A stretch of 64,000 bases of DNA, from the IMG/VR virus record IMGVR_UViG_3300024507_000442, positions 42,788 through 106,787 of that record. The stretch is one strand, 5' to 3'. Positions 1 through 64,000 of the stretch are shown in pieces. This DNA is from a virus. The notes below the pieces were generated by a model, which did not search any database, was not told the DNA's origin, and saw nothing but the letters and a program-made list of their open reading frames with translations. The translations under genes were made by a program, and so were the position numbers. Every line of letters begins with the position of its first letter. The stretch's first letter is position 1.

Positions 1-444
1 CCAAATGCAGGAATAAATACAGCCATAGGATCGGCAATTATTTCTCCTGTATATTATGCAGTATTGAGTTCGACTCCAATTTCAAGTGGAATCTGTACTA
101 TTACTGTTAATGATACAATTCCTTATGTAGTTGGTGTTGGCAGTGAAGTTAATTTCTTCAAACAAAGTCGTGTTTTAGCTTCTGGTCATTCTCTAGAATA
201 TATTGGTTCTGGTGTTGACATTGCAACAGCTCTTCCTAGAAATGGTGGTGTTCCTATTCAACAAAATGAAACTGATTCTAGAAATGGCGGATTGGTTGTT
301 TATACTACTACCGATCAATCTGGCAATTTTAGAATTGGTGATGGAGTTGTTATTAATCAACAAACAGGAACAATCAGTGGTGCATCTTATACAAGAAGTT
401 TATTTTCTACAATGACACCATTCATACTCGCATTAGGAGGATAA
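1..444 (+). CDS. Virion structural protein, 3' end of a gene entering from the left
   Basis: The frame is open from base 1 through the TAA at 442-444, so this is the last ~147 codons of a gene that starts upstream. The TTG at 64 is an internal codon, not a start. The fragment is Ser/Thr/Gly-rich beta-type sequence and ends with a hydrophobic SLFSTMTPFILALGG-type tail. I associate this ending with large cyanomyovirus structural (baseplate or fibre) proteins, from memory only. It has no catalytic motif and is followed after 4 bases by another small structural-type gene. The role is inferred from position in the fibre locus. Confidence 0.6.
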   Translation, partial: PNAGINTAIGSAIISPVYYAVLSSTPISSGICTITVNDTIPYVVGVGSEVNFFKQSRVLASGHSLEYIGSGVDIATALPRNGGVPIQQNETDSRNGGLVVYTTTDQSGNFRIGDGVVINQQTGTISGASYTRSLFSTMTPFILALGG

Positions 445-448
445 TAAC

Positions 449-778
449 ATGGCATTAGCACTTAATGTATTTCAGACAGTAACTTCAGTAGTTTCTACAA
501 GTCCAGTAGAAGTTTACACTGCTCCAGTCGGATATACTGGCGTTGTTCTTTTGGCACAAGTCACAAATATCGGAGCATCTCCCTACGATATAACATTTAT
601 TCATAGAAGAAGCTCTACTGATACTGAATTGGTAAAAAATTATCCAATTTCGGGAAATGATACTGCAAATCTTCTCTCAGGAAAATTGGTTCTTGAGAGT
701 GGAGATAAATTAGTTTTGTCGGGAAGTGATGCAACTAATTTAAAATTCATTGCAAGTATTTTAGAAACTCTTAACTAA
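449..778 (+). CDS. Small beta-rich virion protein, 109 aa
   Basis: The ATG is preceded by a perfect AGGAGG at 435-440, 8 bases upstream, which fixes the start. The product is Val/Thr/Ser-rich with alternating hydrophobics, contains no Cys or Trp, and has a conserved-looking AxVTNxG...DITFIHRRSS core. No membrane segment or signal peptide is visible. It sits between two structural genes. It resembles in size and composition the 88-aa product at 52163-52429, another small beta protein beside capsid genes. I infer an accessory fibre or decoration protein; function is unknown. Confidence 0.55.
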   Translation: MALALNVFQTVTSVVSTSPVEVYTAPVGYTGVVLLAQVTNIGASPYDITFIHRRSSTDTELVKNYPISGNDTANLLSGKLVLESGDKLVLSGSDATNLKFIASILETLN

Positions 779-785
779 TACGAAA

Positions 786-3404
786 ATGACAAAATATCTC
801 AGTAACAGACAAAAAAATCTTAAGGTTGGTATCATATCATATACCGAAAGTAGTACGGTATTAGAAGTTACTGGGAAGGTTGGTATTGGTACAACAAATG
901 CTTCATCAAAACTTCATGTAATTGATGATGTATTAATAACAGGTGTTGTTACCGCATCATCATTTTCTGGGACTGGTGGATATTTAACTCTAGGTTCTGC
1001 TGATGATGGAAGTTTAACATCATCAGGAGCATTGAATACATTCACAACCAATACAAAAATTGTCAATAGTATAGATGATTTAAACGAACTGGCATTTAAT
1101 ATTATTAGAAACACTGCAGTTACTAATGTCGATTTTTCATCAAATGTGGTGACTGGAGGTTCTCCTTTATCAATTACTTTATCAGTTACAAGTTCCGGAA
1201 ACGCAAATAGGTATGATGTTGATTGGGGCGATGGAACTACAACTTCTAACTACGCTTCTGCTTCTATTCCACATACATATACCCAACCTGCGGGAGGATT
1301 ATTCTCAATCTCTTTGGTCGCCAAAAATAACTCCGGAATTGGAGCAGGGAGTAGTTATTCTGCGGCAAAGAGTAATTATATTACAGTTTATACACCAGAT
1401 CCAGTTGTTACTTTTGATTTATACAGAGCATCATCTGGAGGTACTGCTCTCTCAGGTAATGATTTATATGTTGTAGAAGGGCAATCTTTATACTTAGATA
1501 ATAATACAACAAATACTAATGGCGCAACAGTTAATTATACAATGAACTGGGGAGATGGATCAACTAATGATTCTATCCTAATTAATACTGCTAATGGAGG
1601 TGCTGATGCTTCTGCCGCTAGACTTCAGCATACTTGGAGTCAAGGTACAAATAGTTCTACAAGTAGAGATACACTTACACTAACTTTAAACGCACACAAT
1701 ACAGCAAACCCATCTGTTATTCCTGCTACTGGAACATCACTATTAAAAGTTTATGATGATGCTCCAACTGCACCAGATGGACTAAGCAGCAAAACATTAT
1801 CGAATGTTACTAGCACCGGGACTAGTCCAAGACTTGTTTCTGGATTTACTGATAATACTGGAGGTACAACACTAACAGCAGGTACTGATGTTAATCGCGT
1901 AACTAGTGGAACTGCTGAAGCAACAGCAATTTCTTCTTTTGCATATGATGCAAACAATGGAACTCTTACAGCACAGGTGAATGGTTCTTCAGATGGTTCC
2001 CGAGTATTAACTAGTGGAGATGATTCAGGAACTTATACGAGTTTGGTGATTACTGAAGAGAGTGATTATCAATTATTGAATTCTTCTGGTTCTACCACTA
2101 CTTTCGCATCAAGCATATATTATCCAGGATTATATAAAGGATTCAAAGCAAAAGTTTCTAAATTAGTTTCTTCTTTAGCAACTGGTGTGAATAGTATGCA
2201 GTTGCTTCATAGTTCTACTGGAAATACTAATACAGTGCAGTTTGTGAAAGATGATATAACCGCTACACCCGTTGTCAGTATTTCTACAGCAACACTTACC
2301 GAAAATGTTGCCGGCACTTATCGATATGTTTCTGGTATTCCTTATTATAATACTGGTTCACCATCTCTTACTTTATCTGGACTGACAGTTACTAACCTTA
2401 CTGGGCAGACATATACTAATCAATCTAATATTGTTGAAGTTGATACTGGAACAAACCAAGAAGGAACTTCAAGTGCGGCTACAAATGATACTGATTACAC
2501 TTATGCTCAGATTGATGGTCCTTCAAGTATGCTGAGTGGTGGGATACCGATTGCTAATGTTGGAGTGTCTTCACCATATGCTATTGCAAGTTTGACCGTT
2601 CCAATCACATCATCAAGCGTAAGAACTGTTGATAGAGTTAGAGTTCGTGCTAAGAATGTAAATGGAACCAGTAGTTACACAAGTGATATTTCAACGAACA
2701 TTCAAGTTCATACTGCATCTCAATCTGGAATTTCCGAAATTTCTATAGCAGTTCCTTCTGGACTTGGTGATGGAACTTACACTGACAATGGTAAGAGAAT
2801 ATATGATTTTGGTCCCGGAATTACTACAAACACTCCATCATATAGTGGCGTAACTAATTTTTACACCAACAACCCATATTCAGAATCTTCTTCTCCTGCG
2901 GGAATTACTGCAACAAGAGAAGCGGTTGTGAGATTGGGTAGCATCACTCATAATCAAGTGAACTACTCAACTGGATATCTCCCAGTTGGTCCAGATTTTT
3001 CATCTGGAAGAAGTGGAACTCAGTATTTCACTTTTGCATTTAGAAGAAAAGTTGTTGCTAACTTTGATATTAATATCACAAGTTCTACAGGTATTTCGGG
3101 TCTCTGGATTGCTGCACCCGGAACAAGTATAGATACTACAAGTGGATTAAATGGTTGGTTAAAAGCAGACACTGCTTATGCAGGTTCCGGTGTTCCGGGG
3201 AGTGGATCTGGTGGAAATGGTTCTGATGGTTGTGCTGTTACTAATGGAGATAGAATTATTGCTTCAACATCTTTAAGTGGTGGATATACTATGACCTTAG
3301 GTAGCGAAAATATGAGTAATGCTACTGGCAATGTTGTTCTCGTAAGAATTGCTTTAACATCTGGACAATCTATAACGAGTCTTAGCATAGGAGCTGCTGC
3401 GTAA
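786..3404 (+). CDS. Tail-fibre-like protein with two PKD-like domains (copy 1), 872 aa
   Basis: The N-terminal ~60 residues carry the EVTGKVGIGTTNASSKLHV type repeat common in phage fibres. Two PKD-like Ig folds follow, each with a WGDG motif (around residues 141 and 250), then Ser/Thr/Gly-rich beta sequence to the end. There is no signal peptide. The stop is followed at once by the next gene (1 base between). Residues from ~75 onward are closely similar to the gene at 9270-12308, including a 70-base stretch (3093-3162) identical in DNA. PKD domains are usually extracellular adhesion modules, so I infer a fibre or fibre-tip protein that contacts the host surface. Confidence 0.7.
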   Translation: MTKYLSNRQKNLKVGIISYTESSTVLEVTGKVGIGTTNASSKLHVIDDVLITGVVTASSFSGTGGYLTLGSADDGSLTSSGALNTFTTNTKIVNSIDDLNELAFNIIRNTAVTNVDFSSNVVTGGSPLSITLSVTSSGNANRYDVDWGDGTTTSNYASASIPHTYTQPAGGLFSISLVAKNNSGIGAGSSYSAAKSNYITVYTPDPVVTFDLYRASSGGTALSGNDLYVVEGQSLYLDNNTTNTNGATVNYTMNWGDGSTNDSILINTANGGADASAARLQHTWSQGTNSSTSRDTLTLTLNAHNTANPSVIPATGTSLLKVYDDAPTAPDGLSSKTLSNVTSTGTSPRLVSGFTDNTGGTTLTAGTDVNRVTSGTAEATAISSFAYDANNGTLTAQVNGSSDGSRVLTSGDDSGTYTSLVITEESDYQLLNSSGSTTTFASSIYYPGLYKGFKAKVSKLVSSLATGVNSMQLLHSSTGNTNTVQFVKDDITATPVVSISTATLTENVAGTYRYVSGIPYYNTGSPSLTLSGLTVTNLTGQTYTNQSNIVEVDTGTNQEGTSSAATNDTDYTYAQIDGPSSMLSGGIPIANVGVSSPYAIASLTVPITSSSVRTVDRVRVRAKNVNGTSSYTSDISTNIQVHTASQSGISEISIAVPSGLGDGTYTDNGKRIYDFGPGITTNTPSYSGVTNFYTNNPYSESSSPAGITATREAVVRLGSITHNQVNYSTGYLPVGPDFSSGRSGTQYFTFAFRRKVVANFDINITSSTGISGLWIAAPGTSIDTTSGLNGWLKADTAYAGSGVPGSGSGGNGSDGCAVTNGDRIIASTSLSGGYTMTLGSENMSNATGNVVLVRIALTSGQSITSLSIGAAA

Positions 3405-3405
3405 A

Positions 3406-6400
3406 ATGGCCATTTCAAACGATCAGAAGATTGATTATCTCTGGAAAAAACTTGGTTACGGTAGAACAAAAACCGATGTCTCGACAATCAAAGATGCGGT
3501 TAATGAATCTATTTCAAGTCCTCTACTAATAAGAGGGGATAATGTTTGGTCACAATCAAATCTAATTCCGGGAACAATTCCCGGCAGCAGCACATCAGTA
3601 GTTACTTTATATCCAACATCATTACCTGTAGAATGTATTGCTGATATTACATCATCAACAAATAGGACTTGGAAGACAAATATAACAGATTGGATTCCTC
3701 CCGAAATTGGTTCTACTTATCTTGTAAAAGTATATGTTCATACCTCAGGAAATGCAGCAACTGCCGCTTCATCAGGAACTCAATTAATTGCTGCTGGTTC
3801 TGGTAATAATGACGAATGGTTCTTTGATTATCAATCTGGAACTTTAAACTTTATTGGAACTAATCTTCCAAGTGGAGTCAATTTTAGTGGGAAGAGTATC
3901 TATATTAGTGGAGCAGTTTATAGTGGAGTTAAAGGAGTAGCAGTTGCTGGAGCAGCATCATCCTTTTCTTCAATATATGTTTCTGGTATTGGTACTGTTA
4001 CTACTCTGGATAGCACTACAGGGGCAGTAACTAATCTCAGTGGTACAAATATCAACTATACTGGTATTGGTACTATTACAACTTTAAACGGCACTACAGC
4101 AAATTTAACCAATATCAGTGGTACTAATATCAATTACAATGGTATTGGTACTATTGCGACTTTAAACAGCACTACAGGAACAGTAACTAACCTTAGCGGT
4201 ACAAGTGCAAATTATTCTGGAATCATAACTGCATCATCTTTCCACCCAAGTAGTGGATATATCCAAGCAGCGGATGGAACTAATTCATTCTACATCTATA
4301 GCGGAACTGGAAATGTAGCATTTCAGGGAACTATTGGTGTAGGTACAATCAATAACACATCCGGACATAAGGCACTTGATTTCGGTTCAACAACCACACC
4401 ATCAGTTAATATTACAAATAGTTTAAATGTTGGTAGTGGAGTATCAGTTGTTGGTGTAGTAACGGCATCAAGTTTTAGCGGAACTGCAACATCTACAACT
4501 AATATTCCAAATTTAACTGGCGATGTAACTTCAGATAATACTGTAACTACTCTTGCAACAGTTAATAATAATGTTGGAACTTTTGGTTCCCAAACTTCAA
4601 TTCCAAGCATCACTGTCAATGCAAAAGGTTTAGTTACTGGAGTAACTACCAGTTCAATTATTGTTGGTGATGGAACGCTTACTCTACAAACATCTGGCAT
4701 TGGGTTGTCTGGATCACAAACTTTTACTGCTAATCAAAGTAATAATACAACATTTACGGTAACTTCTAATGCTACAAGCGATAACACTTCTTCATCAATA
4801 GTAGCAAGAGATTCGTCTGGCAATTTTAATGCGGGAATAATTACCGCTACAACATTTTCAGGATCTCTTCAAGGTAATGCATCTACAGCAACTGCTCTTC
4901 AAAACTCAAGAACATTTGAAATTACCGGAGATATTGTTGCATCTGCAATTAGTTTTGATGGAACCGGCAATGTATCATTAGCAGCAACAATTCAACCAAA
5001 TAGTGTTGGATTAGGAACTGATACAACTGGGGATTATGTCCAAACAATTTCCGGAACTGCAAATCAAATTACAGTTACCAGCGGAACTGGAGAGAGTTCT
5101 TCACCAGTATTAAGCATCCCAAATCAATTTACTGCTCCACAAGATGTAACAGTTACGCGAGATTTATTTGTCAATCGCGATTTAAGTGTAACGGGTAATA
5201 TTACAATTGGGGGAACATCTGCAGCAATCTTTTCACAATCATTAAATGTATTCGACCCAGACATTGTTCTTGGATTTAGAACTGATGCACTTGGCAATGA
5301 TGTTTCAAATGATAATACGGCAAATCATGGTGGCGTTGCAGTCGCATCAACAGAAGGAACTCCATTAGTTCAGTTATTCATCGCTGGTATCGAAACAAAT
5401 CCTGCCACATATAAGAAAATTATGTGGTTCAAGGCAGGTGAGTTTGCTGGACTCGGAACTGATGCTTGGTTGATAAACTATGCTGTAGGTATTGGCAGTA
5501 CACAATTCCCATATGGAACCAGATTAGCGGCAGGTGCTGTTCAATTCACTGAAAGTGATTTAGCAGTCGTAAGAAATATTAATGCTTCTGGCATAAGCAC
5601 CATTATAACTTTAAACAGCACCACAGGAACAGTAACTAATCTTAGTGGTACTGATATTAACTACAGTGGTGTTGGTACTATTGTCACTCTGAATAGTACC
5701 AACGGAACGGTAACTAACCTCAATGGTACTAATATCAATTATAGTGGTATTGGTACTATTGCAACTCTTAATAGTACTACTGGAACAGTAACTGATCTTA
5801 GTGGTACTGATATTAACTACAGCGGTGTCGGTACTGTAGTTAACCTAAATGGAACTAATATCAATTATACTGGTGTTGGCACTATTGCAACATTGAATAG
5901 TACTACTGGAGCAGTAACTAATCTCAGCGGCACTGATATTAACTACAGTGGTATTGGTACTATTACTACACTGAATAGCACTACTGGGACCGTAACTAAC
6001 CTAAGTGGTACGAATGTAAATTATAATGGCATTGGTACTATTGCAACTCTTAATAGTACTACAGGGGCAGTAACTAACCTTAGTGGCACAAATGTTAATT
6101 ATACTGGTATTGGTACTATTGCAACACTGAATAGTACTACAGGAACAGTAACCAATCTCAATGGAACTAATATCAATTATAGTGGTATTGGTACTATTGC
6201 AACTCTTAATAGTACTACTGGAACCGTAACTAACCTAAGTGGTACGAATGTAAATTATAATGGCATTGGTACTATAACCAATCTTGGTGGTATAAATGCC
6301 AATTATGCTGGTATTGGTACGATTGCGACTTTAAACAGCACTACAGGAACAGTAACCAACCTTAGTGGTACAAATATTGATTATACTGGTATTGGTACTA

Positions 6401-9222
6401 TAACCAATCTTGGTGGTATTGATATCAATTATACTGGTATTGGTACTATTGCAACTTTAAACAGTACTACTGGTTCTGTTACAACTTTAATAGGAACAGA
6501 TATTAACTATAGTGGTATTGGTACTGTAACCAACTTAAATGGAACTAATATCAATTATACTGGTATTGGCACTGTTGTTACACTGAATAGTACTGCAGGA
6601 ACAGTAACCAATCTCAATGGAACTAATATCAACTATAGTGGTATTGGTACTATTGCGACTTTCAATAGTACAAACTCTACGATTGATAATTTAAATTCGA
6701 CTAATATCAATGTTTCTGGTCTCTCCACTTTTGCTGGTATTACAACAGTTGCTGGACCAACATTATTCACCAAACAATTAAGTGTTTCTGGTGTTTCCAC
6801 ATTCCATGGTGATGTAAAAATTACTGATGGCAAGAGTGTTTACTTTGGTGACGGCAATGATTTAAGAATTTATCACGATGGGGGCAATAGTTTTATTCGC
6901 GATATTGGAGTTGGAAATCTCTTTATTGATGCTTCCAACACTTATCATAGAGCTAGCTCACATCTTTTCTATGATGATACGGGAAATAAAACTCTTGCTA
7001 CTTTTACTGCGGATGGTTCGATTTCACTTTATTATGACAATTTAAAAGTATTTGAAACCTCTGGAATTGGTGCAACTGTTTATGGTACTCTAAACACTCA
7101 AGATCTTAATGTAACCGGAGTAGGTACTGTTACAACTTTGAACAGTACTACTGGATTCATCACAACTCTAACAGGAACAGATATTAATTATACTGGTATT
7201 AGTACTTTTACCACTCTAAACAGCACCGAAGGAACGGTAACTAATCTTAGTGGTACTGATATTAACTACAGTGGTATTGGTACTGTAACCAACTTAAATG
7301 GAACTAATATCAATTATACTGGTATTGGCACTGTTGTTACACTAAACAGCACTACAGGAACAGTAACTAATCTCAATGGTACTGATATTAACTATAGTGG
7401 TGTTGGTACTATTGCTACACTGAACAGTACTACTGGAACAGTAACTAATCTCAATGGTACTGATATTAACTATAGTGGTGTTGGTACTATTGCTACACTG
7501 AACAGTACTACTGGAACAGTAACTAATCTCAATGGTACTGATATTAACTATAGTGGTGTTGGTACTATTGCTACACTGAACAGTACTACTGGAACAGTAA
7601 CTAATCTCAATGGTACGAATGTAAATTATAATGGCATTGGAACTGTTGCAACTTTAAGTGGAACTAATATAGATTACTCTGTAGGCAATTTATCAACTTT
7701 AAATGCAACTACAGGTAATATTGTTACTGGTGTGGTTACAACCTTAACAGGAACTAATATCAATTATAGTGGTATCGGTACTATTGTAACTCTGAACAGC
7801 ACTACAGGAACTGTAACTAATCTTAGTGGAAGTAATATTAACTATAGTGGTATTATAACAGCATCGGAATTTACGACTGGGAATGGAAATCTTGGTTTTA
7901 CTACAAATACCATTAGTGGACCTTCAGAAATTATAATTGATCCACTCCCAGTAGGGGTAGGAGTAACCAGCGGAAGTGTAAGAATTAGGGGTGATTTATA
8001 TGTAGATGGCACCAATTTTATTGTTAATTCTCAAACAATAACTCTTGCAGATTTTGTTGTCGGTATTGCAACAACGGTTCCTAACAATAATTTACTTGAT
8101 GGTGCTGGCATTGGTATAGGAAGTGAAGTTACATTCCTTTATGACTACACAAATTCTTCATTGAAGTCAAGTGAGAATTTAAATCTTGCTGCAAACAAAT
8201 CTTACAAGATTAATGGGGTTGATTTACTAAATTCAAATCAACTCACAGTACCAAATATAAATTCAAGTGGTGTTGGTACTATTACAACATTAAACAGTAC
8301 CACAGGAACAGTAACTAATTTAAGTGGTACAAATATTAATTATACTGGTATTGGTACTATAGTCAATATTGATAGTACTACAGGAACTTTCCACAACTTA
8401 GTGGGTGCTGCACTATCAATTTCTGGCATATCAACAATATCAGTTAATAGTTCTTCTAATGCATTAAGAATCACTCAAACTGGTTCTGGAAATGCTTTAG
8501 TTGTTGAAGATGAAACAAACCCAGATGCAACTCCATTTGTAGTTACTTCAACTGGTTCCGTTGGAATAGCAATTACAAACCCATCATCAAAACTTCATGT
8601 TATTGGTGATGCAATAGTAACCGGAATTTTAACTGCAACTGATGGAATTCAGGGTATTGGTATTCAATCAGGTGGAGTTACCATAACGACTGGTATTTTA
8701 ACAGCGTTTAATTTTGTTGGTGCAGGAAATACTTTCGCGTATAATCCAGCAACAAAAACAATTGATATTAATATAGATGGTGGGCAATGGACTTACTCAG
8801 ATACATCAAATATAGAAACAAGTAACATTTATCGATTAAATGGAAATATTGGGGTGGGGACTGCGATTCCAACATCAAAACTTCATATTATTGGAGACAC
8901 ATTTATATCTGGAGTAATTACTTCAACAGATTATAATTCAGCCTCTGACATTAACTTGAAGGAAAATGTAAAACTGATAGAAAATCCGGTTGATAAAGTA
9001 CTCCAATTGAATGGCGTAACATTTGATTGGAAAGAAAATAAAAAGTCATCTATGGGTGTTATTGCACAAGATGTTGAAAAAGTTATTCCTGAACTTGTTA
9101 GCAATGGATCTATAAAGACTGTTAATTATAATGGATTAATTGGATTATTGATTGAAGTTGTAAAAGAACAACAGAATGAAATAAATATTCTGAAAAATAG
9201 ATTAAATAGTTTGGATGCATAA
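3406..9222 (+). CDS. Giant tail fibre with 26/16-residue repeats and S74 chaperone, 1938 aa
   Basis: Residues 1-175 form a fibre N-terminal domain shared with the gene at 12310. Three blocks of tandem repeats follow, built on a 26-residue unit (GIGTIATLNSTTGTVTNLSG plus TNINYS) and a shorter 16-residue one. A domain with a TYKKIMWF core lies around residues 600-710 and is also shared with the other giant. The last 92 residues are a peptidase S74-type intramolecular chaperone: Ser1847 and Lys1852 have the Ser-x4-Lys spacing of the known autocleavage dyad, followed by GVIAQDVEKVIPE and a C-terminal coiled coil. In that family the domain trimerises the fibre and then cleaves itself off. The gene starts 1 base after the PKD gene. 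Confidence 0.85.
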   Translation: MAISNDQKIDYLWKKLGYGRTKTDVSTIKDAVNESISSPLLIRGDNVWSQSNLIPGTIPGSSTSVVTLYPTSLPVECIADITSSTNRTWKTNITDWIPPEIGSTYLVKVYVHTSGNAATAASSGTQLIAAGSGNNDEWFFDYQSGTLNFIGTNLPSGVNFSGKSIYISGAVYSGVKGVAVAGAASSFSSIYVSGIGTVTTLDSTTGAVTNLSGTNINYTGIGTITTLNGTTANLTNISGTNINYNGIGTIATLNSTTGTVTNLSGTSANYSGIITASSFHPSSGYIQAADGTNSFYIYSGTGNVAFQGTIGVGTINNTSGHKALDFGSTTTPSVNITNSLNVGSGVSVVGVVTASSFSGTATSTTNIPNLTGDVTSDNTVTTLATVNNNVGTFGSQTSIPSITVNAKGLVTGVTTSSIIVGDGTLTLQTSGIGLSGSQTFTANQSNNTTFTVTSNATSDNTSSSIVARDSSGNFNAGIITATTFSGSLQGNASTATALQNSRTFEITGDIVASAISFDGTGNVSLAATIQPNSVGLGTDTTGDYVQTISGTANQITVTSGTGESSSPVLSIPNQFTAPQDVTVTRDLFVNRDLSVTGNITIGGTSAAIFSQSLNVFDPDIVLGFRTDALGNDVSNDNTANHGGVAVASTEGTPLVQLFIAGIETNPATYKKIMWFKAGEFAGLGTDAWLINYAVGIGSTQFPYGTRLAAGAVQFTESDLAVVRNINASGISTIITLNSTTGTVTNLSGTDINYSGVGTIVTLNSTNGTVTNLNGTNINYSGIGTIATLNSTTGTVTDLSGTDINYSGVGTVVNLNGTNINYTGVGTIATLNSTTGAVTNLSGTDINYSGIGTITTLNSTTGTVTNLSGTNVNYNGIGTIATLNSTTGAVTNLSGTNVNYTGIGTIATLNSTTGTVTNLNGTNINYSGIGTIATLNSTTGTVTNLSGTNVNYNGIGTITNLGGINANYAGIGTIATLNSTTGTVTNLSGTNIDYTGIGTITNLGGIDINYTGIGTIATLNSTTGSVTTLIGTDINYSGIGTVTNLNGTNINYTGIGTVVTLNSTAGTVTNLNGTNINYSGIGTIATFNSTNSTIDNLNSTNINVSGLSTFAGITTVAGPTLFTKQLSVSGVSTFHGDVKITDGKSVYFGDGNDLRIYHDGGNSFIRDIGVGNLFIDASNTYHRASSHLFYDDTGNKTLATFTADGSISLYYDNLKVFETSGIGATVYGTLNTQDLNVTGVGTVTTLNSTTGFITTLTGTDINYTGISTFTTLNSTEGTVTNLSGTDINYSGIGTVTNLNGTNINYTGIGTVVTLNSTTGTVTNLNGTDINYSGVGTIATLNSTTGTVTNLNGTDINYSGVGTIATLNSTTGTVTNLNGTDINYSGVGTIATLNSTTGTVTNLNGTNVNYNGIGTVATLSGTNIDYSVGNLSTLNATTGNIVTGVVTTLTGTNINYSGIGTIVTLNSTTGTVTNLSGSNINYSGIITASEFTTGNGNLGFTTNTISGPSEIIIDPLPVGVGVTSGSVRIRGDLYVDGTNFIVNSQTITLADFVVGIATTVPNNNLLDGAGIGIGSEVTFLYDYTNSSLKSSENLNLAANKSYKINGVDLLNSNQLTVPNINSSGVGTITTLNSTTGTVTNLSGTNINYTGIGTIVNIDSTTGTFHNLVGAALSISGISTISVNSSSNALRITQTGSGNALVVEDETNPDATPFVVTSTGSVGIAITNPSSKLHVIGDAIVTGILTATDGIQGIGIQSGGVTITTGILTAFNFVGAGNTFAYNPATKTIDINIDGGQWTYSDTSNIETSNIYRLNGNIGVGTAIPTSKLHIIGDTFISGVITSTDYNSASDINLKENVKLIENPVDKVLQLNGVTFDWKENKKSSMGVIAQDVEKVIPELVSNGSIKTVNYNGLIGLLIEVVKEQQNEINILKNRLNSLDA
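3985..4226 (+). repeat. First block of 78-bp fibre repeats
   Basis: About three degenerate copies of the GTATTGGTACTAT / ACAGTAACTAA unit, all in frame. Each encodes a GIGTxxTLNSTTG-type repeat. Confidence 0.75.
5595..6690 (+). repeat. Main block of 78/48-bp tandem repeats in the giant fibre
   Basis: Units of 78 bases alternate with 48-base short units lacking the ATLNSTTGTV segment. Unit lengths are multiples of three, so copy-number change keeps the frame. Copies differ mainly at third positions. Confidence 0.85.
7108..7860 (+). repeat. Third repeat block with near-identical 78-bp copies
   Basis: From about 7360 to 7617, three consecutive 78-base copies and a partial fourth are identical base for base (core GGTGTTGGTACTATTGCTAC). 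The flanking units are diverged. Identity at silent positions points to very recent slippage or unequal recombination. Confidence 0.85.
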
Positions 9223-9269
9223 TTATAAACTAAATAATAAAAACTACCCAGTGTATACGAGGACGGTAG

Positions 9270-12200
9270 ATGGCAATTAAGATTCAAGGTTCTACTATCA
9301 TTGATGATAGTAGAAATATTACAGATGCTGGGATAACTACGGTAAGTTCTATAAGTATTGGGAATACCCAAGTTATTAGTTCTGGTAGAGAACTTCAGAA
9401 TATTGTTTCTTTAGACTCTACAACAACAGCGACGATTGAATCTGCAATCTCAAATTCACCAAATGTATTCAGTGATTTAACTGTAACTGGCGTTACTACA
9501 ATATCAGTCAATAGCTCTTCTGACGCATTAAGAGTAACTCAGACTGGTTCTGGTAACGCCTTTATAGTAGAGGATGAAGCGAATCCAGATGCAACTCCTT
9601 TTGTAATAACTTCAACAGGTTCTGTTGGAGTAGGTACAATAAATCCGAATAATAGAGTTACTTCGGAAAATACAGCAGTCCTTGCTGCGGGTATTGTCAC
9701 TGCATATAAATTTTATGGAGATGGATCAGGATTATTAGGAGTTTCTGGTTCAAACTGGGTTACTAGTGATGTTGGAATTAACACTCTTTCTAATGTCGGA
9801 ATTGGAACCACAAATCCAACAGAAAAATTAGATGTTCTTGGAAATGCAAAAATTTCAGGAATTGTTACTGCATCATCATTTTCAGGAACTGGTGGGTATT
9901 TAACTTTAGGCACATCTGATGATGGGAGTCTGACATCATCAGGAGCATTAAACACATTCACTACAAGCACTAAGATAGTTAATGGTATAGATGATCTAAA
10001 TGAACTGGCATTTAATATTATTAGAAATACGGCAGTTACTAATGTTGACTTTTCTTCCAATTTAGTTGCGGGAGGTTCTCCACTCTCAGTTACTTTATCT
10101 GTTACAAGTTCCGGAAACGCCAATCGTTATGATGTTGATTGGGGCGATGGAAATACAACTTCTAATTATGCTTCTTCATCTATTCCACACACATATACTA
10201 ACTCAAGTGGCGGATTATATTCAATCACATTAACCGCAAAAAATAATACTGGAGTTGGAGCAGGAAGTTCATTTACAACTTCTAAGACAGATTACATTAC
10301 TCTTTATACACCAAATCCAGTAGTTGGATTTGCCCTTTACAGAGCTTCTAGTGGAGGAACTGCTCTTTCAGGCAATGACTTATATGTTATAGAAGGACAA
10401 TCTTTATACTTAGATAACAATACAACAAATACTAGTGGTGCAACCGTCAACTATACAATGAATTGGGGTGATGGATCATCTAATGATTCTATCGCAAGTG
10501 ACTCAGCAGATGGTGGAGCTGGAGTTAGTGCCAATAGATTACAGCACACTTGGGGTCAAGGAACGAATAGTTCAACTACTACAGATACACTTACATTAAC
10601 TTTAAACGCACATAATACTGCAAACCCAGCAGTTATTCCCGCTACTGGTACTGTAGCACTTAAAGTTTATGATGATGCCCCAGTTCCTCCAGATGGATTA
10701 AGTAGCAAAACATTATCGAATGTTACTAGTACTGGAACAAGTCCAAAACTTGCCTCAGGATTTACTGATAATACTGGAGGAACCACTTTATCTGCAGGAA
10801 ATGATGTCAATCGTGTAATTAATGGAACTCCAGAAGCAACAGCAACTGCATCATTTGCTTACAATGCAAGTAGTGGAACTCTTACGGCAAACATAAATGG
10901 TTCTGCAGATGGTTCTAAAGCATTTACAAATGCTGATGACTCTGGAACTTATACGAGCTTGGTAATTACCGAAGAAAGCGACTATCAACTATTAAATTCT
11001 TCTGGATCTTCCGTTACTTTTGCAGCAAGTACTTTTTATCCTGGGGCTTATAAAGGATTCAAGGCAAAGGTTTCCAAATCCGCTTCAAGTTTAAGCACTG
11101 GCGTTAATAGTATGCAGTTGCTTCATAGCTCCACTGGAAATACAAATATTGTTGAATTTGTAAAAGATGATATGACTGCATCACCAACGGTGAGTATTGC
11201 TGGTGCGACTTTATCGGAAGGAACTGGAGGAACAAAACGCTATATTTCTGGTATTCCTTATTACAATACAGGTTCACCAACTCTTACATTATCCGGAGTA
11301 ACTGTTACAAATCTTGTCGGACAAGCATACACCAATCAATCAAATATCGTAGAGGTTGACACTGGAACAAACCAAGAAGGAACTTCAAGTGCGGCTACAA
11401 ATGATACTGATTATACTTATGCTCAGATTGACGGTGCAGTAACAATGTTAAGCGGAGGAATACCTTTAGTAAACACGGGTACTTCTTCTCCATATGCAAT
11501 TGGCAATCTAACAGTTCCCATCACATCTTCAAGTGTAAGAACTGTTGATAGAGTTAAAGTTCGAGCAAGAAATGTAAATGGAGTTGCCAGTTACACAAGT
11601 GATATTTCAACTAATATTCAAGTTCATACTGCAGCTCAATCTGGGATATCTGAAATTTCTATAGCAGTTCCTTCAGGACTTGGAGATGGAACTTATACAG
11701 ATAATGGTAAGAGAATATTTGATTTTAATGCTGCAACTACAAACACTCCATCTTATAGTGGTGCCACTAATTTTTATACAAATAGTCCATATAGTGAATC
11801 ATCAGATCCAGGAGTTGCTGGAACAAAAGAAGCAACAGTAAGATTGGGCGTATTAAAATATGATGTAACAGATTATTCGACAGGATATCTACCTACTGGT
11901 CCAAACAGAAGTGGCGATACTGGAACTCAGTATTTCACTTTTGCTTTCAGGAGAAAATCTGTAGCTAACTTTGATATTAATATTACATCATCTGGAATTT
12001 CGGGTCTCTGGATTGCTGCACCCGGAACAAGTATAGATACTACAAGTGGATTAAATGGTTGGTTAAGAGCAGATACAACTTATGCAGGTTCTGGCGTTCC
12101 TGGAAGTGGATCTGGTGGAAATGGTTCTGATGGATGTGCTTTCACCAGTGGGGATAGAATTCTCACATCAACTTCTCTCAGTGGTGGATATACAATGACT

Positions 12201-12308
12201 TTGGGAAGTGAAAATATGAGTAATGCTACTGGTAATGTTGTTCTTGTTCGAATTGCCTTAACATCTGGACAATCAGTATCAAGTCTTAGTATAGGAGCTG
12301 CTGCATAA
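9270..12308 (+). CDS. Tail-fibre-like protein with two PKD-like domains (copy 2), 1012 aa
   Basis: This is a paralogue of the gene at 786. It adds ~140 N-terminal residues: MAIKIQGSTIIDDSRNIT, then a SGNAFIVEDEANPDATPF segment and a GIGTTNPTEKLDVLG segment, both also found in the giant fibres. Two WGDG PKD-like domains lie around residues 290 and 399, and the beta-rich C-terminal half is nearly the same as copy 1. The start is supported by GAGG at 9260-9263. A perfect 11-bp inverted repeat (9290-9315) lies just inside the gene. One base separates it from the next giant fibre, repeating the arrangement of copy 1. Confidence 0.7.
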   Translation: MAIKIQGSTIIDDSRNITDAGITTVSSISIGNTQVISSGRELQNIVSLDSTTTATIESAISNSPNVFSDLTVTGVTTISVNSSSDALRVTQTGSGNAFIVEDEANPDATPFVITSTGSVGVGTINPNNRVTSENTAVLAAGIVTAYKFYGDGSGLLGVSGSNWVTSDVGINTLSNVGIGTTNPTEKLDVLGNAKISGIVTASSFSGTGGYLTLGTSDDGSLTSSGALNTFTTSTKIVNGIDDLNELAFNIIRNTAVTNVDFSSNLVAGGSPLSVTLSVTSSGNANRYDVDWGDGNTTSNYASSSIPHTYTNSSGGLYSITLTAKNNTGVGAGSSFTTSKTDYITLYTPNPVVGFALYRASSGGTALSGNDLYVIEGQSLYLDNNTTNTSGATVNYTMNWGDGSSNDSIASDSADGGAGVSANRLQHTWGQGTNSSTTTDTLTLTLNAHNTANPAVIPATGTVALKVYDDAPVPPDGLSSKTLSNVTSTGTSPKLASGFTDNTGGTTLSAGNDVNRVINGTPEATATASFAYNASSGTLTANINGSADGSKAFTNADDSGTYTSLVITEESDYQLLNSSGSSVTFAASTFYPGAYKGFKAKVSKSASSLSTGVNSMQLLHSSTGNTNIVEFVKDDMTASPTVSIAGATLSEGTGGTKRYISGIPYYNTGSPTLTLSGVTVTNLVGQAYTNQSNIVEVDTGTNQEGTSSAATNDTDYTYAQIDGAVTMLSGGIPLVNTGTSSPYAIGNLTVPITSSSVRTVDRVKVRARNVNGVASYTSDISTNIQVHTAAQSGISEISIAVPSGLGDGTYTDNGKRIFDFNAATTNTPSYSGATNFYTNSPYSESSDPGVAGTKEATVRLGVLKYDVTDYSTGYLPTGPNRSGDTGTQYFTFAFRRKSVANFDINITSSGISGLWIAAPGTSIDTTSGLNGWLRADTTYAGSGVPGSGSGGNGSDGCAFTSGDRILTSTSLSGGYTMTLGSENMSNATGNVVLVRIALTSGQSVSSLSIGAAA

Positions 12309-12309
12309 G

Positions 12310-15300
12310 ATGACTATCTCAAACGATCAGAAGATTGATTATCTCTGGAAAAAACTTGGTTACGGTAGAACTAAAACGGATACTTCTTCCGTAAAGGACG
12401 CCGTAAACGAATCTATTTCAAGTCCTCTATTAATAAGGGGAGATACTGTTTGGACCCAGGCAAATTTAATCCCAACAACTATTCCAGGTAGCAGCACATC
12501 TATAGTTACCTTATATCCAACATCCTTACCCGTTGAATGCACTGTAGATATTACAGCATCTTCTAATAGGACTTGGAAGACAAATATAACAGATTGGATT
12601 CCACCAGAAATTGGTTCAACATATCTTATAAAAGTTTACATTCATACCTCTGGAAATGCAGCTACTGCTGCCGCTTCAGGTACTCAAGTATTTGCTACTG
12701 GTTCTGGTAATAACGACGAATGGTTCTTTGATTATCAGTCGGGAGTTTTAAATTTCATTGGAACAAATCTTCCCAATGGAGTTAGTTTTACCGGAAAGAG
12801 TGTTTATATCAGTGGGGCAGTTTATAGTGGGCAAAAAGGAGTAACTGCAACAGGAACAGCGGTTAGTTTCTCAAACATTTATGCAAGTGGAATCATAACT
12901 GCATCCCAATTTTATGGAGATGGTTCTGGATTATCCGGAGTATCTGCTTCAAAATGGTCCACAACAAATGCTGGTATTCATACTCTCTCAAATGTTGGTA
13001 TAGGAACCACAAATCCCACCCAAAACTTAGATGTTAAGGGTTCAGTAAAAATTAGTGAAAGAATTTATGATTTTAATAATAATCCCGGAGGTGCTAATTA
13101 TGTTTTATCTTCCGGAGGTCCATCTGGTTCATGGACTTGGTTACCTGTAACTGATGTTGGGGCAGGAACACTCGATGCTGTTTTTATAAGACAGGATGGT
13201 AGTAATGTTGGAAATGGAACTGCAACAACATTTGATTTTTATGAGAATTTTTCAGTTACCCAACCATCTGCAGGAATAGCATCGATAAGAATCAATAGCG
13301 TAAATTTAATTGATGCATCATCAATATCAGCTAATAGTTCCTCAAATGCATTAAGAATCACTCAAACAGGTTCTGGCAATGCTTTAGTTGTTGAAGATGA
13401 AGCAAATCCAGATGCAACTCCTTTTGTTGTTAGTGCCACTGGTAATGTTGGAATCGGAACTTCAAGTTCGACATCAAAATTAGATGTAAGGGGTGATATA
13501 ATAATAGCTGGCGTATCTACTTTTATTGGTTTAGTAGAACTTGATGGTTCTTTAAGAGACATTTATGGAAATGTAGGTGCTGCTGGGTCTATTCTTGTCT
13601 CCACTGGTGCTGGAGTAAGTTGGACTGCTCCATTTGCTGCAGGTATTCAAGGTGTCCAAGGACTTCAGGGTACTCAGGGATTACAAGGTTTAGGAGGTTC
13701 TCAAGGAACCCAAGGACTTCAGGGATTACAAGGTTTAGGAGGTTCTCAAGGAACTCAAGGTACTCAAGGACTTCAGGGATTACAAGGTTTAGGAGGTTCT
13801 CAAGGAACTCAAGGTACTCAAGGACTTCAGGGATTACAAGGTTTAGGAGGTTCTCAAGGAACTCAAGGACTTCAGGGTACTCAGGGATTACAAGGGACAA
13901 CAGGATCGCAAGGTATTTCCGGTCCAGTAGCAGGATCTGCAAATCAAGTTGTTTATAAAGATGGTTCAAATAATCCAACAGGTTCTGCTAATCTCACTTT
14001 TAATGGAACAGAATTAGTTACTCATACACTAACTGTTCTCAACAATACTGATATCAACGGCAATTTAAATGTTGATGGAAGTATTACAATTGGCGGAACA
14101 TCAGCACAACTCAACACTCAACAACTTACAGTAGTTGATGCTGACATTGTTCTTGGTATTGGTACTTCATTCTCACCAAGCGATGCAACAGCGAGTCATG
14201 GTGGTATTGCAATTGCATCAACTGAAGGAACTCCACTTGTAAGTCTTGCGATTGGTGGAGAAACCAACCCAGACACATATAAGAAAATTATGTGGTTTAG
14301 GGGTGGTGATATTGGCGCTGGTATTACTGATGCTTGGTTGTTTAACTATGGCGTTGGTATTGGTTCTACTCAAGTTCCTAATGGAGTAAGACTTGCTGCT
14401 GGTGCAATTCAAGTTAGCGATAATAAACTTGATGTTAGTGGTGATATTGATTTTAGTGGAACTTTCTATCAAAACGGAAGTCCATTTGTAGCATCAAGGT
14501 GGACTGCTGGAACTGGTGATAATATCTATAGATTAAATGGAAATGTTGGTATAGGAACTACAAATCCACAAACAAAACTTGAACTTAATGGTGTTCTTGG
14601 ATTTACAGGTAGTAATATAAAAATTGGTAATAATATAACTGGTGAAAATATTTCAGGTGGGACCGATAATATTCTTATAGGAACAGAAGCAGGACGTTAT
14701 TTAACTGATGGTACTGGTAATGTTCTTATTGGACCATCAGGACCATCAGGAACACCTGGTGTAGTTCCTGCCTTGGTTGGTTATAGTGACAATAATAGGT
14801 TAGTTATTGGTTCAGGAAATACTGCTTGGATTTATGGTGATAGTTCTTATCATCTTAATATTAATGAAGTATTAAAATTTAATGATGATGTTTCTGCAAA
14901 ATATAATATATTCCTTACCGGAGCGGATAAAACTACATTATATGACACATCTAATAGAGGTAATAAAAATATATTTTTGGGGTATGAAGTAGGACTTAAT
15001 GACAGTGGCGGTGATTACAATACCTTTATTGGTGAGCGTGCAGGATATAATAACTATGGTGGAAATGGCAATATCTTTATGGGGGGTTCTGCAGGATTTT
15101 CTAATACTGGTGGATATAGCAATACCGTTATTGGCCCTGGTGCAGGATATGATAACACTGATGGATTTTACAATATCATTATAGGTAGATGGGCGGGAGT
15201 TTATAATAATGGTGGATTTAACAATACCTTTATTGGTGAGCGTGCAGGATATAATAACTATGGCGGTGATTACAATACCTTTATTGGACCTTCTGCAGGA

Positions 15301-18300
15301 TATGCTAATACTGGTGGTTCTTACAATGCATTTATGGGTTATGAAGTAGGATATAATAATACTGGTGGTTATTACAATACCTTTATTGGACCTTCTGCAG
15401 GAAATGCTAATAATGGTGGTGATTACAGTACATTTATTGGCCCTAATGCGGGATATAATAATGCTGGAGGAACTTCTAATATCTTTATAGGTCCTCAATC
15501 AGGATATAATAATACTGATGGTTCTTACAATACCTTTATTGGTGAGAGTGCAGGAAGTAATAATCAAGGATCTAATAATATCTTCTTTGGAAATAATGCA
15601 GGAGCTGCTAATACCTCTGGAACTAATAATGTTGCTATTGGCAAATTTGCAGGAGTTTATCTATCTAGTGGTAGTAATAATGTTCTTATTGGTCCATCAG
15701 ATAGTTATGGTCCAACTTCTAGTCCTCCTATTCCCGATGGAAGTAATCAGTTAGTTATTGGTTCAGGAAGTACTGCTTGGATTTATGGTAATAGTTCTTA
15801 TAATGTCGGTATAGGAACCACAAATCCAACAACAGCACTTCAAATTAATGGAGTATTAGGATTTGGCATCGATCAATATGGAAATACTAACATAAGAATA
15901 GGTGATAATACTACTGGTTCCTCCATTACTGATGGATTTAATAACATTTTTATGGGCATTGGTGCTGGTAATTATACTACTTCTGGATATTCGAACCAAT
16001 TCTTAGGTGGTTTTGCAGGAAATAATAATATTGATGGAGGTACTAATATCTTCATAGGAGAATCTGCAGGATATAATAACACTAGTGGAAGTAGTAATAT
16101 CTTTTTGAATGCTTTTGCAGGATATAATAATATTAATGGAAATGCTAATAATTTCCTCGGTGTTTTTGCAGGAGAGGATAATATTGATGGATACCACAAC
16201 AACTTCTTTGGCAATCGTGCAGGAAACAGCAACAAAAGTGGAAATTATAATATCTACCTTGGACCACTAAGTGGAATTTCCACAGCAGCATCTAGAAAAA
16301 TTATAATTGGTTCGGGTGGTCCTGGTCCTGATTTATTTGATTCACCAAACACCACCAAAGACACTCAATTTGCTGTTGGTGTAAGAACTGATGAAAACCC
16401 AAGTAAATATTGGTTAGTTGGTGATGAAAACTTTAATATTGGTATAGGAACCACAAATCCAACTGAAAAATTAGATGTTGGTGGAAACTTAAGAATTCGT
16501 TCTGGTCTTAATGATTTTTATAATAATGTAGGTGCTGCTGGGTCTATTCTTGTATCAACTGGTGCTGGAGTAAGTTGGACTACTCCATTTGCTGCTGGTA
16601 TTCAGGGAACCCAAGGTCTTCAGGGACTTCAAGGATTACAAGGTTTAGGAGGTTCTCAAGGAACTCAAGGTCTTCAGGGATTACAAGGTTTAGGAGGTTC
16701 TCAAGGAACTCAAGGTCTTCAGGGATTACAAGGTTTAGGAGGTTCTCAAGGAACCCAAGGACTTCAGGGATTACAAGGTTTAGGAGGTTCTCAAGGAACT
16801 CAAGGACTTCAGGGTACTCAGGGATTACAGGGCACTCAAGGAACCGCTGGTCCAGTAGCAGGATCTGCAAATCAAGTTGTTTATAAAGATGGATCTAATG
16901 ATCCAACAGGATCTGCAAATCTTACTTTTAATGGTACATCTTTATTTACGAATCAATTAAGTGTCTCCGGAGTTTCTACATTCACTAATGGACCAGTATT
17001 AGTTGGAACAGCAACATCAACAGGAACAGCATCACAAAGATTACAAGTAACTGGTGGTGCTTATGTTTCTGGTAATACTGGTATCGGAACCACAAATCCA
17101 CTACAAAACCTTCATGTTCTTGGAAATCTTCTTGTTGCTGCTGGTTCTTCAACAGGACAACACATTACTCAAAAGGCATATGAGTTAAATTCAGGTACTC
17201 TTTCTTGGGAAGGTTCCGCAGGTCAGTTATTCAGTATTACAAATAACCTAACATCAGGTTCCATATTCTCAGTTAATGATGTTTCTGGTATTCCAAGTAT
17301 TGATGTAAACGCAAATGGTACAGTTTTACTTGGTCCTTATGGTGGCAACATTGGTGTAGGAACGACAAGTACAACATCAAAACTCCAAGTTACTGGTGAT
17401 ACTAATATTACAGGAGTAACAACATCACTAAGATTTGTATCAACGGTAGCAACAGGAACTGCACCACTCACAGTTTCTTCTACTACAGTAGTAACTAATC
17501 TTAACGCAGATTTACTTGATGGAAAGAACACCGGAACATCTGGAAACACAATTCCTTTATTAGATGGTGCAAATACTTGGTCCGCAAATCAAACTTTTAG
17601 TTCCCAAATTATATCAACTCAAGCAAACTCCACAACAACTGGTGGTGGTCAAATTTATTTGAATGGCAATACCGGAAATAGAATTGATTTTAATTCAAAT
17701 GGTGTTGCTGCTCCTACATTTACTACAAGAAGTGCTGGTACAAAAATACTTTTATATTCGGGTATAGGTGGAGCAACTGTTGATTATGCGTTTGGTATTG
17801 AATCTAATACTTTATGGTCTTCTGTTCCCGATTCATCATCTCAATTCAAATGGTATGCTGGAACTACCAGTATTGCTACTTTATCTGGTGCTGGAGTTTT
17901 CACTGCCACTAGTTTTAGTGGTTCTGGAGCATCCTTAACTTCTTTAAATGCATCAAACCTTTCTACGGGAACGGTTCCTACTGGAGTTCTTGCTTCAGGA
18001 ACTGCCAACGCGACAACATATTTGAGAGGAGACCAGACTTGGGCTACGATTAGTGGTGGTGCAACTCTTTCAAATGATACAACAACAAACGCAACTTATT
18101 ATCCAACATTTGCCAATGCAACTTCTGGTACTTATTCGACAGCATATGTATCAAGTACAAAATGCACTTTTAATCCATCAACAGGAACATTATCCGCAAC
18201 AGTATTTACGTCACTATCTGATAGGACACAAAAAACTGATATTCAACCAATTAAAAATGCACTATCTTTAGTAACTCAACTTGAGGGTGTAAGATATAAG

Positions 18301-18516
18301 TGGAAAGATGAAAATAGTCAACCTTCAATTGGTGTGATTGCACAAGATATTGAGAAGGTACTTCCAGAAGTTGTTGCAGAAAACGAAGATGGTCTTAAGT
18401 CAGTATCTTATGGAAATATTGTTGGCGTATTGATTGAAGCAATCAAAGAACAGCAAGAACAAATAAATATCCTTAAGGAAGAAATTAAGAGTTTGAAGGA
18501 AAAGGATTTTTCATAA
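12310..18516 (+). CDS. Giant tail fibre with collagen-like and NTFIG repeats and S74 chaperone, 2068 aa
   Basis: Residues 1-175 match the other giant fibre. Collagen-like Gly-X-Gln tracts lie at about residues 444-540 and 1430-1516; proline is absent from the triplets. Between them are 18-residue YNTFIGPSAGYANTGGS-type repeats (about residues 890-1110 and 1210-1317), resembling repeats of trimeric adhesin heads. A TYKKIMWF domain is shared with the other giant. The C-terminal 99 residues are an S74 chaperone with Ser1970 and Lys1975, then GVIAQDIEKVLPE and a coiled coil. All elements predict a trimeric, self-processed fibre. The stop overlaps the next start (TAATG). Confidence 0.85.
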   Translation: MTISNDQKIDYLWKKLGYGRTKTDTSSVKDAVNESISSPLLIRGDTVWTQANLIPTTIPGSSTSIVTLYPTSLPVECTVDITASSNRTWKTNITDWIPPEIGSTYLIKVYIHTSGNAATAAASGTQVFATGSGNNDEWFFDYQSGVLNFIGTNLPNGVSFTGKSVYISGAVYSGQKGVTATGTAVSFSNIYASGIITASQFYGDGSGLSGVSASKWSTTNAGIHTLSNVGIGTTNPTQNLDVKGSVKISERIYDFNNNPGGANYVLSSGGPSGSWTWLPVTDVGAGTLDAVFIRQDGSNVGNGTATTFDFYENFSVTQPSAGIASIRINSVNLIDASSISANSSSNALRITQTGSGNALVVEDEANPDATPFVVSATGNVGIGTSSSTSKLDVRGDIIIAGVSTFIGLVELDGSLRDIYGNVGAAGSILVSTGAGVSWTAPFAAGIQGVQGLQGTQGLQGLGGSQGTQGLQGLQGLGGSQGTQGTQGLQGLQGLGGSQGTQGTQGLQGLQGLGGSQGTQGLQGTQGLQGTTGSQGISGPVAGSANQVVYKDGSNNPTGSANLTFNGTELVTHTLTVLNNTDINGNLNVDGSITIGGTSAQLNTQQLTVVDADIVLGIGTSFSPSDATASHGGIAIASTEGTPLVSLAIGGETNPDTYKKIMWFRGGDIGAGITDAWLFNYGVGIGSTQVPNGVRLAAGAIQVSDNKLDVSGDIDFSGTFYQNGSPFVASRWTAGTGDNIYRLNGNVGIGTTNPQTKLELNGVLGFTGSNIKIGNNITGENISGGTDNILIGTEAGRYLTDGTGNVLIGPSGPSGTPGVVPALVGYSDNNRLVIGSGNTAWIYGDSSYHLNINEVLKFNDDVSAKYNIFLTGADKTTLYDTSNRGNKNIFLGYEVGLNDSGGDYNTFIGERAGYNNYGGNGNIFMGGSAGFSNTGGYSNTVIGPGAGYDNTDGFYNIIIGRWAGVYNNGGFNNTFIGERAGYNNYGGDYNTFIGPSAGYANTGGSYNAFMGYEVGYNNTGGYYNTFIGPSAGNANNGGDYSTFIGPNAGYNNAGGTSNIFIGPQSGYNNTDGSYNTFIGESAGSNNQGSNNIFFGNNAGAANTSGTNNVAIGKFAGVYLSSGSNNVLIGPSDSYGPTSSPPIPDGSNQLVIGSGSTAWIYGNSSYNVGIGTTNPTTALQINGVLGFGIDQYGNTNIRIGDNTTGSSITDGFNNIFMGIGAGNYTTSGYSNQFLGGFAGNNNIDGGTNIFIGESAGYNNTSGSSNIFLNAFAGYNNINGNANNFLGVFAGEDNIDGYHNNFFGNRAGNSNKSGNYNIYLGPLSGISTAASRKIIIGSGGPGPDLFDSPNTTKDTQFAVGVRTDENPSKYWLVGDENFNIGIGTTNPTEKLDVGGNLRIRSGLNDFYNNVGAAGSILVSTGAGVSWTTPFAAGIQGTQGLQGLQGLQGLGGSQGTQGLQGLQGLGGSQGTQGLQGLQGLGGSQGTQGLQGLQGLGGSQGTQGLQGTQGLQGTQGTAGPVAGSANQVVYKDGSNDPTGSANLTFNGTSLFTNQLSVSGVSTFTNGPVLVGTATSTGTASQRLQVTGGAYVSGNTGIGTTNPLQNLHVLGNLLVAAGSSTGQHITQKAYELNSGTLSWEGSAGQLFSITNNLTSGSIFSVNDVSGIPSIDVNANGTVLLGPYGGNIGVGTTSTTSKLQVTGDTNITGVTTSLRFVSTVATGTAPLTVSSTTVVTNLNADLLDGKNTGTSGNTIPLLDGANTWSANQTFSSQIISTQANSTTTGGGQIYLNGNTGNRIDFNSNGVAAPTFTTRSAGTKILLYSGIGGATVDYAFGIESNTLWSSVPDSSSQFKWYAGTTSIATLSGAGVFTATSFSGSGASLTSLNASNLSTGTVPTGVLASGTANATTYLRGDQTWATISGGATLSNDTTTNATYYPTFANATSGTYSTAYVSSTKCTFNPSTGTLSATVFTSLSDRTQKTDIQPIKNALSLVTQLEGVRYKWKDENSQPSIGVIAQDIEKVLPEVVAENEDGLKSVSYGNIVGVLIEAIKEQQEQINILKEEIKSLKEKDFS
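13641..13917 (+). repeat. First collagen-like DNA repeat tract
   Basis: In-frame 45-51-base units around GGATTACAAGGTTTAGGAGG and TCTCAAGGAACTCAAGG encode Gly-X-Gln triplets broken by a GLGGSQ interruption. Copies are almost identical in DNA. Confidence 0.85.
14979..15640 (+). repeat. 54-bp NTFIG repeats, first block
   Basis: About a dozen in-frame 54-base units encode YNTFIGxxAGYNNxGG-type 18-mers. A block of similar but more diverged units follows at about 15940-16260. Confidence 0.75.
16600..16850 (+). repeat. Second collagen-like DNA repeat tract
   Basis: Same unit as at 13641, with four near-identical 45-base copies. The two tracts are potential sites for internal recombination that would delete the NTFIG region between them. 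Confidence 0.85.
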
Positions 18517-19286
18517 TGGCAGTTGCTTATAATCCCGGCACAGTTACAAATGGTCTTGTATTAGCACTTGATGCTGGAAATACAAAGAGTTATCCCGGAA
18601 GTGGAGCGACTTGGACCGATTTGAGTGGTAATAGTAATACTGGAACTTTAACTAATGGTCCTACTTACAATAGTTCTAATGGTGGATCTATTGTTTTTGA
18701 TGGAGTTGATGATTATGTAACAAATGGCAATTCCAGTTTTACAATTGCTAATAATCTTTTTGCAGATACAAATGGATCTTGGAGTGTTTCTGCTTGGTTT
18801 AAATTTCCAGTTTCTCCAACACAATCAAGAAGTGATGCATTGAATGGTGGAAATTGTTCTTATCATATTTTCGGAAGAAGTGGCGGTATTGCAACTGGAG
18901 CGACATTTGGAATATTTGTTGCTGGAACATCTACTGTTTATGGCACAAATACAAATAAATGTGTTGCTGCTATTAGGGGCACAAATACCCCAATATCAAA
19001 CACATTAGTAAATACAAACACTTGGTATAATGCAGTAGTAACTTGGAATGGTTCTGTTGCTTATGGGTATCTAAATGCATCTTCACCAACAACTTTAACA
19101 GTTGGAACTGCTACAGTGCAAATATACAATATTGATATTGGTAATACTGCATCATTAAATACACCATCTACAGGGTATCATAATTTTGAGGGATCAATAA
19201 GTAATGTTCAAGTTTATAATAGAGCTCTAACAACAGCAGAAATTTCACAAAACTTTAATGCACTTAGAGGGAGGTTTGAAATCTAA
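18516..19286 (+). CDS. LamG/concanavalin-like adhesin, 256 aa
   Basis: A single LamG-type jelly-roll fills the protein: NGLVLALDAGNTKSYPGSG at the N-terminus, WTDLSGNSNTGTLTNGP, a SIVFDGVDDYV strand, WSVSAWFKF, and a C-terminal VQVYNRALTTAEISQNFNAL signature. In phages and secreted proteins such domains bind carbohydrate. The start overlaps the stop of the giant fibre (TAATG), implying coupled translation. No S74 domain is present. I infer a receptor-binding or decoration protein of the fibre system. Confidence 0.75.
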   Translation: MAVAYNPGTVTNGLVLALDAGNTKSYPGSGATWTDLSGNSNTGTLTNGPTYNSSNGGSIVFDGVDDYVTNGNSSFTIANNLFADTNGSWSVSAWFKFPVSPTQSRSDALNGGNCSYHIFGRSGGIATGATFGIFVAGTSTVYGTNTNKCVAAIRGTNTPISNTLVNTNTWYNAVVTWNGSVAYGYLNASSPTTLTVGTATVQIYNIDIGNTASLNTPSTGYHNFEGSISNVQVYNRALTTAEISQNFNALRGRFEI

Positions 19287-20815
19287 TGGGACTCTCTCAT
19301 TCGCCACAGATAGTAACACGAAATTTGTTACTCAACTTGGACTTCGGAAACATTCAGAAATGCTATAATGGCAGTGAAAATTTAATAACTTACAGTGAAG
19401 ACATATCGCAGAATAGTTTCTCAAGTGACGTATCAATAACAACAAATAGCATTGTTTCTCCTAACGGAACATTAACTGCAGATACTTTAACTTCAACCAC
19501 AAATGGAGGTTCAAATACTTGCAATGTCGATAAAAACTTAGTAGTAACTACAAATACAAACTATACATTTTCAGTTTTTCTTAAGTCTGGAACTAGTCCA
19601 AAAAGTACAATAAATTTATATTTTACTGTAGGAACTTTTAGGCAGGCAGTTTTAGAGATTACTTGGGGTTCCAGTCCAACAACATATTTAACCACAACTG
19701 CGGGAACAACTGCAACTTCACAACTAATTCAATATCCAGATGGTTGGTATAGAGCAATTGTTACCTATAATAGTGGAGATAATACTGGAGCGGTTTCTAG
19801 AGTTTATGTAAGAGATCAAGGAACTTCCAATGTCTCTGGACACAATGTTTATGTGTGGGGATGGCAAGTCGAAAGGGGGTCGCAAGCATCAGCATCACCA
19901 TATGTTCAAACAGTAGCATCAACAGTCACAAGACCAACAACAGCAACATCAACAATCTCAAACTATTCTCATACAATTAATCAACCACAATATATCTCTT
20001 ACGATGCAACAACTAACTCTATAAGATTTGATCGCAATGAAACCTTTGCAGACTTTACTGGATCTATTTCAGGAACAGTTCTTACAGTATCTGCAGTTTC
20101 AAGTGGAACCATTACAAATGGAATGGCACTATCATACACCGGATTAACACCAGCTCTTACAATTTCATCGTTTGGAACGGGAACTGGTGGAGCAGGAACT
20201 TATAACTTAAGTGCCAATATGGGAACCGTAACTTCTAGGGCAATGACTGGTGCATATAAGATTGGTGGTAATATGAGTGTAACTGCTTCTGGTGCTCTTG
20301 CTTCCAATACATATCTGTATAATGACCATACGACAGAAGTGTGGGCAAGAATTAATGATAGAAATCCAACACTATACGATACTTGTGAGGGAGAAAGTGT
20401 TTTAGTCACTTATCGAGGATACCACAGTATGTTTTTATATAATGCCAGTTCTTTGTTGTATTATATTTGGGATAATACCGGACCAACAATAAAAAATCTA
20501 ACGAGTTTATCTTTAGGAACATCCGGAACTGACATTATTGAAGGTCAATGGTTTCATGTTGCAGTAACAAAATCTGGGACTACTTTTAAGACATATTTAA
20601 ATGGAGTTCTTAAGAAAACTGATACCTTAACATCTACTGCTTTTTCTGGAACTAGTGATGATTTAAGATTAGGTGGTGCGGGAGATGGAAATACTGGTGC
20701 CTTTTATTACTATTCAGAAAACAATGTTGGATGCGTAAAAATGTATAATGCTGCATTGAGTGCTGATGAAATTTCACAAAATTTTAACGCATTAAGAGGG
20801 AGGTTTGGAATCTAA
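19286..20815 (+). CDS. Two-domain adhesin: carbohydrate-module-like N-terminus plus LamG, 509 aa
   Basis: Residues ~25-210 contain ENLITYSED, SPNGTLTADTLTS and WQVERGS..SPYVQT, a beta-sandwich module often found in phage tail proteins. A short SGSISGTVLTVSAVSSGTI-like insert follows, then a LamG domain ending in VKMYNAALSADEISQNFNAL. TAATG overlaps join it to both neighbours. Its C-terminal signature is nearly the same as in the preceding gene, so the three LamG genes are paralogues. It is probably part of the host-recognition apparatus. Confidence 0.7.
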   Translation: MGLSHSPQIVTRNLLLNLDFGNIQKCYNGSENLITYSEDISQNSFSSDVSITTNSIVSPNGTLTADTLTSTTNGGSNTCNVDKNLVVTTNTNYTFSVFLKSGTSPKSTINLYFTVGTFRQAVLEITWGSSPTTYLTTTAGTTATSQLIQYPDGWYRAIVTYNSGDNTGAVSRVYVRDQGTSNVSGHNVYVWGWQVERGSQASASPYVQTVASTVTRPTTATSTISNYSHTINQPQYISYDATTNSIRFDRNETFADFTGSISGTVLTVSAVSSGTITNGMALSYTGLTPALTISSFGTGTGGAGTYNLSANMGTVTSRAMTGAYKIGGNMSVTASGALASNTYLYNDHTTEVWARINDRNPTLYDTCEGESVLVTYRGYHSMFLYNASSLLYYIWDNTGPTIKNLTSLSLGTSGTDIIEGQWFHVAVTKSGTTFKTYLNGVLKKTDTLTSTAFSGTSDDLRLGGAGDGNTGAFYYYSENNVGCVKMYNAALSADEISQNFNALRGRFGI

Positions 20816-22023
20816 TGGGAGTTTATAGCGGTCCAGATACATCAGAGACGGGGTTGGTTCTTGCACTTGATCCAGCAAATAAGAAATCTTATTCTCAAAA
20901 TGAGTTTCAATATTCTACTGATATTTTTACTTGGTGCTCAACCGCTGGTTTAAATGCTTGTACAATTTCAAGAGATACAATAAGTTCTCCAGTTGGCAAT
21001 ACTCCACTGAAAATGGCAGTAACTGGAAATGACCCACATATAGGAACTTACAATAGTTCTACTTGGAATATTGCACCAGCAGCAAATGGACAGACTTGGG
21101 TTGTAAGTGTTTATGTCAAAGCAGATGTTGCAACAACTGGACAAATTTTTATATTTGGTGCCAATAGTTCAGGTACAGGATTTGTTAATGGTGCATGGTT
21201 AACAATAACATCAACAACTTTTAATATTACTACAGAATGGACAAGAGTGAATTATTATGTAACAATGGCTGATGCGACCATTGCTTATATTCATGTAAGA
21301 TTAGATGGACCAGACACTGGCGGAACTGGACAAACTATATGGTGGGATGGTCTTCAAGTAGAAAGAGTGCCATCAGGAACAACTACACCAACTTCATTTA
21401 CATCAAGTTATTATGGAGGCAGTGTTTTTAGAGACTTGAGTGGTAATAGTAATACCGGAACTTTGACAAATGGCCCATTTTACAGCGGTTCTAATGGAGG
21501 AACTCTTGTTTTTGATGGCAGTAATGATCACATTGTTCCAACTGGATTAACTGATTCTTTTTTTCAAGGAAACTGGACTATCAGTTTTTGGGTAAATTTT
21601 GATACTATAAACACAACTAGCGTTGATTCTAGTGATAAAGTTTTATTGCAACATGGTTCATTTGGTACAAGAACTGCTCTTCATTTAAATCAAAGAAATA
21701 GTCGTCTTTATTTTGGAATGTTTTTTGATGATCTATCTGGGACAAGAACTTTAAGTACTGGAACATGGTATCATATTGTTTTTACATTAAACAACACAAC
21801 ATATGCAAAAAGAATTTATATAAATGGTGTTTTGGACAACTCTCACACTGGGGGAGGTGCTTATACTGGTACTGGTAATAATGCAAAAATTGGACAGAGC
21901 GTTAGTGCAAACGGAGTAAATTTTGATGGATTTATGAGTTCATGTGTTTTTTATAATCGCGTTCTTTCAGCATCAGAAGTTCAACAGAACTTTAATGCTA
22001 CTCGTGGAAGATTTGGTGTTTAA
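20815..22023 (+). CDS. LamG adhesin with inserted carbohydrate-module-like domain, 402 aa
   Basis: It begins TGLVLALDPANKKSY like the first LamG gene. Residues ~25-190 are then replaced by a beta-sandwich module (SSPVGNTPLKMAVTGNDPHI ... WWDGLQVERV). The jelly-roll resumes with FRDLSGNSNTGTLTNGPFYS and a VLSASEVQQNFNATRGRFG ending. The inserted module inside an otherwise conserved LamG shows domain shuffling within the trio. It is the last gene of the TAATG-coupled chain; a late promoter-like motif and an orphan fibre 3' end follow. Confidence 0.7.
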   Translation: MGVYSGPDTSETGLVLALDPANKKSYSQNEFQYSTDIFTWCSTAGLNACTISRDTISSPVGNTPLKMAVTGNDPHIGTYNSSTWNIAPAANGQTWVVSVYVKADVATTGQIFIFGANSSGTGFVNGAWLTITSTTFNITTEWTRVNYYVTMADATIAYIHVRLDGPDTGGTGQTIWWDGLQVERVPSGTTTPTSFTSSYYGGSVFRDLSGNSNTGTLTNGPFYSGSNGGTLVFDGSNDHIVPTGLTDSFFQGNWTISFWVNFDTINTTSVDSSDKVLLQHGSFGTRTALHLNQRNSRLYFGMFFDDLSGTRTLSTGTWYHIVFTLNNTTYAKRIYINGVLDNSHTGGGAYTGTGNNAKIGQSVSANGVNFDGFMSSCVFYNRVLSASEVQQNFNATRGRFGV

Positions 22024-22039
22024 TTTTTTTGTAGTTTCA

Positions 22040-22047
22040 GATAAATA
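22040..22047 (+). promoter_or_regulatory. Late promoter-type core GATAAATA
   Basis: Matches the NNTAAATA core of T4-type late promoters. It lies 80 bases before the RCC1 gene at 22127; a second similar motif (CTATAAAT) starts at 22049. Confidence 0.45.
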
Positions 22048-22053
22048 CCTATA

Positions 22054-22134
22054 AATCTTGTGGGTGTATTGATTGAAGCAATTAAAGAACAACAGGTTCG
22101 TATCGAAGAGTTGGAGAAAAAGTTAAATGCCTAA
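22054..22134 (+). pseudogene. Orphan 3' end of an S74-chaperone fibre gene
   Basis: Twenty-six codons and a TAA read NLVGVLIEAIKEQQ then VRIEELEKKLNA. This matches the last coiled-coil part of the S74 domain in the giant fibre (IVGVLIEAIKEQQEQINIL). There is no start codon and no S74 catalytic part upstream. The remnant overlaps the first codons of the RCC1 gene and supplies its GGAG ribosome-binding site. I read it as the scar of a deleted or exchanged fibre gene. Confidence 0.75.
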
Positions 22135-23311
22135 TCAGTTTTTCTCACCAGAAGGAGATTTGGAAAATTATTTTGTCACTGAATCTTGGTTGATAGACCA
22201 GTGGGTTGGTGATGAATTATGGACTTGGGGGCGTAATGATGTTAGCCAATTGGGAATCAACGCTACTGGTAATAGATCTACTCCAGTTACTACATTTGCT
22301 GGAGGAACCAACTGGAAACAAGTTGCCGGTGGATTTAAAAATAAAGCAGCAATAAAAACTGATGGGACTTTATGGACTTGGGGAATTAATTCCTTTGGAA
22401 TATTAGGAGACAATACATCAGTCACAAAATCAACCCCAGTCACTACATTTGCTGGAGGAACCAACTGGAGACAAGTTTCTTCTGCACAATATCATGCAGC
22501 AGCAATAAAAACTGATGGAACTTTGTGGTGTTGGGGACTGAATCAGTATTCACAAATAGGAATTAACGCCACAGGTGCCAGAAGTACTCCAGTCACTACA
22601 TTTTCTGGAGGAACTAACTGGAAACAAGTTTCTTGTGGAGGTGGCCATATTGCAGCAACTAAAACCGATGGAACTCTATGGCTTTGGGGACGCAATTCAT
22701 TCGGAGGAATAGGAGATAATACCACAGTCCATAGATCAACCCCAGTCACAACATTCGCCGGAGGAACCAACTGGAAACAAGTTTCTGGTGGCGGTGTTTT
22801 CACGGCAGCAATTAAAACCGATGGGACTTTATGGCTTTGGGGTTATAATAATTATGGGAATTTGGGAGACAATACAACAATCCAAAAAAACACTCCAATC
22901 ACAACATTTACTGGAGGAACCAACTGGAAACAAGTTTCTTCTGGAGGATATCATACAGCAGCAATTAAAACTAATGGAACCTTATGGACTTGGGGTTATG
23001 GTGCTAGAGGTGAATTGGGAGATAATACGATAACCCTCAAAAAATCAATTCCATCAACAACATTTTCTGGAGGAACTAACTGGAAACAAATTTCTGGTGG
23101 AGATTCTCATACCGCAGCAATTAAAACTGATGGAACCTTATGGATCTGGGGTTCATCTGCTTATGCTCAACTTGGAGCCAATGATTCAATTCAAAAAAAT
23201 ACTCCAGTTACTTCTTTTGCAGGAGGAACTAACTGGAAACAAGTTTCTGCAGAATTTCGACATACATCAGCAGTCTTCTCTGGAACCACACCAGACCTAC
23301 CAATATCATAA
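22127..23311 (+). CDS. RCC1-repeat beta-propeller protein 1, 394 aa
   Basis: After a ~30-residue N-terminal segment, seven RCC1-type repeats of ~50 residues run to the end. Each has the pattern LWTWGxNxxxQLG...STPVTTFAGGTNWKQVxxG...AAIKTDGT. Seven repeats make one complete propeller. In bacteria and phages such proteins are usually surface-exposed binding modules; nothing suggests a eukaryote-type GEF role. GGAG at 22113-22116 serves the ATG. The DNA is itself repetitive and shares long near-identical blocks with the RCC1 genes at 23999 and 28829. Confidence 0.75.
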   Translation: MPNQFFSPEGDLENYFVTESWLIDQWVGDELWTWGRNDVSQLGINATGNRSTPVTTFAGGTNWKQVAGGFKNKAAIKTDGTLWTWGINSFGILGDNTSVTKSTPVTTFAGGTNWRQVSSAQYHAAAIKTDGTLWCWGLNQYSQIGINATGARSTPVTTFSGGTNWKQVSCGGGHIAATKTDGTLWLWGRNSFGGIGDNTTVHRSTPVTTFAGGTNWKQVSGGGVFTAAIKTDGTLWLWGYNNYGNLGDNTTIQKNTPITTFTGGTNWKQVSSGGYHTAAIKTNGTLWTWGYGARGELGDNTITLKKSIPSTTFSGGTNWKQISGGDSHTAAIKTDGTLWIWGSSAYAQLGANDSIQKNTPVTSFAGGTNWKQVSAEFRHTSAVFSGTTPDLPIS

Positions 23312-23314
23312 ATA
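23307..23314 (+). promoter_or_regulatory. Late promoter-type core CATAAATA
   Basis: Overlaps the stop of the RCC1 gene and lies 15 bases before the ATG at 23329. The spacing is short, so the transcript would have a very short leader. Confidence 0.4.
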
Positions 23315-23328
23315 CTTAAAAAATTGCT

Positions 23329-23997
23329 ATGGAAATCGCACTTATTCATAATAATTCATTAGAACTTGGCCCAATGGGATTTAATGTGAAATACATTAAT
23401 GCCGATTTGGAAGACCTTGAAGTAGAAGAAAGAATTTCTCCACAAAGTTATACAGACCTTCCAATTCATTTTAGTGATGGTCTTACACATCTTCTGCCAA
23501 TTGAAAAAGTAATTCCAGAACATGATCCAAAGTATCACAACATCGGAAATCTTACTTGGGAAATTATTGAAGAAGATGGTACTCCAATCAAAGTAGTATT
23601 TACTTATCCAATTATTGATAAGAGTCTAGAAGAAGTCAAAGTAATTCGTAAGCAAGAAGTTGCTCCATATAGAAAAGAAAAAGAAAATACGACAATTGCC
23701 TTAGATATTAATGGTAATTCAGTTCAAGTATCAACTTCAAGAGAAGAAAGGTTGATGCTAGCAAGTAAGTTAAGTGCAGCACCAGGTCCTCATAATTATA
23801 AGTTTGCCAATGCTTGGTTAGAAGTTACCACAGAAAATCTTCAAACTATTATCAGTGAAATTGATAAAGTAGTTCAAGATGCATTTGATTGGGAACTTGC
23901 AAAACTTCAAGAGATTGATGCTTGCACGACAATTGATGAGGTTTATGATGTGATTGTGAGAGAACTTCCAGAAATTCCTCAACCACCAATAGAGTGA
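23329..23997 (+). CDS. DUF4376-like fibre-associated protein, 222 aa
   Basis: Residues ~118-205 show the DUF4376 pattern: TTIALDINGNSVQVSTSREE, then RLMLASK, WLEVTTENLQTIISEI and a Phe-Asp-Trp-Glu helix. The N-terminal ~110 residues hold a short SYTDLPIHFSDG...LLPIEK segment typical of phage products next to tail fibres. DUF4376 proteins are often encoded beside fibre genes, and an assembly or chaperone role has been proposed. Its place between two RCC1 genes suggests it serves these adhesins. One base separates it from the next gene. Confidence 0.65.
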   Translation: MEIALIHNNSLELGPMGFNVKYINADLEDLEVEERISPQSYTDLPIHFSDGLTHLLPIEKVIPEHDPKYHNIGNLTWEIIEEDGTPIKVVFTYPIIDKSLEEVKVIRKQEVAPYRKEKENTTIALDINGNSVQVSTSREERLMLASKLSAAPGPHNYKFANAWLEVTTENLQTIISEIDKVVQDAFDWELAKLQEIDACTTIDEVYDVIVRELPEIPQPPIE

Positions 23998-23998
23998 T

Positions 23999-25204
23999 AT
24001 GCCAAATCCAGTAACTAATTTTGGGGATAGTTTTGGAACTGACCTTGGTAATAAATTAATTACCAAAGAATACTTAATGAGTGTTTATCCAAATATTGCT
24101 CAACAAATTGGAAAGACTCCGGAGTTGTGGTCTTGGGGATACGGTAATAGTGGAGTTTTGGGAGATAATACAACAACCAATAAATCAACCCCAATCACAA
24201 CATTATCAGGAGGATCTAACTGGAAGCAAGTTTTTGCAGGAAGATTTCATACTGTAGCAACCAAGACTGATGGAACTTTGTGGACTTGGGGCAATAATAG
24301 TGGTGGTAGACTTGGAGACAATACAACAATTAACAAACTTACTCCCGTCACAACATTTGCAGGAGGAACTGATTGGAAATATTTGAGTGTAGGACTCAAT
24401 AATACGATGGCAATAAAAACTGACGGAACTTTATGGATTTGGGGTCCAGGGGGATTTGGTAGACTTGGTGACAATACGGCAACAAACAAACTTACCCCCG
24501 TCACAACATTTGCAGGAGGAACTAATTGGAGAACAGTTAGTGGCGGATATCGTCATGTCATAGCAACCAAGACTGATGGGACTTTATGGACTTGGGGGGA
24601 TGGAACTTACGGACAACTTGGAATTAATAGTACAGTTGCAATATCTACTCCAGTCACAACACTTGCTGGAGGAACTAATTGGAGAAGTGTCCATGCTTTC
24701 TTTCATCATAATGTCGCAATAAAGACTGATGGAACTTTATGGACTTTTGGACGCGGAGCACAGGGGCAAATAGGAGATGGTGGATTCACCAACAGATGTA
24801 CTCCAGTTACAACATTTGCTGGAGGGAACAACTGGAAGCAAGCTTCTGCTGGAGATACCCATACAGCGGCAGTGAAGAATGACGGAACTTTATGGTCTTG
24901 GGGTTATGCTAGTTTTGGAAGACTCGGAAATGGGGGCACATCTGGCAATTTTACAACTCCAGTTACAACATTTGCAGGGGGAACTAGCTGGAAACAAGTT
25001 TCTACTGGCGAGGGTCATACAGTAGCAACCAAGACTGATGGGACTTTATGGACTTGGGGTAGTGGTAATAGTGGAAGACTTGGAACTAATGACACAATTA
25101 CTAGATCCACTCCAGTCACAACAGTTATTGGAGGGACCAATTGGAAACAAGTTTCAGCTGGAGGTGGTCATATAGCGACAATTAAAAGCTCTGACAATTT
25201 ATGA
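23999..25204 (+). CDS. RCC1-repeat beta-propeller protein 2, 401 aa
   Basis: A ~38-residue N-terminal segment (VTNFGDSFGTDLGNKLITKE) is unlike those of the other RCC1 genes. It is followed by seven RCC1 repeats, each with LWTWG, TPVTTFAGGTNW and a KTDGT strand. One repeat has LWTFGRG in place of WG. The repeats are close in sequence to those at 22127 and 28829, and the DNA of corresponding blades is nearly identical. Only the N-terminal attachment segment differs, which suggests that each propeller docks on a different partner. Confidence 0.75.
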   Translation: MPNPVTNFGDSFGTDLGNKLITKEYLMSVYPNIAQQIGKTPELWSWGYGNSGVLGDNTTTNKSTPITTLSGGSNWKQVFAGRFHTVATKTDGTLWTWGNNSGGRLGDNTTINKLTPVTTFAGGTDWKYLSVGLNNTMAIKTDGTLWIWGPGGFGRLGDNTATNKLTPVTTFAGGTNWRTVSGGYRHVIATKTDGTLWTWGDGTYGQLGINSTVAISTPVTTLAGGTNWRSVHAFFHHNVAIKTDGTLWTFGRGAQGQIGDGGFTNRCTPVTTFAGGNNWKQASAGDTHTAAVKNDGTLWSWGYASFGRLGNGGTSGNFTTPVTTFAGGTSWKQVSTGEGHTVATKTDGTLWTWGSGNSGRLGTNDTITRSTPVTTVIGGTNWKQVSAGGGHIATIKSSDNL

Positions 25205-25208
25205 GGTA

Positions 25209-25216
25209 TCTAAATA
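25209..25216 (+). promoter_or_regulatory. Late promoter-type core TCTAAATA
   Basis: Sits in the 34-base gap between the second RCC1 gene and the first gene of the sugar island. It could drive the island as a late transcript. Confidence 0.4.
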
Positions 25217-25238
25217 CCTACAAAATAAATTATTCAAT

Positions 25239-26588
25239 ATGAACCCACTTGAATTGGTAGCAAAGACATTATATTCATTTAAAGAACAGCAACTAACATT
25301 CGAATTACTTGATGCCTTTGGAAAACAAGCACAAGTTTTTTCTCAATATAATGATGTAGCAAAAATATTTTTTGAACTTAAGAACTTCTCCAAGGCAATT
25401 GAGTATGGAGAAAAGTCTCTCAAATTAGCACAAACAAAAGAAGAAAAATATACGACCTCTATGAATTTGATTAATGCATATAATCAATCAAATCATCCAG
25501 AGAAATCTATTACCCAAATTGATAAGTGCAAGAAGATAAATCCGCAAGATACTGAATTGCTTCTTGAGGAAACCTTCGCGTATTCTGCACTCAATCAAAA
25601 AGAGAAGTCAGAAAAACTACTCTTCAATCTTCTCAAATATAAACTACCAGAAGAGATTGAAAGAAAAGCATATCATAATCTATCAGGACATTATTTCCGT
25701 AAGGATGATATTCATACGGGACTTCAACACTTTCTCAAAGCAGGGGAAGTAGAAGCATATAAGAATCAAAAACATCCCGATTTTGAAAAATGGGATGGAA
25801 CAGTGACGCCAGGAAGAACGATCATTGTAGATAATCAATGTGGCGCCGGTGATGAAGTCATTCATATTCGGTTTATGAAACACCTCAAAGACTTGGGAAT
25901 GAAACCAATTTGGAGTTCTACTCGCAGAGAACTTGTAGAACTCTTCAAACATAATGGATATGATGCTGTTTGTATTTGGGATAAACCAGAGTTTCCTAAA
26001 GATGCTTTCTGGGTTTATGGTCTGGCACTTCCATATTATCTCAATCTGCAACTCAAAGATATGGGAAGAGAACCTTATCTCCAAACACTCCCAGAATACG
26101 ATAAGAAATGGGAGTGGATAAAAGAAGACACTGGATATAAGGTTGGAATGTTCTGGGCTTCTAGTTCTGGGTTCGAGCAGAACACTTTCCGTTCAGTAGA
26201 ACTCAAAGACTATATGAGTGTTCTTGGAAACAAAGGATACTCACTTTATTCACTTCAAACTCACAGTGATAATAAGGATGCCAATGAGTATCCCGAAATC
26301 AAACAATCACTATCAGTTCCTAATAGAGAATATGCCGACACATTCTCAATCATCAAGAACCTTGATTTGGTAGTGACTTCTTGTAGTTTTGTGGCACATG
26401 TAGCAGCATCAATGGGTAAAGAAGTCTGTGTCTTTGTTCCTATTATGGAATATTATGTTTGGACTTCCTCTACAGGAAAGTGTATGTGGTATGGAGATAA
26501 TATTCATCTGTTCCGACAAAAGAAACCAAGAAACTGGGATGAACCACTGAAGCAACTAGGAGAGTTTTTGAATGATAGAGGAATATAA
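25239..26588 (+). CDS. TPR protein with GT-B (family 9-like) glycosyltransferase domain, 449 aa
   Basis: Residues ~25-190 are helical TPR-type repeats (Ala/Leu/Tyr spacing, e.g. FFELKNFSKAIEYGEKSLKL). From ~195 a GT9-like domain begins with DNQCGAGDEVIHIRFM, the glycine-rich first loop of heptosyltransferase-like enzymes. It ends with DLVVTSCSFVAHVAASMGK, the sugar-nucleotide binding region. TPR-plus-transferase fusions modify proteins or surface glycans; here I infer transfer of a sugar to a virion or host surface acceptor. It opens the sugar island and overlaps the next gene by 17 bases. Confidence 0.65.
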   Translation: MNPLELVAKTLYSFKEQQLTFELLDAFGKQAQVFSQYNDVAKIFFELKNFSKAIEYGEKSLKLAQTKEEKYTTSMNLINAYNQSNHPEKSITQIDKCKKINPQDTELLLEETFAYSALNQKEKSEKLLFNLLKYKLPEEIERKAYHNLSGHYFRKDDIHTGLQHFLKAGEVEAYKNQKHPDFEKWDGTVTPGRTIIVDNQCGAGDEVIHIRFMKHLKDLGMKPIWSSTRRELVELFKHNGYDAVCIWDKPEFPKDAFWVYGLALPYYLNLQLKDMGREPYLQTLPEYDKKWEWIKEDTGYKVGMFWASSSGFEQNTFRSVELKDYMSVLGNKGYSLYSLQTHSDNKDANEYPEIKQSLSVPNREYADTFSIIKNLDLVVTSCSFVAHVAASMGKEVCVFVPIMEYYVWTSSTGKCMWYGDNIHLFRQKKPRNWDEPLKQLGEFLNDRGI

Positions 26589-27030
26589 TCTTTCTTTTTT
26601 AAATCTAAATACCATCAAGAGCAAACTTCTTGAAATAGAAACTGCTTCTCACGGACTTATAACAAAAGGTGTTTCTACTTATAATCATGGAATGCCTACT
26701 TTAATGTATTCAGAACTGACTGGATTAAGAAATGTTCTTAAGCAATATGTTAGACTGTATTGTAATAAGTATGAGATTTCACCTCTAAAGTTTATCAATA
26801 GTTGGTTCAATATCTCACAACCAGGAAATAAACTCAAAGCACATAATCATGGAGAAAGTATTATAAGTGGAGCATTTTATATTTCTGGAAGCACTCCACT
26901 CATTTTTCCAGATACATCAATTAAACCTTATCCTGGATTGTTGGTTATCTTCTCAAGTGATTTAGTTCATTATACGGAAGAAGAAACAGAAGAAAGAATT
27001 ATTATTAGTTTTAATACAGATTACTTATGA
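26572..27030 (+). CDS. Putative 2OG-Fe(II) oxygenase, 152 aa
   Basis: The double-stranded beta-helix signature is visible: WFNISQPGNKLKAHNHGES around residues 80-96 (metal-binding His), GAFYISG strand, GLLVIFSSDLVHYTEEETEERIIISFN with the distal His and the Arg that would bind 2-oxoglutarate. This resembles the 2OG-FeII_Oxy_5 group common in cyanophages. The substrate is unknown; proline or asparagine hydroxylation of fibres, or sugar-linked chemistry, are both possible. The start lies inside the preceding gene, and its stop overlaps the next start (ATGA). Confidence 0.6.
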   Translation: MIEEYNLSFLNLNTIKSKLLEIETASHGLITKGVSTYNHGMPTLMYSELTGLRNVLKQYVRLYCNKYEISPLKFINSWFNISQPGNKLKAHNHGESIISGAFYISGSTPLIFPDTSIKPYPGLLVIFSSDLVHYTEEETEERIIISFNTDYL

Positions 27031-27815
27031 AATTTTTATTTTTAGTCGGTTCAGCACTCAAACATTTTAAAGAGGATGAGTTTAGTGCTTATAATGAAGA
27101 ACAGAGATTCAATCAAACATTAGAAACGATTGAATGTATTCGTAAGAAAGTTTCAGAGTCTTATGTGGTTTTATTTGAGTGTTCTTCTAAACCTATTGAT
27201 GAGAAACAAAAAGATATTCTTAAAGAAAAATCAGATTTGTTTTTAGAGTTTTATGATGAACCAGTACTAAAGCAAATTTATGAAAATCTTGAAGAAAGAC
27301 CAGAATTGATTACTTATGGCAAATCATTGTTGGAAACAAGAGGATTACTCAATACTCTTTATGAAATTAAACAGCACAATCTATTCACTGATAGTCAAAG
27401 AGTTTTTAAACTTACTGGTAGATACTTATTGAATGATCATTTTGATATTAAAGATTATGAAAGTAAGTTTCTGGAAGGAAAATATATTGTAAAAAAATAC
27501 GATTATCTTTTGGAAGAAGGTGAAAGTTTCAATGAAAGTAATCTTGAAAATGTCTATGCATACTTATATGGTGCAAAAGGTATGATGAATACTGGTCTTT
27601 GGTCTTTTGATAGAGTTTTATTTAATGAAGCGGTTGAGGCTCTTGAAGGGGCATTTACTTATATGGAAAAAATGATACAATTTACTTCTGGAACTGATGT
27701 AGAACATTCACTTTATCGATTTATAAACAAGAACAATATCATTAGTGTTCCAAATCTTGGTCTTACAATGGTAAAGGGGATGTCTGGCGAAAATGGTGGG
27801 GTGTATCATACATGA
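27027..27815 (+). CDS. Glycosyltransferase-like protein of unknown family, 262 aa
   Basis: The N-terminal strand FLFLVGSA, the helix-rich RFNQTLETIECIRKK segment and the central RVFKLTGRYLLND motif fit bacterial proteins associated with capsule or polysaccharide synthesis. Later GMMNTGLWSFDRVLF and a VEHSLYRF segment follow. No clear DxD motif is seen. The ATGA overlaps on both sides place it within the coupled sugar island. I propose a GT-A-like transferase, with the specific activity open. Confidence 0.45.
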   Translation: MKFLFLVGSALKHFKEDEFSAYNEEQRFNQTLETIECIRKKVSESYVVLFECSSKPIDEKQKDILKEKSDLFLEFYDEPVLKQIYENLEERPELITYGKSLLETRGLLNTLYEIKQHNLFTDSQRVFKLTGRYLLNDHFDIKDYESKFLEGKYIVKKYDYLLEEGESFNESNLENVYAYLYGAKGMMNTGLWSFDRVLFNEAVEALEGAFTYMEKMIQFTSGTDVEHSLYRFINKNNIISVPNLGLTMVKGMSGENGGVYHT

Positions 27816-28468
27816 AGTTAGCAGTTTTTTATCATACATTTCAAAATGAAATTTCCGCATTTATCTACCAACAACAGATTAATCGATTATTTGTATCTGG
27901 TCTAATGAATAAAATAGATCATTTTCATATTGGAGTAAATGGCAGCCAAGAAATGTTTTATATACCAACAAAAGCAAAAGTCGTTTACAATAAAAATTGG
28001 ACAGAAGAAACGGAAACGATGATTGCATTAAAAGATTTTGCGCATGAAAATCCGGATTATAAAATTTTGTATTTTCACACTAAGGGAGCAAGCAAAGGAA
28101 CTTTGATTGCAAATGCTTGGAGATTGATGATGGAGTATTTTGTAATTGATAGGTGGAAAGAGTGTGTGGAAATGTTGGATGAATATGATTGTGTTGGTTC
28201 AAATCTAAATTCTGTGGGAGAAACTTTATGGTCTGATGGTACAACCACCAAACCATTAGAAGGAACTTATAATTTTACTGGAAATTTTTGGTGGTCCAAT
28301 GCCAAACATATCCAAACACTAGACCATAAGTTTCTTTATAGTGATTATCGTATAGATAGAGAACTTTGGATTGGAAGTAATCCAAATTCAAATCCAAAAA
28401 CAATATACCAACCGGGAATTTTTGATTCATATACTTACTATTATAAGGAGGATGATTATGTTTCGTGA
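27812..28468 (+). CDS. Glycosyltransferase-like protein with YFHTKG motif, 218 aa
   Basis: The protein begins MKLAVFYHTFQNE. The central YKILYFHTKGASKG, a helix ending RWKECVEMLDEYDCVGSN, and NFTGNFWWSNAKHIQTL form a pattern seen in bacterial surface-polysaccharide proteins of the GT-A-like group. The DCVGSN and GNFWW segments probably form the donor and acceptor site. It is coupled to the upstream gene by ATGA and overlaps the Cys-rich gene downstream by 11 bases. The assignment rests on motif resemblance only. Confidence 0.5.
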   Translation: MKLAVFYHTFQNEISAFIYQQQINRLFVSGLMNKIDHFHIGVNGSQEMFYIPTKAKVVYNKNWTEETETMIALKDFAHENPDYKILYFHTKGASKGTLIANAWRLMMEYFVIDRWKECVEMLDEYDCVGSNLNSVGETLWSDGTTTKPLEGTYNFTGNFWWSNAKHIQTLDHKFLYSDYRIDRELWIGSNPNSNPKTIYQPGIFDSYTYYYKEDDYVS

Positions 28469-28823
28469 ATGTGGAGAATGTACTGCTTGTTGTACTTGGT
28501 TGATTGGTGATGCTTTTGCTTGGGAGTTTGGTGCAGGAAAGTCTTGTAAGTATCTGGAATGTAATGGTTGTGGAGTTCATAAGGCACGACCAGAATCTTG
28601 TAGAGACTATCAATGTGCTTGGACGCAGCATTTACTACCAGAAGAAATGCGACCTGATAAGTGTGATGTTCTGGTCTCTGTTGAGGGAAGTGGAGATGGT
28701 CAATATCTAAAAGTTCTTCCAATAAATAATAAAGAAATGAATTCTGAAGTTAAACAATATCTTCAAAACTGGAGTGAAAAAATGAATACTCCAGTTGTTT
28801 TTGTAGAGATTCCTCCAAAATAA
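28458..28823 (+). CDS. CxxCxxCC (YkgJ-type) metal-binding protein, 121 aa
   Basis: The start at 28458 is set by AAGGAGG at 28445-28451; longer upstream readings run inside the previous gene. MFRECGECTACC gives the CxxCxxCC motif (Cys5, 8, 11, 12). It is followed by CKYLECNGCGVHKARPESC and a DYQCAW segment, so nine cysteines lie in the first ~55 residues. YkgJ-family proteins are thought to chelate zinc or iron, possibly as an Fe-S cluster; their biochemical role is poorly known. Its place among two 2OG-Fe(II) oxygenases and an Fe-S dehydrase could indicate metal delivery, which is inference. Confidence 0.7.
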   Translation: MFRECGECTACCTWLIGDAFAWEFGAGKSCKYLECNGCGVHKARPESCRDYQCAWTQHLLPEEMRPDKCDVLVSVEGSGDGQYLKVLPINNKEMNSEVKQYLQNWSEKMNTPVVFVEIPPK

Positions 28824-28828
28824 AAGAA

Positions 28829-30508
28829 ATGCCAGTATTTTATAATTTTATCAACAATAGAGAAAATTTAGTGGCATATTCCACTTATGAAGGGACTGTT
28901 ACGTGGATTAATAATTTTCCCGCAGGTGCAACAATAACTACAGGAATAACTGCACCTGATGGAACAAATACAGCAATTAGATTTACATGCAATAATACAA
29001 CTAATGCATTATTAAGAGTTAATTTTCCTTCATTCACTCCCAACGGAACTGATACTTATACGACAAGTTTTTTTGTAAGGAGAATTAGTGGAACTGGTAG
29101 TGCATTTACTGATTTAGCAGATGGAAGTCCTTCAGTTGATTACTCATCACAATTAATTACTAATCAGTGGGTAAGAGTAACTACAAGTGGAGTTCCAACA
29201 GCAACCGCAAAAAGTTTTATTGACTTATATTCTGATAACAATACAAATCTTGTTCTTGATTTTTGGGGAGTTCAAATAGAAAGAAAATCTTCTGCTGGTG
29301 TTTATGTTCCAACCTATGGAAGTATAGTAACAGGTAATGATGGATTGACTTATAGTTTTGATAATGTTTTTGTTCCTGCTGATTTGTTTCGTGAAGGAAA
29401 CTTATGGACTTGGGGCACTAATTCTGATGGACGACTAGGAGACAATACAACAACTGGTAAACTCACTCCAATCACAACATTTGCTGGTGGAACCAATTGG
29501 AAACAACTTTCTTGTGGAGACACTCATACTGCAGCAATTAAAACGGATGGAACTTTATGGCTTTGGGGTAGTAATAATACTGGACAACTAGGAGACAGTA
29601 CAACAACCAATAAATTAACTCCAGTCACTACATTCGCAGGAGGAAACAACTGGAAACAAGTTAATGCTGGAGGTTATCGTTCTACTGTAGCAATTAAAAC
29701 TGATGGAACTTTATGGTCTTGGGGTCGTGGTTTTGTCGGACAAATGGGAAACGCTGCAACAGATAATAAATCAACTCCAGTCACTACATTCACAGGAGGA
29801 ACCAACTGGAAACAAGTTACTGCCGGAAGAGGCCATATAGCGGCAATCAAAACTGATGGAACTTTATGGGTTTGGGGTGATGGATCTTTTGGAAGACTTG
29901 GAATTAATGCTACTGGTAATAGATCAACTCCAGTCACAACATTTGCTGGAGGGACTAATTGGAGTCAAATAAGTAATGGAGGTAGTTTTTCTACAGCAAT
30001 TAAAACTGATGGAACTCTTTGGACTTGGGGTTATAATACTTCTGCACAATTAGGAAACAATTCAAATACTAATGTATCCACTCCGATCACTACATTCGCA
30101 GGAGGAACCAACTGGAAACAAGTTTCTGGTGGTGGTTATCATACAGCAGCAATCAAAACTGATGGAACTTTATGGACTTGGGGTCGTAATTATGAGGGAC
30201 AACTAGGAATCACTAGATCTGGTGCTGGAAACGATGCATCTACTCCAGTCACTACATTCGCAGGAGGAACCAACTGGAAACAAGTTGGTTGTAGTGGTTC
30301 TAATATATGTCGTATTACAATAGCAATCAAGACCGATGGAACTTTATGGACTTGGGGTGATAATTCTAATGGACAACAGGGAATCAATGGTTCTGGTACT
30401 AGTAAATCAACTCCAATCACTACATTCGCAGGAGGAACCAACTGGAAACAAGTTTCTAGTGGAGATAGGTTTTCGGTAGCACTCACATACATCGATCCTG
30501 TGATATAA
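28829..30508 (+). CDS. RCC1-repeat adhesin 3 with beta-sandwich N-terminus, 559 aa
   Basis: Residues ~1-165 are a beta-sandwich module (ENLVAYSTYEGTVTWINN ... GVQIERKSSAGVYVPTYG) related to those in the LamG genes. Seven RCC1 repeats follow from residue ~188, with the same TPVTTFAGGTNWKQV core as the other two RCC1 genes; several blades are almost identical in DNA (CGCAGGAGGAACCAACTGGA). It is embedded between sugar-island genes, which ties the island to adhesin production. The combination of modules points to a virion surface adhesin. Confidence 0.75.
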   Translation: MPVFYNFINNRENLVAYSTYEGTVTWINNFPAGATITTGITAPDGTNTAIRFTCNNTTNALLRVNFPSFTPNGTDTYTTSFFVRRISGTGSAFTDLADGSPSVDYSSQLITNQWVRVTTSGVPTATAKSFIDLYSDNNTNLVLDFWGVQIERKSSAGVYVPTYGSIVTGNDGLTYSFDNVFVPADLFREGNLWTWGTNSDGRLGDNTTTGKLTPITTFAGGTNWKQLSCGDTHTAAIKTDGTLWLWGSNNTGQLGDSTTTNKLTPVTTFAGGNNWKQVNAGGYRSTVAIKTDGTLWSWGRGFVGQMGNAATDNKSTPVTTFTGGTNWKQVTAGRGHIAAIKTDGTLWVWGDGSFGRLGINATGNRSTPVTTFAGGTNWSQISNGGSFSTAIKTDGTLWTWGYNTSAQLGNNSNTNVSTPITTFAGGTNWKQVSGGGYHTAAIKTDGTLWTWGRNYEGQLGITRSGAGNDASTPVTTFAGGTNWKQVGCSGSNICRITIAIKTDGTLWTWGDNSNGQQGINGSGTSKSTPITTFAGGTNWKQVSSGDRFSVALTYIDPVI

Positions 30509-30509
30509 T
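30501..30509 (+). promoter_or_regulatory. Possible extended -10 promoter TGATATAAT
   Basis: A TGnTATAAT extended -10 box ends 23 bases before the sulfotransferase ATG. No convincing -35 is visible at 17 bases. It overlaps the end of the RCC1 gene. Confidence 0.3.
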
Positions 30510-30532
30510 ACATAATAAGAAAGAAATAAACT

Positions 30533-31315
30533 ATGAAGACATTATATTTTCTTGGAGGACTTCCAAGAAGTGGTTCTACATTACTTGGGTCACTTCTCAA
30601 TCAACATCCAGACATTTATGTATCACCAACATCTCCATTAGGTGATGTAGTAACTGATATTGAGAAATCATTTAATACTTTAGATATCCAATTTACCTTT
30701 GACCGCAAGGCAATTTCGTATAATGTCTATAAGGCAGTTCTTGCAAACTTTTATAATCACATTCCAAAATCAACAATTCTAGATAAGCATCGGTTTTGGG
30801 GAAAGAATCTTGATACCGTTCAAATGTTTCTTTCCAACAAACCAAAAATTGTAGCAACTTATCGTTCTATTCCAGAAGTTCTTACATCTTATATTTCACT
30901 CATAGAAAGGTCAAAGCACTATGATAATTTCATTGATAATCATTTAAGGAATGATAATCTACCAATTACAAATAATAATCGTGCAGAATATATTTGGAGA
31001 TATTATGTTGCTCCTTCTTATGAGAGTATGGTTTATGGACTCAACAAATATCCAGATTGGGTTCATTTAGTTGAATATAATGCTCTAGTCAATAATCCAG
31101 AAGAAGAACTGAGTAAAATCTATGAGTTTTTAGAAGTTCCATCTCATACAAATACTTTCAATAACATTGAAAATGCTTGTGGAGAACAAAAGGACGAAGA
31201 ATGGGGACTTAGAGGGCTTCATGATATTCGTCCAAATCTTGCCAAAATTTCACAAAATCCTATTGAAGTAATAGGAGAAGAGAATATAAAACTTTATTCC
31301 AAGTTTGATATATGA
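30533..31315 (+). CDS. Sulfotransferase-family protein, 260 aa
   Basis: The N-terminal FLGGLPRSGSTLLGSLLNQH (residues 7-26) is the 5'-phosphosulfate-binding loop of PAPS-dependent sulfotransferases, with Arg12-Ser13-Gly14-Ser15-Thr16. IVATYRSIPEVLTSYISLI around residue 105 fits the 3'-phosphate-binding region, where family members have an Arg and a Ser. The later helical part ends with a segment rich in charged residues. It would transfer sulfate from PAPS to a sugar or tyrosine hydroxyl; sulfated surface glycans are common in marine bacteria. It is coupled by ATGA to the next gene. Confidence 0.75.
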   Translation: MKTLYFLGGLPRSGSTLLGSLLNQHPDIYVSPTSPLGDVVTDIEKSFNTLDIQFTFDRKAISYNVYKAVLANFYNHIPKSTILDKHRFWGKNLDTVQMFLSNKPKIVATYRSIPEVLTSYISLIERSKHYDNFIDNHLRNDNLPITNNNRAEYIWRYYVAPSYESMVYGLNKYPDWVHLVEYNALVNNPEEELSKIYEFLEVPSHTNTFNNIENACGEQKDEEWGLRGLHDIRPNLAKISQNPIEVIGEENIKLYSKFDI

Positions 31316-32115
31316 AAACTCATTTGTTAGTTGTCGTCCAGACTCATTCAAAAGGAAACCGAGATAAAGATTCTGGAAGATATTGTGAAGCACCAAAGAT
31401 CGAAGTTTCTTCAAGGTGTATCTTTTCTTTGATTGATAGTCTCAATTACGCACAAGAACATTATCCAGATTATGAAATAGAACTTCAAATCTTTGATGAC
31501 CACTCGGACAAAGAATTTTTAGATATTTTAGAAAAACTTATCAGCATTGCAAAGTTCAAAGTTAATCTAACCCATCTTGAGACTTATGGTATTATGCCAT
31601 CTATTTTGAGGTGCTACGAACATGGAAGAGATTATGGAAAAGATTGGGTCTATTATGTTCAAGATGATTTTCTTCATCAACAAGACTCTGTTGAACTGAT
31701 GATACATGCAATTAATCAGTTTAGTTGTAATCTAGGTTCTCCTGCAAGTATCTTTCCATTCAATAAGCCAGCAGAGTATCACGAAGCAGAAAACACTGCA
31801 GTTCCTTGTCATCTTGTAGTATCAAAAGATAGATATTGGAGAACTAATTTTCATGTAGCAGTGACTTTAATGACTCATGTTGATATTATTAGAAAGCACT
31901 GGGACTTGTTCCACAAAATGGGAACAAGTGAGGTAAGTGAAACGATGGAAATGGATAGTATTTGTAGGGTTTATTATGAAAGAGGACATTTCTGCTTTAC
32001 TCCAATTCCTTCTTTAGCACTACATATGCAAGGAGAATATGATAGAGACTTCTTTATTGATTGGAAGTCTTGGTGGAATGAATATGATTTGGAGAAATTA
32101 AAAACCTATGTTTAG
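31312..32115 (+). CDS. GT-A-like glycosyltransferase, 267 aa
   Basis: The N-terminal strand HLLVVVQTHS, then ELQIFDDHSDKEFLDIL (a family-2-like DDxSxD motif) and WVYYVQDDFLHQQ (the DxD-type metal site, around residues 113-120) support a GT-A fold. A late MEMDSICRVYYERGHFCF segment may form the acceptor lid. It follows the sulfotransferase with ATGA overlap and precedes a 2OG oxygenase with 8 overlapping bases. Donor and acceptor are unknown. Confidence 0.55.
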   Translation: MKTHLLVVVQTHSKGNRDKDSGRYCEAPKIEVSSRCIFSLIDSLNYAQEHYPDYEIELQIFDDHSDKEFLDILEKLISIAKFKVNLTHLETYGIMPSILRCYEHGRDYGKDWVYYVQDDFLHQQDSVELMIHAINQFSCNLGSPASIFPFNKPAEYHEAENTAVPCHLVVSKDRYWRTNFHVAVTLMTHVDIIRKHWDLFHKMGTSEVSETMEMDSICRVYYERGHFCFTPIPSLALHMQGEYDRDFFIDWKSWWNEYDLEKLKTYV

Positions 32116-32707
32116 TCATATATCATTACCAAATCCCGGTGTCACATCTGGTGTTCTTCCAGAAGAACTTTATAATCAAGTAATGAATGAAGTAAATGAA
32201 ATCTCTTCTGATTTTCATTCTCATTCAAATTACAATAATGGTCTTGCAGGAAATATAGAAAATCAATATGAGTTGCAAAAGTCTATGTTAGTTTTGCAAC
32301 CATATCTCAATGAAATGTGTAAGTCATATACAGACTATTGGAATTTCTACAAAAAACCAAGTGACTTTAAACTCACTCATCTGTGGGTCAATTTTCAAAA
32401 GAAGAATGAGTTTAATCCAATTCACCATCACAGCAGCACTTTTAGTTTTGTTTGCTGGTTAAAAATTCCATACAAAGTAGAAGAAGAGTTGAATGCGGCT
32501 CATGTAAAAGATACAAAAGCAAAAGCAGCATCAACTTTCCAATTCATCTATCCAAATATTTTAGGACAACTTACTTTAGAAACCTTATATGTCAATGAGG
32601 ATTGGTGTGGTAGAATAGTATTGTTCCCAGCACATTTATCTCATTGCGTCTATCCATTTTCTACAAGTGATGATTATAGAATTTCAATATCAGGCAATTT
32701 AGAATGA
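32108..32707 (+). CDS. Putative 2OG-Fe(II) oxygenase, 199 aa
   Basis: The pattern HLWVNFQKKNEFNPIHHHSS (around residues 90-110) supplies the metal-binding His residues. GRIVLFPAHLSHCVYPFSTS followed by DDYRISISGN supplies the distal His and the 2-oxoglutarate-binding Arg. This is the arrangement seen in the TIGR02466-like / 2OG-FeII_Oxy_5 proteins frequent in cyanophages. It is clearly a different subfamily from the oxygenase at 26572. Substrate unknown; a hydroxylation of fibre residues or of a glycan is plausible. It is joined to the next gene by ATGA. Confidence 0.65.
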   Translation: MFSHISLPNPGVTSGVLPEELYNQVMNEVNEISSDFHSHSNYNNGLAGNIENQYELQKSMLVLQPYLNEMCKSYTDYWNFYKKPSDFKLTHLWVNFQKKNEFNPIHHHSSTFSFVCWLKIPYKVEEELNAAHVKDTKAKAASTFQFIYPNILGQLTLETLYVNEDWCGRIVLFPAHLSHCVYPFSTSDDYRISISGNLE

Positions 32708-33384
32708 AGCGAACATTAGAAAGTTTTTATCCAACAGAGAATTCTTTTATAGAAAATACTTATATTATTACTCTACCAAATAATGAAACTTCAAAGACCT
32801 TAACTCAAAGATGTATAGAGAGTTGTATTGCAGTAGAGCAACCTTATACTCTTTGGGAAGGTTTTGATGGTTCTTCTGGAGAAATTGTAATACCGAAACA
32901 TCTTCAAGACAAAGATTACTTGAAATGGTTGAAGGTCAATCATAAATTTATGACACCATCTCAAATTGGGTGTTGCTTATCTCACTTTAGTTTGTGGTTT
33001 CATTGTATCACAATAGATAGACCTATCGTTATATTAGAGCACGATGCTATAATGGTAGAGAAATTTTTTGGTCCCTATCCTTTTTATAATGCAATCACAT
33101 ATCTTGGTTGTAAGGAACAGAAGTATAATGGGATGTCCGTTCAACCAACTCCAATTCATATGCAATCACCTGATACTTTCACTCGTAAAATAGGTCGGGC
33201 ACATGCATATGCAATTGACCCTGCTGTTGCGAAGTTAATGGTTTCTCGTCTTCTGGTTGATGGTATTACTACAATGAACGATGAGTTTATGCACGCTAAT
33301 CTATTTACGATTATTCAATATGGATTTTATGCATATGATGAACCAGGAGAAACAACAATACAAACACCCAATTATCCTTTTTAG
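32704..33384 (+). CDS. Glycosyltransferase family 25-like protein, 226 aa
   Basis: NTYIITLPNNETSKTLTQRC at the N-terminus, MTPSQIGCCLSHFSLWFHC in the centre and RPIVILEHDAIM around residues 111-122 are the three hallmarks of GT25 (LPS-type) transferases, with EHDA as the metal motif. Family members add galactose or glucose to LPS cores or to hydroxylated collagen-type residues. That second activity is notable here, because the window encodes collagen-like fibre tracts and 2OG oxygenases. It is coupled upstream by ATGA. Confidence 0.7.
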   Translation: MKRTLESFYPTENSFIENTYIITLPNNETSKTLTQRCIESCIAVEQPYTLWEGFDGSSGEIVIPKHLQDKDYLKWLKVNHKFMTPSQIGCCLSHFSLWFHCITIDRPIVILEHDAIMVEKFFGPYPFYNAITYLGCKEQKYNGMSVQPTPIHMQSPDTFTRKIGRAHAYAIDPAVAKLMVSRLLVDGITTMNDEFMHANLFTIIQYGFYAYDEPGETTIQTPNYPF

Positions 33385-33386
33385 AA

Positions 33387-34085
33387 ATGACAAAAATTAA
33401 TGTTTATTTGAGACATTGCTATTATTCCAAAATTCAAGAGAGTCCTGGAAAACAAAGACCTTCTTGGTGGGACAAAGAAAAGGTATTCCAAAACTTCAAA
33501 AATACTCTCAATCCAGAAACAACAAAATACGCAATCATTTATGACGAACATTATGGAAAGATAGAAGATACTTTCCTATCAAATGAAGAAAATATATATA
33601 CGATCAATTGCGGCGGAGAAGCAAAGAGCTTTATAGAAACTTTGAAGTATATTAAAACACAAAATCATTCTCAAGATGATATCATTTACTTCTTGGAAGA
33701 TGATTATATTCATCAACCAGGGTGGGATAAAGTTCTGTTAGAGGCATTCGCCCTTCCCATCTCTTATGCGACCTTGTACGACCACAGAGACAAGTATGGT
33801 GAGTATTATGCAGAGTTCCGAACTAAAGTTTTATTTACAGATTCTTGTCATTGGATGGCAACTCCTTCAACAACCAATACATTTGCTGTGAAGTATTCAA
33901 CTCTTGTAGAGGACTTTTACACGCACACTAAATATTCTACAGGTGTGGAACCTTCTGCGGACCACCAAAAATTTCTGGAGTTAGCACAGAGAGGAAGAGT
34001 TTTAATATCATCACTTCCTGGTTATTCTACACATTGTCAAGCAGATTTATTATCACCTTGTATTGATTGGAAAAAGTTTTTATGA
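33387..34085 (+). CDS. GT-A-like glycosyltransferase with LEDDY motif, 232 aa
   Basis: The only strong motif is DDIIYFLEDDYIHQPGWDKV (around residues 95-114), which resembles the EDD metal site of GT-A enzymes followed by the Pro-Gly-Trp acceptor helix. SSLPGYSTHCQADLLSPCID closes the protein. Neighbours on both sides overlap or abut, and the FkbM gene begins within its stop codon (ATGA). It probably belongs to the same glycan pathway; specificity is not readable. Confidence 0.5.
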   Translation: MTKINVYLRHCYYSKIQESPGKQRPSWWDKEKVFQNFKNTLNPETTKYAIIYDEHYGKIEDTFLSNEENIYTINCGGEAKSFIETLKYIKTQNHSQDDIIYFLEDDYIHQPGWDKVLLEAFALPISYATLYDHRDKYGEYYAEFRTKVLFTDSCHWMATPSTTNTFAVKYSTLVEDFYTHTKYSTGVEPSADHQKFLELAQRGRVLISSLPGYSTHCQADLLSPCIDWKKFL

Positions 34086-34648
34086 AAGTAGTTCAAATTG
34101 GTTCTAATAAAGGTGATGATGATTTATCTAAACATCTCAAAGAAAATTATAATGAATTAGAATTTGGACTTTTTGTTGAAGCAAATCCACTACATATTGG
34201 AAATTTAAAAAATTGCTATTCTCAATATCAAAATTCTGTTATTGAGAATGTTGCAATTAAAGTTCCTTCTTACAATGAAGACACATTAAAACTTTATTAT
34301 CATCAAAATGATGGTCCAATGTACCATGTCGCTTCTTGTGTGAAGTCTCATATTGAAATTTATTATCCAAGTGACGGAATTAGATATTTTGAAGTTCCTT
34401 GTATAACTATAAATCAATTATTTGAAAAGTATGATATCAAGGAATTGGATTGGTTACTATTGGATATTGAAGGAATTGACTCTGAAATTTTATTAACAAC
34501 AGATTGGAATAATTATGATATTCAAAGAATTGAATATGAAGAATTACATCTTGGTGATAAAAAACATGAAATAGAAAATATTTTCAAAACTCTTGGTTAT
34601 AAAAAAACAACTGCTTTACATCATTACGATAATGCTTGGGAAAAATAA
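34082..34648 (+). CDS. FkbM-family methyltransferase, 188 aa
   Basis: I chose the ATG at 34082, which overlaps the previous stop as ATGA, rather than the upstream TTG. MKVVQIGSNKGDDDLSKHL carries the SAM-binding glycine motif. FGLFVEANPLHIGNLKNCY is motif II, and VPCITINQLFEKY, LDWLLLDIEGIDSEIL (around residues 125-140) and the ending IEYEELHL fit FkbM methyltransferases. These enzymes usually O-methylate sugars. It is slightly shorter than typical family members. I infer a role in decorating the glycan built by this island. Confidence 0.75.
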   Translation: MKVVQIGSNKGDDDLSKHLKENYNELEFGLFVEANPLHIGNLKNCYSQYQNSVIENVAIKVPSYNEDTLKLYYHQNDGPMYHVASCVKSHIEIYYPSDGIRYFEVPCITINQLFEKYDIKELDWLLLDIEGIDSEILLTTDWNNYDIQRIEYEELHLGDKKHEIENIFKTLGYKKTTALHHYDNAWEK

Positions 34649-34650
34649 TT

Positions 34651-34956
34651 ATGAAAAATCATCCTGTAGTTGAAACTGAATATTTTAACATTATTAAGGG
34701 AGTTGTAGATGGTCTTCATAAATCTGGAATGACCGAAGCAGGTTCTGGATATTGTTTGAGTATGAGTGATATTGTACTTAAACTTTTACATAAAGAAGGA
34801 ATTAAGGCAAGATTGGTAGAGTGTAACTTAATGGTTACACTTAAAAATCCTCCTGGATTGTTTTTAATGGGTTATCCAGGATTCAATCAAAATAATTACA
34901 CTGCTGATAATTCGCGGTACATACGACTTCTATCAAACCTTCATCAATCCTCATAG
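34651..34956 (+). pseudogene. Truncated or frameshifted conserved phage protein, 101 aa
   Basis: The ATG at 34651 opens a protein that starts MKNHPVVETEYFNIIKGVVD and continues with GYCLSMSDIVLKLLHKEGIK. I recall longer cyanophage proteins with this N-terminus. After ~85 residues the sequence degenerates (YIRLLSNLHQSS) and stops at 34954-34956. In the +1 frame, bases 34868-35002 are open and protein-like, with RGTYDFYQTFINPHSGWGPN and a TGA at 35000. That C-terminal piece has no start of its own. A frameshift or a deletion joining two genes near 34900 explains this best. Confidence 0.55.
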
Positions 34957-35010
34957 TGGATGGGGTCCTAATAAATCAGAAATTATTAAAAACAACAAGT
35001 GAGGATTAAA

Positions 35011-35982
35011 ATGAAAGTTACACTATACGCAATCGCAAAGAACGAAGAAAAAAATATTGAAAAGTTTCTCAAGAATGCAGAGAAATTTGATGATGTCGTT
35101 GTAGTCGATACTGGAAGTACAGACAATACAATTCAACTACTTAAAGATGCTGGTATTAAAGTCTACGAGCATCCACAGACTCGTGCAGAGTTTGATTTTT
35201 CAGTAGCAAGAAATCAGGCATTATCTTATGTGGAAACTGATTGGGCTTTTTCTATAGATTTTAATGAAGAAATAGATGATTTTTTCCCAGAGGGTCTTGC
35301 AGTAATCTCTGAAGAGTTTACAACATTTAAACATGAAAGGTATGATAAAATTGATGATGAAGAACCAACTCTAGGTCAAACTGCACATGTTCGTTTTCAT
35401 AGAACTAAAAACTATACTTGGGTAAATGCAGTTCACGAAACTCCAATGTTTCTTCCAACTGAAGAACATCTTGGTGAGGTTGCAGTAGATACTACAATTA
35501 AGATTACTAAAAACCTTCAACCAAGTATTGATAAAGAACTTTTCTATCTTTCAATCTGCGAGAGAGAATATCAAAATAATCCAGAAAATAATTATTATCT
35601 TTGGTTTATTTTTAAGCACTACTATCAGGTCAAAAATCTCAATAAAGTACTTGAGGTAGGTCAACAATATCTCAATATCTCCAAAGCATATTTTGATCCA
35701 CAAAGGATTGATGTGTTCATCATGTGTAGTATTTGTTTAGTTAATCTTAAAGAGGTAGAAAAGTCTGCAAACTATGCTTTCCATGCACTCAGTGAAGCAA
35801 TGAATTTTGGTGGAGGACTTCTAGGAAAAGCATTTAATCACTTGTTAGAAATTGGAAAACTCACACAAAATCCAAATATTATTATCTTTGCAACAGGATT
35901 TAATCCAGAAACTTTAACTTATCCAGAAAGAACTCAAGCGATAAAGAGTCTTTATGATAGTAATCACATGAATTTTGTATGA
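35011..35982 (+). CDS. Family 2 glycosyltransferase, 323 aa
   Basis: The ATG at 35011 is preferred over the GTG at 34999 because GAGGA at 35001-35005 is a well-placed ribosome-binding site. YAIAKNEEKNIEKFLKN, VVVVDTGSTDNTIQLLK and ARNQALSYVETDW are the classic GT2 motifs. The usual acidic metal motif reads SIDFNEEID. The C-terminal ~130 residues are helical and TPR-like (LSICEREYQNNPENNYYLW). It is likely to extend an oligosaccharide in the cytoplasm. It is coupled by ATGA to the epimerase. Confidence 0.75.
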   Translation: MKVTLYAIAKNEEKNIEKFLKNAEKFDDVVVVDTGSTDNTIQLLKDAGIKVYEHPQTRAEFDFSVARNQALSYVETDWAFSIDFNEEIDDFFPEGLAVISEEFTTFKHERYDKIDDEEPTLGQTAHVRFHRTKNYTWVNAVHETPMFLPTEEHLGEVAVDTTIKITKNLQPSIDKELFYLSICEREYQNNPENNYYLWFIFKHYYQVKNLNKVLEVGQQYLNISKAYFDPQRIDVFIMCSICLVNLKEVEKSANYAFHALSEAMNFGGGLLGKAFNHLLEIGKLTQNPNIIIFATGFNPETLTYPERTQAIKSLYDSNHMNFV

Positions 35983-36803
35983 GTAAAATAGCAGTTTTTG
36001 GGGGGACTGGATTTATTGGAGGAACATTTTGTAGATTATACTCACAAAAAGTAAATATAATTCCAAAGCAAAGTATAGAATTTGATACCAAAGAAGTTTT
36101 ATATTTTATAAGCACCACCACAAATCAAAATGTTTTTAATGATCTTCATATAGATATAAACACTAATCTAAATTTTCTGATGGATGTCTTATCCAATTGC
36201 AAAGATAAAGACATCACATTTAATTTTATTAGTTCATGTTTTGTTTATGGTAATGATATTATAGATGCAAAAGAAACTGATAATTGCAATCCAACTGGAT
36301 TTTATTCTGTAACAAAAAGATGTGCAGAGCAATTATTAATTTCCTTTTGCAAGACCTTTAATATTAAATATAGAATTTTAAGAATTGGAAATGTTTATGG
36401 ATTGGATAAAACAATTTCTTTGAAGAAAAATGTCCTGGCACATATCATAAAACAATTGAAGAAAAATGAAGATGTTCATCTTTATGATAACGGAGATTAT
36501 TTAAAAGACTATATGTTTGTTGAAGATGTATGTAAAGCAATTGAGATAATTTTGGAATTTGGACACCACAACGAAATTTATAATATTGCTTCGGGAACAT
36601 CAAATAACTTTAAATATATTATAGAAACAGCAAAAAGTATTACAAATAGTCATAGTAAATTAATTAGTGTTCCAATACCAACTAATCAGCAATATATTCA
36701 AATTAAAAATATGACTTTGAATATCGACAAATTAAAGTCTCTCAAATTCGAACCACAAATTAATTTTAAATACGGTTTGCATATGCTTTGCAATATGTTA
36801 TAG
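35979..36803 (+). CDS. NAD-dependent epimerase/dehydratase (extended SDR), 274 aa
   Basis: FGGTGFIGG at residues 7-15 is the Rossmann loop. The SSCFVYGND strand gives the active-site Ser region, and Tyr109-Ser-Val-Thr-Lys113 is the YxxxK catalytic motif. ILRIGNVYG and YLKDYMFVEDVCKAIEIIL complete the extended-SDR pattern. The protein is slightly short, with a reduced N-terminal half. It would act on a nucleotide sugar, as epimerase, dehydratase or reductase; which cannot be told from sequence. It fits next to the RfbH-type enzyme in a deoxysugar pathway. Confidence 0.75.
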   Translation: MSKIAVFGGTGFIGGTFCRLYSQKVNIIPKQSIEFDTKEVLYFISTTTNQNVFNDLHIDINTNLNFLMDVLSNCKDKDITFNFISSCFVYGNDIIDAKETDNCNPTGFYSVTKRCAEQLLISFCKTFNIKYRILRIGNVYGLDKTISLKKNVLAHIIKQLKKNEDVHLYDNGDYLKDYMFVEDVCKAIEIILEFGHHNEIYNIASGTSNNFKYIIETAKSITNSHSKLISVPIPTNQQYIQIKNMTLNIDKLKSLKFEPQINFKYGLHMLCNML

Positions 36804-36816
36804 TAAACCATATAAT
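36788..36816 (+). promoter_or_regulatory. Sigma70-like promoter TTGCAA-17-TATAAT
   Basis: A TTGCAA box at 36788-36793, a 17-base spacer and a perfect TATAAT at 36811-36816. The expected start of transcription falls within 1-3 bases of the ATG at 36825, so the mRNA would be almost leaderless. It overlaps the 3' end of the epimerase gene and could be a chance match. Confidence 0.45.
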
Positions 36817-36824
36817 CATTTACT

Positions 36825-37592
36825 ATGTCAATATCAAAAATTCTTGTAGTCAGTAATCATTCTAATCATGACTTAGAGTGGCTAAAAATGACTTATGACT
36901 ATGGATTTTCTCCAGAAAATACTCTTATTTACGATCGAACGCCTAACGATTTTCCGAATAAATCGAAGATATGTCACTTAGGAAAAGTTATACCTTCACC
37001 TAATGTTGGTTCAAATCCTTATGATATCGGTAGATTTATTGTAGACCACTATGACAATCTTCCGGACATGATGATTCACATCAAAGGAAATCTATTAAAA
37101 AAAGAACCCCCAAATGGAAAAACTTCATATACAACAGAGAAGAGATTTATATATGCTCTAAAAGCGAATTGGTTTGTTCCTATTGATGGTGGAAATCATA
37201 TTCAAAATAATTTTCCTTATATTTTAAATAACAATTTGTTTTCTCTACCCATAGAGTGGGAATTAAAAAACTACACAATGGGGTGTGTTTTTTCGGAAGA
37301 AGATTTTAGAAAAGCAAAAACTTATCCTAGAATCTCTAATTTTCTGGAATTCATGAAAGACTTGTTTATTATAGAAGATTACCAAATTCCCAAATTTATA
37401 AGTTTTGCTCCCGCAGCAAATTATGCCGTACCAAAAAATTGCATCCTAAAGTACAGCAAAAACTTTTATAAAAAAATGATGTATTATACTGATTATAATG
37501 ACAATCCCGTAGAAGCACATTGGTTTGAAAGAATTTTACAATTAGCTTGGCAAGGTTGTCTTGAAGAAAATTTCTCCTATATTGTGAATTAA
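36825..37592 (+). CDS. DUF3431-like protein, possible glycosyltransferase, 255 aa
   Basis: The order of motifs recalls DUF3431: an N-terminal KILVVSNHSNHDLEWL, a tyrosine/aspartate-containing TLIYDRTPND, NVGSNPYDIGRFIVDHYDNL around residue 67, LPDMMIHIKGN, then APAANYAVPKNCILKYSKNF and the closing AHWFERILQLAW. Proteins of this type are GT-like and of unknown activity. It lies directly behind a promoter-like sequence, 21 bases after the epimerase. Two bases separate it from the aminotransferase-fold gene. Confidence 0.5.
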   Translation: MSISKILVVSNHSNHDLEWLKMTYDYGFSPENTLIYDRTPNDFPNKSKICHLGKVIPSPNVGSNPYDIGRFIVDHYDNLPDMMIHIKGNLLKKEPPNGKTSYTTEKRFIYALKANWFVPIDGGNHIQNNFPYILNNNLFSLPIEWELKNYTMGCVFSEEDFRKAKTYPRISNFLEFMKDLFIIEDYQIPKFISFAPAANYAVPKNCILKYSKNFYKKMMYYTDYNDNPVEAHWFERILQLAWQGCLEENFSYIVN

Positions 37593-37594
37593 AA

Positions 37595-38890
37595 ATGAAA
37601 GAACAAGTAAAGCAATTTATTGATGACCTTTTTGAAAGTGATGAATCTTTCTTTAAGTATCTCTATAATAATGATTATGTGAAGGGAGAATCAAATATTT
37701 TTTACTCTGGTCCCTACTGGAATCACGAAGAAATTCAAGTTGCAATGAAAACCTTCCTGACTGGAAAGTGGTTATCTTCCGGTGAGGCAGTGAATAAGTT
37801 TGAGAAAGAATTCTCACAGAAGTTTAACTTTCAACATTCAGTAATGGTAAATTCTGGGAGCTCAGCAAATCTTGTAATGATTGCTGCTCTCAAGAAATAT
37901 TTTGATTGGCAAGATGGTGATGAAATTATTGTATCTGTTTGTGGATTTCCAACTACTCTTAATCCCATCCTTCAAAACAATCTAAAACCAGTCTTTGTTG
38001 ATATTGATTATACTGATTTGAATTGGAATTTGGATGAACTTAAATCCAAAATAACCCCAAGAACAAGAGCAGTATTTTCTTCACCTGTTCTCGGAAATGC
38101 ATATAACTTTGATTATCTACTTGAGATTTGTGATCGTTATAAACTTGAGTTAATTTCTGATAACTGCGATAGCCTTGGAAGTAAATGGAAAGGTAAGTAT
38201 CTTACAGACTACTCTGTTGCATCTTCTTGTTCTTTCTATCCAGCACATCATATTACAACGATTGAAGGTGGTATGGTGTCTTCTAATATTAAAGAAGTGA
38301 TTGATATTGCTCGTAGTTTTGCTTGGTGGGGAAGAGATTGCTATTGCGTTGGTTCACAAAATCTTCTTTCTTGTGGAACTTGTGGTAAGAGATTTGATAA
38401 ATGGTTAGTTGGATATGATAAGGTTGTAGACCATAAGTACATCTTCGGACAAATTGGTTATAATCTCAAACCAATTGATATGCTTGGTTCAATCGGTTCA
38501 GTGCAACTTAAAAAGTTTGATGAAATTCATTATCTTCGCAGATATAATAAGGCACGAATTCATCAAATCTTCGAATCTATTCCTGGAGTAAGAGTGATTG
38601 ATGAGTTACCGCAGTCTGAAACAAGTTGGTTTGGTGTTCCGATTGTATGCAATACTAACAAGGAGAAACTTGTTAAGCACTTGGAAGATAACAAGATACA
38701 AACAAGAAATTATTTTGCAGGCAATCTTTTGATTCATCCAGCTTACCGACATCTTGGTTCTGGATTTGATTATCCAAATGCAATGAAAGTTCTTGAGAAT
38801 GTATTTTTTATTGGATGCTCCCCAACTATAAACGACCAGATGATTGAATTTATAGAAGAGACTGTTGATTCTTATAAGAAAATAGCATGA
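37595..38890 (+). CDS. rfbH: RfbH/E1-type CDP-4-keto-6-deoxyglucose 3-dehydrase, 431 aa
   Basis: This is a DegT/DnrJ/EryC1-fold protein with the two changes that define the E1 (RfbH) dehydrases. The Schiff-base lysine is replaced by His in SFYPAHHITTIEGG (His218 aligns with Lys). Cysteines occur as CX57CXC (Cys191, 249, 251) followed by Cys260 and Cys263, matching the [2Fe-2S] ligand pattern of E1 closely. E1 uses PMP and a reductase partner to remove the C3 hydroxyl, giving 3,6-dideoxysugars. No reductase gene is visible in the window, so the host would have to supply it. It is coupled by ATGA to DUF6165. Confidence 0.8.
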   Translation: MKEQVKQFIDDLFESDESFFKYLYNNDYVKGESNIFYSGPYWNHEEIQVAMKTFLTGKWLSSGEAVNKFEKEFSQKFNFQHSVMVNSGSSANLVMIAALKKYFDWQDGDEIIVSVCGFPTTLNPILQNNLKPVFVDIDYTDLNWNLDELKSKITPRTRAVFSSPVLGNAYNFDYLLEICDRYKLELISDNCDSLGSKWKGKYLTDYSVASSCSFYPAHHITTIEGGMVSSNIKEVIDIARSFAWWGRDCYCVGSQNLLSCGTCGKRFDKWLVGYDKVVDHKYIFGQIGYNLKPIDMLGSIGSVQLKKFDEIHYLRRYNKARIHQIFESIPGVRVIDELPQSETSWFGVPIVCNTNKEKLVKHLEDNKIQTRNYFAGNLLIHPAYRHLGSGFDYPNAMKVLENVFFIGCSPTINDQMIEFIEETVDSYKKIA

Positions 38891-39249
38891 AGATTACAAT
38901 TCCAGTATCAGTAGGTGAACTATTAGATAAAATTTCGATTCTTGAAATTAAGTCTATGTTTACTAACAATGAATATGTTCTCAAAGAACTTGAGGACTTA
39001 AATCAAATCAAAAATACTCTTATCCAATTCACTCTTGAGTACATGAATGAACTGAGGGAAGTTAATCAAAAACTTTGGAAGATTGAAGATGAATTGAGAG
39101 AGTTAGAAAAAAATAAAGACTTTGGGAAAAAGTTCATTGAACTTGCCCGAAGTGTCTATATTACTAATGATAAAAGAGCAGACATAAAGAAAAGAATTGA
39201 TGAGGAATTCAATTCCGAATATAGGGAGGTAAAAATGTACAATAAATAG
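38887..39249 (+). CDS. DUF6165 family protein, 120 aa
   Basis: The family pattern is clear: ITIPVSVGELLDKISILEIK at the N-terminus, a long amphipathic coiled coil (LNQIKNTLIQFTLEYMNELR ... KLWKIEDELRELEKNK) and the conserved ending ARSVYITNDKRADIKKRID. The function of the family is not known to me; members often lie next to TPR and glycosyltransferase genes. It overlaps the dehydrase gene by four bases and probably works in the same pathway. Confidence 0.7.
   Translation: MKITIPVSVGELLDKISILEIKSMFTNNEYVLKELEDLNQIKNTLIQFTLEYMNELREVNQKLWKIEDELRELEKNKDFGKKFIELARSVYITNDKRADIKKRIDEEFNSEYREVKMYNK
39241..39248 (+). promoter_or_regulatory. Late promoter-type core AATAAATA
   Basis: Lies at the end of the DUF6165 gene, 40 bases before the ATG at 39288. 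That is the spacing seen at the other late-type sites here. Confidence 0.45.
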
Positions 39250-39287
39250 AACAGTTTTAAAATCTCAATTGATTTTCTGGTGATCTT

Positions 39288-40265
39288 ATGTCTGTAGGCT
39301 TTGTGAAGCAGGTTTTAGATAATGGTGGAAAAATAAAACCATTAATAATACCATCAAATGAAACAAATGGTACTGGGTTATGTAACCCATCCATACTTGT
39401 TAAAGACAATAAAATTTTAGCGAATGTGAGGCACATTCAATATACTCTATACCATTCGGAGTTAAAAAATTACGAACATCCGTATGGTCCTTTAGTGTAT
39501 CTAAATCCAGATAACGACAATACACTAACAACAACTAATTTTATCTGTGAACTTGATGATGATTTGAATATTTCATACTTTTCAAAAGTAGATACATCTG
39601 CTTTTGATAAACCACCGTTGTGGGAATTTGTTGGTCTCGAAGATGCAAGATTGATAGAATGGGACAGCAAATTATTTTTGTGTGGTGTTAGAAGAGATTT
39701 AGATACTATCGGAACCGGAAGAATGGAACTTTCGGAAATTGAAATTAATGAAAATTCTGTAAACGAGGTATCGAGATTTAGAATCCCAGGTCCTCCACCC
39801 GACAAAGAGTATTGTAATAAAAACTGGATGCCAATCTTAGACATGCCCTATCACTTTGTCAAGTGGACAAATGGTACAGAGATAGTCAAAGTTGATGTCC
39901 AGAATAACAGTACAGAAAGTGTAATCATTAAAAATTGGGTTCAACATAATAGAGATCTGAGAGGAGGTTCTCAAGTCCTGTCATATAATGGTGGATACTT
40001 AACCCTAAATCACGAAACCGATTTGTATAGAAGTGAAGCGGGAAGGAAAGATGCAACATACAGGCATCGTTTCACTTTTTGGGATAAGGACTGGAATATA
40101 CAAAAAATTTCGCAGCAGTTTTCTTTCCTTAATGCAAAAATTGAATTTGCTTGTGGTATGGCAAAGTATAAAGAAGATTACTTGATTACTTTTGGTTTTC
40201 AAGATAATGCCGCATATGTTTTAAGAGTACCTGGACAATTTCTGGAGGATTTTATTAATGGATGA
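39288..40265 (+). CDS. GH130-like five-bladed propeller protein, 325 aa
   Basis: The blade signatures NPSILVKDNKILANVRHIQY, FVGLEDARLIEWDSKLFLCG (around residues 113-132), NWMPILDMPYHFVKW and RGGSQVLSYNGGYLTLNHET resemble the GH130/GH43-type DUF377 propellers (phosphorylases on mannosides). No catalytic assignment is safe, although the Glu-Asp-Ala-Arg motif is well conserved in that group. Similar proteins occur in bacterial polysaccharide loci. It could cleave, transfer or bind a mannose-containing glycan. It overlaps the next gene by 8 bases. Confidence 0.55.
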   Translation: MSVGFVKQVLDNGGKIKPLIIPSNETNGTGLCNPSILVKDNKILANVRHIQYTLYHSELKNYEHPYGPLVYLNPDNDNTLTTTNFICELDDDLNISYFSKVDTSAFDKPPLWEFVGLEDARLIEWDSKLFLCGVRRDLDTIGTGRMELSEIEINENSVNEVSRFRIPGPPPDKEYCNKNWMPILDMPYHFVKWTNGTEIVKVDVQNNSTESVIIKNWVQHNRDLRGGSQVLSYNGGYLTLNHETDLYRSEAGRKDATYRHRFTFWDKDWNIQKISQQFSFLNAKIEFACGMAKYKEDYLITFGFQDNAAYVLRVPGQFLEDFING

Positions 40266-41607
40266 TACACTTTATAATTACATTCAAGATACAGAAAATG
40301 CTGAAAGCAATTTTAATCTTGCAGTACAATATGAAATATTGGGCCAAACTGCATCCGCAATTTCTTATTATTTGAGGGCAGCAGATAGAGCGGATGATTT
40401 GAATTTAGTTTATGAGTCTTTGATTAGAATGTCATATTGTTTTAACAAACAAGGAAACCGTTGGTATACTGTCAAAGGTCTCCTAAACCATGCAATTACT
40501 GTTTTACCAAGAAGACCAGAAGCATATTATATTCTTTCAAGATATGAAGAGTGGAATAAGAGTTATACTGAAGCATATACACTTTCAAATACAGCTTTAA
40601 CTTTTTGCGATTTTAATCAAGAACCACTAAGAACCGATGTTGAGTATCCCGGAAAATATGGGTTAATTTTTGAAAAAGCAGTTTGTTCATATTGGTGGGG
40701 AAAATCTGAAGAGTGTAGAAGATTGTTTAAAATATTGGTTGATGATTATTATGATCAAATGAATGATTCTCATAAAAAATCAGTTAAAAATAATTTTAAT
40801 GTTTTAGGTATGGATTTCCCATATCTTCTTGACGAAGATAAAACAAAATTAAAAGGATTTCCTTCGATATATTATTTGAGTTTAGAAGAATCCATTGATA
40901 GAAGAACTCATTTAGAAAATCAATTTAAAGAATATGATATTGAAAAAATTAACTCAGTAGTATCCAAAAGATTTATAGAGTGTAATGATATTCTTCATGG
41001 TCAATATGTTCACACTTTGACCAATGCAAGTAAAGGATGTTGCACTTCTCATATGAGATGTATTAAGAGGTGGTTAAATGAAACAGATGAACCTTATGGA
41101 TTTTTTTGTGAGGATGATCTTTCATTAGAAACTATTAAGAATTGGAACTTTACTTGGGGAGAGTTTGTTGATAATTTACCCTCAGATTGGGAATGCGTTC
41201 AACTTATGTGGGTCAGAGATCAAATGACCGATATTAAAGTTAGGGAAAGACAATTTGATGACTGGTCTGCGACTGCATATATCCTTAAAAGAGAGCGTGC
41301 TCAAAAAATAATTGATACTTATTACTATGATGACGAATTCCATTTTGATATTCCAGAATCTAATCTGCAACCAATTGTAGAAAATCTTGTTTTCTCATTG
41401 GGAAAAGTTTATACATTCCCACTATTTGTTGAAGAAATTAAAAAGTTTGATACTTGTATAATCAATAGTGAAGAATTTAATGGTTTAAAGGATGATTGGG
41501 TAATTGTAGATGGTCAAGGTCCAGCTCATATTAGGTCTTATCATCAAATTGCAGAATGGTGGAAGAAAACTGGATTTAAATTAAAAGCAGACCAAATTCC
41601 TAAATAA
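40258..41607 (+). CDS. TPR protein with family 25 glycosyltransferase domain, 449 aa
   Basis: Residues ~1-190 are TPR repeats (SNFNLAVQYEILGQTASAIS, AYYILSRYEEWNKSYTEAY). A GT25 domain follows from ~201: IYYLSLEESIDRRTHLENQF, SKGCCTSHMRCIKRWL, YGFFCEDDLSLE, with the ED-D motif at the metal site, and VQLMWVRDQ. GT25 enzymes act in LPS core synthesis and in collagen glycosylation. The domain order repeats that of the first island gene (TPR then transferase) with a different transferase fold. It is the last gene of the island. Confidence 0.75.
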   Translation: MDDTLYNYIQDTENAESNFNLAVQYEILGQTASAISYYLRAADRADDLNLVYESLIRMSYCFNKQGNRWYTVKGLLNHAITVLPRRPEAYYILSRYEEWNKSYTEAYTLSNTALTFCDFNQEPLRTDVEYPGKYGLIFEKAVCSYWWGKSEECRRLFKILVDDYYDQMNDSHKKSVKNNFNVLGMDFPYLLDEDKTKLKGFPSIYYLSLEESIDRRTHLENQFKEYDIEKINSVVSKRFIECNDILHGQYVHTLTNASKGCCTSHMRCIKRWLNETDEPYGFFCEDDLSLETIKNWNFTWGEFVDNLPSDWECVQLMWVRDQMTDIKVRERQFDDWSATAYILKRERAQKIIDTYYYDDEFHFDIPESNLQPIVENLVFSLGKVYTFPLFVEEIKKFDTCIINSEEFNGLKDDWVIVDGQGPAHIRSYHQIAEWWKKTGFKLKADQIPK

Positions 41608-41621
41608 AAATAAAACTTCTG

Positions 41622-41996
41622 ATGCCCAAGATTAAGTCACATAAAACAGTTGAGCAAATTGCAAAGAAACATCGTCTTAATGTTTCTTTCATACAAAAGC
41701 AACTTGACATGGGTGAACCAATTGAGCACGAGCATACTCAAGACCACGAATTGGCAAGAAATATTGCTCTTCAACATCTTGACGAAATTCCAGATTATTA
41801 TACTCGCCTTAAAAAGATGGAGGCAGATGCCAAGAAGCATCATAAAAAATTTAAAGATGTTTCTGAAGGCAATCTCCATAAGTGGTTTAAAAGTAAATCA
41901 AAAGACGGAAAACCTGGTTGGGTCAATGTTGTAACTGGTGGCACATGTGCAAGTGATGAACCAGGTGAAGGAGTACCTAAGTGCGTCTCTTCATAA
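41622..41996 (+). CDS. DUF5661-like protein, upstream half of an interrupted reading frame, 124 aa
   Basis: Residues ~1-70 give the DUF5661 pattern HTQDHELARNIALQHLDEIP then DYYTRLKKME. Residues ~75-124 are GNLHKWFKSKSKDGKPGWVN and VTGGTCASDEPGEGVPKCVS, a DUF5872-like Cys motif. The TAA at 41994-41996 is followed in the same frame by KRAS and then by the MTPAERHSAARRKKAADPG start of the next gene. I recall related proteins in which this junction is continuous, so one nonsense codon seems to have split a longer gene. Function unknown. Confidence 0.65.
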   Translation: MPKIKSHKTVEQIAKKHRLNVSFIQKQLDMGEPIEHEHTQDHELARNIALQHLDEIPDYYTRLKKMEADAKKHHKKFKDVSEGNLHKWFKSKSKDGKPGWVNVVTGGTCASDEPGEGVPKCVSS

Positions 41997-42008
41997 AAAA
42001 GAGCAAGT

Positions 42009-43493
42009 ATGACGCCAGCAGAAAGACATTCGGCAGCAAGAAGAAAGAAAGCAGCAGATCCTGGACAACAACAAAAAACTGGTGCGTCTAAACCAACATA
42101 TGTTTCTACAGATAAACCTAAAAAGTCTGTAGAAGAGGAGTGGTCAGATAAATATAAAAAGTCTATAGATTGTGACAACCCCAAAGGATTTTCTCAGAGA
42201 GCTCATTGCCAAGGAAGGAAGAAAAAAATGAATGAAGAATCTGATAAGAAAGGAAAAGGTAGTGGCAAAAAAGATGCTTGCTATAATAAAGTAAAATCGA
42301 GATATGATGTTTGGCCAAGTGCATATGCATCCGGAGCACTTGTCAAGTGTCGTAAAGTCGGTGCTGCAAACTGGGGTAATAAAACAGAGGAAACTCATAT
42401 GCACGAAGAAGAAAGATATTGTCCTCTATGCGATAAGAGAGAAACAAGATCAGAATGCTCCTACGGCGGAAAAGCGTGGGATAAAGTTTCTGTTAAGGAT
42501 GAAGAATATTCAATGGCTCGTGGAGAACTCCAAACAATTGCAAATGCAGTAAAAAGATTGCAAACTAAGTTCTCTAAAGGAGAAGGTGATTTGGAAGCAT
42601 GGGTCCAATCAAAAATTACAAAGGCAGCGGATTATATTGATACTGCAGCAGATTACCTTGATAGTGGGGAGCATGAGTTTGACGAAGCTTGTTGGTCTGG
42701 TTATAAACAAGTAGGAATGAAAAAGAAAGGAAAGAAGACTGTTCCAAATTGTGTGTCAGAAGAGAAAAAATTAGTTGATAAAATTTTAGAAGACTGTGGT
42801 TGCTCACATTCTCCAAAGAAAGTAAAGTCTAAAAAAATGGTAATGCCAGAGCAAACTATTGAAGATTTGGATGGAAATACATTTGCCGAAGTCATTGACA
42901 TTATCAAACCAGAACCAATTAAAGGAACTGCATCAAAGCCGATTCAAGAAGCAACAAGACTTCAAGCACAAACTGGAAATGTAATTGCTGTAACTCTTTC
43001 ATGGAGAGGAAAATATTATTCACTTAAGATGTTTTTCCCGCAAGTGAAGACACCATCAAGAAAAGAAATTAATGATGAGATTCAAAAAGTTTATCCAGGT
43101 TCAGTAGTTGTATATCATTCTATCTCAGAAATTCAACCAGGTCAACCACTAATTCAAATGGTTGGACCACAAGGAGGAAGTTCTGCAAAACCAGGACCAA
43201 ACAAAAATTATGTAAAACCAATGGGTGAAGGAGTTGAATTGGAAGAAGGTGAGGCATGGCAAAATAAGGAAGGTAAAAACTCTAAGGGTGGTCTCAACGA
43301 AAAGGGAAGAAGGTCTTATGAAAAGGCAAATCCAGGAAGCGACCTCAAGGCACCTTCAAAAGAGGTTGGAAATCCTCGCAGAGCGTCATTCTGTGCCCGG
43401 ATGTCCGGAATGAAAAAGAAACTAACATCAGCAAAAACAGCAAACGATCCTAATTCAAGAATTAACAAGTCTCTTAGAGCTTGGAACTGTTAA
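42009..43493 (+). CDS. Multidomain low-complexity cyanophage protein (DUF6321-like C-terminus), 494 aa
   Basis: The frame is the continuation of the gene at 41622 across a single TAA. Visible modules in order: basic AERHSAARRKKAADPGQQQK; KKDACYNKVKSRYDVWPSAY plus ASGALVKCRKVG; a CPLCDKRET zinc-like motif; ARGELQTIANAVKRLQTKFS with AADYIDTAADYLDSGE helices; CWSGYKQVGMKKKGKKTVPN; a domain with TLSWRGKYYSLKMFFPQ and VYPGSVVVYH shared with the gene at 50219; and a DUF6321-like end (GGLNEKGRRSYEKANPG, RASFCARMSGMKKK). It is a mosaic of small modules frequent in marine phages. I suspect an internal virion protein. Confidence 0.6.
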   Translation: MTPAERHSAARRKKAADPGQQQKTGASKPTYVSTDKPKKSVEEEWSDKYKKSIDCDNPKGFSQRAHCQGRKKKMNEESDKKGKGSGKKDACYNKVKSRYDVWPSAYASGALVKCRKVGAANWGNKTEETHMHEEERYCPLCDKRETRSECSYGGKAWDKVSVKDEEYSMARGELQTIANAVKRLQTKFSKGEGDLEAWVQSKITKAADYIDTAADYLDSGEHEFDEACWSGYKQVGMKKKGKKTVPNCVSEEKKLVDKILEDCGCSHSPKKVKSKKMVMPEQTIEDLDGNTFAEVIDIIKPEPIKGTASKPIQEATRLQAQTGNVIAVTLSWRGKYYSLKMFFPQVKTPSRKEINDEIQKVYPGSVVVYHSISEIQPGQPLIQMVGPQGGSSAKPGPNKNYVKPMGEGVELEEGEAWQNKEGKNSKGGLNEKGRRSYEKANPGSDLKAPSKEVGNPRRASFCARMSGMKKKLTSAKTANDPNSRINKSLRAWNC

Positions 43494-43510
43494 TTTGGAG
43501 TTGATTTATT

Positions 43511-45160
43511 ATGCCAAATGATGTTTATCTTGGTAATCCGCTTTTAAAAAAAGCAAATACCCCTATCGAATTTACTCAAGAACAGATTCTTGAATTTGTG
43601 AAGTGTAAAGATGACCCAGTTTACTTTGCAAACAATTATGTAAAAATTGTAACTCTGGATCATGGTCTTCAAACATTTAAACCATATCATTTTCAAGAGA
43701 AGTTAATTAATAACTTCCACAATCACAGATTTAATATCTGCAAGATGCCACGACAGACGGGAAAATCAACCACTGTAGTATCTTTTCTATTACATTATGC
43801 GGTATTTAATGATAATGTAAATATTGGCATTCTTGCAAACAAAGCAGCAACAGCAAGAGAACTTTTAGATAGGTTACAAACTGCTTATGAGAATCTTCCC
43901 AAGTGGATGCAGCAAGGTATTATATCCTGGAATAAAGGATCATTGGAGTTAGAAAATGGCAGTAAGATATTGGCAGCTTCTACATCTGCAAGTGCTGTCC
44001 GAGGCATGTCGTTCAATATCCTCTTTCTCGATGAATTCGCTTTCGTTCCAAACCATATCGCAGATTCCTTCTTTGCATCTGTTTATCCTACTATTACTTC
44101 TGGTAAACAAACCAAAGTTATAATTGTATCCACTCCACACGGTATGAATCACTTCTACCGAATGTGGCATGATGCCGAAAAAGGTAAGAATGAATATGTA
44201 TTTACAGATGTTCATTGGAGTGAAGTACCGGGAAGAGATGAGGAGTGGAAGAAGCAAACTATTGCAAACACTTCCGACCAACAATTCAAAGTTGAGTTTG
44301 AATGCGAATTCTTAGGTTCTGTCGATACTCTTATTGCACCATCCAAACTCAGAACGCTCGTCTACGATGCCCCCAAGACCCGTAGTGCGGGTTTGGATGT
44401 TTATGTGGACCCAGAGGAGAATCATGATTACCTCATCACTGTGGATGTTGCTAGAGGCGTAGGGAATGATTACTCTGCATTTACTGTTATTGATATAACA
44501 GAATTTCCCCATAAAGTTGTTGCCAAATATAGGAACAATGAAATCAAACCTATGCTTTTCCCCAGCATAATTCACGAGGCAGCAACAGCATATAATAATT
44601 CCTATATTTTATGTGAGGTTAATGATGTTGGAGACCAAGTAGCAAGTATCCTTCAATATGACTTGGAATATAATAATCTTCTCATGTGTTCTATGAGAGG
44701 TAGAGCAGGTCAAATTGTTGGGCAAGGATTTTCTGGAAAGAAAACTCAACTTGGCGTCAAGATGTCCAAAACTGTGAAAAAAGTTGGATGTCTAAACCTC
44801 AAGACAATGATTGAAGAAAGTAAACTCTTTCTCAATGACTACGAAATTATTTCAGAGCTTACCACATTTATTCAGAAACACAACTCTTTTGAAGCAGAAG
44901 AGGGGTGCAACGACGACCTTGCAATGTGTCTGGTAATATATGCTTGGTTGGTTGCTCAGGATTATTTTAAAGAATTGACCGATCAAGATGTAAGAAAAAG
45001 ATTATACGAAGAACAAAAAAATCAAATCGAACAGGACATGTCTCCTTTTGGATTTATATCCGATGGATTAGATAGCAATAGTTTTGTTGATAATGACGGT
45101 GATAGATGGTTTGTTGATGAGTATGGAGATCGTTCTTACATGTGGGATTATCTATCGTAA
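43511..45160 (+). CDS. gp17: Terminase large subunit gp17, 549 aa
   Basis: Packaging motor ATPase and nuclease. Walker A is MPRQTGKSTTVVS (around residues 78-90), Walker B is ILFLDEFAFV (~169-178), and the coupling motif region VSTPHGMNHFYRM follows. The C-terminal RNase H-like nuclease has VDVARGVGNDYSAF (~310) and the late acidic CNDDLAMCLVIYAWL. Length is close to T4 gp17 (610 aa), with the N-terminus slightly shorter. GGAG at 43497-43500 precedes the ATG. It docks on the portal encoded at 48341. Gene 16 (small subunit) is not in the window. Confidence 0.95.
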   Translation: MPNDVYLGNPLLKKANTPIEFTQEQILEFVKCKDDPVYFANNYVKIVTLDHGLQTFKPYHFQEKLINNFHNHRFNICKMPRQTGKSTTVVSFLLHYAVFNDNVNIGILANKAATARELLDRLQTAYENLPKWMQQGIISWNKGSLELENGSKILAASTSASAVRGMSFNILFLDEFAFVPNHIADSFFASVYPTITSGKQTKVIIVSTPHGMNHFYRMWHDAEKGKNEYVFTDVHWSEVPGRDEEWKKQTIANTSDQQFKVEFECEFLGSVDTLIAPSKLRTLVYDAPKTRSAGLDVYVDPEENHDYLITVDVARGVGNDYSAFTVIDITEFPHKVVAKYRNNEIKPMLFPSIIHEAATAYNNSYILCEVNDVGDQVASILQYDLEYNNLLMCSMRGRAGQIVGQGFSGKKTQLGVKMSKTVKKVGCLNLKTMIEESKLFLNDYEIISELTTFIQKHNSFEAEEGCNDDLAMCLVIYAWLVAQDYFKELTDQDVRKRLYEEQKNQIEQDMSPFGFISDGLDSNSFVDNDGDRWFVDEYGDRSYMWDYLS

Positions 45161-45390
45161 TGGACTTAGATAAACAATTAAACCTAGGACATTTACTTCT
45201 TTCGGATAGAAGATGTAGAACATGTGGTGAAATAAAAAATTTAGTAGATAGTTTTTATAGAACACGTAAAGATAGGGGACCAGTATCATCTTCATATTCG
45301 TATGAATGCAAAGAATGTACCGTAAAAAGGATAAAAAATAGAAGAAAAAAATTACCAAAACCACTTCCATGGGAATATCCTGACTGGTAA
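45160..45390 (+). CDS. Small Cys4 zinc-ribbon protein, 76 aa
   Basis: The ATG overlaps the stop of gene 17 (TAATG). RRCRTCGEIKNLVDSFYRTR and YECKECTVKRIKNRRKK give two CxxC pairs about 30 residues apart, a zinc ribbon with a basic C-terminal helix and a KPLPWEYPDW ending. The pattern resembles the N-terminal zinc module of endonuclease VII/HNH-type phage proteins, but no nuclease domain follows. Coupling to terminase suggests a packaging or DNA-binding accessory, which is inference. Confidence 0.6.
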   Translation: MDLDKQLNLGHLLLSDRRCRTCGEIKNLVDSFYRTRKDRGPVSSSYSYECKECTVKRIKNRRKKLPKPLPWEYPDW

Positions 45391-45431
45391 GTGTGTTCAC
45401 TTCCAGTTTCCCCTATGTAAAGTATATTTTT

Positions 45432-45439
45432 AATAAATA
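45432..45439 (+). promoter_or_regulatory. Late promoter-type core AATAAATA
   Basis: Lies 36 bases before the sheath gene ATG, in an AT-rich 84-base gap that contains no other feature. This is the usual distance for a T4-type late promoter. Confidence 0.6.
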
Positions 45440-45474
45440 TTTTTTAGATAAACTGAGACTTTACGGAGAAAAAC

Positions 45475-47682
45475 ATGGCGACTCCTCAATTATCTCCAGG
45501 CGTACTCGTCAGAGAGGTTGACTTAACAGTAGGAAGAGCTGATAATGTTTTAGATAATATTGGTGCGATTGCTGGCCCTTTTCCAATTGGTCCTGTAAAC
45601 TACGCTGTTGATATTGCAACAGAGCAGGATTTAATCAATACTTTCGGAAAACCATCACAAAATGATAACCAGTATGAATATTGGATGAGTGCATCATCCT
45701 ATCTTTCATATGGTGGTGTTCTAAAAGTTATTAGAACTAAATCACCAAACTTAAACAATGCTAACGCTGGAGTTGGAATTGGATCCACTGCATCTTTAGA
45801 CATTGATAACTATGATGATTACAACGCGGAGCATACAGAAGCTCAGAATTTTACATACGCAGCAAAAAATCCAGGAACTTGGGCAAATGGTCTGAAAGTT
45901 TGTGTAATTGATGATTTAGCAGATCAGGTCATCAATGTAACATCCTCAGATTTGTCTTCTGATGGTGTCGCTATTGGATATGGCGTGACAGCTAACTTAA
46001 ATGGCATTTCAATTCCAGGATCTGGAACTTTTACCGGATATCTAAAAGGAATTATCACTGGAGTAACAACTGCAGTAACTGGTAGCAATAGCTCCATCAC
46101 TGTTAAAGTTGTTTCAAGAGTTTCCAGTGGAGGAACAGAAACAAAAATTGATTATGCAGAAGGGACCGAATTTGCTGCATTTAAAGGAACACAAACATTA
46201 AACTTCATTGACGGTTCGGGTTCATATCAAGGAAACCTCAATTCAGTATCTGTTTCTGATTGGTATAATCAACAAAAACTTGGTCTAGAAAATAGCACTA
46301 TTTTCTGGAGTTCAATTGCACCAAAACCAACCACATCTATTCACGCTTTAAACAGAAATGGTAAAGGTGATGGTATTCACGTAGTAGTTGTTGATGATAA
46401 GGGAACAATCACCCAAAATCCAGGGACTATTCTTGAAAAGCATGTTGGTCTATCAAAAGCACTTGATGCTATTTCGGCAGTAAATTCGCCACAAAGAATT
46501 TACTATAAGCAATTCTTGGCAGATTACTCGTCACAAATCTATGCAGGCAAATCTCCATCATCTGCTGCCGATGGATATTGGAGAACAGCACCAAGGGCAG
46601 TTTCATTCACTAAAGCTGATGGAACTACTCAAGCATTTATTCCTAATGTAACAGAGAATTCACCATCTAAAGGTGATTGGGGTCAAAATGCACAAGATGT
46701 AACATTTAGTGCAGTAGGTAATGTAACTTATGCATTAAATGGCGGACAAGATTATGGTGCCAATGGTTCAATGGCAGTGACTCTTGCAGACTTGCAAACT
46801 TCGTACAATCTATTCTCAAACAAAGACGATGTTCAGGTTGATTATTTAATCATGGGTCCTGGACTAACCGATGAAAATGATTCAATCGCAAAAGCACAAT
46901 ATCTGATTTCAATTGCAGGTCAGAGAAAGGATTGTGTTGCTGTAATTGGACCTCATAGAGGAAATCTAATTGGACAAAGCAATTCTACTACTCAGACAAC
47001 AAATCTAATCAAGTACTTTAACTCTGTTGGGTCTTCTTCATCATATGCAATATTTGATAGTGGATATAAGTACACTTATGATAGATTTAATAATAAGTTT
47101 GTATATATTCCATGCAACGCTGATATTGCTGGGTTAATGTGTCGCACTAATATCATTGCATATCCTTGGTTCTCACCTGCTGGTCAGCAACGAGGAATCA
47201 TTAATAATGCAATTAAGTTGGCATATAACCCAAGTAAAGCACAAAGAGACCAACTATATCCAGCAAGAATTAATGCAGTCATTACTCAACCTGGAATCGG
47301 AACTCTTCTCTTTGGAGATAAGACAGCACTTGGATATGCATCAGCATTTGATAGAATTAATGTTCGTCGCTTATTCTTAACAATTGAACAAGCACTACAG
47401 AGCGCAGCACAAGCTCAACTATTCGAATTAAATGATGAACTGACAAGAGCAAACTTTAAGAATATTGTAGAACCATATCTACGCGATATTCAAGCGAAGA
47501 GAGGTCTGTACGGTTTCTTAGTTGTTTGTGATACAACAAACAATACTCCTGACGTTATTGACAATAACGAATTCAGAGCAGATATCTTCCTGAAACCAGC
47601 TAAGTCTATTAATTATGTAACTCTCACCTTTGTTGCTACACGCACAGGTGTAAGTTTTGAAGAAGTTGCAGGTACTGTTTGA
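45475..47682 (+). CDS. gp18: Contractile tail sheath protein gp18, 735 aa
   Basis: It starts MATPQLSPGVLVREVDLTVG, the conserved sheath N-terminus. The middle contains the variable surface domain; the C-terminal third has the conserved sheath core: YVYIPCNADIAGLM-like segment, AYPWFSPAGQQRG, LAYNPSKAQRDQLYPARINA, and RRLFLTIEQALQSAAQAQLF. The C-terminal strand region (SINYVTLTFVATRTGVSFEE) forms the interlocking arm. Length is close to T4 gp18 (659 aa). It assembles around the gp19 tube and contracts at infection. CGGAG precedes the ATG. Confidence 0.95.
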   Translation: MATPQLSPGVLVREVDLTVGRADNVLDNIGAIAGPFPIGPVNYAVDIATEQDLINTFGKPSQNDNQYEYWMSASSYLSYGGVLKVIRTKSPNLNNANAGVGIGSTASLDIDNYDDYNAEHTEAQNFTYAAKNPGTWANGLKVCVIDDLADQVINVTSSDLSSDGVAIGYGVTANLNGISIPGSGTFTGYLKGIITGVTTAVTGSNSSITVKVVSRVSSGGTETKIDYAEGTEFAAFKGTQTLNFIDGSGSYQGNLNSVSVSDWYNQQKLGLENSTIFWSSIAPKPTTSIHALNRNGKGDGIHVVVVDDKGTITQNPGTILEKHVGLSKALDAISAVNSPQRIYYKQFLADYSSQIYAGKSPSSAADGYWRTAPRAVSFTKADGTTQAFIPNVTENSPSKGDWGQNAQDVTFSAVGNVTYALNGGQDYGANGSMAVTLADLQTSYNLFSNKDDVQVDYLIMGPGLTDENDSIAKAQYLISIAGQRKDCVAVIGPHRGNLIGQSNSTTQTTNLIKYFNSVGSSSSYAIFDSGYKYTYDRFNNKFVYIPCNADIAGLMCRTNIIAYPWFSPAGQQRGIINNAIKLAYNPSKAQRDQLYPARINAVITQPGIGTLLFGDKTALGYASAFDRINVRRLFLTIEQALQSAAQAQLFELNDELTRANFKNIVEPYLRDIQAKRGLYGFLVVCDTTNNTPDVIDNNEFRADIFLKPAKSINYVTLTFVATRTGVSFEEVAGTV

Positions 47683-47691
47683 TTATTATTC

Positions 47692-47699
47692 AATAAATA
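47692..47699 (+). promoter_or_regulatory. Late promoter-type core AATAAATA
   Basis: Lies 22 bases before the tail tube GTG start, in the 38-base gap after the sheath gene. It would give gene 19 its own late transcript. Confidence 0.55.
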
Positions 47700-47720
47700 A
47701 CCTTAAGGAGGTAACGAACC

Positions 47721-48305
47721 GTGGCAAGACTCAAGACAATCTCTCAATTTAAGAGTGCTCTAAGTGGTGGTGGTGCTCGTCCCAATCTATTTGAAGTTGA
47801 ATTGACAACTTTTCCATCTGGAATTTCTTGGGACGCAGATAAATTCAAGTATCTATGTAAAGCAGCCGCTTTACCGGCATCAAATATTGCAGCAATTGAT
47901 GTTCCTTTTAGAGGAAGAACATTTAAAGTTGCAGGAGATAGAAGCATTGATGCTTGGACAGTAACCATCATCAACGACGAAGACTTCAAACTTAGAAGAG
48001 CATTTGAAGCATGGAGTGAACTTATTGCAAAACTTGATAATAACCTTGGAGCGACAAATCCAGCAGCTTATATGAGCAATGCAACTGTCTATCAACTTGG
48101 AAGAGGTGCTACAGTAAATAGTACCACTAACGCAGGTTCGGACAGTTCTATCTTAGCTGCTTATAAGTTTGTTGACATTTTCCCAACAAGTGTTTCTAAC
48201 ATTGATCTTTCATATGATAGTGGAGATACTATTGAAGAATTTACTGTGGAATTCCAAGTTCAGTCTTACGAAATTATTAGCGGAGCAACCGCATCTAAAG
48301 CTTGA
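47721..48305 (+). CDS. gp19: Tail tube protein gp19, 194 aa
   Basis: Translation starts at a GTG, fixed by a strong AAGGAGG at 47705-47711. ARLKTISQFKSALSGGGARP, RPNLFEVELTTFP, the AAALPASNIAAIDVPFRGRT strand, DAWTVTIINDEDFKLRRAFE and a closing TIEEFTVEFQVQSYEI are the normal tube-protein order. Length is slightly above T4 gp19 (163 aa). It polymerises as hexamer rings to form the inner tail tube. The high expression expected of a tube protein fits the strong ribosome-binding site. Confidence 0.95.
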   Translation: MARLKTISQFKSALSGGGARPNLFEVELTTFPSGISWDADKFKYLCKAAALPASNIAAIDVPFRGRTFKVAGDRSIDAWTVTIINDEDFKLRRAFEAWSELIAKLDNNLGATNPAAYMSNATVYQLGRGATVNSTTNAGSDSSILAAYKFVDIFPTSVSNIDLSYDSGDTIEEFTVEFQVQSYEIISGATASKA

Positions 48306-48311
48306 TAAATA
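48304..48311 (+). promoter_or_regulatory. Late promoter-type core GATAAATA
   Basis: Overlaps the end of gene 19 and lies 30 bases before the portal ATG at 48341. Confidence 0.5.
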
Positions 48312-48340
48312 GTCAAAAGGCAAAGAACAAAAAATAAATT

Positions 48341-50029
48341 ATGGCAAGACTATTTGGATTCTCTATTGAGGATAAAGAACCACTGTCTCCGGGAGTGGTC
48401 AGTCCAGTTCCTCCTAATAACGAGGACTCGTCTGACCACTACTTGAGTAGTGGTTTTTTTGGTTCTTATGTTGATATTGAAGGTGTTTATAGAACAGAGT
48501 TTGATTTAATTAAAAGATATCGTGAGATGGCATTACATCCAGAGTGTGATAGTGCTATTGAAGATATTGTAAATGAAGCGATTGTCTCGGATACAAATGA
48601 TACTCCCATCCAAATTGACTTAGACAATCTGAATGCGAGTGATGGAATTAAGAAGAAAATAAGGCAAGAATTTAAACATATTTTATCATTGCTCGACTTT
48701 GATAAAAAGTCCCATGAAATTTATAGAAATTGGTATGTTGATGGCAGATTATATTATCATAAAATAATTGATTTGAAGAATCCTCACGAAGGAATTCAAG
48801 AACTTCGTTATATTGACCCCATGAAAATGCGGTATGTAAGACAGCAGAAAAAAACTGAGAAAGATAAGTATAGATTATCAAATATTAATACAGATAATCC
48901 AATGGATTTTGAGTTTCCTCAGATTGAGGAATATTTCATTTATAATCCAAAAATGACATATCCAACAGGAAATCCTTCTTCTATGGGAGGTTCTCAGGGT
49001 ATCAAAATGTCCAAAGATTCTATCACATACTGCACTTCCGGTCTTGTCGATAGAAACAAAGGATCAACACTGTCATATCTTCATAAAGCAATTAAATCAC
49101 TCAATCAATTAAGAATGATTGAGGACTCTTTGGTAATTTATCGTTTATCAAGAGCGCCAGAAAGAAGAATTTTCTACATTGATGTGGGCAATCTTCCCAA
49201 GGTAAAAGCGGAACAATATCTTCGTGATGTTATGATGCGCTATCGTAACAAACTTGTCTATGACGCAAATACAGGCGAAATTCGTGATGACAAAAAGTTC
49301 ATGGCAATGCTTGAGGATTTTTGGCTCCCTCGTCGTGAAGGTGGTAGAGGAACTGAAATCACAACTCTTCCGGGTGGGCAAAATCTTGGAGAAATTACTG
49401 ACATTGAGTACTTCAAGAAAAAACTCTATCGTTCTTTAAATGTTCCCCCATCAAGAATGGATGGAGAAGGTGGATTTAATCTTGGTCGTTCATCCGAAAT
49501 TCTAAGAGATGAAGTTAAGTTCAGTAAGTTCGTTTCTCGTTTGAGAAAGAGATTCTCATACATGTTCCACGATATGCTGAGAACACAATTAATCTTAAAG
49601 AATATTATAACTCCTGAAGATTGGAATATTATGGAAGAACATATTCAATATGACTTCCTATATGATAACCACTTTGCAGAACTTAAGGATGCTGAGTTGC
49701 TAAATGAAAGACTCGGTATGGTTCAAATTGCAGAACCATATGTTGGGAAGTATTTTTCTCAAGACTATGTTCGTCGCAAAATTCTTCGCCAAACTGATGA
49801 AGAAATTATTGAGCAAGATAAAATTATCAAGAAAGAAATAGAAGATGGGATTATTCCAGATCCATCTGCACCAGTCGATCCTATGACAGGAATGCCAATC
49901 CAACCAGGAATGGAGCAAGGAACTGCTGGAATGGATTTGGGTCAACCAGTAATGGAACCAGAAATTAATGCTGCTCCAATGGAACCAAGTACAAAGGCAA
50001 TGGAAATGCCCAAGGGGGGCGAAATATAA
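48341..50029 (+). CDS. gp20: Portal protein gp20, 562 aa
   Basis: Portal vertex dodecamer and docking point for terminase. Conserved segments are SSGFFGSYVDIEGVYRTEFD near the N-terminus, YREMALHPECDSAIEDIVNE, RYIDPMKMRYVRQQKK, SDxxTYCTSGLVDRNKG-like sequence, YRLSRAPERRIFYIDVGNLP, and PPSRMDGEGGFNLGRSSEI. The C-terminal ~60 residues are Pro/Met-rich (PVDPMTGMPIQPGMEQG). Length fits T4 gp20 (524 aa). The DNA coding for residues ~32-40 forms a terminator-like hairpin (48435-48460). Confidence 0.95.
   Translation: MARLFGFSIEDKEPLSPGVVSPVPPNNEDSSDHYLSSGFFGSYVDIEGVYRTEFDLIKRYREMALHPECDSAIEDIVNEAIVSDTNDTPIQIDLDNLNASDGIKKKIRQEFKHILSLLDFDKKSHEIYRNWYVDGRLYYHKIIDLKNPHEGIQELRYIDPMKMRYVRQQKKTEKDKYRLSNINTDNPMDFEFPQIEEYFIYNPKMTYPTGNPSSMGGSQGIKMSKDSITYCTSGLVDRNKGSTLSYLHKAIKSLNQLRMIEDSLVIYRLSRAPERRIFYIDVGNLPKVKAEQYLRDVMMRYRNKLVYDANTGEIRDDKKFMAMLEDFWLPRREGGRGTEITTLPGGQNLGEITDIEYFKKKLYRSLNVPPSRMDGEGGFNLGRSSEILRDEVKFSKFVSRLRKRFSYMFHDMLRTQLILKNIITPEDWNIMEEHIQYDFLYDNHFAELKDAELLNERLGMVQIAEPYVGKYFSQDYVRRKILRQTDEEIIEQDKIIKKEIEDGIIPDPSAPVDPMTGMPIQPGMEQGTAGMDLGQPVMEPEINAAPMEPSTKAMEMPKGGEI
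48435..48460 (+). terminator. Intrinsic-terminator-like hairpin inside the portal gene
   Basis: ACCACTAC (48435-48442), loop TTGA, GTAGTGGT (48447-48454), followed by an unbroken T run to 48460. The stem is a perfect 8 bp. It lies ~95 bases inside gene 20 and is sense-strand oriented. It could attenuate transcription coming from genes 17-19. Confidence 0.5.
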
Positions 50030-50032
50030 ATA
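50025..50032 (+). promoter_or_regulatory. Late promoter TATAAATA
   Basis: Exact match to the T4 late promoter core, overlapping the stop of gene 20, 27 bases before the small ORF at 50059. Confidence 0.65.
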
Positions 50033-50058
50033 AAAACGATTACTTATAGGTTATTAAA

Positions 50059-50217
50059 ATGGATGAACTTATGGATATGATTGTGGGTGATCAGTCACCT
50101 TCACAAATCAGCGATAAAATTAAAGAACTACTTTTTAACAAGTCTGCAGAAAAGATTGACGATTTTCGTCCTGCTGTAGCAAACGCAATGTTTAATAGCG
50201 AAACAGAAGAGGAATAA
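50059..50217 (+). CDS. Small acidic prohead-core-type protein, 52 aa
   Basis: The peptide starts MDELMDMIVGDQSPSQISDK and ends DDFRPAVANAMFNSETEEE. It is helical and acidic. Short proteins with an S-x-x-I-x-x-x-RPAVAxxMF ending lie between portal and protease genes in many T4-like phages. This is the position of the T4 core proteins 67/68. TATAGG upstream is a weak ribosome-binding site. I infer a prohead core component or gp67/68 counterpart, from position and type rather than direct similarity. Confidence 0.65.
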   Translation: MDELMDMIVGDQSPSQISDKIKELLFNKSAEKIDDFRPAVANAMFNSETEEE

Positions 50218-50218
50218 T

Positions 50219-50539
50219 ATGAAATCATTCAAGCAATTTATATCTGAATCAGTTAATATTGCTGGTGATTTTACTGGAAACCTTTACATTAATTCTCAAT
50301 CAGAACAACCACAGCAGGTTGGTGAAGAGTATATTGCAGATGTTTTGTGGCAAGGGAGCTTATATCGGATGGAATTAATGACTAAAAATGGAATTCCATC
50401 CAAAAGAGATTTGGGAGAACAACTGCAAAGTAATTATCCGGGGGCAGTAGTTCAACAAATATATCCCACAGAAGAAAAAAATTTAAACATTAGAAACGCA
50501 AGACGATATCACCCATCAAAATTAGAATGGATTGACTAA
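50219..50539 (+). CDS. Probable internal head protein with capsid-targeting N-terminus, 106 aa
   Basis: The first residues, MKSFKQFISESVN, match the T4 capsid-targeting sequence type (MKTYQEFIAE) and end in I-S-E, a consensus site (Leu/Ile-X-Glu) for the gp21 protease. After cleavage the body is residues ~11-106: a domain with ADVLWQGSLYRMELM, PSKRDLGEQLQ and NYPGAVVQQIYP, related to one in the gene at 42009. T4 proteins with such leaders (Alt, internal proteins) are packed into the head and injected. Its place in the head gene cluster supports this reading. Confidence 0.6.
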   Translation: MKSFKQFISESVNIAGDFTGNLYINSQSEQPQQVGEEYIADVLWQGSLYRMELMTKNGIPSKRDLGEQLQSNYPGAVVQQIYPTEEKNLNIRNARRYHPSKLEWID

Positions 50540-50542
50540 TTT

Positions 50543-52126
50543 ATGGCTCAGTGGAATAAGACTACACAAGACTATCTAAATCAAGAAAGAACTTTGCATG
50601 AGGTTTATCTCCGTGCTGATGAGTATGGAAATATTCTAAATGAGAGTGCTTGTTCCAAGTCTGCCTTTGGTGAAAATATTTCAATCACAATCACACCAAA
50701 AATTCAGGCAGATGCTGTCTATGGATTAGACCCAAGAGAGTTTGAGACATTTACATTTAGTGCAACAGGAGTTGCTACTCATGCAAACTCCACATTCATA
50801 GTTGGTGCTGGTTCTTCTGCAAATTCTTATGGTGTAATCAGAAGCACTAACTTTATCAGATATCGTCCAGGACAAGGTGTTGTTTGCAGATTTACTGGTT
50901 CGTTCTCAAATAACCCAGTAGGATTTACACAAAGAGCAGGACTATTCAATCAAGAACAAGCAATTCAAATTGGATATGCACATACCAATGGAAAGTTTGG
51001 TGTGCTTCGTGCTAATGGTGGTAAGGCAAGAATTCAAGGATTTGACTTTACTACACTTGATAATGGAGATGTAACAGTCACTCTCAATGGAACATCTTTC
51101 ACTGCAGTAACAGTAAATTCAGGAACACTTGCAGGAAATCTTTCTCAACTCGTACAAGGATTAAGAGCACAAGCACTCTTTAATGCTTTATGGTTGGTTG
51201 AGTATGATCAATCAAGATTAAGATTTTTAGCAACATCTCTTGGACCTCAAACTGGAACTTTTAATATCACAAGCACCGCACCAGCATCTTTTACAAATCA
51301 AATAGAACAGGCAGGTGTAGTACAAACAGAAAACTGGACTTTCCAAGAAGATTTTAATTTAGATAAACTTGATGGAACTGGATACTCTGGTATTACTCTA
51401 GACCCATCTAAGTTAAATGTATATCAAATCAACTTCCGTTGGTTAGGTGCTGGTGAGATTAGATATGCGATTGAAAATCCTCTAAATGGGGATATGATTT
51501 TCTTCCATAACGAGCACTATTCTAATAGAAACGAACTACCACACCTAGCAAATCCATCAATGAAGATTGGATATGTTGCTGCAAATTTGAATAATGGTGT
51601 GGGTGTTGTTACTTGTAGAGGTTCTTCTTTTATGGGAGCAATTGAAGGTATTGTTGAAAGAACAAAACTTCCATATTCAGTGACTACAACCAGAAATGAT
51701 AGTATGAACATTCCTGGTTCTTTATATCATCTCATTTCTCTTAAGAATAAACTAGTCTATCAAGGTAAGATTAATACCAGAGATTTACTTCCCAGAAGAC
51801 TTACTGCATCAGTAAATACAACAGGAGACCCAGCAGTTATTCGTATATATTGGAACCCAGTTCTTACAAATTATTTGAGATGGACTACTCAAAGTGATTT
51901 TAATGCATCACTTTATGCAACTCAGGATAGTACTGGATTATTTACTTTAGCAGCACAACCAATTCCTGCTGTTGCTGCTTTCCATGTATCAGACAACTCA
52001 ACGATTGATGTTGATTTATCAGAAATTGGACTTCATGTTCCACCAAATAATTTTATAACCGCAGTAATTTCATCAACATCTAATATTACTGCTGCTAGTG
52101 CTTCGTTCATTTATGTGGAAGACTAA
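50543..52126 (+). CDS. Virion structural protein in the head gene cluster, 527 aa
   Basis: It starts MAQWNKTTQDYLNQERTLHE and contains long beta-rich segments such as RYRPGQGVVCRFTGSFSNNP, NYGVLRANGGKARI-type strands and VYQINFRWLGAGEIRYAIEN. The closing LSEIGLHVPPNNFITAVISS is Ser/Thr-rich. There is no signal peptide or catalytic motif. Between portal/core and protease genes, a capsid decoration or head-fibre role is likely. I recall similar proteins in marine T4-like phages annotated only as structural; function not established. Confidence 0.6.
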   Translation: MAQWNKTTQDYLNQERTLHEVYLRADEYGNILNESACSKSAFGENISITITPKIQADAVYGLDPREFETFTFSATGVATHANSTFIVGAGSSANSYGVIRSTNFIRYRPGQGVVCRFTGSFSNNPVGFTQRAGLFNQEQAIQIGYAHTNGKFGVLRANGGKARIQGFDFTTLDNGDVTVTLNGTSFTAVTVNSGTLAGNLSQLVQGLRAQALFNALWLVEYDQSRLRFLATSLGPQTGTFNITSTAPASFTNQIEQAGVVQTENWTFQEDFNLDKLDGTGYSGITLDPSKLNVYQINFRWLGAGEIRYAIENPLNGDMIFFHNEHYSNRNELPHLANPSMKIGYVAANLNNGVGVVTCRGSSFMGAIEGIVERTKLPYSVTTTRNDSMNIPGSLYHLISLKNKLVYQGKINTRDLLPRRLTASVNTTGDPAVIRIYWNPVLTNYLRWTTQSDFNASLYATQDSTGLFTLAAQPIPAVAAFHVSDNSTIDVDLSEIGLHVPPNNFITAVISSTSNITAASASFIYVED

Positions 52127-52130
52127 TAAT

Positions 52131-52138
52131 AATAAATA
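52131..52138 (+). promoter_or_regulatory. Late promoter-type core AATAAATA
   Basis: Lies 25 bases before the ATG at 52163. A TAATAA/TTATTA inverted repeat (52141-52157) follows directly and could be part of the leader of this transcript. Confidence 0.5.
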
Positions 52139-52162
52139 ACTAATAAAGTCTTTATTATACAA

Positions 52163-52429
52163 ATGCAAAGAACTAAAATAATTGAATCTGAAGTAACTAC
52201 AGGAACTACTGCTGGTACAGCATCAAGTATTAGTAGTGCAACCTGCGTGAGACTTTGTAATGACACTGGAAGTCTTGTTACGGTAGGCGTTTCCACAATG
52301 GTTGGTGCAGCAACAACAAATTTCTTCACTATGCCAAGTTACGCCGTAGAGTTTTTGGAAAAGTTTCCAAATGATGTTATTTGGACATCATCCGCAATTA
52401 AAGCTTCCAAAGTAGGATTTACCAACTAA
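52163..52429 (+). CDS. Small beta-type virion protein, 88 aa
   Basis: The product is Thr/Ser/Val-rich (ATCVRLCNDTGSLVTVGVST) and ends EFLEKFPNDVIWTSSAIKAS then KVGFTN. Its alternating hydrophobics suggest a small beta-barrel. It is the first gene after a late promoter-like site and lies 6 bases before the protease gene. It resembles the 109-aa product at 449-778 in length and composition, with no clear sequence match. Probably a head accessory or decoration protein. Confidence 0.5.
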   Translation: MQRTKIIESEVTTGTTAGTASSISSATCVRLCNDTGSLVTVGVSTMVGAATTNFFTMPSYAVEFLEKFPNDVIWTSSAIKASKVGFTN

Positions 52430-52434
52430 GAAAA

Positions 52435-53085
52435 ATGAAACTAATCAGAGAAGAAATCGAAAAGGTTGAAGTTATTACCGAAAATGTAAACGGTAAAAAA
52501 TCAATGTTTATTAAAGGAATTTTCCTTCAAAGTGAATGCGTAAATCGCAACGGTAGACTTTATCCTTTTTCAATCATGGAAAGGGAAGTCAATCGTTATA
52601 ACGAAAACTATGTTCAAAAAGGTCGTGCTCTCGGTGAACTTGGGCACCCAGATGGACCAACCGTAAACCTTGATAGAGTTTCTCACAAGATTACTGAACT
52701 CCATCAAGAGGGCAATAATTTCATTGGTAAGGCACAAATCCTTTCAACTCCAATGGGCAAAATTGCAGAATCTCTTCTTAAAGAAGGTGTTTGCCTTGGC
52801 GTTTCTTCTCGTGGTATTGGTTCTTTAAGAGAGAATCAAAAAGGTTATAGAGAAGTTGGTGAAGACTTTATGCTTGCAACTGCTGCTGATATTGTAGCAG
52901 ATCCTTCAGCACCTGATGCCTTTGTTCAAGGAATCATGGAAGGAAAGGAGTGGATTTGGGATGGTGGTATTCTTAGAGAGAAGGTAGCGGAAAACACTAA
53001 ACGTAGAATAAATACTTTAGTTGATCAGGGTATCCTTGAAGAATACAAGTTATCCTTGTTCGATGAGTTTTTAAATTCATTGTAA
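52435..53085 (+). CDS. gp21: Prohead core protease gp21, 216 aa
   Basis: Serine protease that cleaves scaffold, capsid and internal proteins at Leu/Ile-X-Glu sites during maturation. GELGHPDGPTVNLDRVSHKI (His71) supplies the catalytic histidine region, and LGVSSRGIGS (Ser124/125) the nucleophile. IFLQSECVNRNGRLYPFSIM is the conserved N-terminal segment. Length matches T4 gp21 (212 aa). Likely substrates in this window are gp22, gp23 (candidate site after Glu59) and the product at 50219 (site after Glu10). Confidence 0.93.
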   Translation: MKLIREEIEKVEVITENVNGKKSMFIKGIFLQSECVNRNGRLYPFSIMEREVNRYNENYVQKGRALGELGHPDGPTVNLDRVSHKITELHQEGNNFIGKAQILSTPMGKIAESLLKEGVCLGVSSRGIGSLRENQKGYREVGEDFMLATAADIVADPSAPDAFVQGIMEGKEWIWDGGILREKVAENTKRRINTLVDQGILEEYKLSLFDEFLNSL

Positions 53086-53095
53086 TTTGTTAATT

Positions 53096-53103
53096 TATAA
53101 ATA
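53096..53103 (+). promoter_or_regulatory. Late promoter TATAAATA
   Basis: Exact core match, 37 bases before the scaffold gene ATG. It lies in a fully AT-rich 55-base gap. It is one of the best late promoters in the window and would drive scaffold and capsid genes. Confidence 0.7.
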
Positions 53104-53140
53104 AATATAGTTTATAACTAAGGTTAAACGGAGAGTTCAA

Positions 53141-54328
53141 ATGTCTCGTGGAGATTTACAAGAAATGGAAGTAGGCACAAAGCAATCCCGAACCGCTGTT
53201 AATGCAAATGCTAAAGCGGCGGAAGCGATGCCAAAACTAACCACAGGAATTCCTGATGGTCAAACTGCTGGTTGGGAAGATCTTGGTGGTCCCGATCCTT
53301 CTAATTATCGTCCTGATGACGATTCTGCAAAACTTAAGACACCTGGCGCAACTCTTAAGCAAGTAAGAGATGTTGTCAACAAAGGTGCTAAAGGTGCAGA
53401 TCCAATGAAGGGTCTTCACAAAGAAGAGGAAGAACTCGAAGATGAAGATTTAATCGAAGAAGAGATTGAAGAGGGTGAGGAAGAAGAAGTAGTTGCTGAG
53501 GCTGCGGAAGAAGAGGAAGAAACACCCAAGAAAAAAGCAAAGAAAGAAGAAGACGAAGACGAAGAAGAAGATGAGGATGAGGATGAAGAAGACATGAAGG
53601 AAGAGTTTGATATCGAAGAAGATGTCAATGCTCTACTTGAAGGTGAGGAGCTTTCTGAGGAATTCCAAGAGAAAGCACGCACTATCTTCGAAGCAGCTCT
53701 TCGTTCAAAAGTTGCCGATATTCAAGAGGCACTTGAAGAGCAGTATGCCACTGCACTTGCAGAGGAAGTAGAAGAAATTAAGACTGAGCTTGCTGAGCGT
53801 GTAGACGCTTATCTTGAGTATGTTGCTGACGAGTGGATGCAAGAAAATGCACTCGTTATTGAGCAAGGTCTTAAGACCGAAATGACCGAATCATTCCTCC
53901 AAGGAATGAAGGGTCTTTTTGAAGAACATTATGTATCAATCCCTGAAGATAAATATGATGTGCTTGAGAGCATGGTAGATAAACTTGATGAAATGGAGAC
54001 AAAACTCAACGAGCAGATTGAGAAGAACGTTTCACTCAACAAGCGTCTCGCAGAGTCGGTTGCTGATGGAATCTTTGAACAGGTCGCTGATGGTCTTGCA
54101 GACACTCAGAAAGACAAGCTCGCTTCACTTGCCGAAAGTGTTGAGTTTGAAAGTGAAGAAGAATATCGTGAAAAACTGGAGACTTTGAAGGAATCATATT
54201 TCCCTTCAAGAGTTGTATCTCCATCTGCTAAGACTGAAACACTGTCCGAAGGTGCTGACGTTGCGCCCGAATCTTATTCGGATTCAATGGCTGCATATCT
54301 AAGAACGCTTTCAGCATTTGGCAAATAA
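53141..54328 (+). CDS. gp22: Prohead scaffold protein gp22, 395 aa
   Basis: Major core scaffold, inferred from position and composition. Residues ~90-155 are a dense run of Glu, Asp and Lys with hardly any hydrophobics. The rest is a long alpha-helical region (EALRSKVADIQEALEEQYAT; VESVADGIFEQVADGLADTQ-like). Several Leu/Val-X-Glu sites fit digestion by gp21. It ends MAAYLRTLSAFGK, like other cyanophage gp22. It is longer than T4 gp22 (269 aa) owing to the acidic insert. GGAG precedes the ATG. Confidence 0.88.
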   Translation: MSRGDLQEMEVGTKQSRTAVNANAKAAEAMPKLTTGIPDGQTAGWEDLGGPDPSNYRPDDDSAKLKTPGATLKQVRDVVNKGAKGADPMKGLHKEEEELEDEDLIEEEIEEGEEEEVVAEAAEEEEETPKKKAKKEEDEDEEEDEDEDEEDMKEEFDIEEDVNALLEGEELSEEFQEKARTIFEAALRSKVADIQEALEEQYATALAEEVEEIKTELAERVDAYLEYVADEWMQENALVIEQGLKTEMTESFLQGMKGLFEEHYVSIPEDKYDVLESMVDKLDEMETKLNEQIEKNVSLNKRLAESVADGIFEQVADGLADTQKDKLASLAESVEFESEEEYREKLETLKESYFPSRVVSPSAKTETLSEGADVAPESYSDSMAAYLRTLSAFGK

Positions 54329-54388
54329 TTGAATTTAATATAATTCAAACCCAAAAAAAACAAACACTTAGTAAAAAGGTAAAAGCAA

Positions 54389-55834
54389 ATGTTCCATTCC
54401 GAGCATCTGCAGGAAAAGTGGGCACCACTCTTAGACTATCAGGGTCTTGATCCAATCAGAGATTCTCATCGTAGAGCTGTAACCGCTGTCCTGCTCGAAA
54501 ACCAAGAAAAATTCCTAAGAGAGGAATCAGCATTTAACACAGGTGGTATTACCAACCTGATGGAAGCACCAACCAACGCTACCGGTTCATACGGAGCTGC
54601 TGGTGCATCTGCACACGGATTCAGTGGCGGTGCTGCTGCTGGTGGTCCTACCGCAGGTTTCGATCCAGTTCTGATTTCACTCATTCGTCGTTCAATGCCT
54701 AACCTGGTCGCTTATGACCTCGCTGGCGTTCAACCAATGAGCGGTCCTACTGGTCTTATCTTCGCAATGCGTTCACGCTACACTAACCAGAGTGGCTCTG
54801 AAACCTTCTATGATGAAGTAGATACTGGATTCTCCGGAAACAATTCAGCATTCGATGCTACCGGTGGATTCAGCGATGTTGCCGCTGGTATGGGTACAAC
54901 GACTCAGAAGGGTTCGAACCCATCTGTTCTCAACCCAGTTAGCAGTGCAACCACTTCTGCTTATAATGTCGGTCAAGGAATGCGTACTAATGACGCAGAA
55001 GCCCTTGGCGACGGAGTAGATGGTGATCACTTCAATCAGATGGCTTTCTCAATCGAGAAGGTCACTGTTACTGCTAAGAGCCGCGCTCTGAAAGCAGAGT
55101 ACAGCCTTGAGCTTGCTCAAGACCTGAAGGCAATCCATGGTCTGAATGCTGAAGCGGAACTCGCAAATATTCTCTCAACTGAGATTCTTGCAGAGATCAA
55201 CCGCGAAGTTATTCGTACCATCTACAAGGTTGCTGAACAGGGTGCTGCACAAAACGTTGCAACCCCAGGTATCTTCGACCTCGACATTGACTCAAATGGT
55301 CGTTGGTCCGTTGAGAAGTTCAAGGGTCTTCTATTCCAAATCGAGCGTGATGCTAACGCAATCGCACAAAGAACTCGTCGCGGAAAGGGCAACATCATCA
55401 TGTGCTCTGCTGACGTTGCTTCAGCACTGACCATGGCTGGTGTTCTCGATTACACCCCTGCACTCAACGCTAACCTAACCGTTGATGACACTGGCAATAC
55501 TTTTGCTGGTACTCTAATGGGCAAGTTCCGCGTATATATTGACCCATATGCATCTAACCTGACTTCAGGTAATGAGACTCCAGGTAACCAGTACTATGTT
55601 GTTGGTTATAAGGGTTCTTCACCTTATGATGCTGGTCTCTTCTATTGCCCATATGTTCCTCTCCAAATGGTTCGTGCCGTTGGTGAGAACAGCTTCCAGC
55701 CCAAAATTGGCTTTAAGACCCGCTACGGTCTTGTTGCTAACCCATTCGCTGAAGGCAAGAACCAGGGTCTCGGTAGTCTTACCGTTAACGCTAACCGTTA
55801 CTATCGTAGAGTTGCGGTCAAAAATCTCATGTAA
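54389..55834 (+). CDS. gp23: Major capsid protein gp23, 481 aa
   Basis: HK97-fold hexamer protein of the head. Diagnostic segments include SLIRRSMPNLVAYDLAGVQP, TGLIFAMRSRYTNQ, TAKSRALKAEYSLELAQDLK, AEAELANILSTEILAEINRE and GNIIMCSADVASAL, ending VNANRYYRRVAVKNLM. Asn-Leu-Met-Glu59/Ala60 is a good gp21 cleavage site, near the T4 site after residue 65. Codons here are richer in G/C at the third position than in the fibre and sugar genes, as expected for a highly expressed gene. A strong terminator follows. Confidence 0.96.
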   Translation: MFHSEHLQEKWAPLLDYQGLDPIRDSHRRAVTAVLLENQEKFLREESAFNTGGITNLMEAPTNATGSYGAAGASAHGFSGGAAAGGPTAGFDPVLISLIRRSMPNLVAYDLAGVQPMSGPTGLIFAMRSRYTNQSGSETFYDEVDTGFSGNNSAFDATGGFSDVAAGMGTTTQKGSNPSVLNPVSSATTSAYNVGQGMRTNDAEALGDGVDGDHFNQMAFSIEKVTVTAKSRALKAEYSLELAQDLKAIHGLNAEAELANILSTEILAEINREVIRTIYKVAEQGAAQNVATPGIFDLDIDSNGRWSVEKFKGLLFQIERDANAIAQRTRRGKGNIIMCSADVASALTMAGVLDYTPALNANLTVDDTGNTFAGTLMGKFRVYIDPYASNLTSGNETPGNQYYVVGYKGSSPYDAGLFYCPYVPLQMVRAVGENSFQPKIGFKTRYGLVANPFAEGKNQGLGSLTVNANRYYRRVAVKNLM

Positions 55835-55855
55835 ATCTCATATGGAGATTACTTG

Positions 55856-55883
55856 GAGGACCTCAAAAAGGTCCTCTTTTTTT
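55856..55883 (+). terminator. Rho-independent terminator after gene 23
   Basis: GAGGACC (55856-55862) pairs with GGTCCTC (55870-55876), extended by one T-A pair, around a CAAAA loop, followed by seven T. It lies 22 bases past the gp23 stop and just upstream of a late promoter. Confidence 0.85.
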
Positions 55884-55890
55884 ATAAATA
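55883..55890 (+). promoter_or_regulatory. Late promoter TATAAATA
   Basis: Exact core match immediately downstream of the terminator, 24 bases before the endonuclease ATG. Terminator and promoter together insulate the endonuclease from gene 23. Confidence 0.65.
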
Positions 55891-55913
55891 CTATAGTTAA
55901 AAACTTCCGTGAT

Positions 55914-56390
55914 ATGTTTTATATTTACAAATCAACTAATAAAATTAATAATAAATTTTATATAGGTAGATGTAAAGGTCCTATTGAAAATAGAGAATAT
56001 AAACACTGGTGGTATGCTTTTAATAAAAATAGTAATGCACCATTTCCAAATGCTTTACGTAAATATGGAAGAGATAACTTTACATGGGAAATAATAGAAC
56101 AAACTGAAGAATATAATAATGGAGAAAGAGAAATTTATTGGATAGATAAACTAAAACCACAGTATAATGCCACTTTAGGAGGAGACGGAGGAACTCTTGG
56201 TCGTTCGTGCCCAGAGCATGTAAAAGAAGCGACAAGACAATCAAGAATTGTATCAGTCAAAGATAAAAAAACTGAAAAAGTTTATTCGTCTATGAAAGAA
56301 GCAAGGAAAGATACTGGAGTATTGGAAAGTAGTATAAGCAGGTCTATAAAATATAATGGTCCTGGCAGTAGATGGGAAAGAGTTATCTAA
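55914..56390 (+). CDS. GIY-YIG homing-type endonuclease, 158 aa
   Basis: The start at 55914 is chosen because upstream in-frame sequence lies inside gene 23 and crosses the terminator. MFYIYKSTNKINNKFYIGRC gives the two-strand YIY/YIG core. FPNALRKYGRDNFTWEIIEQ follows, with NNGEREIYWIDKLKPQYNAT holding the catalytic Glu region. Residues ~115-150 (VSVKDKKTEKVYSSMKEARK and GVLESSISRSIKY) look like a NUMOD1 DNA-binding module. The gene is AT-rich compared with its neighbours. A free-standing homing endonuclease is likely; gene 23 or 3 of related phages would be its natural target. Confidence 0.8.
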   Translation: MFYIYKSTNKINNKFYIGRCKGPIENREYKHWWYAFNKNSNAPFPNALRKYGRDNFTWEIIEQTEEYNNGEREIYWIDKLKPQYNATLGGDGGTLGRSCPEHVKEATRQSRIVSVKDKKTEKVYSSMKEARKDTGVLESSISRSIKYNGPGSRWERVI

Positions 56391-56393
56391 ATA
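56386..56393 (+). promoter_or_regulatory. Late promoter-type core TCTAAATA
   Basis: Spans the stop of the endonuclease gene, 14 bases before the ATG of gene 3. If the endonuclease was inserted, gene 3 keeps its own late promoter. Confidence 0.4.
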
Positions 56394-56406
56394 TTTAAAA
56401 AATACC

Positions 56407-56958
56407 ATGACGATTGGACAACCAGAGAATAGGAATTTTCTATCTCCAACAGGATTTAAATTTACGTTAAAGAGAACTCCGAAAGTTGCTTTCTTCTGCA
56501 ATTCAGCAAATATTCCAGAAATAACTCTTGGTCTTGCATCTCAACCATCGTATCTAAAAGATATTGATGTCCCAGGAGATAAAATTGTATTTGGAGATTT
56601 GACTCTTAGATTTCTTGTAGATGAAGATCTACAAAACTATATGGAAATTCAAAATTGGATGAGGGGTCTTGGGTATCCAGAAAGTTTGGAACAAATTTAC
56701 GATTTCCAAGAAACCGGATTCATAAATCCAAAGATTGAATCCCAGAAACAAATGGGATTATATTCCGATGGAACTTTACAAGTACTGACAAGTTCATCAA
56801 TTCCAAATTTTCAAATTACATTTAAAGATTTATTTCCATACTCATTAGGAACTTTAAGTTTTGATGCAACACAAACTGATGTACAATACTTTACAGCAGA
56901 CGTATCTTTCAAGTATACTATTTACAATATAGTAGATCTTGGTGGAAATCCCTTATGA
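56407..56958 (+). CDS. gp3: Tail tube terminator / tail completion protein gp3, 183 aa
   Basis: I use the ATG at 56407, because an earlier in-frame ATG at 56356 lies inside the endonuclease gene. NRNFLSPTGFKFTLKRTPKV, FCNSANIPEITLGLASQPSY and VDEDLQNYMEIQNWMRGLGY are typical of the gp3/gp19-like tube fold in T4-like cyanophages. Length agrees with T4 gp3 (176 aa). The position between 23 and uvsY is the usual cyanomyovirus one. It caps the tail tube before head joining. It is coupled by ATGA to uvsY. Confidence 0.8.
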   Translation: MTIGQPENRNFLSPTGFKFTLKRTPKVAFFCNSANIPEITLGLASQPSYLKDIDVPGDKIVFGDLTLRFLVDEDLQNYMEIQNWMRGLGYPESLEQIYDFQETGFINPKIESQKQMGLYSDGTLQVLTSSSIPNFQITFKDLFPYSLGTLSFDATQTDVQYFTADVSFKYTIYNIVDLGGNPL

Positions 56959-57392
56959 GTTTTGATCTGGATATGATTCAAAAGATGTGGGAGCAGGACT
57001 CCAAAATTGATATGGATAATTTGCACACAGAGTCCACAAATATTCCAGTTCTTCATGCAAAATATTTTGATTTATACAATACAATATTTCTTTTAAGAAA
57101 AAAAGCAGAGCAACAGAAAAGAAATATTCGTCACGAAAGATATGAATACTATTCTGGAAAATCAGATCCAGAGGTATATGTAGAAAATCCATTCCCCAAA
57201 AAGATTCGTGATAAAGACACAATGCAAAAGTATCTTGATGCTGATGAAAAACTTTCGACAGTATGCCTGAAGATTGATTACTACGATACAATGTTGACTT
57301 ATATTGAAAGTATTCTAAAGATGATTCAAAATAGAACTTATCAAATTAAAAATGCAATTGAATTTATGAGATTTAACGCTGGACTTGGGTAA
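56955..57392 (+). CDS. uvsY: Recombination mediator UvsY, 145 aa
   Basis: UvsY loads the UvsX recombinase on single-stranded DNA coated with gp32. The product is highly helical and charged: MSFDLDMIQKMWEQDSKIDM, LHAKYFDLYNTIFLLRKKAE, and a C-terminal MLTYIESILKMIQNRTYQIK helix. Length matches T4 UvsY (137 aa). The order 3-uvsY-uvsW supports the call. The start overlaps the gp3 stop (ATGA). Confidence 0.85.
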   Translation: MSFDLDMIQKMWEQDSKIDMDNLHTESTNIPVLHAKYFDLYNTIFLLRKKAEQQKRNIRHERYEYYSGKSDPEVYVENPFPKKIRDKDTMQKYLDADEKLSTVCLKIDYYDTMLTYIESILKMIQNRTYQIKNAIEFMRFNAGLG

Positions 57393-57399
57393 ATAAATA
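57392..57399 (+). promoter_or_regulatory. Late promoter-type core AATAAATA
   Basis: Lies at the end of uvsY, 21 bases before the uvsW ATG. It would allow late expression of uvsW, as in T4. Confidence 0.5.
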
Positions 57400-57419
57400 A
57401 TCATAGCAATATTAATGCT

Positions 57420-58886
57420 ATGAGTGATGTAATCATTGAAAAGAAAAATGAGGTTTACATTAAGCTACATTGTGAACCTCATATTTTGTACGAACTTCAA
57501 CCATATTTTACTTTTGAAGTTGAATCTGCGAAATTCATGTCCCAGTATAGAAGCAGGCACTGGGACGGCAAGATTCGATTGTTAAGTACTCATACTGGAG
57601 AAATATATGCTGGTTTGTTAGATAAAATTATCGACAAACTAAAACTGCATAATTACACCTATGAGTTTAAAGAAAATAAATTCTATGGATTGCCTTTTGA
57701 AATTAACGAGGGCATCTCATATGAAGGTGTAAAAGATTATATGCAATCTATTTGTTCTCATTCTCCAAGAGACTATCAAATAGAGGGAGTATACGATGCT
57801 CTAAGGCATAATAGAAAATTGCTGATATCACCCACAGCCTCAGGTAAATCCTTAATGATTTATTCCCTTGTAAGGTATTATGTAGATAAAGGACAAAAAA
57901 TTCTTTTAGTTGTTCCAACGACATCTCTTGTAGAGCAGATGTACAAGGATTTTGAAGACTATGGTTGGGATGCTGAGTCATACTGTCACAAAATTTATTC
58001 TGGTAGAGAGAAGACAAATAAACATTCTGTCACTATCACTACCTGGCAATCTATCTATAAACTAGAACGCCCATTCTTTGAAGATTATGGCGTAATCATA
58101 GGGGATGAAGCTCACTTATTCAAGAGCAAATCTCTTGTCGATATCATGACCAAACTTCATCATGCAAAATATCGTTTTGGTTTTACTGGAACTCTTGATG
58201 GAACTCAAACACACAAATGGGTTCTTGAAGGACTTTTTGGACCTTCATATAAAGTTACTAGAACTTATGAGTTGATGCAGCAAGGACATATTTCTCAATT
58301 AGATATTCGCTGCCTTGTCCTCAAACATGCTCCACAAAAATTTGAAACCTATGAAGATGAGATACAATACTTAATATCTCATGACCAAAGAAATAAATTT
58401 ATTACAAATCTTTCTTTAGATTTAAAAGGTAACACTCTTGTTCTGTTTTCACGAGTAGAAGCTCATGGTGCAATTTTATACGAAAAGATAAATACTAACA
58501 AGCGAAATGATCGTAAAGTATTTTTTATTCATGGTGGAGTTGATACTGAAGAGAGGGAATTAGTTAGGGAAATTACAGAAAGAGAAGACAATGCCATAAT
58601 CGTAGCATCCTACGGAACTTTCAGTACTGGCATCAATATCAAAAATCTTCATAATGTTATATTTGCCTCTCCAAGCAAATCAAGAATTAGAAATTTACAA
58701 AGTATTGGAAGAGTACTAAGAAAAGGAACTAACAAAACAAAAGCAATACTTTATGATATTTCAGACGACTGCACTTATAACTCAAGAAAAAATTATACTC
58801 TGAATCACCTCATTGAAAGAATTAAAATCTATAATGAAGAAAATTTTAACTATGAAATAATCACCATACAACTTAAGAAAAAATGA
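57420..58886 (+). CDS. uvsW: RNA-DNA and DNA helicase UvsW, 488 aa
   Basis: SF2 helicase that unwinds R-loops and branched DNA. Residues ~1-95 are the UvsW-type N-terminal domain (SRHWDGKIRLLSTHTGEIYA). Motif I is LLISPTASGKSLM (~133-145) and motif II is IGDEAHLFK with the DEAH at ~229-232. Motif III is FTGTLDG. The second RecA domain has VLFSRVEAHGAIL, ASYGTFSTGINIKNLHNVIF and the arginine-finger motif LQSIGRVLRKG. Length is close to T4 UvsW (503 aa). It overlaps the next gene by ATGA. Confidence 0.95.
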   Translation: MSDVIIEKKNEVYIKLHCEPHILYELQPYFTFEVESAKFMSQYRSRHWDGKIRLLSTHTGEIYAGLLDKIIDKLKLHNYTYEFKENKFYGLPFEINEGISYEGVKDYMQSICSHSPRDYQIEGVYDALRHNRKLLISPTASGKSLMIYSLVRYYVDKGQKILLVVPTTSLVEQMYKDFEDYGWDAESYCHKIYSGREKTNKHSVTITTWQSIYKLERPFFEDYGVIIGDEAHLFKSKSLVDIMTKLHHAKYRFGFTGTLDGTQTHKWVLEGLFGPSYKVTRTYELMQQGHISQLDIRCLVLKHAPQKFETYEDEIQYLISHDQRNKFITNLSLDLKGNTLVLFSRVEAHGAILYEKINTNKRNDRKVFFIHGGVDTEERELVREITEREDNAIIVASYGTFSTGINIKNLHNVIFASPSKSRIRNLQSIGRVLRKGTNKTKAILYDISDDCTYNSRKNYTLNHLIERIKIYNEENFNYEIITIQLKKK

Positions 58887-59275
58887 TAGAAGATGATTTT
58901 TACTGCACAATCAAGTTAAAAACAGGCGAAGAAATCTTTGCCAAAGTAGCAGCTTCCGAAGAAGAAGATAGGACAATATTAATCATTTCAAATCCAATTA
59001 CTATTTGTGAAATCAAAAATAGAACTAGTGTTGTTGGATATAAACTGGAACCATGGTTGAAAACAACCAAAGAAGATATGTTTATAATTAATCTAGAAGA
59101 CGTACTCACTCTTTCAGAATCTTCTGATATTGAAATGATCATGATGTACCAGTCCTATGTCCGCCACTCAAGTAAGGATGGTACGAATCAATCAAAACTT
59201 AATCGTAGAATGGGATACCTTGCCAATGTCAACGATGCTAAAGAGATATTAGAGAAGCTTTATAAAAATAGCTAA
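58883..59275 (+). CDS. Conserved protein after uvsW, Sm-like N-terminus, 130 aa
   Basis: The first ~65 residues have the strand order FYCTIKLKTGEEIFAKVAAS, RTILIISNPITICEI, VGYKLEPWLK, which resembles an Sm/Hfq-like small barrel. A strand MFIINLEDVLTLSE follows, then a helical C-terminus (RRMGYLANVNDAKEILEKLY). Proteins of this kind occur after uvsW in cyanomyoviruses, as far as I recall, without known function. An RNA-binding role beside an R-loop helicase is an attractive guess only. It is translationally coupled to uvsW. Confidence 0.55.
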   Translation: MIEDDFYCTIKLKTGEEIFAKVAASEEEDRTILIISNPITICEIKNRTSVVGYKLEPWLKTTKEDMFIINLEDVLTLSESSDIEMIMMYQSYVRHSSKDGTNQSKLNRRMGYLANVNDAKEILEKLYKNS

Positions 59276-59311
59276 GATATAACTTATCAACCCCGACAAA
59301 GGTTATTGTAC

Positions 59312-59327
59312 AGGTATTTGGATACCT
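59312..59327. promoter_or_regulatory. Inverted repeat overlapping the gene 55 promoter
   Basis: AGGTAT-TTGG-ATACCT, a perfect 6-bp dyad whose last base is the first base of the -35 box. It could be an operator for a regulator of gene 55 or a weak hairpin. Confidence 0.35.
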
Positions 59328-59355
59328 TGTCAAGCATTTGCATAAATGGTATAAT
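59327..59355 (+). promoter_or_regulatory. Strong sigma70-type promoter before gene 55
   Basis: TTGTCA (59327-59332), 17-base spacer, perfect TATAAT (59350-59355). It lies in the 105-base gap, ~26 bases before the ATG at 59381. This is the best host-type promoter I found, placing the late sigma gene under early or middle control. Confidence 0.7.
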
Positions 59356-59380
59356 CTATACATAATAATGATAAAAACTT

Positions 59381-59878
59381 ATGATAACCACAGCAGTTAT
59401 GACCAAGAGAAAGAGGTCAGAGCATTACGTAAACAACAAAGAGTTTCTTGCTGCTCTCATTAAGTATAGAGAAGATAAAGAAATCGCTCTTCTACAGAAT
59501 AAACCAAAACCTCCCATTCCTCGCTACATTGGAGAGTGTTTTCTGAAGATCGCTAATCATCTTTCCTTCAAACCAAACTTCGTGAACTACATGTTCAAGG
59601 AAGATATGATTTCTGACGGTATTGAAAACTGCGTTCAGTACATTCACAATTTCAATCCAGAGAAATCACAAAATCCTTTTGCATACTTTACTCAAATCAT
59701 TCACTACGCATTCCTTCGCCGTATTCAAAGAGAGAAGCGTCAACTGGAAATCAAAAACAAAATCCTTGAACGCTCTGGATTTTCTGAAGTGTTTGCTGAC
59801 GACAACACTATTGACGGCGGGAACTATTCCGATTATAATAGCATCAAAGATGGTGTCCACTCCAAACTTCGTTATTGA
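59381..59878 (+). CDS. gp55: Late transcription sigma factor gp55, 165 aa
   Basis: gp55 is the compact phage sigma that directs host RNA polymerase to TATAAATA late promoters together with gp33 and gp45. The product has FLAALIKYREDKEIALLQNK, IPRYIGECFLKIANHLSFKP, YMFKEDMISDGIENCVQYIH and NPFAYFTQIIHYAFLRRIQR, a minimal sigma region 2 with the aromatic -10-binding helix. Length is near T4 gp55 (185 aa). A second ATG at 59399 (MTKRKRSEHY) may be the true start. Gene 47 begins directly after its TGA. Confidence 0.92.
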   Translation: MITTAVMTKRKRSEHYVNNKEFLAALIKYREDKEIALLQNKPKPPIPRYIGECFLKIANHLSFKPNFVNYMFKEDMISDGIENCVQYIHNFNPEKSQNPFAYFTQIIHYAFLRRIQREKRQLEIKNKILERSGFSEVFADDNTIDGGNYSDYNSIKDGVHSKLRY

Positions 59879-60913
59879 ATGAAAGTCGCTATTATTACAG
59901 ACACTCACTACGGTGCAAGAAAAGGTTCAAAACTTTTTCATGATTATTTTGAACTTTTTTATAAGAATGTGTTTTTCCCGACGCTGGAACAGTACGGGAT
60001 TGATACAGTTATTCACATGGGTGATGCTTTTGATAGTAGAAAGTCAATTGATTATCAAAGTTTAGAGTGGGCAAAACGAGTAGTATTTGAACCACTCAAA
60101 AAATATCATGTCCATATGATTGTTGGTAATCATGATAGTTATTATAAAAATACCAACAACACAAATTCACCTCAACTTCTGTTGAAAGATTATCCTAATA
60201 TTCAAACATATTCTTCACCAACAGAAATCAAGGTTGGAAATCTTGATGTTCTTCTCCTTCCTTGGATTTGCGTGGAAAATGAAGAGCAGTCACTTAAAAT
60301 GATTAAGAAAACAAAGGCAAAAGTTGCCATGGGTCATCTTGAGTTCCAAGGTTTTCGTGTAAACCGTCAAATCATTATGGAACATGGACTGGAAGCAAAT
60401 CTTTTTAAGGACTTCTCTAAGGTATTTTCTGGTCATTACCACACTCGTTCTGATAATGGAACTGTTTTCTACTTGGGAAATCCTTATGAGATTTACTGGA
60501 CAGATGTAAATGATACTCGTGGATTTACTATCTTTGATACAGAAACTTTAGAACATACTCCAATCAATAATCCTTATAAGATGTTTCATAACATTTATTA
60601 TGAGGATACAAATTATCAAACATTTGATACTCGCGAGTATGAAAATAAGATTGTAAAAGTTGTTGTTCGTAAGAAATCAGACACTAAGAAGTTTGAAAAA
60701 TTTGTTGATAAACTTTACGCTTCAAATATTGCAGAACTCAAAATTATTGAGAACTTCGATATTCAGGAACCTGTAGAGTTTGAAGCATTCGAAAGTGAAG
60801 ACACTATCTCCATTCTGAATAGATATATTCAGGAGGCTGAAATAAATCTTGATAAATCAATCATTCAAAAAATGATGCAAGAAATATATCAAGAGGCTTG
60901 TGAGTTAATTTAA
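59879..60913 (+). CDS. gp47: Recombination nuclease subunit gp47, 344 aa
   Basis: SbcD/Mre11-type metallophosphoesterase, partner of gp46. AIITDTHYGARKG gives Asp8 and His10, HMGDAFDSRK the bridging Asp49, IVGNHDSYYK Asn84-His85, and MGHLEFQG and FSGHYHTRSDNG the later histidines. The C-terminal ~100 residues are the DNA- and gp46-binding part. Length matches T4 gp47 (339 aa). It resects DNA ends to feed UvsX/UvsY recombination and host DNA turnover. Confidence 0.95.
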   Translation: MKVAIITDTHYGARKGSKLFHDYFELFYKNVFFPTLEQYGIDTVIHMGDAFDSRKSIDYQSLEWAKRVVFEPLKKYHVHMIVGNHDSYYKNTNNTNSPQLLLKDYPNIQTYSSPTEIKVGNLDVLLLPWICVENEEQSLKMIKKTKAKVAMGHLEFQGFRVNRQIIMEHGLEANLFKDFSKVFSGHYHTRSDNGTVFYLGNPYEIYWTDVNDTRGFTIFDTETLEHTPINNPYKMFHNIYYEDTNYQTFDTREYENKIVKVVVRKKSDTKKFEKFVDKLYASNIAELKIIENFDIQEPVEFEAFESEDTISILNRYIQEAEINLDKSIIQKMMQEIYQEACELI

Positions 60914-61186
60914 ATGTTTATCTTAACAATTAATGGCAAAGAAACTGAGGGTGCATATTCTGTAATTGACGATGAAGGAGAACACATTTTATATCTCTTT
61001 CAGGAAGAAGATGATGCTACTCGATATGCTATGATGCTAGAGGAAGATGGATTTCCAGAAATGCATGTAATTGAAATTGAAGATGAAGTAATGGTAAAAA
61101 CTTGCGAAATGCATGGATACCAGTATACTGTTATTACTCCTGATGATATTGTAATTCCTCCAAACACTGAACATGATTTTATTTAA
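60914..61186 (+). CDS. DUF3110-like cyanobacterial-type protein, 90 aa
   Basis: The order FILTINGKETEGAYSV, EHILYLFQEEDDATRYAMML, EEDGFPEMHVIEIEDE and MHGYQYTVI follows DUF3110, a small family found in cyanobacteria and plastids (its core is a EDDATRYALxLEAQDFP type motif). Function unknown. It starts directly after the stop of gene 47 and overlaps gene 46 by 14 bases, so it is co-translated with both. Host origin is likely; a regulatory subunit of the 46/47 nuclease is conceivable. Confidence 0.7.
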   Translation: MFILTINGKETEGAYSVIDDEGEHILYLFQEEDDATRYAMMLEEDGFPEMHVIEIEDEVMVKTCEMHGYQYTVITPDDIVIPPNTEHDFI

Positions 61187-62885
61187 AACTATTAGATGGA
61201 AAAACTTCTTAAGTACTGGAAATCAATATACGGAAGTTGATTTTACTGAAAATAAAACTAATCTAATCGTCGGCACAAACGGAGCTGGAAAAAGCACCGT
61301 TTTGGATGCACTTACATTTTCTTTATTTGGAAAACCATTTCGTAAGATTAATAAACCACAACTAATCAACTCTGTAAATGAGAAGGATTGTAGAGTTGAA
61401 GTTGAGTTTTCAATTGGAAACACTGATTGGAAAGTTGTAAGAGGAATAAAACCGGCACTGTTTGAGATTTGGAGAAATGATACTCCTTTAGACCAGTCTT
61501 CAGCTGCTCTAGACCAACAAAAGTGGTTTGAACAGACTGTTCTTAAAATGAACTACAAGTCTTTTACTCAAATTGTAATTTTGGGTTCCAGTACTTTTGT
61601 TCCTTTCATGCAACTTTCTGCTGCTCATCGTCGTGAAGTGATTGAAGATCTTCTTGATATTAAGATTTTCTCTTCAATGAACGCGGTAATTAAAGAAAAG
61701 ATTCGTCAGGCAAAAGAAGATATTAAAGTTCTTGACTTAAAGAAAGAATCTTTGCTCGATAAGGTTAAGATGCAACAAGAGTTTATCGAAGAACTTGAGA
61801 ATCGCGGAAAAGAAAGTATTGATAACAATAATCGGAAAATTTCCGATTTAGATAAAGAAATTCAACAACATATGGATGAAAATGGTTCTTTAGAAGAACC
61901 TCTTTATGAGTATATTAGAGAGCAAGATAAGTTAGTTGGATATGCTGATAAACTTCGTAAGTTGGGAAACTTGAAAGGTAAAATCTCACAAAAAGTATCT
62001 ACCATTACTAAAGAGCATAAGTTCTTCACAGAGAATACGGTATGCCCCACCTGCACTCAATCCATTGAAGAGACCTTCAGAATAAATAGAATTAACGACG
62101 CTCAATCTAAAGCAAAGGAGTTGCAATCTGGGTATAAAGAACTAGAGGAGGCAATTAAAGAGGAAGAGGAGCGAGAGCGTCAATTCAATACTCTGTCGAA
62201 GGAGATTTCAAAATTAACGAATGGCATTTCTCAAAACAATATTAAGATTAATGGATTGCGGAGACAAATCCGAAATCTTGAATCAGAAATTCAAGTTCTT
62301 ACCGAGAACCTTGCAAACCGAAATTCTGAACATGAGAAGTTAGAATCCTTCAGAGACAACTTAAAAACTACATACGACGACCTCGCTTCTAAAAAAGACA
62401 CAATCAACTATTACGATTTTTCGTATAGTTTACTTAAAGACGGTGGAGTAAAATCCAAAATCATCAAGAAGTATTTGCCTCTCATCAATCAGCAAGTTAA
62501 TCGCTATTTGCAGATGATGGACTTCTACATTAACTTTACACTTGATGAGGAGTTTAACGAAACCGTCCAGTCACCTATTCACGAAGATTTCTCTTATGCT
62601 TCCTTTAGTGAAGGAGAGAAAATGAGAATTGACCTTGCTCTACTCTTCACATGGAGAGAAGTTGCAAGAATGAAGAACTCCGTCAATACAAATCTTTTGA
62701 TTATGGATGAGGTGTTTGATTCTTCACTTGATGGATTTGGAACTGAAGAGTTCCTTAAGATTATTCGTTATGTGATTAAAGACGCAAACATTTTTGTTAT
62801 CTCTCATAAGACAGGTCTTGAGGACAGATTTGAAAGTGTCATAAAGTTTGAGAAAGTAAAAGGTTTTTCGCGTATGGTGGTCTGA
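61173..62885 (+). CDS. gp46: Recombination nuclease ATPase subunit gp46, 570 aa
   Basis: SMC/Rad50-type ATPase, partner of gp47. NLIVGTNGAGKSTVLDALTF (Walker A, ~30-49) opens the protein. Long coiled coils flank a short zinc hook with CPTC at ~291-294. The ABC signature is FSEGEKMRIDLALLF and Walker B is LLIMDEVFDSSLDG (~507). Length matches T4 gp46 (560 aa). The overlap with the DUF3110 gene suggests a 1:1:1 coupling. Confidence 0.95.
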   Translation: MILFKTIRWKNFLSTGNQYTEVDFTENKTNLIVGTNGAGKSTVLDALTFSLFGKPFRKINKPQLINSVNEKDCRVEVEFSIGNTDWKVVRGIKPALFEIWRNDTPLDQSSAALDQQKWFEQTVLKMNYKSFTQIVILGSSTFVPFMQLSAAHRREVIEDLLDIKIFSSMNAVIKEKIRQAKEDIKVLDLKKESLLDKVKMQQEFIEELENRGKESIDNNNRKISDLDKEIQQHMDENGSLEEPLYEYIREQDKLVGYADKLRKLGNLKGKISQKVSTITKEHKFFTENTVCPTCTQSIEETFRINRINDAQSKAKELQSGYKELEEAIKEEEERERQFNTLSKEISKLTNGISQNNIKINGLRRQIRNLESEIQVLTENLANRNSEHEKLESFRDNLKTTYDDLASKKDTINYYDFSYSLLKDGGVKSKIIKKYLPLINQQVNRYLQMMDFYINFTLDEEFNETVQSPIHEDFSYASFSEGEKMRIDLALLFTWREVARMKNSVNTNLLIMDEVFDSSLDGFGTEEFLKIIRYVIKDANIFVISHKTGLEDRFESVIKFEKVKGFSRMVV

Positions 62886-62899
62886 ACCACTCAAGAACA

Positions 62900-63121
62900 A
62901 TGCAAGTCCCAAACTGGAAGCACCATTCCAAGAAAGAACAGAAACGAAAACTTAAACCGCAAGCACTGAGGCAAGCGAAAGCACGACTCGCCCAGTTCAA
63001 AAAGCGTCACATGGGTCGCCCAAAAGGCGACCTTTCGTTTTATGATGGTCTCATACGAAACAAATCCAATGGCAGTCTCTCACGAAATCAAATCCCAACT
63101 TGCCAAACTGCTTGCCACTGA
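62900..63121 (+). CDS. Small basic protein, uncertain, 73 aa
   Basis: The first ~45 residues (MQVPNWKHHSKKEQKRKLKP, then QALRQAKARLAQFKKRHMGR) are strongly basic and helical and look like a real nucleic-acid-binding peptide. The rest is less convincing and overlaps the peptidase gene by 53 bases, and a terminator-like hairpin (63014-63032) lies within it. No good ribosome-binding site is visible. It may be a genuine small gene after 46, or a chance frame. Confidence 0.45.
   Translation: MQVPNWKHHSKKEQKRKLKPQALRQAKARLAQFKKRHMGRPKGDLSFYDGLIRNKSNGSLSRNQIPTCQTACH
63014..63040 (+). terminator. Possible terminator after gene 46
   Basis: GGTCGCC (63014-63020), CAAAA loop, GGCGACC (63026-63032), followed by the broken T run TTTCGTTTT. 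The 7-bp stem is GC-rich. It ends ~30 bases before the peptidase start, fitting a 3' end for the 47-46 transcript. Confidence 0.55.
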
Positions 63122-64000
63122 AGACCTTGTAGTGGAGCACAAGAAAGTTCCTACAGCGTGCTTCAATGTTCATACTCGTGTTCTCACCCTTCCTTTGTGG
63201 GAAAAGGCAAGTGGTCTTGTGTATGACCTTCTGGTGGGTCATGAGGTGGGTCATGCTCTCTTCACTCCTGATGAAGATTGGACTGAGACTGCAAAGGTTC
63301 CTCAGCAGTTTGTGAATGTGGTAGAAGATGCCCGCATTGAGAAACTGATGAAGCGTAAGTATGCTGGACTTGCTAAGACTTTCTTCAATGGTTATAAGGA
63401 ACTGAACGAAGAAGATTTCTTTCAACTTAAAGAAGAAGATATTTCTACTTTTAATCTTGCCGATCGTGCTAACCTTTATTTTAAAGTTGGTAACTTTTTG
63501 ACTCTTGATTTTGCTCCAGAGGAAAAAGAAATCATTAATATCATTGATGCTTGTGAAAGTTTTGCAGATACATTGATTGCTGCTGAAGAACTTTATAAGT
63601 ATTGTAAAAAAGAAAAGGAACAACAGCAGAAGGTTGCTGACTTTGATTCGCAAGAAACTCAAGGGAACTCGCAGTCTCCTGCAAGCGATTTTGTAGAGAC
63701 TAATGACTCCTCTTCTGAGCAAGAAGGTGAGAGTGATAACTCCTCCAAAAAAGAGTCTTCTGAGTCCTATGGCGGCACTGCTCAAGGTGATGAAACTCCT
63801 GTAAAATCTTCTGGGGAAAAAGAAGAACCTGAAGTTCGCACTGCAGAGTCTTTGGAAGATAAGATTCGTGACCTTGTGGGTAACGATGGATATGAAAATG
63901 TTTATATTGAGGTTCCTCAAGTAAATCTTGATACTGTTATTGGTAAGAACTCTGAAGTTCATAAAGATATTGATGATTCTTTTGCTCATCAACAAAAAAT
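63069..64000 (+). CDS. Zinc metallopeptidase-like protein, 5' part (runs off window)
   Basis: The frame is open from here to the last base with no stop. I place the start at 63069 (MAVSHEIKSQLAKLLATEDL); in-frame ATGs at 63042 and 63045 would add up to nine residues. Diagnostic is DLLVGHEVGHALFTP with the HExxH-type HEVGH, followed by FVNVVEDARIEKLMK, where the Glu/Asp may be the third zinc ligand. After ~residue 190 comes an acidic Ser/Glu-rich linker and then a new domain. From memory, marine T4-like phages often have this peptidase, sometimes with a C-terminal VWA domain. Its role is unknown; host protein processing is possible. Confidence 0.75.
   Translation, partial: MAVSHEIKSQLAKLLATEDLVVEHKKVPTACFNVHTRVLTLPLWEKASGLVYDLLVGHEVGHALFTPDEDWTETAKVPQQFVNVVEDARIEKLMKRKYAGLAKTFFNGYKELNEEDFFQLKEEDISTFNLADRANLYFKVGNFLTLDFAPEEKEIINIIDACESFADTLIAAEELYKYCKKEKEQQQKVADFDSQETQGNSQSPASDFVETNDSSSEQEGESDNSSKKESSESYGGTAQGDETPVKSSGEKEEPEVRTAESLEDKIRDLVGNDGYENVYIEVPQVNLDTVIGKNSEVHKDIDDSFAHQQK

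Follow-up and report, generated by a model that had tools for sequence, protein, structure and literature searches.

Cyanophages are rich in 2OG oxygenases and sugar genes of unproven purpose, usually read as changing host metabolism or LPS. The viral functions of cyanophage 2OG oxygenases have not been investigated (PMC9602691). Do such enzymes act on the host envelope or on the phage's own adhesins? The window, a stretch of 64,000 nucleotides from an IMG/VR record (IMGVR_UViG_3300024507_000442) that is itself a 107-kb fragment, raises this question with 20 same-strand genes at 25239-41607, joined at junctions of -17 to +42 bp, as in the tightly coupled run of about 16 kb that an earlier note had described. 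The source is a T4-like cyanophage (Kyanoviridae) related to S-SRM01, with T4-type gp17, gp18, and gp20 that have cyanophage relatives. Chance is far from explaining the run, given that dozens of relatives repeat its order; the syntenic core, present on dozens of phage contigs of freshwater and marine origin, reads RCC1, DUF4376, RCC1, TPR-glycosyltransferase, 2OG oxygenase, glycosyltransferases (GTs), CxxCxxCC protein, RCC1, sulfotransferase, and GT2s. While the run itself stands, its earlier limits were too narrow: the natural unit begins at the RCC1 gene at 22127, and RCC1a, the DUF4376 gene, and RCC1b (22127-25204) belong to it.

22127..23311, +, RCC1a, RCC1-repeat propeller adhesin of 394 aa (PF00415 4e-58; syntenic in S-SRM01), listed with an ATAAATA late-promoter motif at 22041
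23329..23997, +, DUF4376 protein between RCC1 genes (PF14301 1.3e-4, just under the cut-off; position conserved), listed with ATAAATA at 23308
23999..25204, +, RCC1b, RCC1-repeat propeller adhesin of 401 aa (PF00415 1.3e-59)
25239..26588, +, TPR plus GT9-type GT-B glycosyltransferase (TPR-GT), core enzyme (TPR match; GT-domain model)
26572..27030, +, 2OG-Fe(II) oxygenase a (PF13759 1.1e-12)
27027..27815, +, GTx, unclassified cassette protein, presumed glycosyltransferase (no family; position conserved; fold inferred only)
27812..28468, +, GTy, unclassified cassette protein, presumed glycosyltransferase (no significant family; invariant GNFWW motif)
28458..28823, +, CysR, CxxCxxCC metal-binding protein (invariant Cys pattern; phrog_9155 2e-19)
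28722..28728, +, T4-type late promoter motif ATAAATA, 100 bp upstream of RCC1c
28829..30508, +, RCC1c, LamG-like N-terminal domain plus RCC1 propeller, 559 aa (PF00415 3.7e-62)
30533..31315, +, sulfotransferase (ST, Sulfotransfer_3; PF13469 4e-15; PAPS-loop GLPRSGS)
31312..32115, +, GT2-type glycosyltransferase a (PF00535 9e-6)
32108..32707, +, 2OG-Fe(II) oxygenase b (PF13759 2e-11)
32704..33384, +, GT25 glycosyltransferase a (PF01755 1.2e-13)
33387..34085, +, GT2-like glycosyltransferase b (PF00535 0.018, weak; kept in nearly all relatives)
34082..34648, +, FkbM-type methyltransferase (PF05050 8.5e-12)
34651..34956, +, decayed remnant of a 228-235 aa protein (internal deletion)
34999..35982, +, GT2 glycosyltransferase c (PF00535 3e-10)
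38887..39249, +, DUF6165/DUF4254 protein, conserved end of the core (PF19662 1.7e-10)
39242..39248, +, T4-type late promoter motif ATAAATA
39288..40265, +, unclassified protein, called GH130-like earlier

Most of the enzyme names proposed earlier are backed by Pfam (two 2OG-FeII_Oxy_5 proteins, Sulfotransfer_3, FkbM, two GT25s, GT2s, an epimerase, a DegT family member, and RCC1), and an RCC1 adhesin, RCC1c, does lie inside the run. The earlier note had also considered that several core enzymes might be broken. Apart from one small gene that has decayed and a GT2c that has lost a domain, the frames are open and under purifying selection, with dN/dS of ~0.05-0.16 (0.06-0.15 for the TPR-GT, 0.2-0.3 for CysR). 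Among the late-promoter motifs, 15 of 21 closely precede a gene start (P=1e-10), and the two within the run (28722 and 39242) fit late, virion-stage expression.

The presence of GT25 and 2OG genes near collagen-like fibres had suggested that the oxygenases hydroxylate, and GT25 glycosylates, the upstream fibres in the manner of collagen. The fibre repeats contradict this: Y is mostly Gln in their ~350 Gly-X-Y triplets (~351 by count), and Pro occurs there five times and Lys once, which leaves collagen hydroxylation plus GT25 without its classic substrate. PF13759 is not the family of the lysyl or prolyl hydroxylases of collagen, and the enzymes track RCC1 genes, not collagen genes. A collagen-like pathway is therefore highly improbable.

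The tracking of RCC1 is seen at several scales. Matches to RCC1b occur in only six of 50,697 phage records, and the TPR-GT in four, all of them among these six, at identities down to 23-28%; in BUCT-ZZ01 the two genes are adjacent. RCC1 lies beside the TPR-GT in 27 of 28 loci and in 13/13 from a marine query, and loci found by CysR contain RCC1 in 73/73 cases, although these sets overlap and include near-identical contigs, and the counts are not independent. One locus filed as a Bacteroidetes MAG (L227) was counted as phage on its T4-like neck-type genes. In S-SRM01 and its 247- and 258-kb relatives, all RCC1 repeats, among the matches listed, fall at this locus, which also contains the single TPR-GT of each genome. 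The S-SRM01 locus (NC_070963, 222-235 kb) occupies the same place after the fibres in the order RCC1-DUF4376-RCC1-TPR-2OG-GTs-RCC1-sulfotransferase, and its TPR-GT is 91% identical to that of the window, but it lacks the window's RfbH, FkbM, GT2a, 2OGb, and GT25a. It has been annotated gene by gene only, and the S-SRM01 genome paper mentions neither RCC1, sulfotransferase, nor LPS. Exceptions to the linkage are L033, which carries ST, CysR, and TPR-GT by the fibres without RCC1; phage L154, with RCC1, CysR, and ST but no TPR-GT; and Clostridioides phages, whose RCC1 adhesins lack the enzyme. L215 was dismissed as an exception, as a TPR-GT is present elsewhere on its contig.

The second option of the earlier note, remodelling of the host envelope (LPS/O-antigen) during infection, which would block superinfection or free new virions, is the usual reading of cyanophage glycan clusters (PMC9602691). 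Such LPS or cell-wall clusters (S-SCSM1 and RfbH loci L040-L113) do resemble the window island: both have an epimerase-DUF3431-RfbH trio and a TPR-GT25, and S-SCSM1 has many 2OG genes. However, in a control set of RfbH loci from outside the island, ordinary LPS-type clusters with the same 3,6-dideoxyhexose gene, RCC1, TPR-GT, ST, and CysR were each found in 0/74. Nor does the run contain a flippase, polymerase, membrane GT, or O-acetyltransferase/acyltransferase by Pfam families and hydropathy, so the hallmark of phage seroconversion (O-antigen modification), a membrane flippase, membrane GT, or acyltransferase, is absent from the island, whose proteins show no membrane segment or leader by hydropathy. 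The late-promoter motifs in the run also speak against envelope remodelling.

The lead core enzyme bears on both readings. In the TPR-GT, TPR helices (residues 3-168) precede a GT-B domain whose model (pLDDT 89.9) has its best PDB folds in GT9, WaaC, and TibC, the top matches being 3tov, WaaC, and WaaF (TMq 0.58-0.62, E 3.5e-7 to 8e-6). On this model it is a divergent member of the GT9 superfamily, with no Pfam GT9 match. OGT/SPINDLY (GT41), which likewise have an N-terminal TPR superhelix before GT-B, topped the full-length fold search, but at TM ~0.3 and driven by the TPR; the domain alone matches GT9, not GT41, and PF13844 (GT41 catalytic domain) has no match in the protein. By analogy, the TPR plus GT-B architecture resembles that of protein O-GTs, while the modelled GT domain resembles GT9 enzymes including the adhesin heptosyltransferase TibC. 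The latter is a dedicated GT9-like enzyme encoded beside its own adhesin, TibA (PMC4358343); the window TPR-GT also adjoins a candidate adhesin and matches the TibC fold at TM 0.51-0.57. It differs from TibC-type BAHTs in having TPR instead of an N-terminal beta-barrel and in lacking the four-Cys iron finger (no conserved Cys quartet; A1/A7), and the locus differs from TibC/TibA in that the RCC1 propeller is not an autotransporter and many extra enzymes are present. As a counterpoint, the GT9-type family also builds LPS cores, and a GT9/WaaC-like domain would suit envelope remodelling as well.

The pairing extends to free bacteria. RCC1 is near the TPR-GT in 3/3 loci of Patescibacteria and 4/5 of Bdellovibrionota, directly adjoining it in five; two of these loci have tatC nearby, and RR-type (Tat-type) leaders occur on two RCC1 proteins, as would suit a protein that is decorated once folded and then exported. 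In one Patescibacteria protein of 1349 aa, ST, this TPR-GT, and a methyltransferase are fused with a TPR-GT41, the GT41 domain being found only in this fusion and not in the window protein. The GT41 (OGT-type) family glycosylates proteins. Since distant phages and free bacteria alike pair the adhesin with these enzymes, and blocking superinfection would be meaningless in the Patescibacteria among them, the enzymes most likely decorate the adhesin rather than the host surface. Envelope remodelling is thus unlikely as the role of the locus; it may apply to the accessory genes shared with cyanophage clusters, but fails to explain why the core tracks RCC1. Of the earlier proposal that the phage decorates its own fibres and RCC1 adhesins, the RCC1 part is favoured by the phage and bacterial linkage.

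We consider it probable that the locus is an operon, expressed late, that combines RCC1 adhesins with the enzymes that decorate them. Three RCC1-repeat beta-propeller adhesins at or near the tail fibres would be made together with dedicated soluble enzymes and modified in the cytoplasm before the virion is put together. With its TPR array, the TPR-GT9 may dock the RCC1 protein and then place the first sugar on Ser/Thr-rich blade loops, after which GT2, GT25, GTx, and GTy would lengthen the glycan, FkbM and the sulfotransferase cap it with methyl and sulfate, and the 2OG oxygenases hydroxylate residues or sugars. The result may be altered adhesin specificity, stability, or shielding at adsorption. 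While gene content, coupling, promoter motifs, conservation, and the RCC1/TPR-GT/ST linkage in phages and bacteria are observed, we infer that RCC1 serves as acceptor, as we do the residues used, the order of steps, and incorporation into the virion. Ser/Thr makes up 21-26% of the RCC1 blades, vs 12-15% in Clostridioides phage RCC1, which fits RCC1 decoration without discriminating: where RCC1 genes lie away from a TPR-GT (L215, L217), the range is 14-26%. The DUF4376 protein is possibly an adhesin assembly factor.

Whether the accessory genes share this role is a separate matter.

35979..36803, +, NAD-dependent sugar epimerase/dehydratase/reductase (PF01370 1e-29; GGTGFIG and YxxxK present)
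36825..37592, +, DUF3431 protein, GT-like (PF11913 1.6e-7)
37595..38890, +, RfbH/E1-type NDP-4-keto-6-deoxyhexose 3-dehydrase (NF011936 369 bits, below the equivalog cut-off of 423; PDB 3bcx 4e-69)
40258..41607, +, TPR plus GT25 glycosyltransferase (PF01755 2.8e-8; phrog_2835 5.8e-47)

The "deoxysugar" aminotransferase-like protein of the earlier note is sharpened to an RfbH/E1-type 3-dehydrase (3,6-dideoxyhexose), in which His replaces the PLP Lys; its SFYPAHHIT and CYC...CGTCGKRF ([2Fe-2S] Cys motif) align to 3bcx. RfbH sugars are classic O-antigen sugars, the trio travels together in cyanophage clusters, and TPR-GT25 is common there, a sharing with ordinary glycan clusters that counts against RCC1 decoration and for an envelope role. 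An operon of two functions, in which the core decorates RCC1 while the trio and GT25 serve the host envelope and merely share promoters, would accommodate accessory genes that have separate homes in other phages and vary between relatives. Tight coupling of the run argues otherwise, and RfbH plus the epimerase entered RCC1 cassettes at two positions (in the window, and in L029 between GTy and CysR), which suggests use with the core; we regard the divided operon as rather improbable. Under RCC1 decoration, the trio would contribute a 3,6-dideoxyhexose, having been recruited from cyanophage glycan clusters of the ordinary type.

Dedicated adhesin glycosylation is already known; RCC1-linked decoration is apparently undescribed as a system, and no description of RCC1-linked phage glycan cassettes was found in the open-access literature. 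Phage-encoded GTs are proposed to glycosylate virion proteins of actinobacteriophages (PMC11256854). The likeness lies in phage-encoded GTs with virion proteins as proposed targets. To our knowledge, that system includes neither an RCC1 adhesin nor a sulfotransferase, 2OG, or dideoxysugar module. More tentatively, and with somewhat less than even confidence, we propose an undescribed system in which the RCC1 propeller is the dedicated acceptor of a complex TPR-GT9-initiated, hydroxylated, methylated, and sulfated glycan (here with 3,6-dideoxyhexose), common to T4-like phages of several lineages, Patescibacteria, and Bdellovibrionota, there on adhesins exported folded via Tat. If true, phages and predatory or epibiotic bacteria would have this adhesin chemistry in common, and it may bear on host recognition. 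In S-SRM01, a phage in culture, the locus links a defined enzyme set with one named candidate acceptor, which makes the question testable.

Several products allow closer description. The N-terminus of RCC1c is weakly similar to the neighbouring fibre protein at 19286-20815 (E=0.001). ST has an invariant GLPRSGST loop, and its nearest solved chains are the protein-tyrosine sulfotransferases TPST1/2 (E=6e-8), a likeness that is not acceptor-specific, as PF13469 also takes in other sulfotransferases. In 2OG oxygenase a, H93, H133, and R142 are invariant; the acid that would be the third metal ligand is not conserved among the 2OG proteins of the window, a point against RCC1 decoration. The Cys-rich metal protein noted earlier is of CxxCxxCC type, with a PF03692 match in only 4 of 14 relatives. 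GTx gave only spurious PDB matches (PCNA) and has no PDB relative, and GTy is also found in the marine AG-345-E08 cassette (40%). Many relatives of GT2c (510-530 aa) end in a methyltransferase-like C-terminal domain that GT2c has lost. The remnant at 34651-34956 retains residues 1-91 and 200-223 of an intact relative in two frames (tblastn). The name GH130-like propeller found no support, as the protein at 39288..40265 has no match in Pfam, NCBIfam, PHROGs, or PDB; its relatives, at 54-61%, lie in other RCC1 cassettes.

The window covers bases 42788–106787 of a 106,787-bp viral contig. Its gp17, gp18 and gp20 are of T4-like type and have relatives in cyanophages (gp17 identity, 78–87%). The nearest named DNA match to its glycan island is S-SRM01 (NC_070963), a freshwater Synechococcus phage of the Kyanoviridae. 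Because the contig is a fragment (S-SRM01 has 241 kb), the absence of a gene from it is little proof. The run at 25239–41607 comprises 20 genes, all on the plus strand, with junctions of −17 to +42 bp. The start that the earlier note gave this run cuts the unit, as RCC1a, DUF4376 and RCC1b precede the TPR-linked glycosyltransferase (TPR-GT). The order in S-SRM01 and dozens of environmental relatives is fibre, RCC1a, DUF4376, RCC1b, TPR-GT, 2OGa oxygenase, a 227-aa protein, the presumed glycosyltransferases GTx and GTy, a CxxCxxCC protein (CysR), RCC1c, sulfotransferase (ST), GT2b, GT2c and DUF6165, where RCC1a–c are RCC1-repeat propeller adhesins. Pfam, NCBIfam and PDB comparisons upheld most enzyme names proposed earlier (two 2OG-FeII_Oxy_5, Sulfotransfer_3, FkbM, two GT25, GT2-type enzymes, an epimerase/dehydratase and RCC1), while the GH130 assignment was unsupported. 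Core-enzyme dN/dS is ~0.05–0.16 (0.2–0.3 for CysR), and no internal stops were found in the core enzymes in this comparison. An internal deletion has left one island gene as a remnant, and the C-terminal methyltransferase-like domain that many relatives of GT2c possess is missing from it here. DUF5661 and DUF6321 genes lie at 41622–43493, between the island and terminase gp17.

Collagen-like hydroxylation and glycosylation had been suggested for the fibres encoded directly upstream:

1–444 plus upstream sequence (37964–43231 of the full record), collagen-like fibre, Gly-X-Gln repeats, 290 triplets, almost no Pro/Lys at Y
12310–18516, collagen-like fibre, Gly-X-Gln repeats, 61 triplets, almost no Pro/Lys at Y

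With five Pro and one Lys at Y in ~351 triplets, these fibres offer no substrate for collagen-type lysyl or prolyl chemistry, and that proposal is contradicted.

The locus is probably a dedicated decoration operon for putative RCC1 acceptor adhesins. By tblastn against 50,697 phage records, TPR-GT was found in four and RCC1b in six, which include all four. The pairing with RCC1 is kept down to TPR-GT identities of 28% (phage BUCT-ZZ01, where TPR-GT is the gene after RCC1) and 23% (AG-345-E08, a marine single-cell virus). The parallel AG-345-E08 cassette (L193:7852–18714) carries TPR-GT, ST, GT25, CysR, GTy and several 2OG oxygenases around three RCC1 genes; four of the oxygenases match 2OG families in Pfam, in two cases PF13640. 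Among viral contigs, in sets that include near-identical and overlapping members, RCC1 is present in 27/28 TPR-GT loci, all 13 marine TPR-GT loci and all 73 CysR loci, and RCC1, TPR-GT, ST and CysR are each absent from all 74 loci that were identified by RfbH away from the island. In S-SRM01 and its 247-kb and 258-kb relatives, the listed RCC1 repeats occur only at this locus, with one TPR-GT each at the same place. Of the two options in the earlier note, this linkage favours decoration of the phage's own RCC1 adhesins; remodelling of host LPS by the island genes appears unlikely. Dedicated adhesin or virion glycosylation is the nearest known kind of system. No description of RCC1-acceptor decoration with such an enzyme set was found in open-access papers, and the acceptor, the enzyme set and the phage–bacteria spread appear undescribed in that literature.

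Two variant loci were observed. L154:2850–8344 is a minimal arrangement (RCC1, DUF4376, RCC1, CysR, RCC1, ST) without TPR-GT, which suggests that neither CysR nor ST requires the glycosyltransferase. At L033:7143–11332, an ST-ST-CysR-methyltransferase-TPR-GT cluster directly follows phage fibre genes with no RCC1 in range and may serve another adhesin.

In bacteria, RCC1 lies near TPR-GT in 3/3 Patescibacteria and 4/5 Bdellovibrionota loci, immediately adjoining it in five of these seven; it is absent from ~50 Azospirillum/Niveispirillum loci with TPR-GT relatives (L229–L295), which occur in several copies per genome. The proximity of tatC in two Patescibacteria loci (L226:875–1618, L237:1025–1738) and the RR-type leaders of RCC1 proteins in two Bdellovibrionota loci (L239, L260) suggest that the proteins are decorated in the cytoplasm and then exported folded. 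In Patescibacteria, ST, TPR-GT9, methyltransferase and TPR-GT41 are also joined in one protein of 1349 aa (L264:6810–10856, minus strand), whose gene adjoins an RCC1 gene. GT41 enzymes act on proteins.

The full-length AlphaFold model of TPR-GT (pLDDT 72) has SPINDLY and OGT as best PDB neighbours, but at TM ~0.3. The GT domain alone, modelled from a 48-sequence alignment thinned at ~95% identity, reached pLDDT 89.9, with matches at TM 0.5–0.6 to GT9 enzymes and to TibC, an adhesin heptosyltransferase; we read the protein as a predicted TPR-docked GT9-type transferase. The nearest solved relatives of ST are protein-tyrosine sulfotransferases. The window's 2OG proteins, with two His and one Arg invariant, are putative hydroxylases in which the usual Asp/Glu metal ligand is not conserved. 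Cassette-linked RCC1 repeats share a common [ST][ST]P[VI] motif, an invariant Trp and 21–26% Ser/Thr; Clostridioides phage RCC1 proteins, from genomes without TPR-GT, have 12–15% Ser/Thr and almost no [ST]P. This weakly suggests blade Ser/Thr residues as acceptors, since unlinked RCC1 proteins in L215 and L217 overlap in composition.

The gene called a deoxysugar gene earlier encodes a DegT-family protein that is RfbH/E1-like (369 bits to NF011936). Its best solved relatives are CDP-4-keto-6-deoxyglucose 3-dehydrases, and it has His at the PLP-lysine position together with the Fe-S cysteines, which points to a 3,6-dideoxyhexose. The epimerase-DUF3431-RfbH trio is common to many cyanophage glycan clusters (55–82% identity), and the RfbH-epimerase set is inserted into RCC1 cassettes at two different positions, in the window and, without DUF3431, in L029. 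The island is thus a conserved RCC1-linked core with borrowed sugar genes. A mixed operon, in which the core would decorate RCC1 while the borrowed genes serve host-envelope work, appears unlikely.

The plus strand of the window carries 21 copies of ATAAATA, the core of T4-type late promoters, a total not above chance; their placement is above chance, with 15 copies 10–140 bp ahead of gene starts (P = 1e-10). RCC1a, DUF4376, RCC1c and the gene at 39288 are among those preceded. The minus strand (1–64000) has none against ~14 expected, and antisense late promoters are possibly avoided. A 314-aa minus-strand ORF (63051–63995) lies at the edge of the window, within a region that is plus-strand apart from it. 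Outside the window, a minus-strand ORF (4345–5358 of the full record) has a GIY-YIG-like start and is possibly a homing endonuclease.
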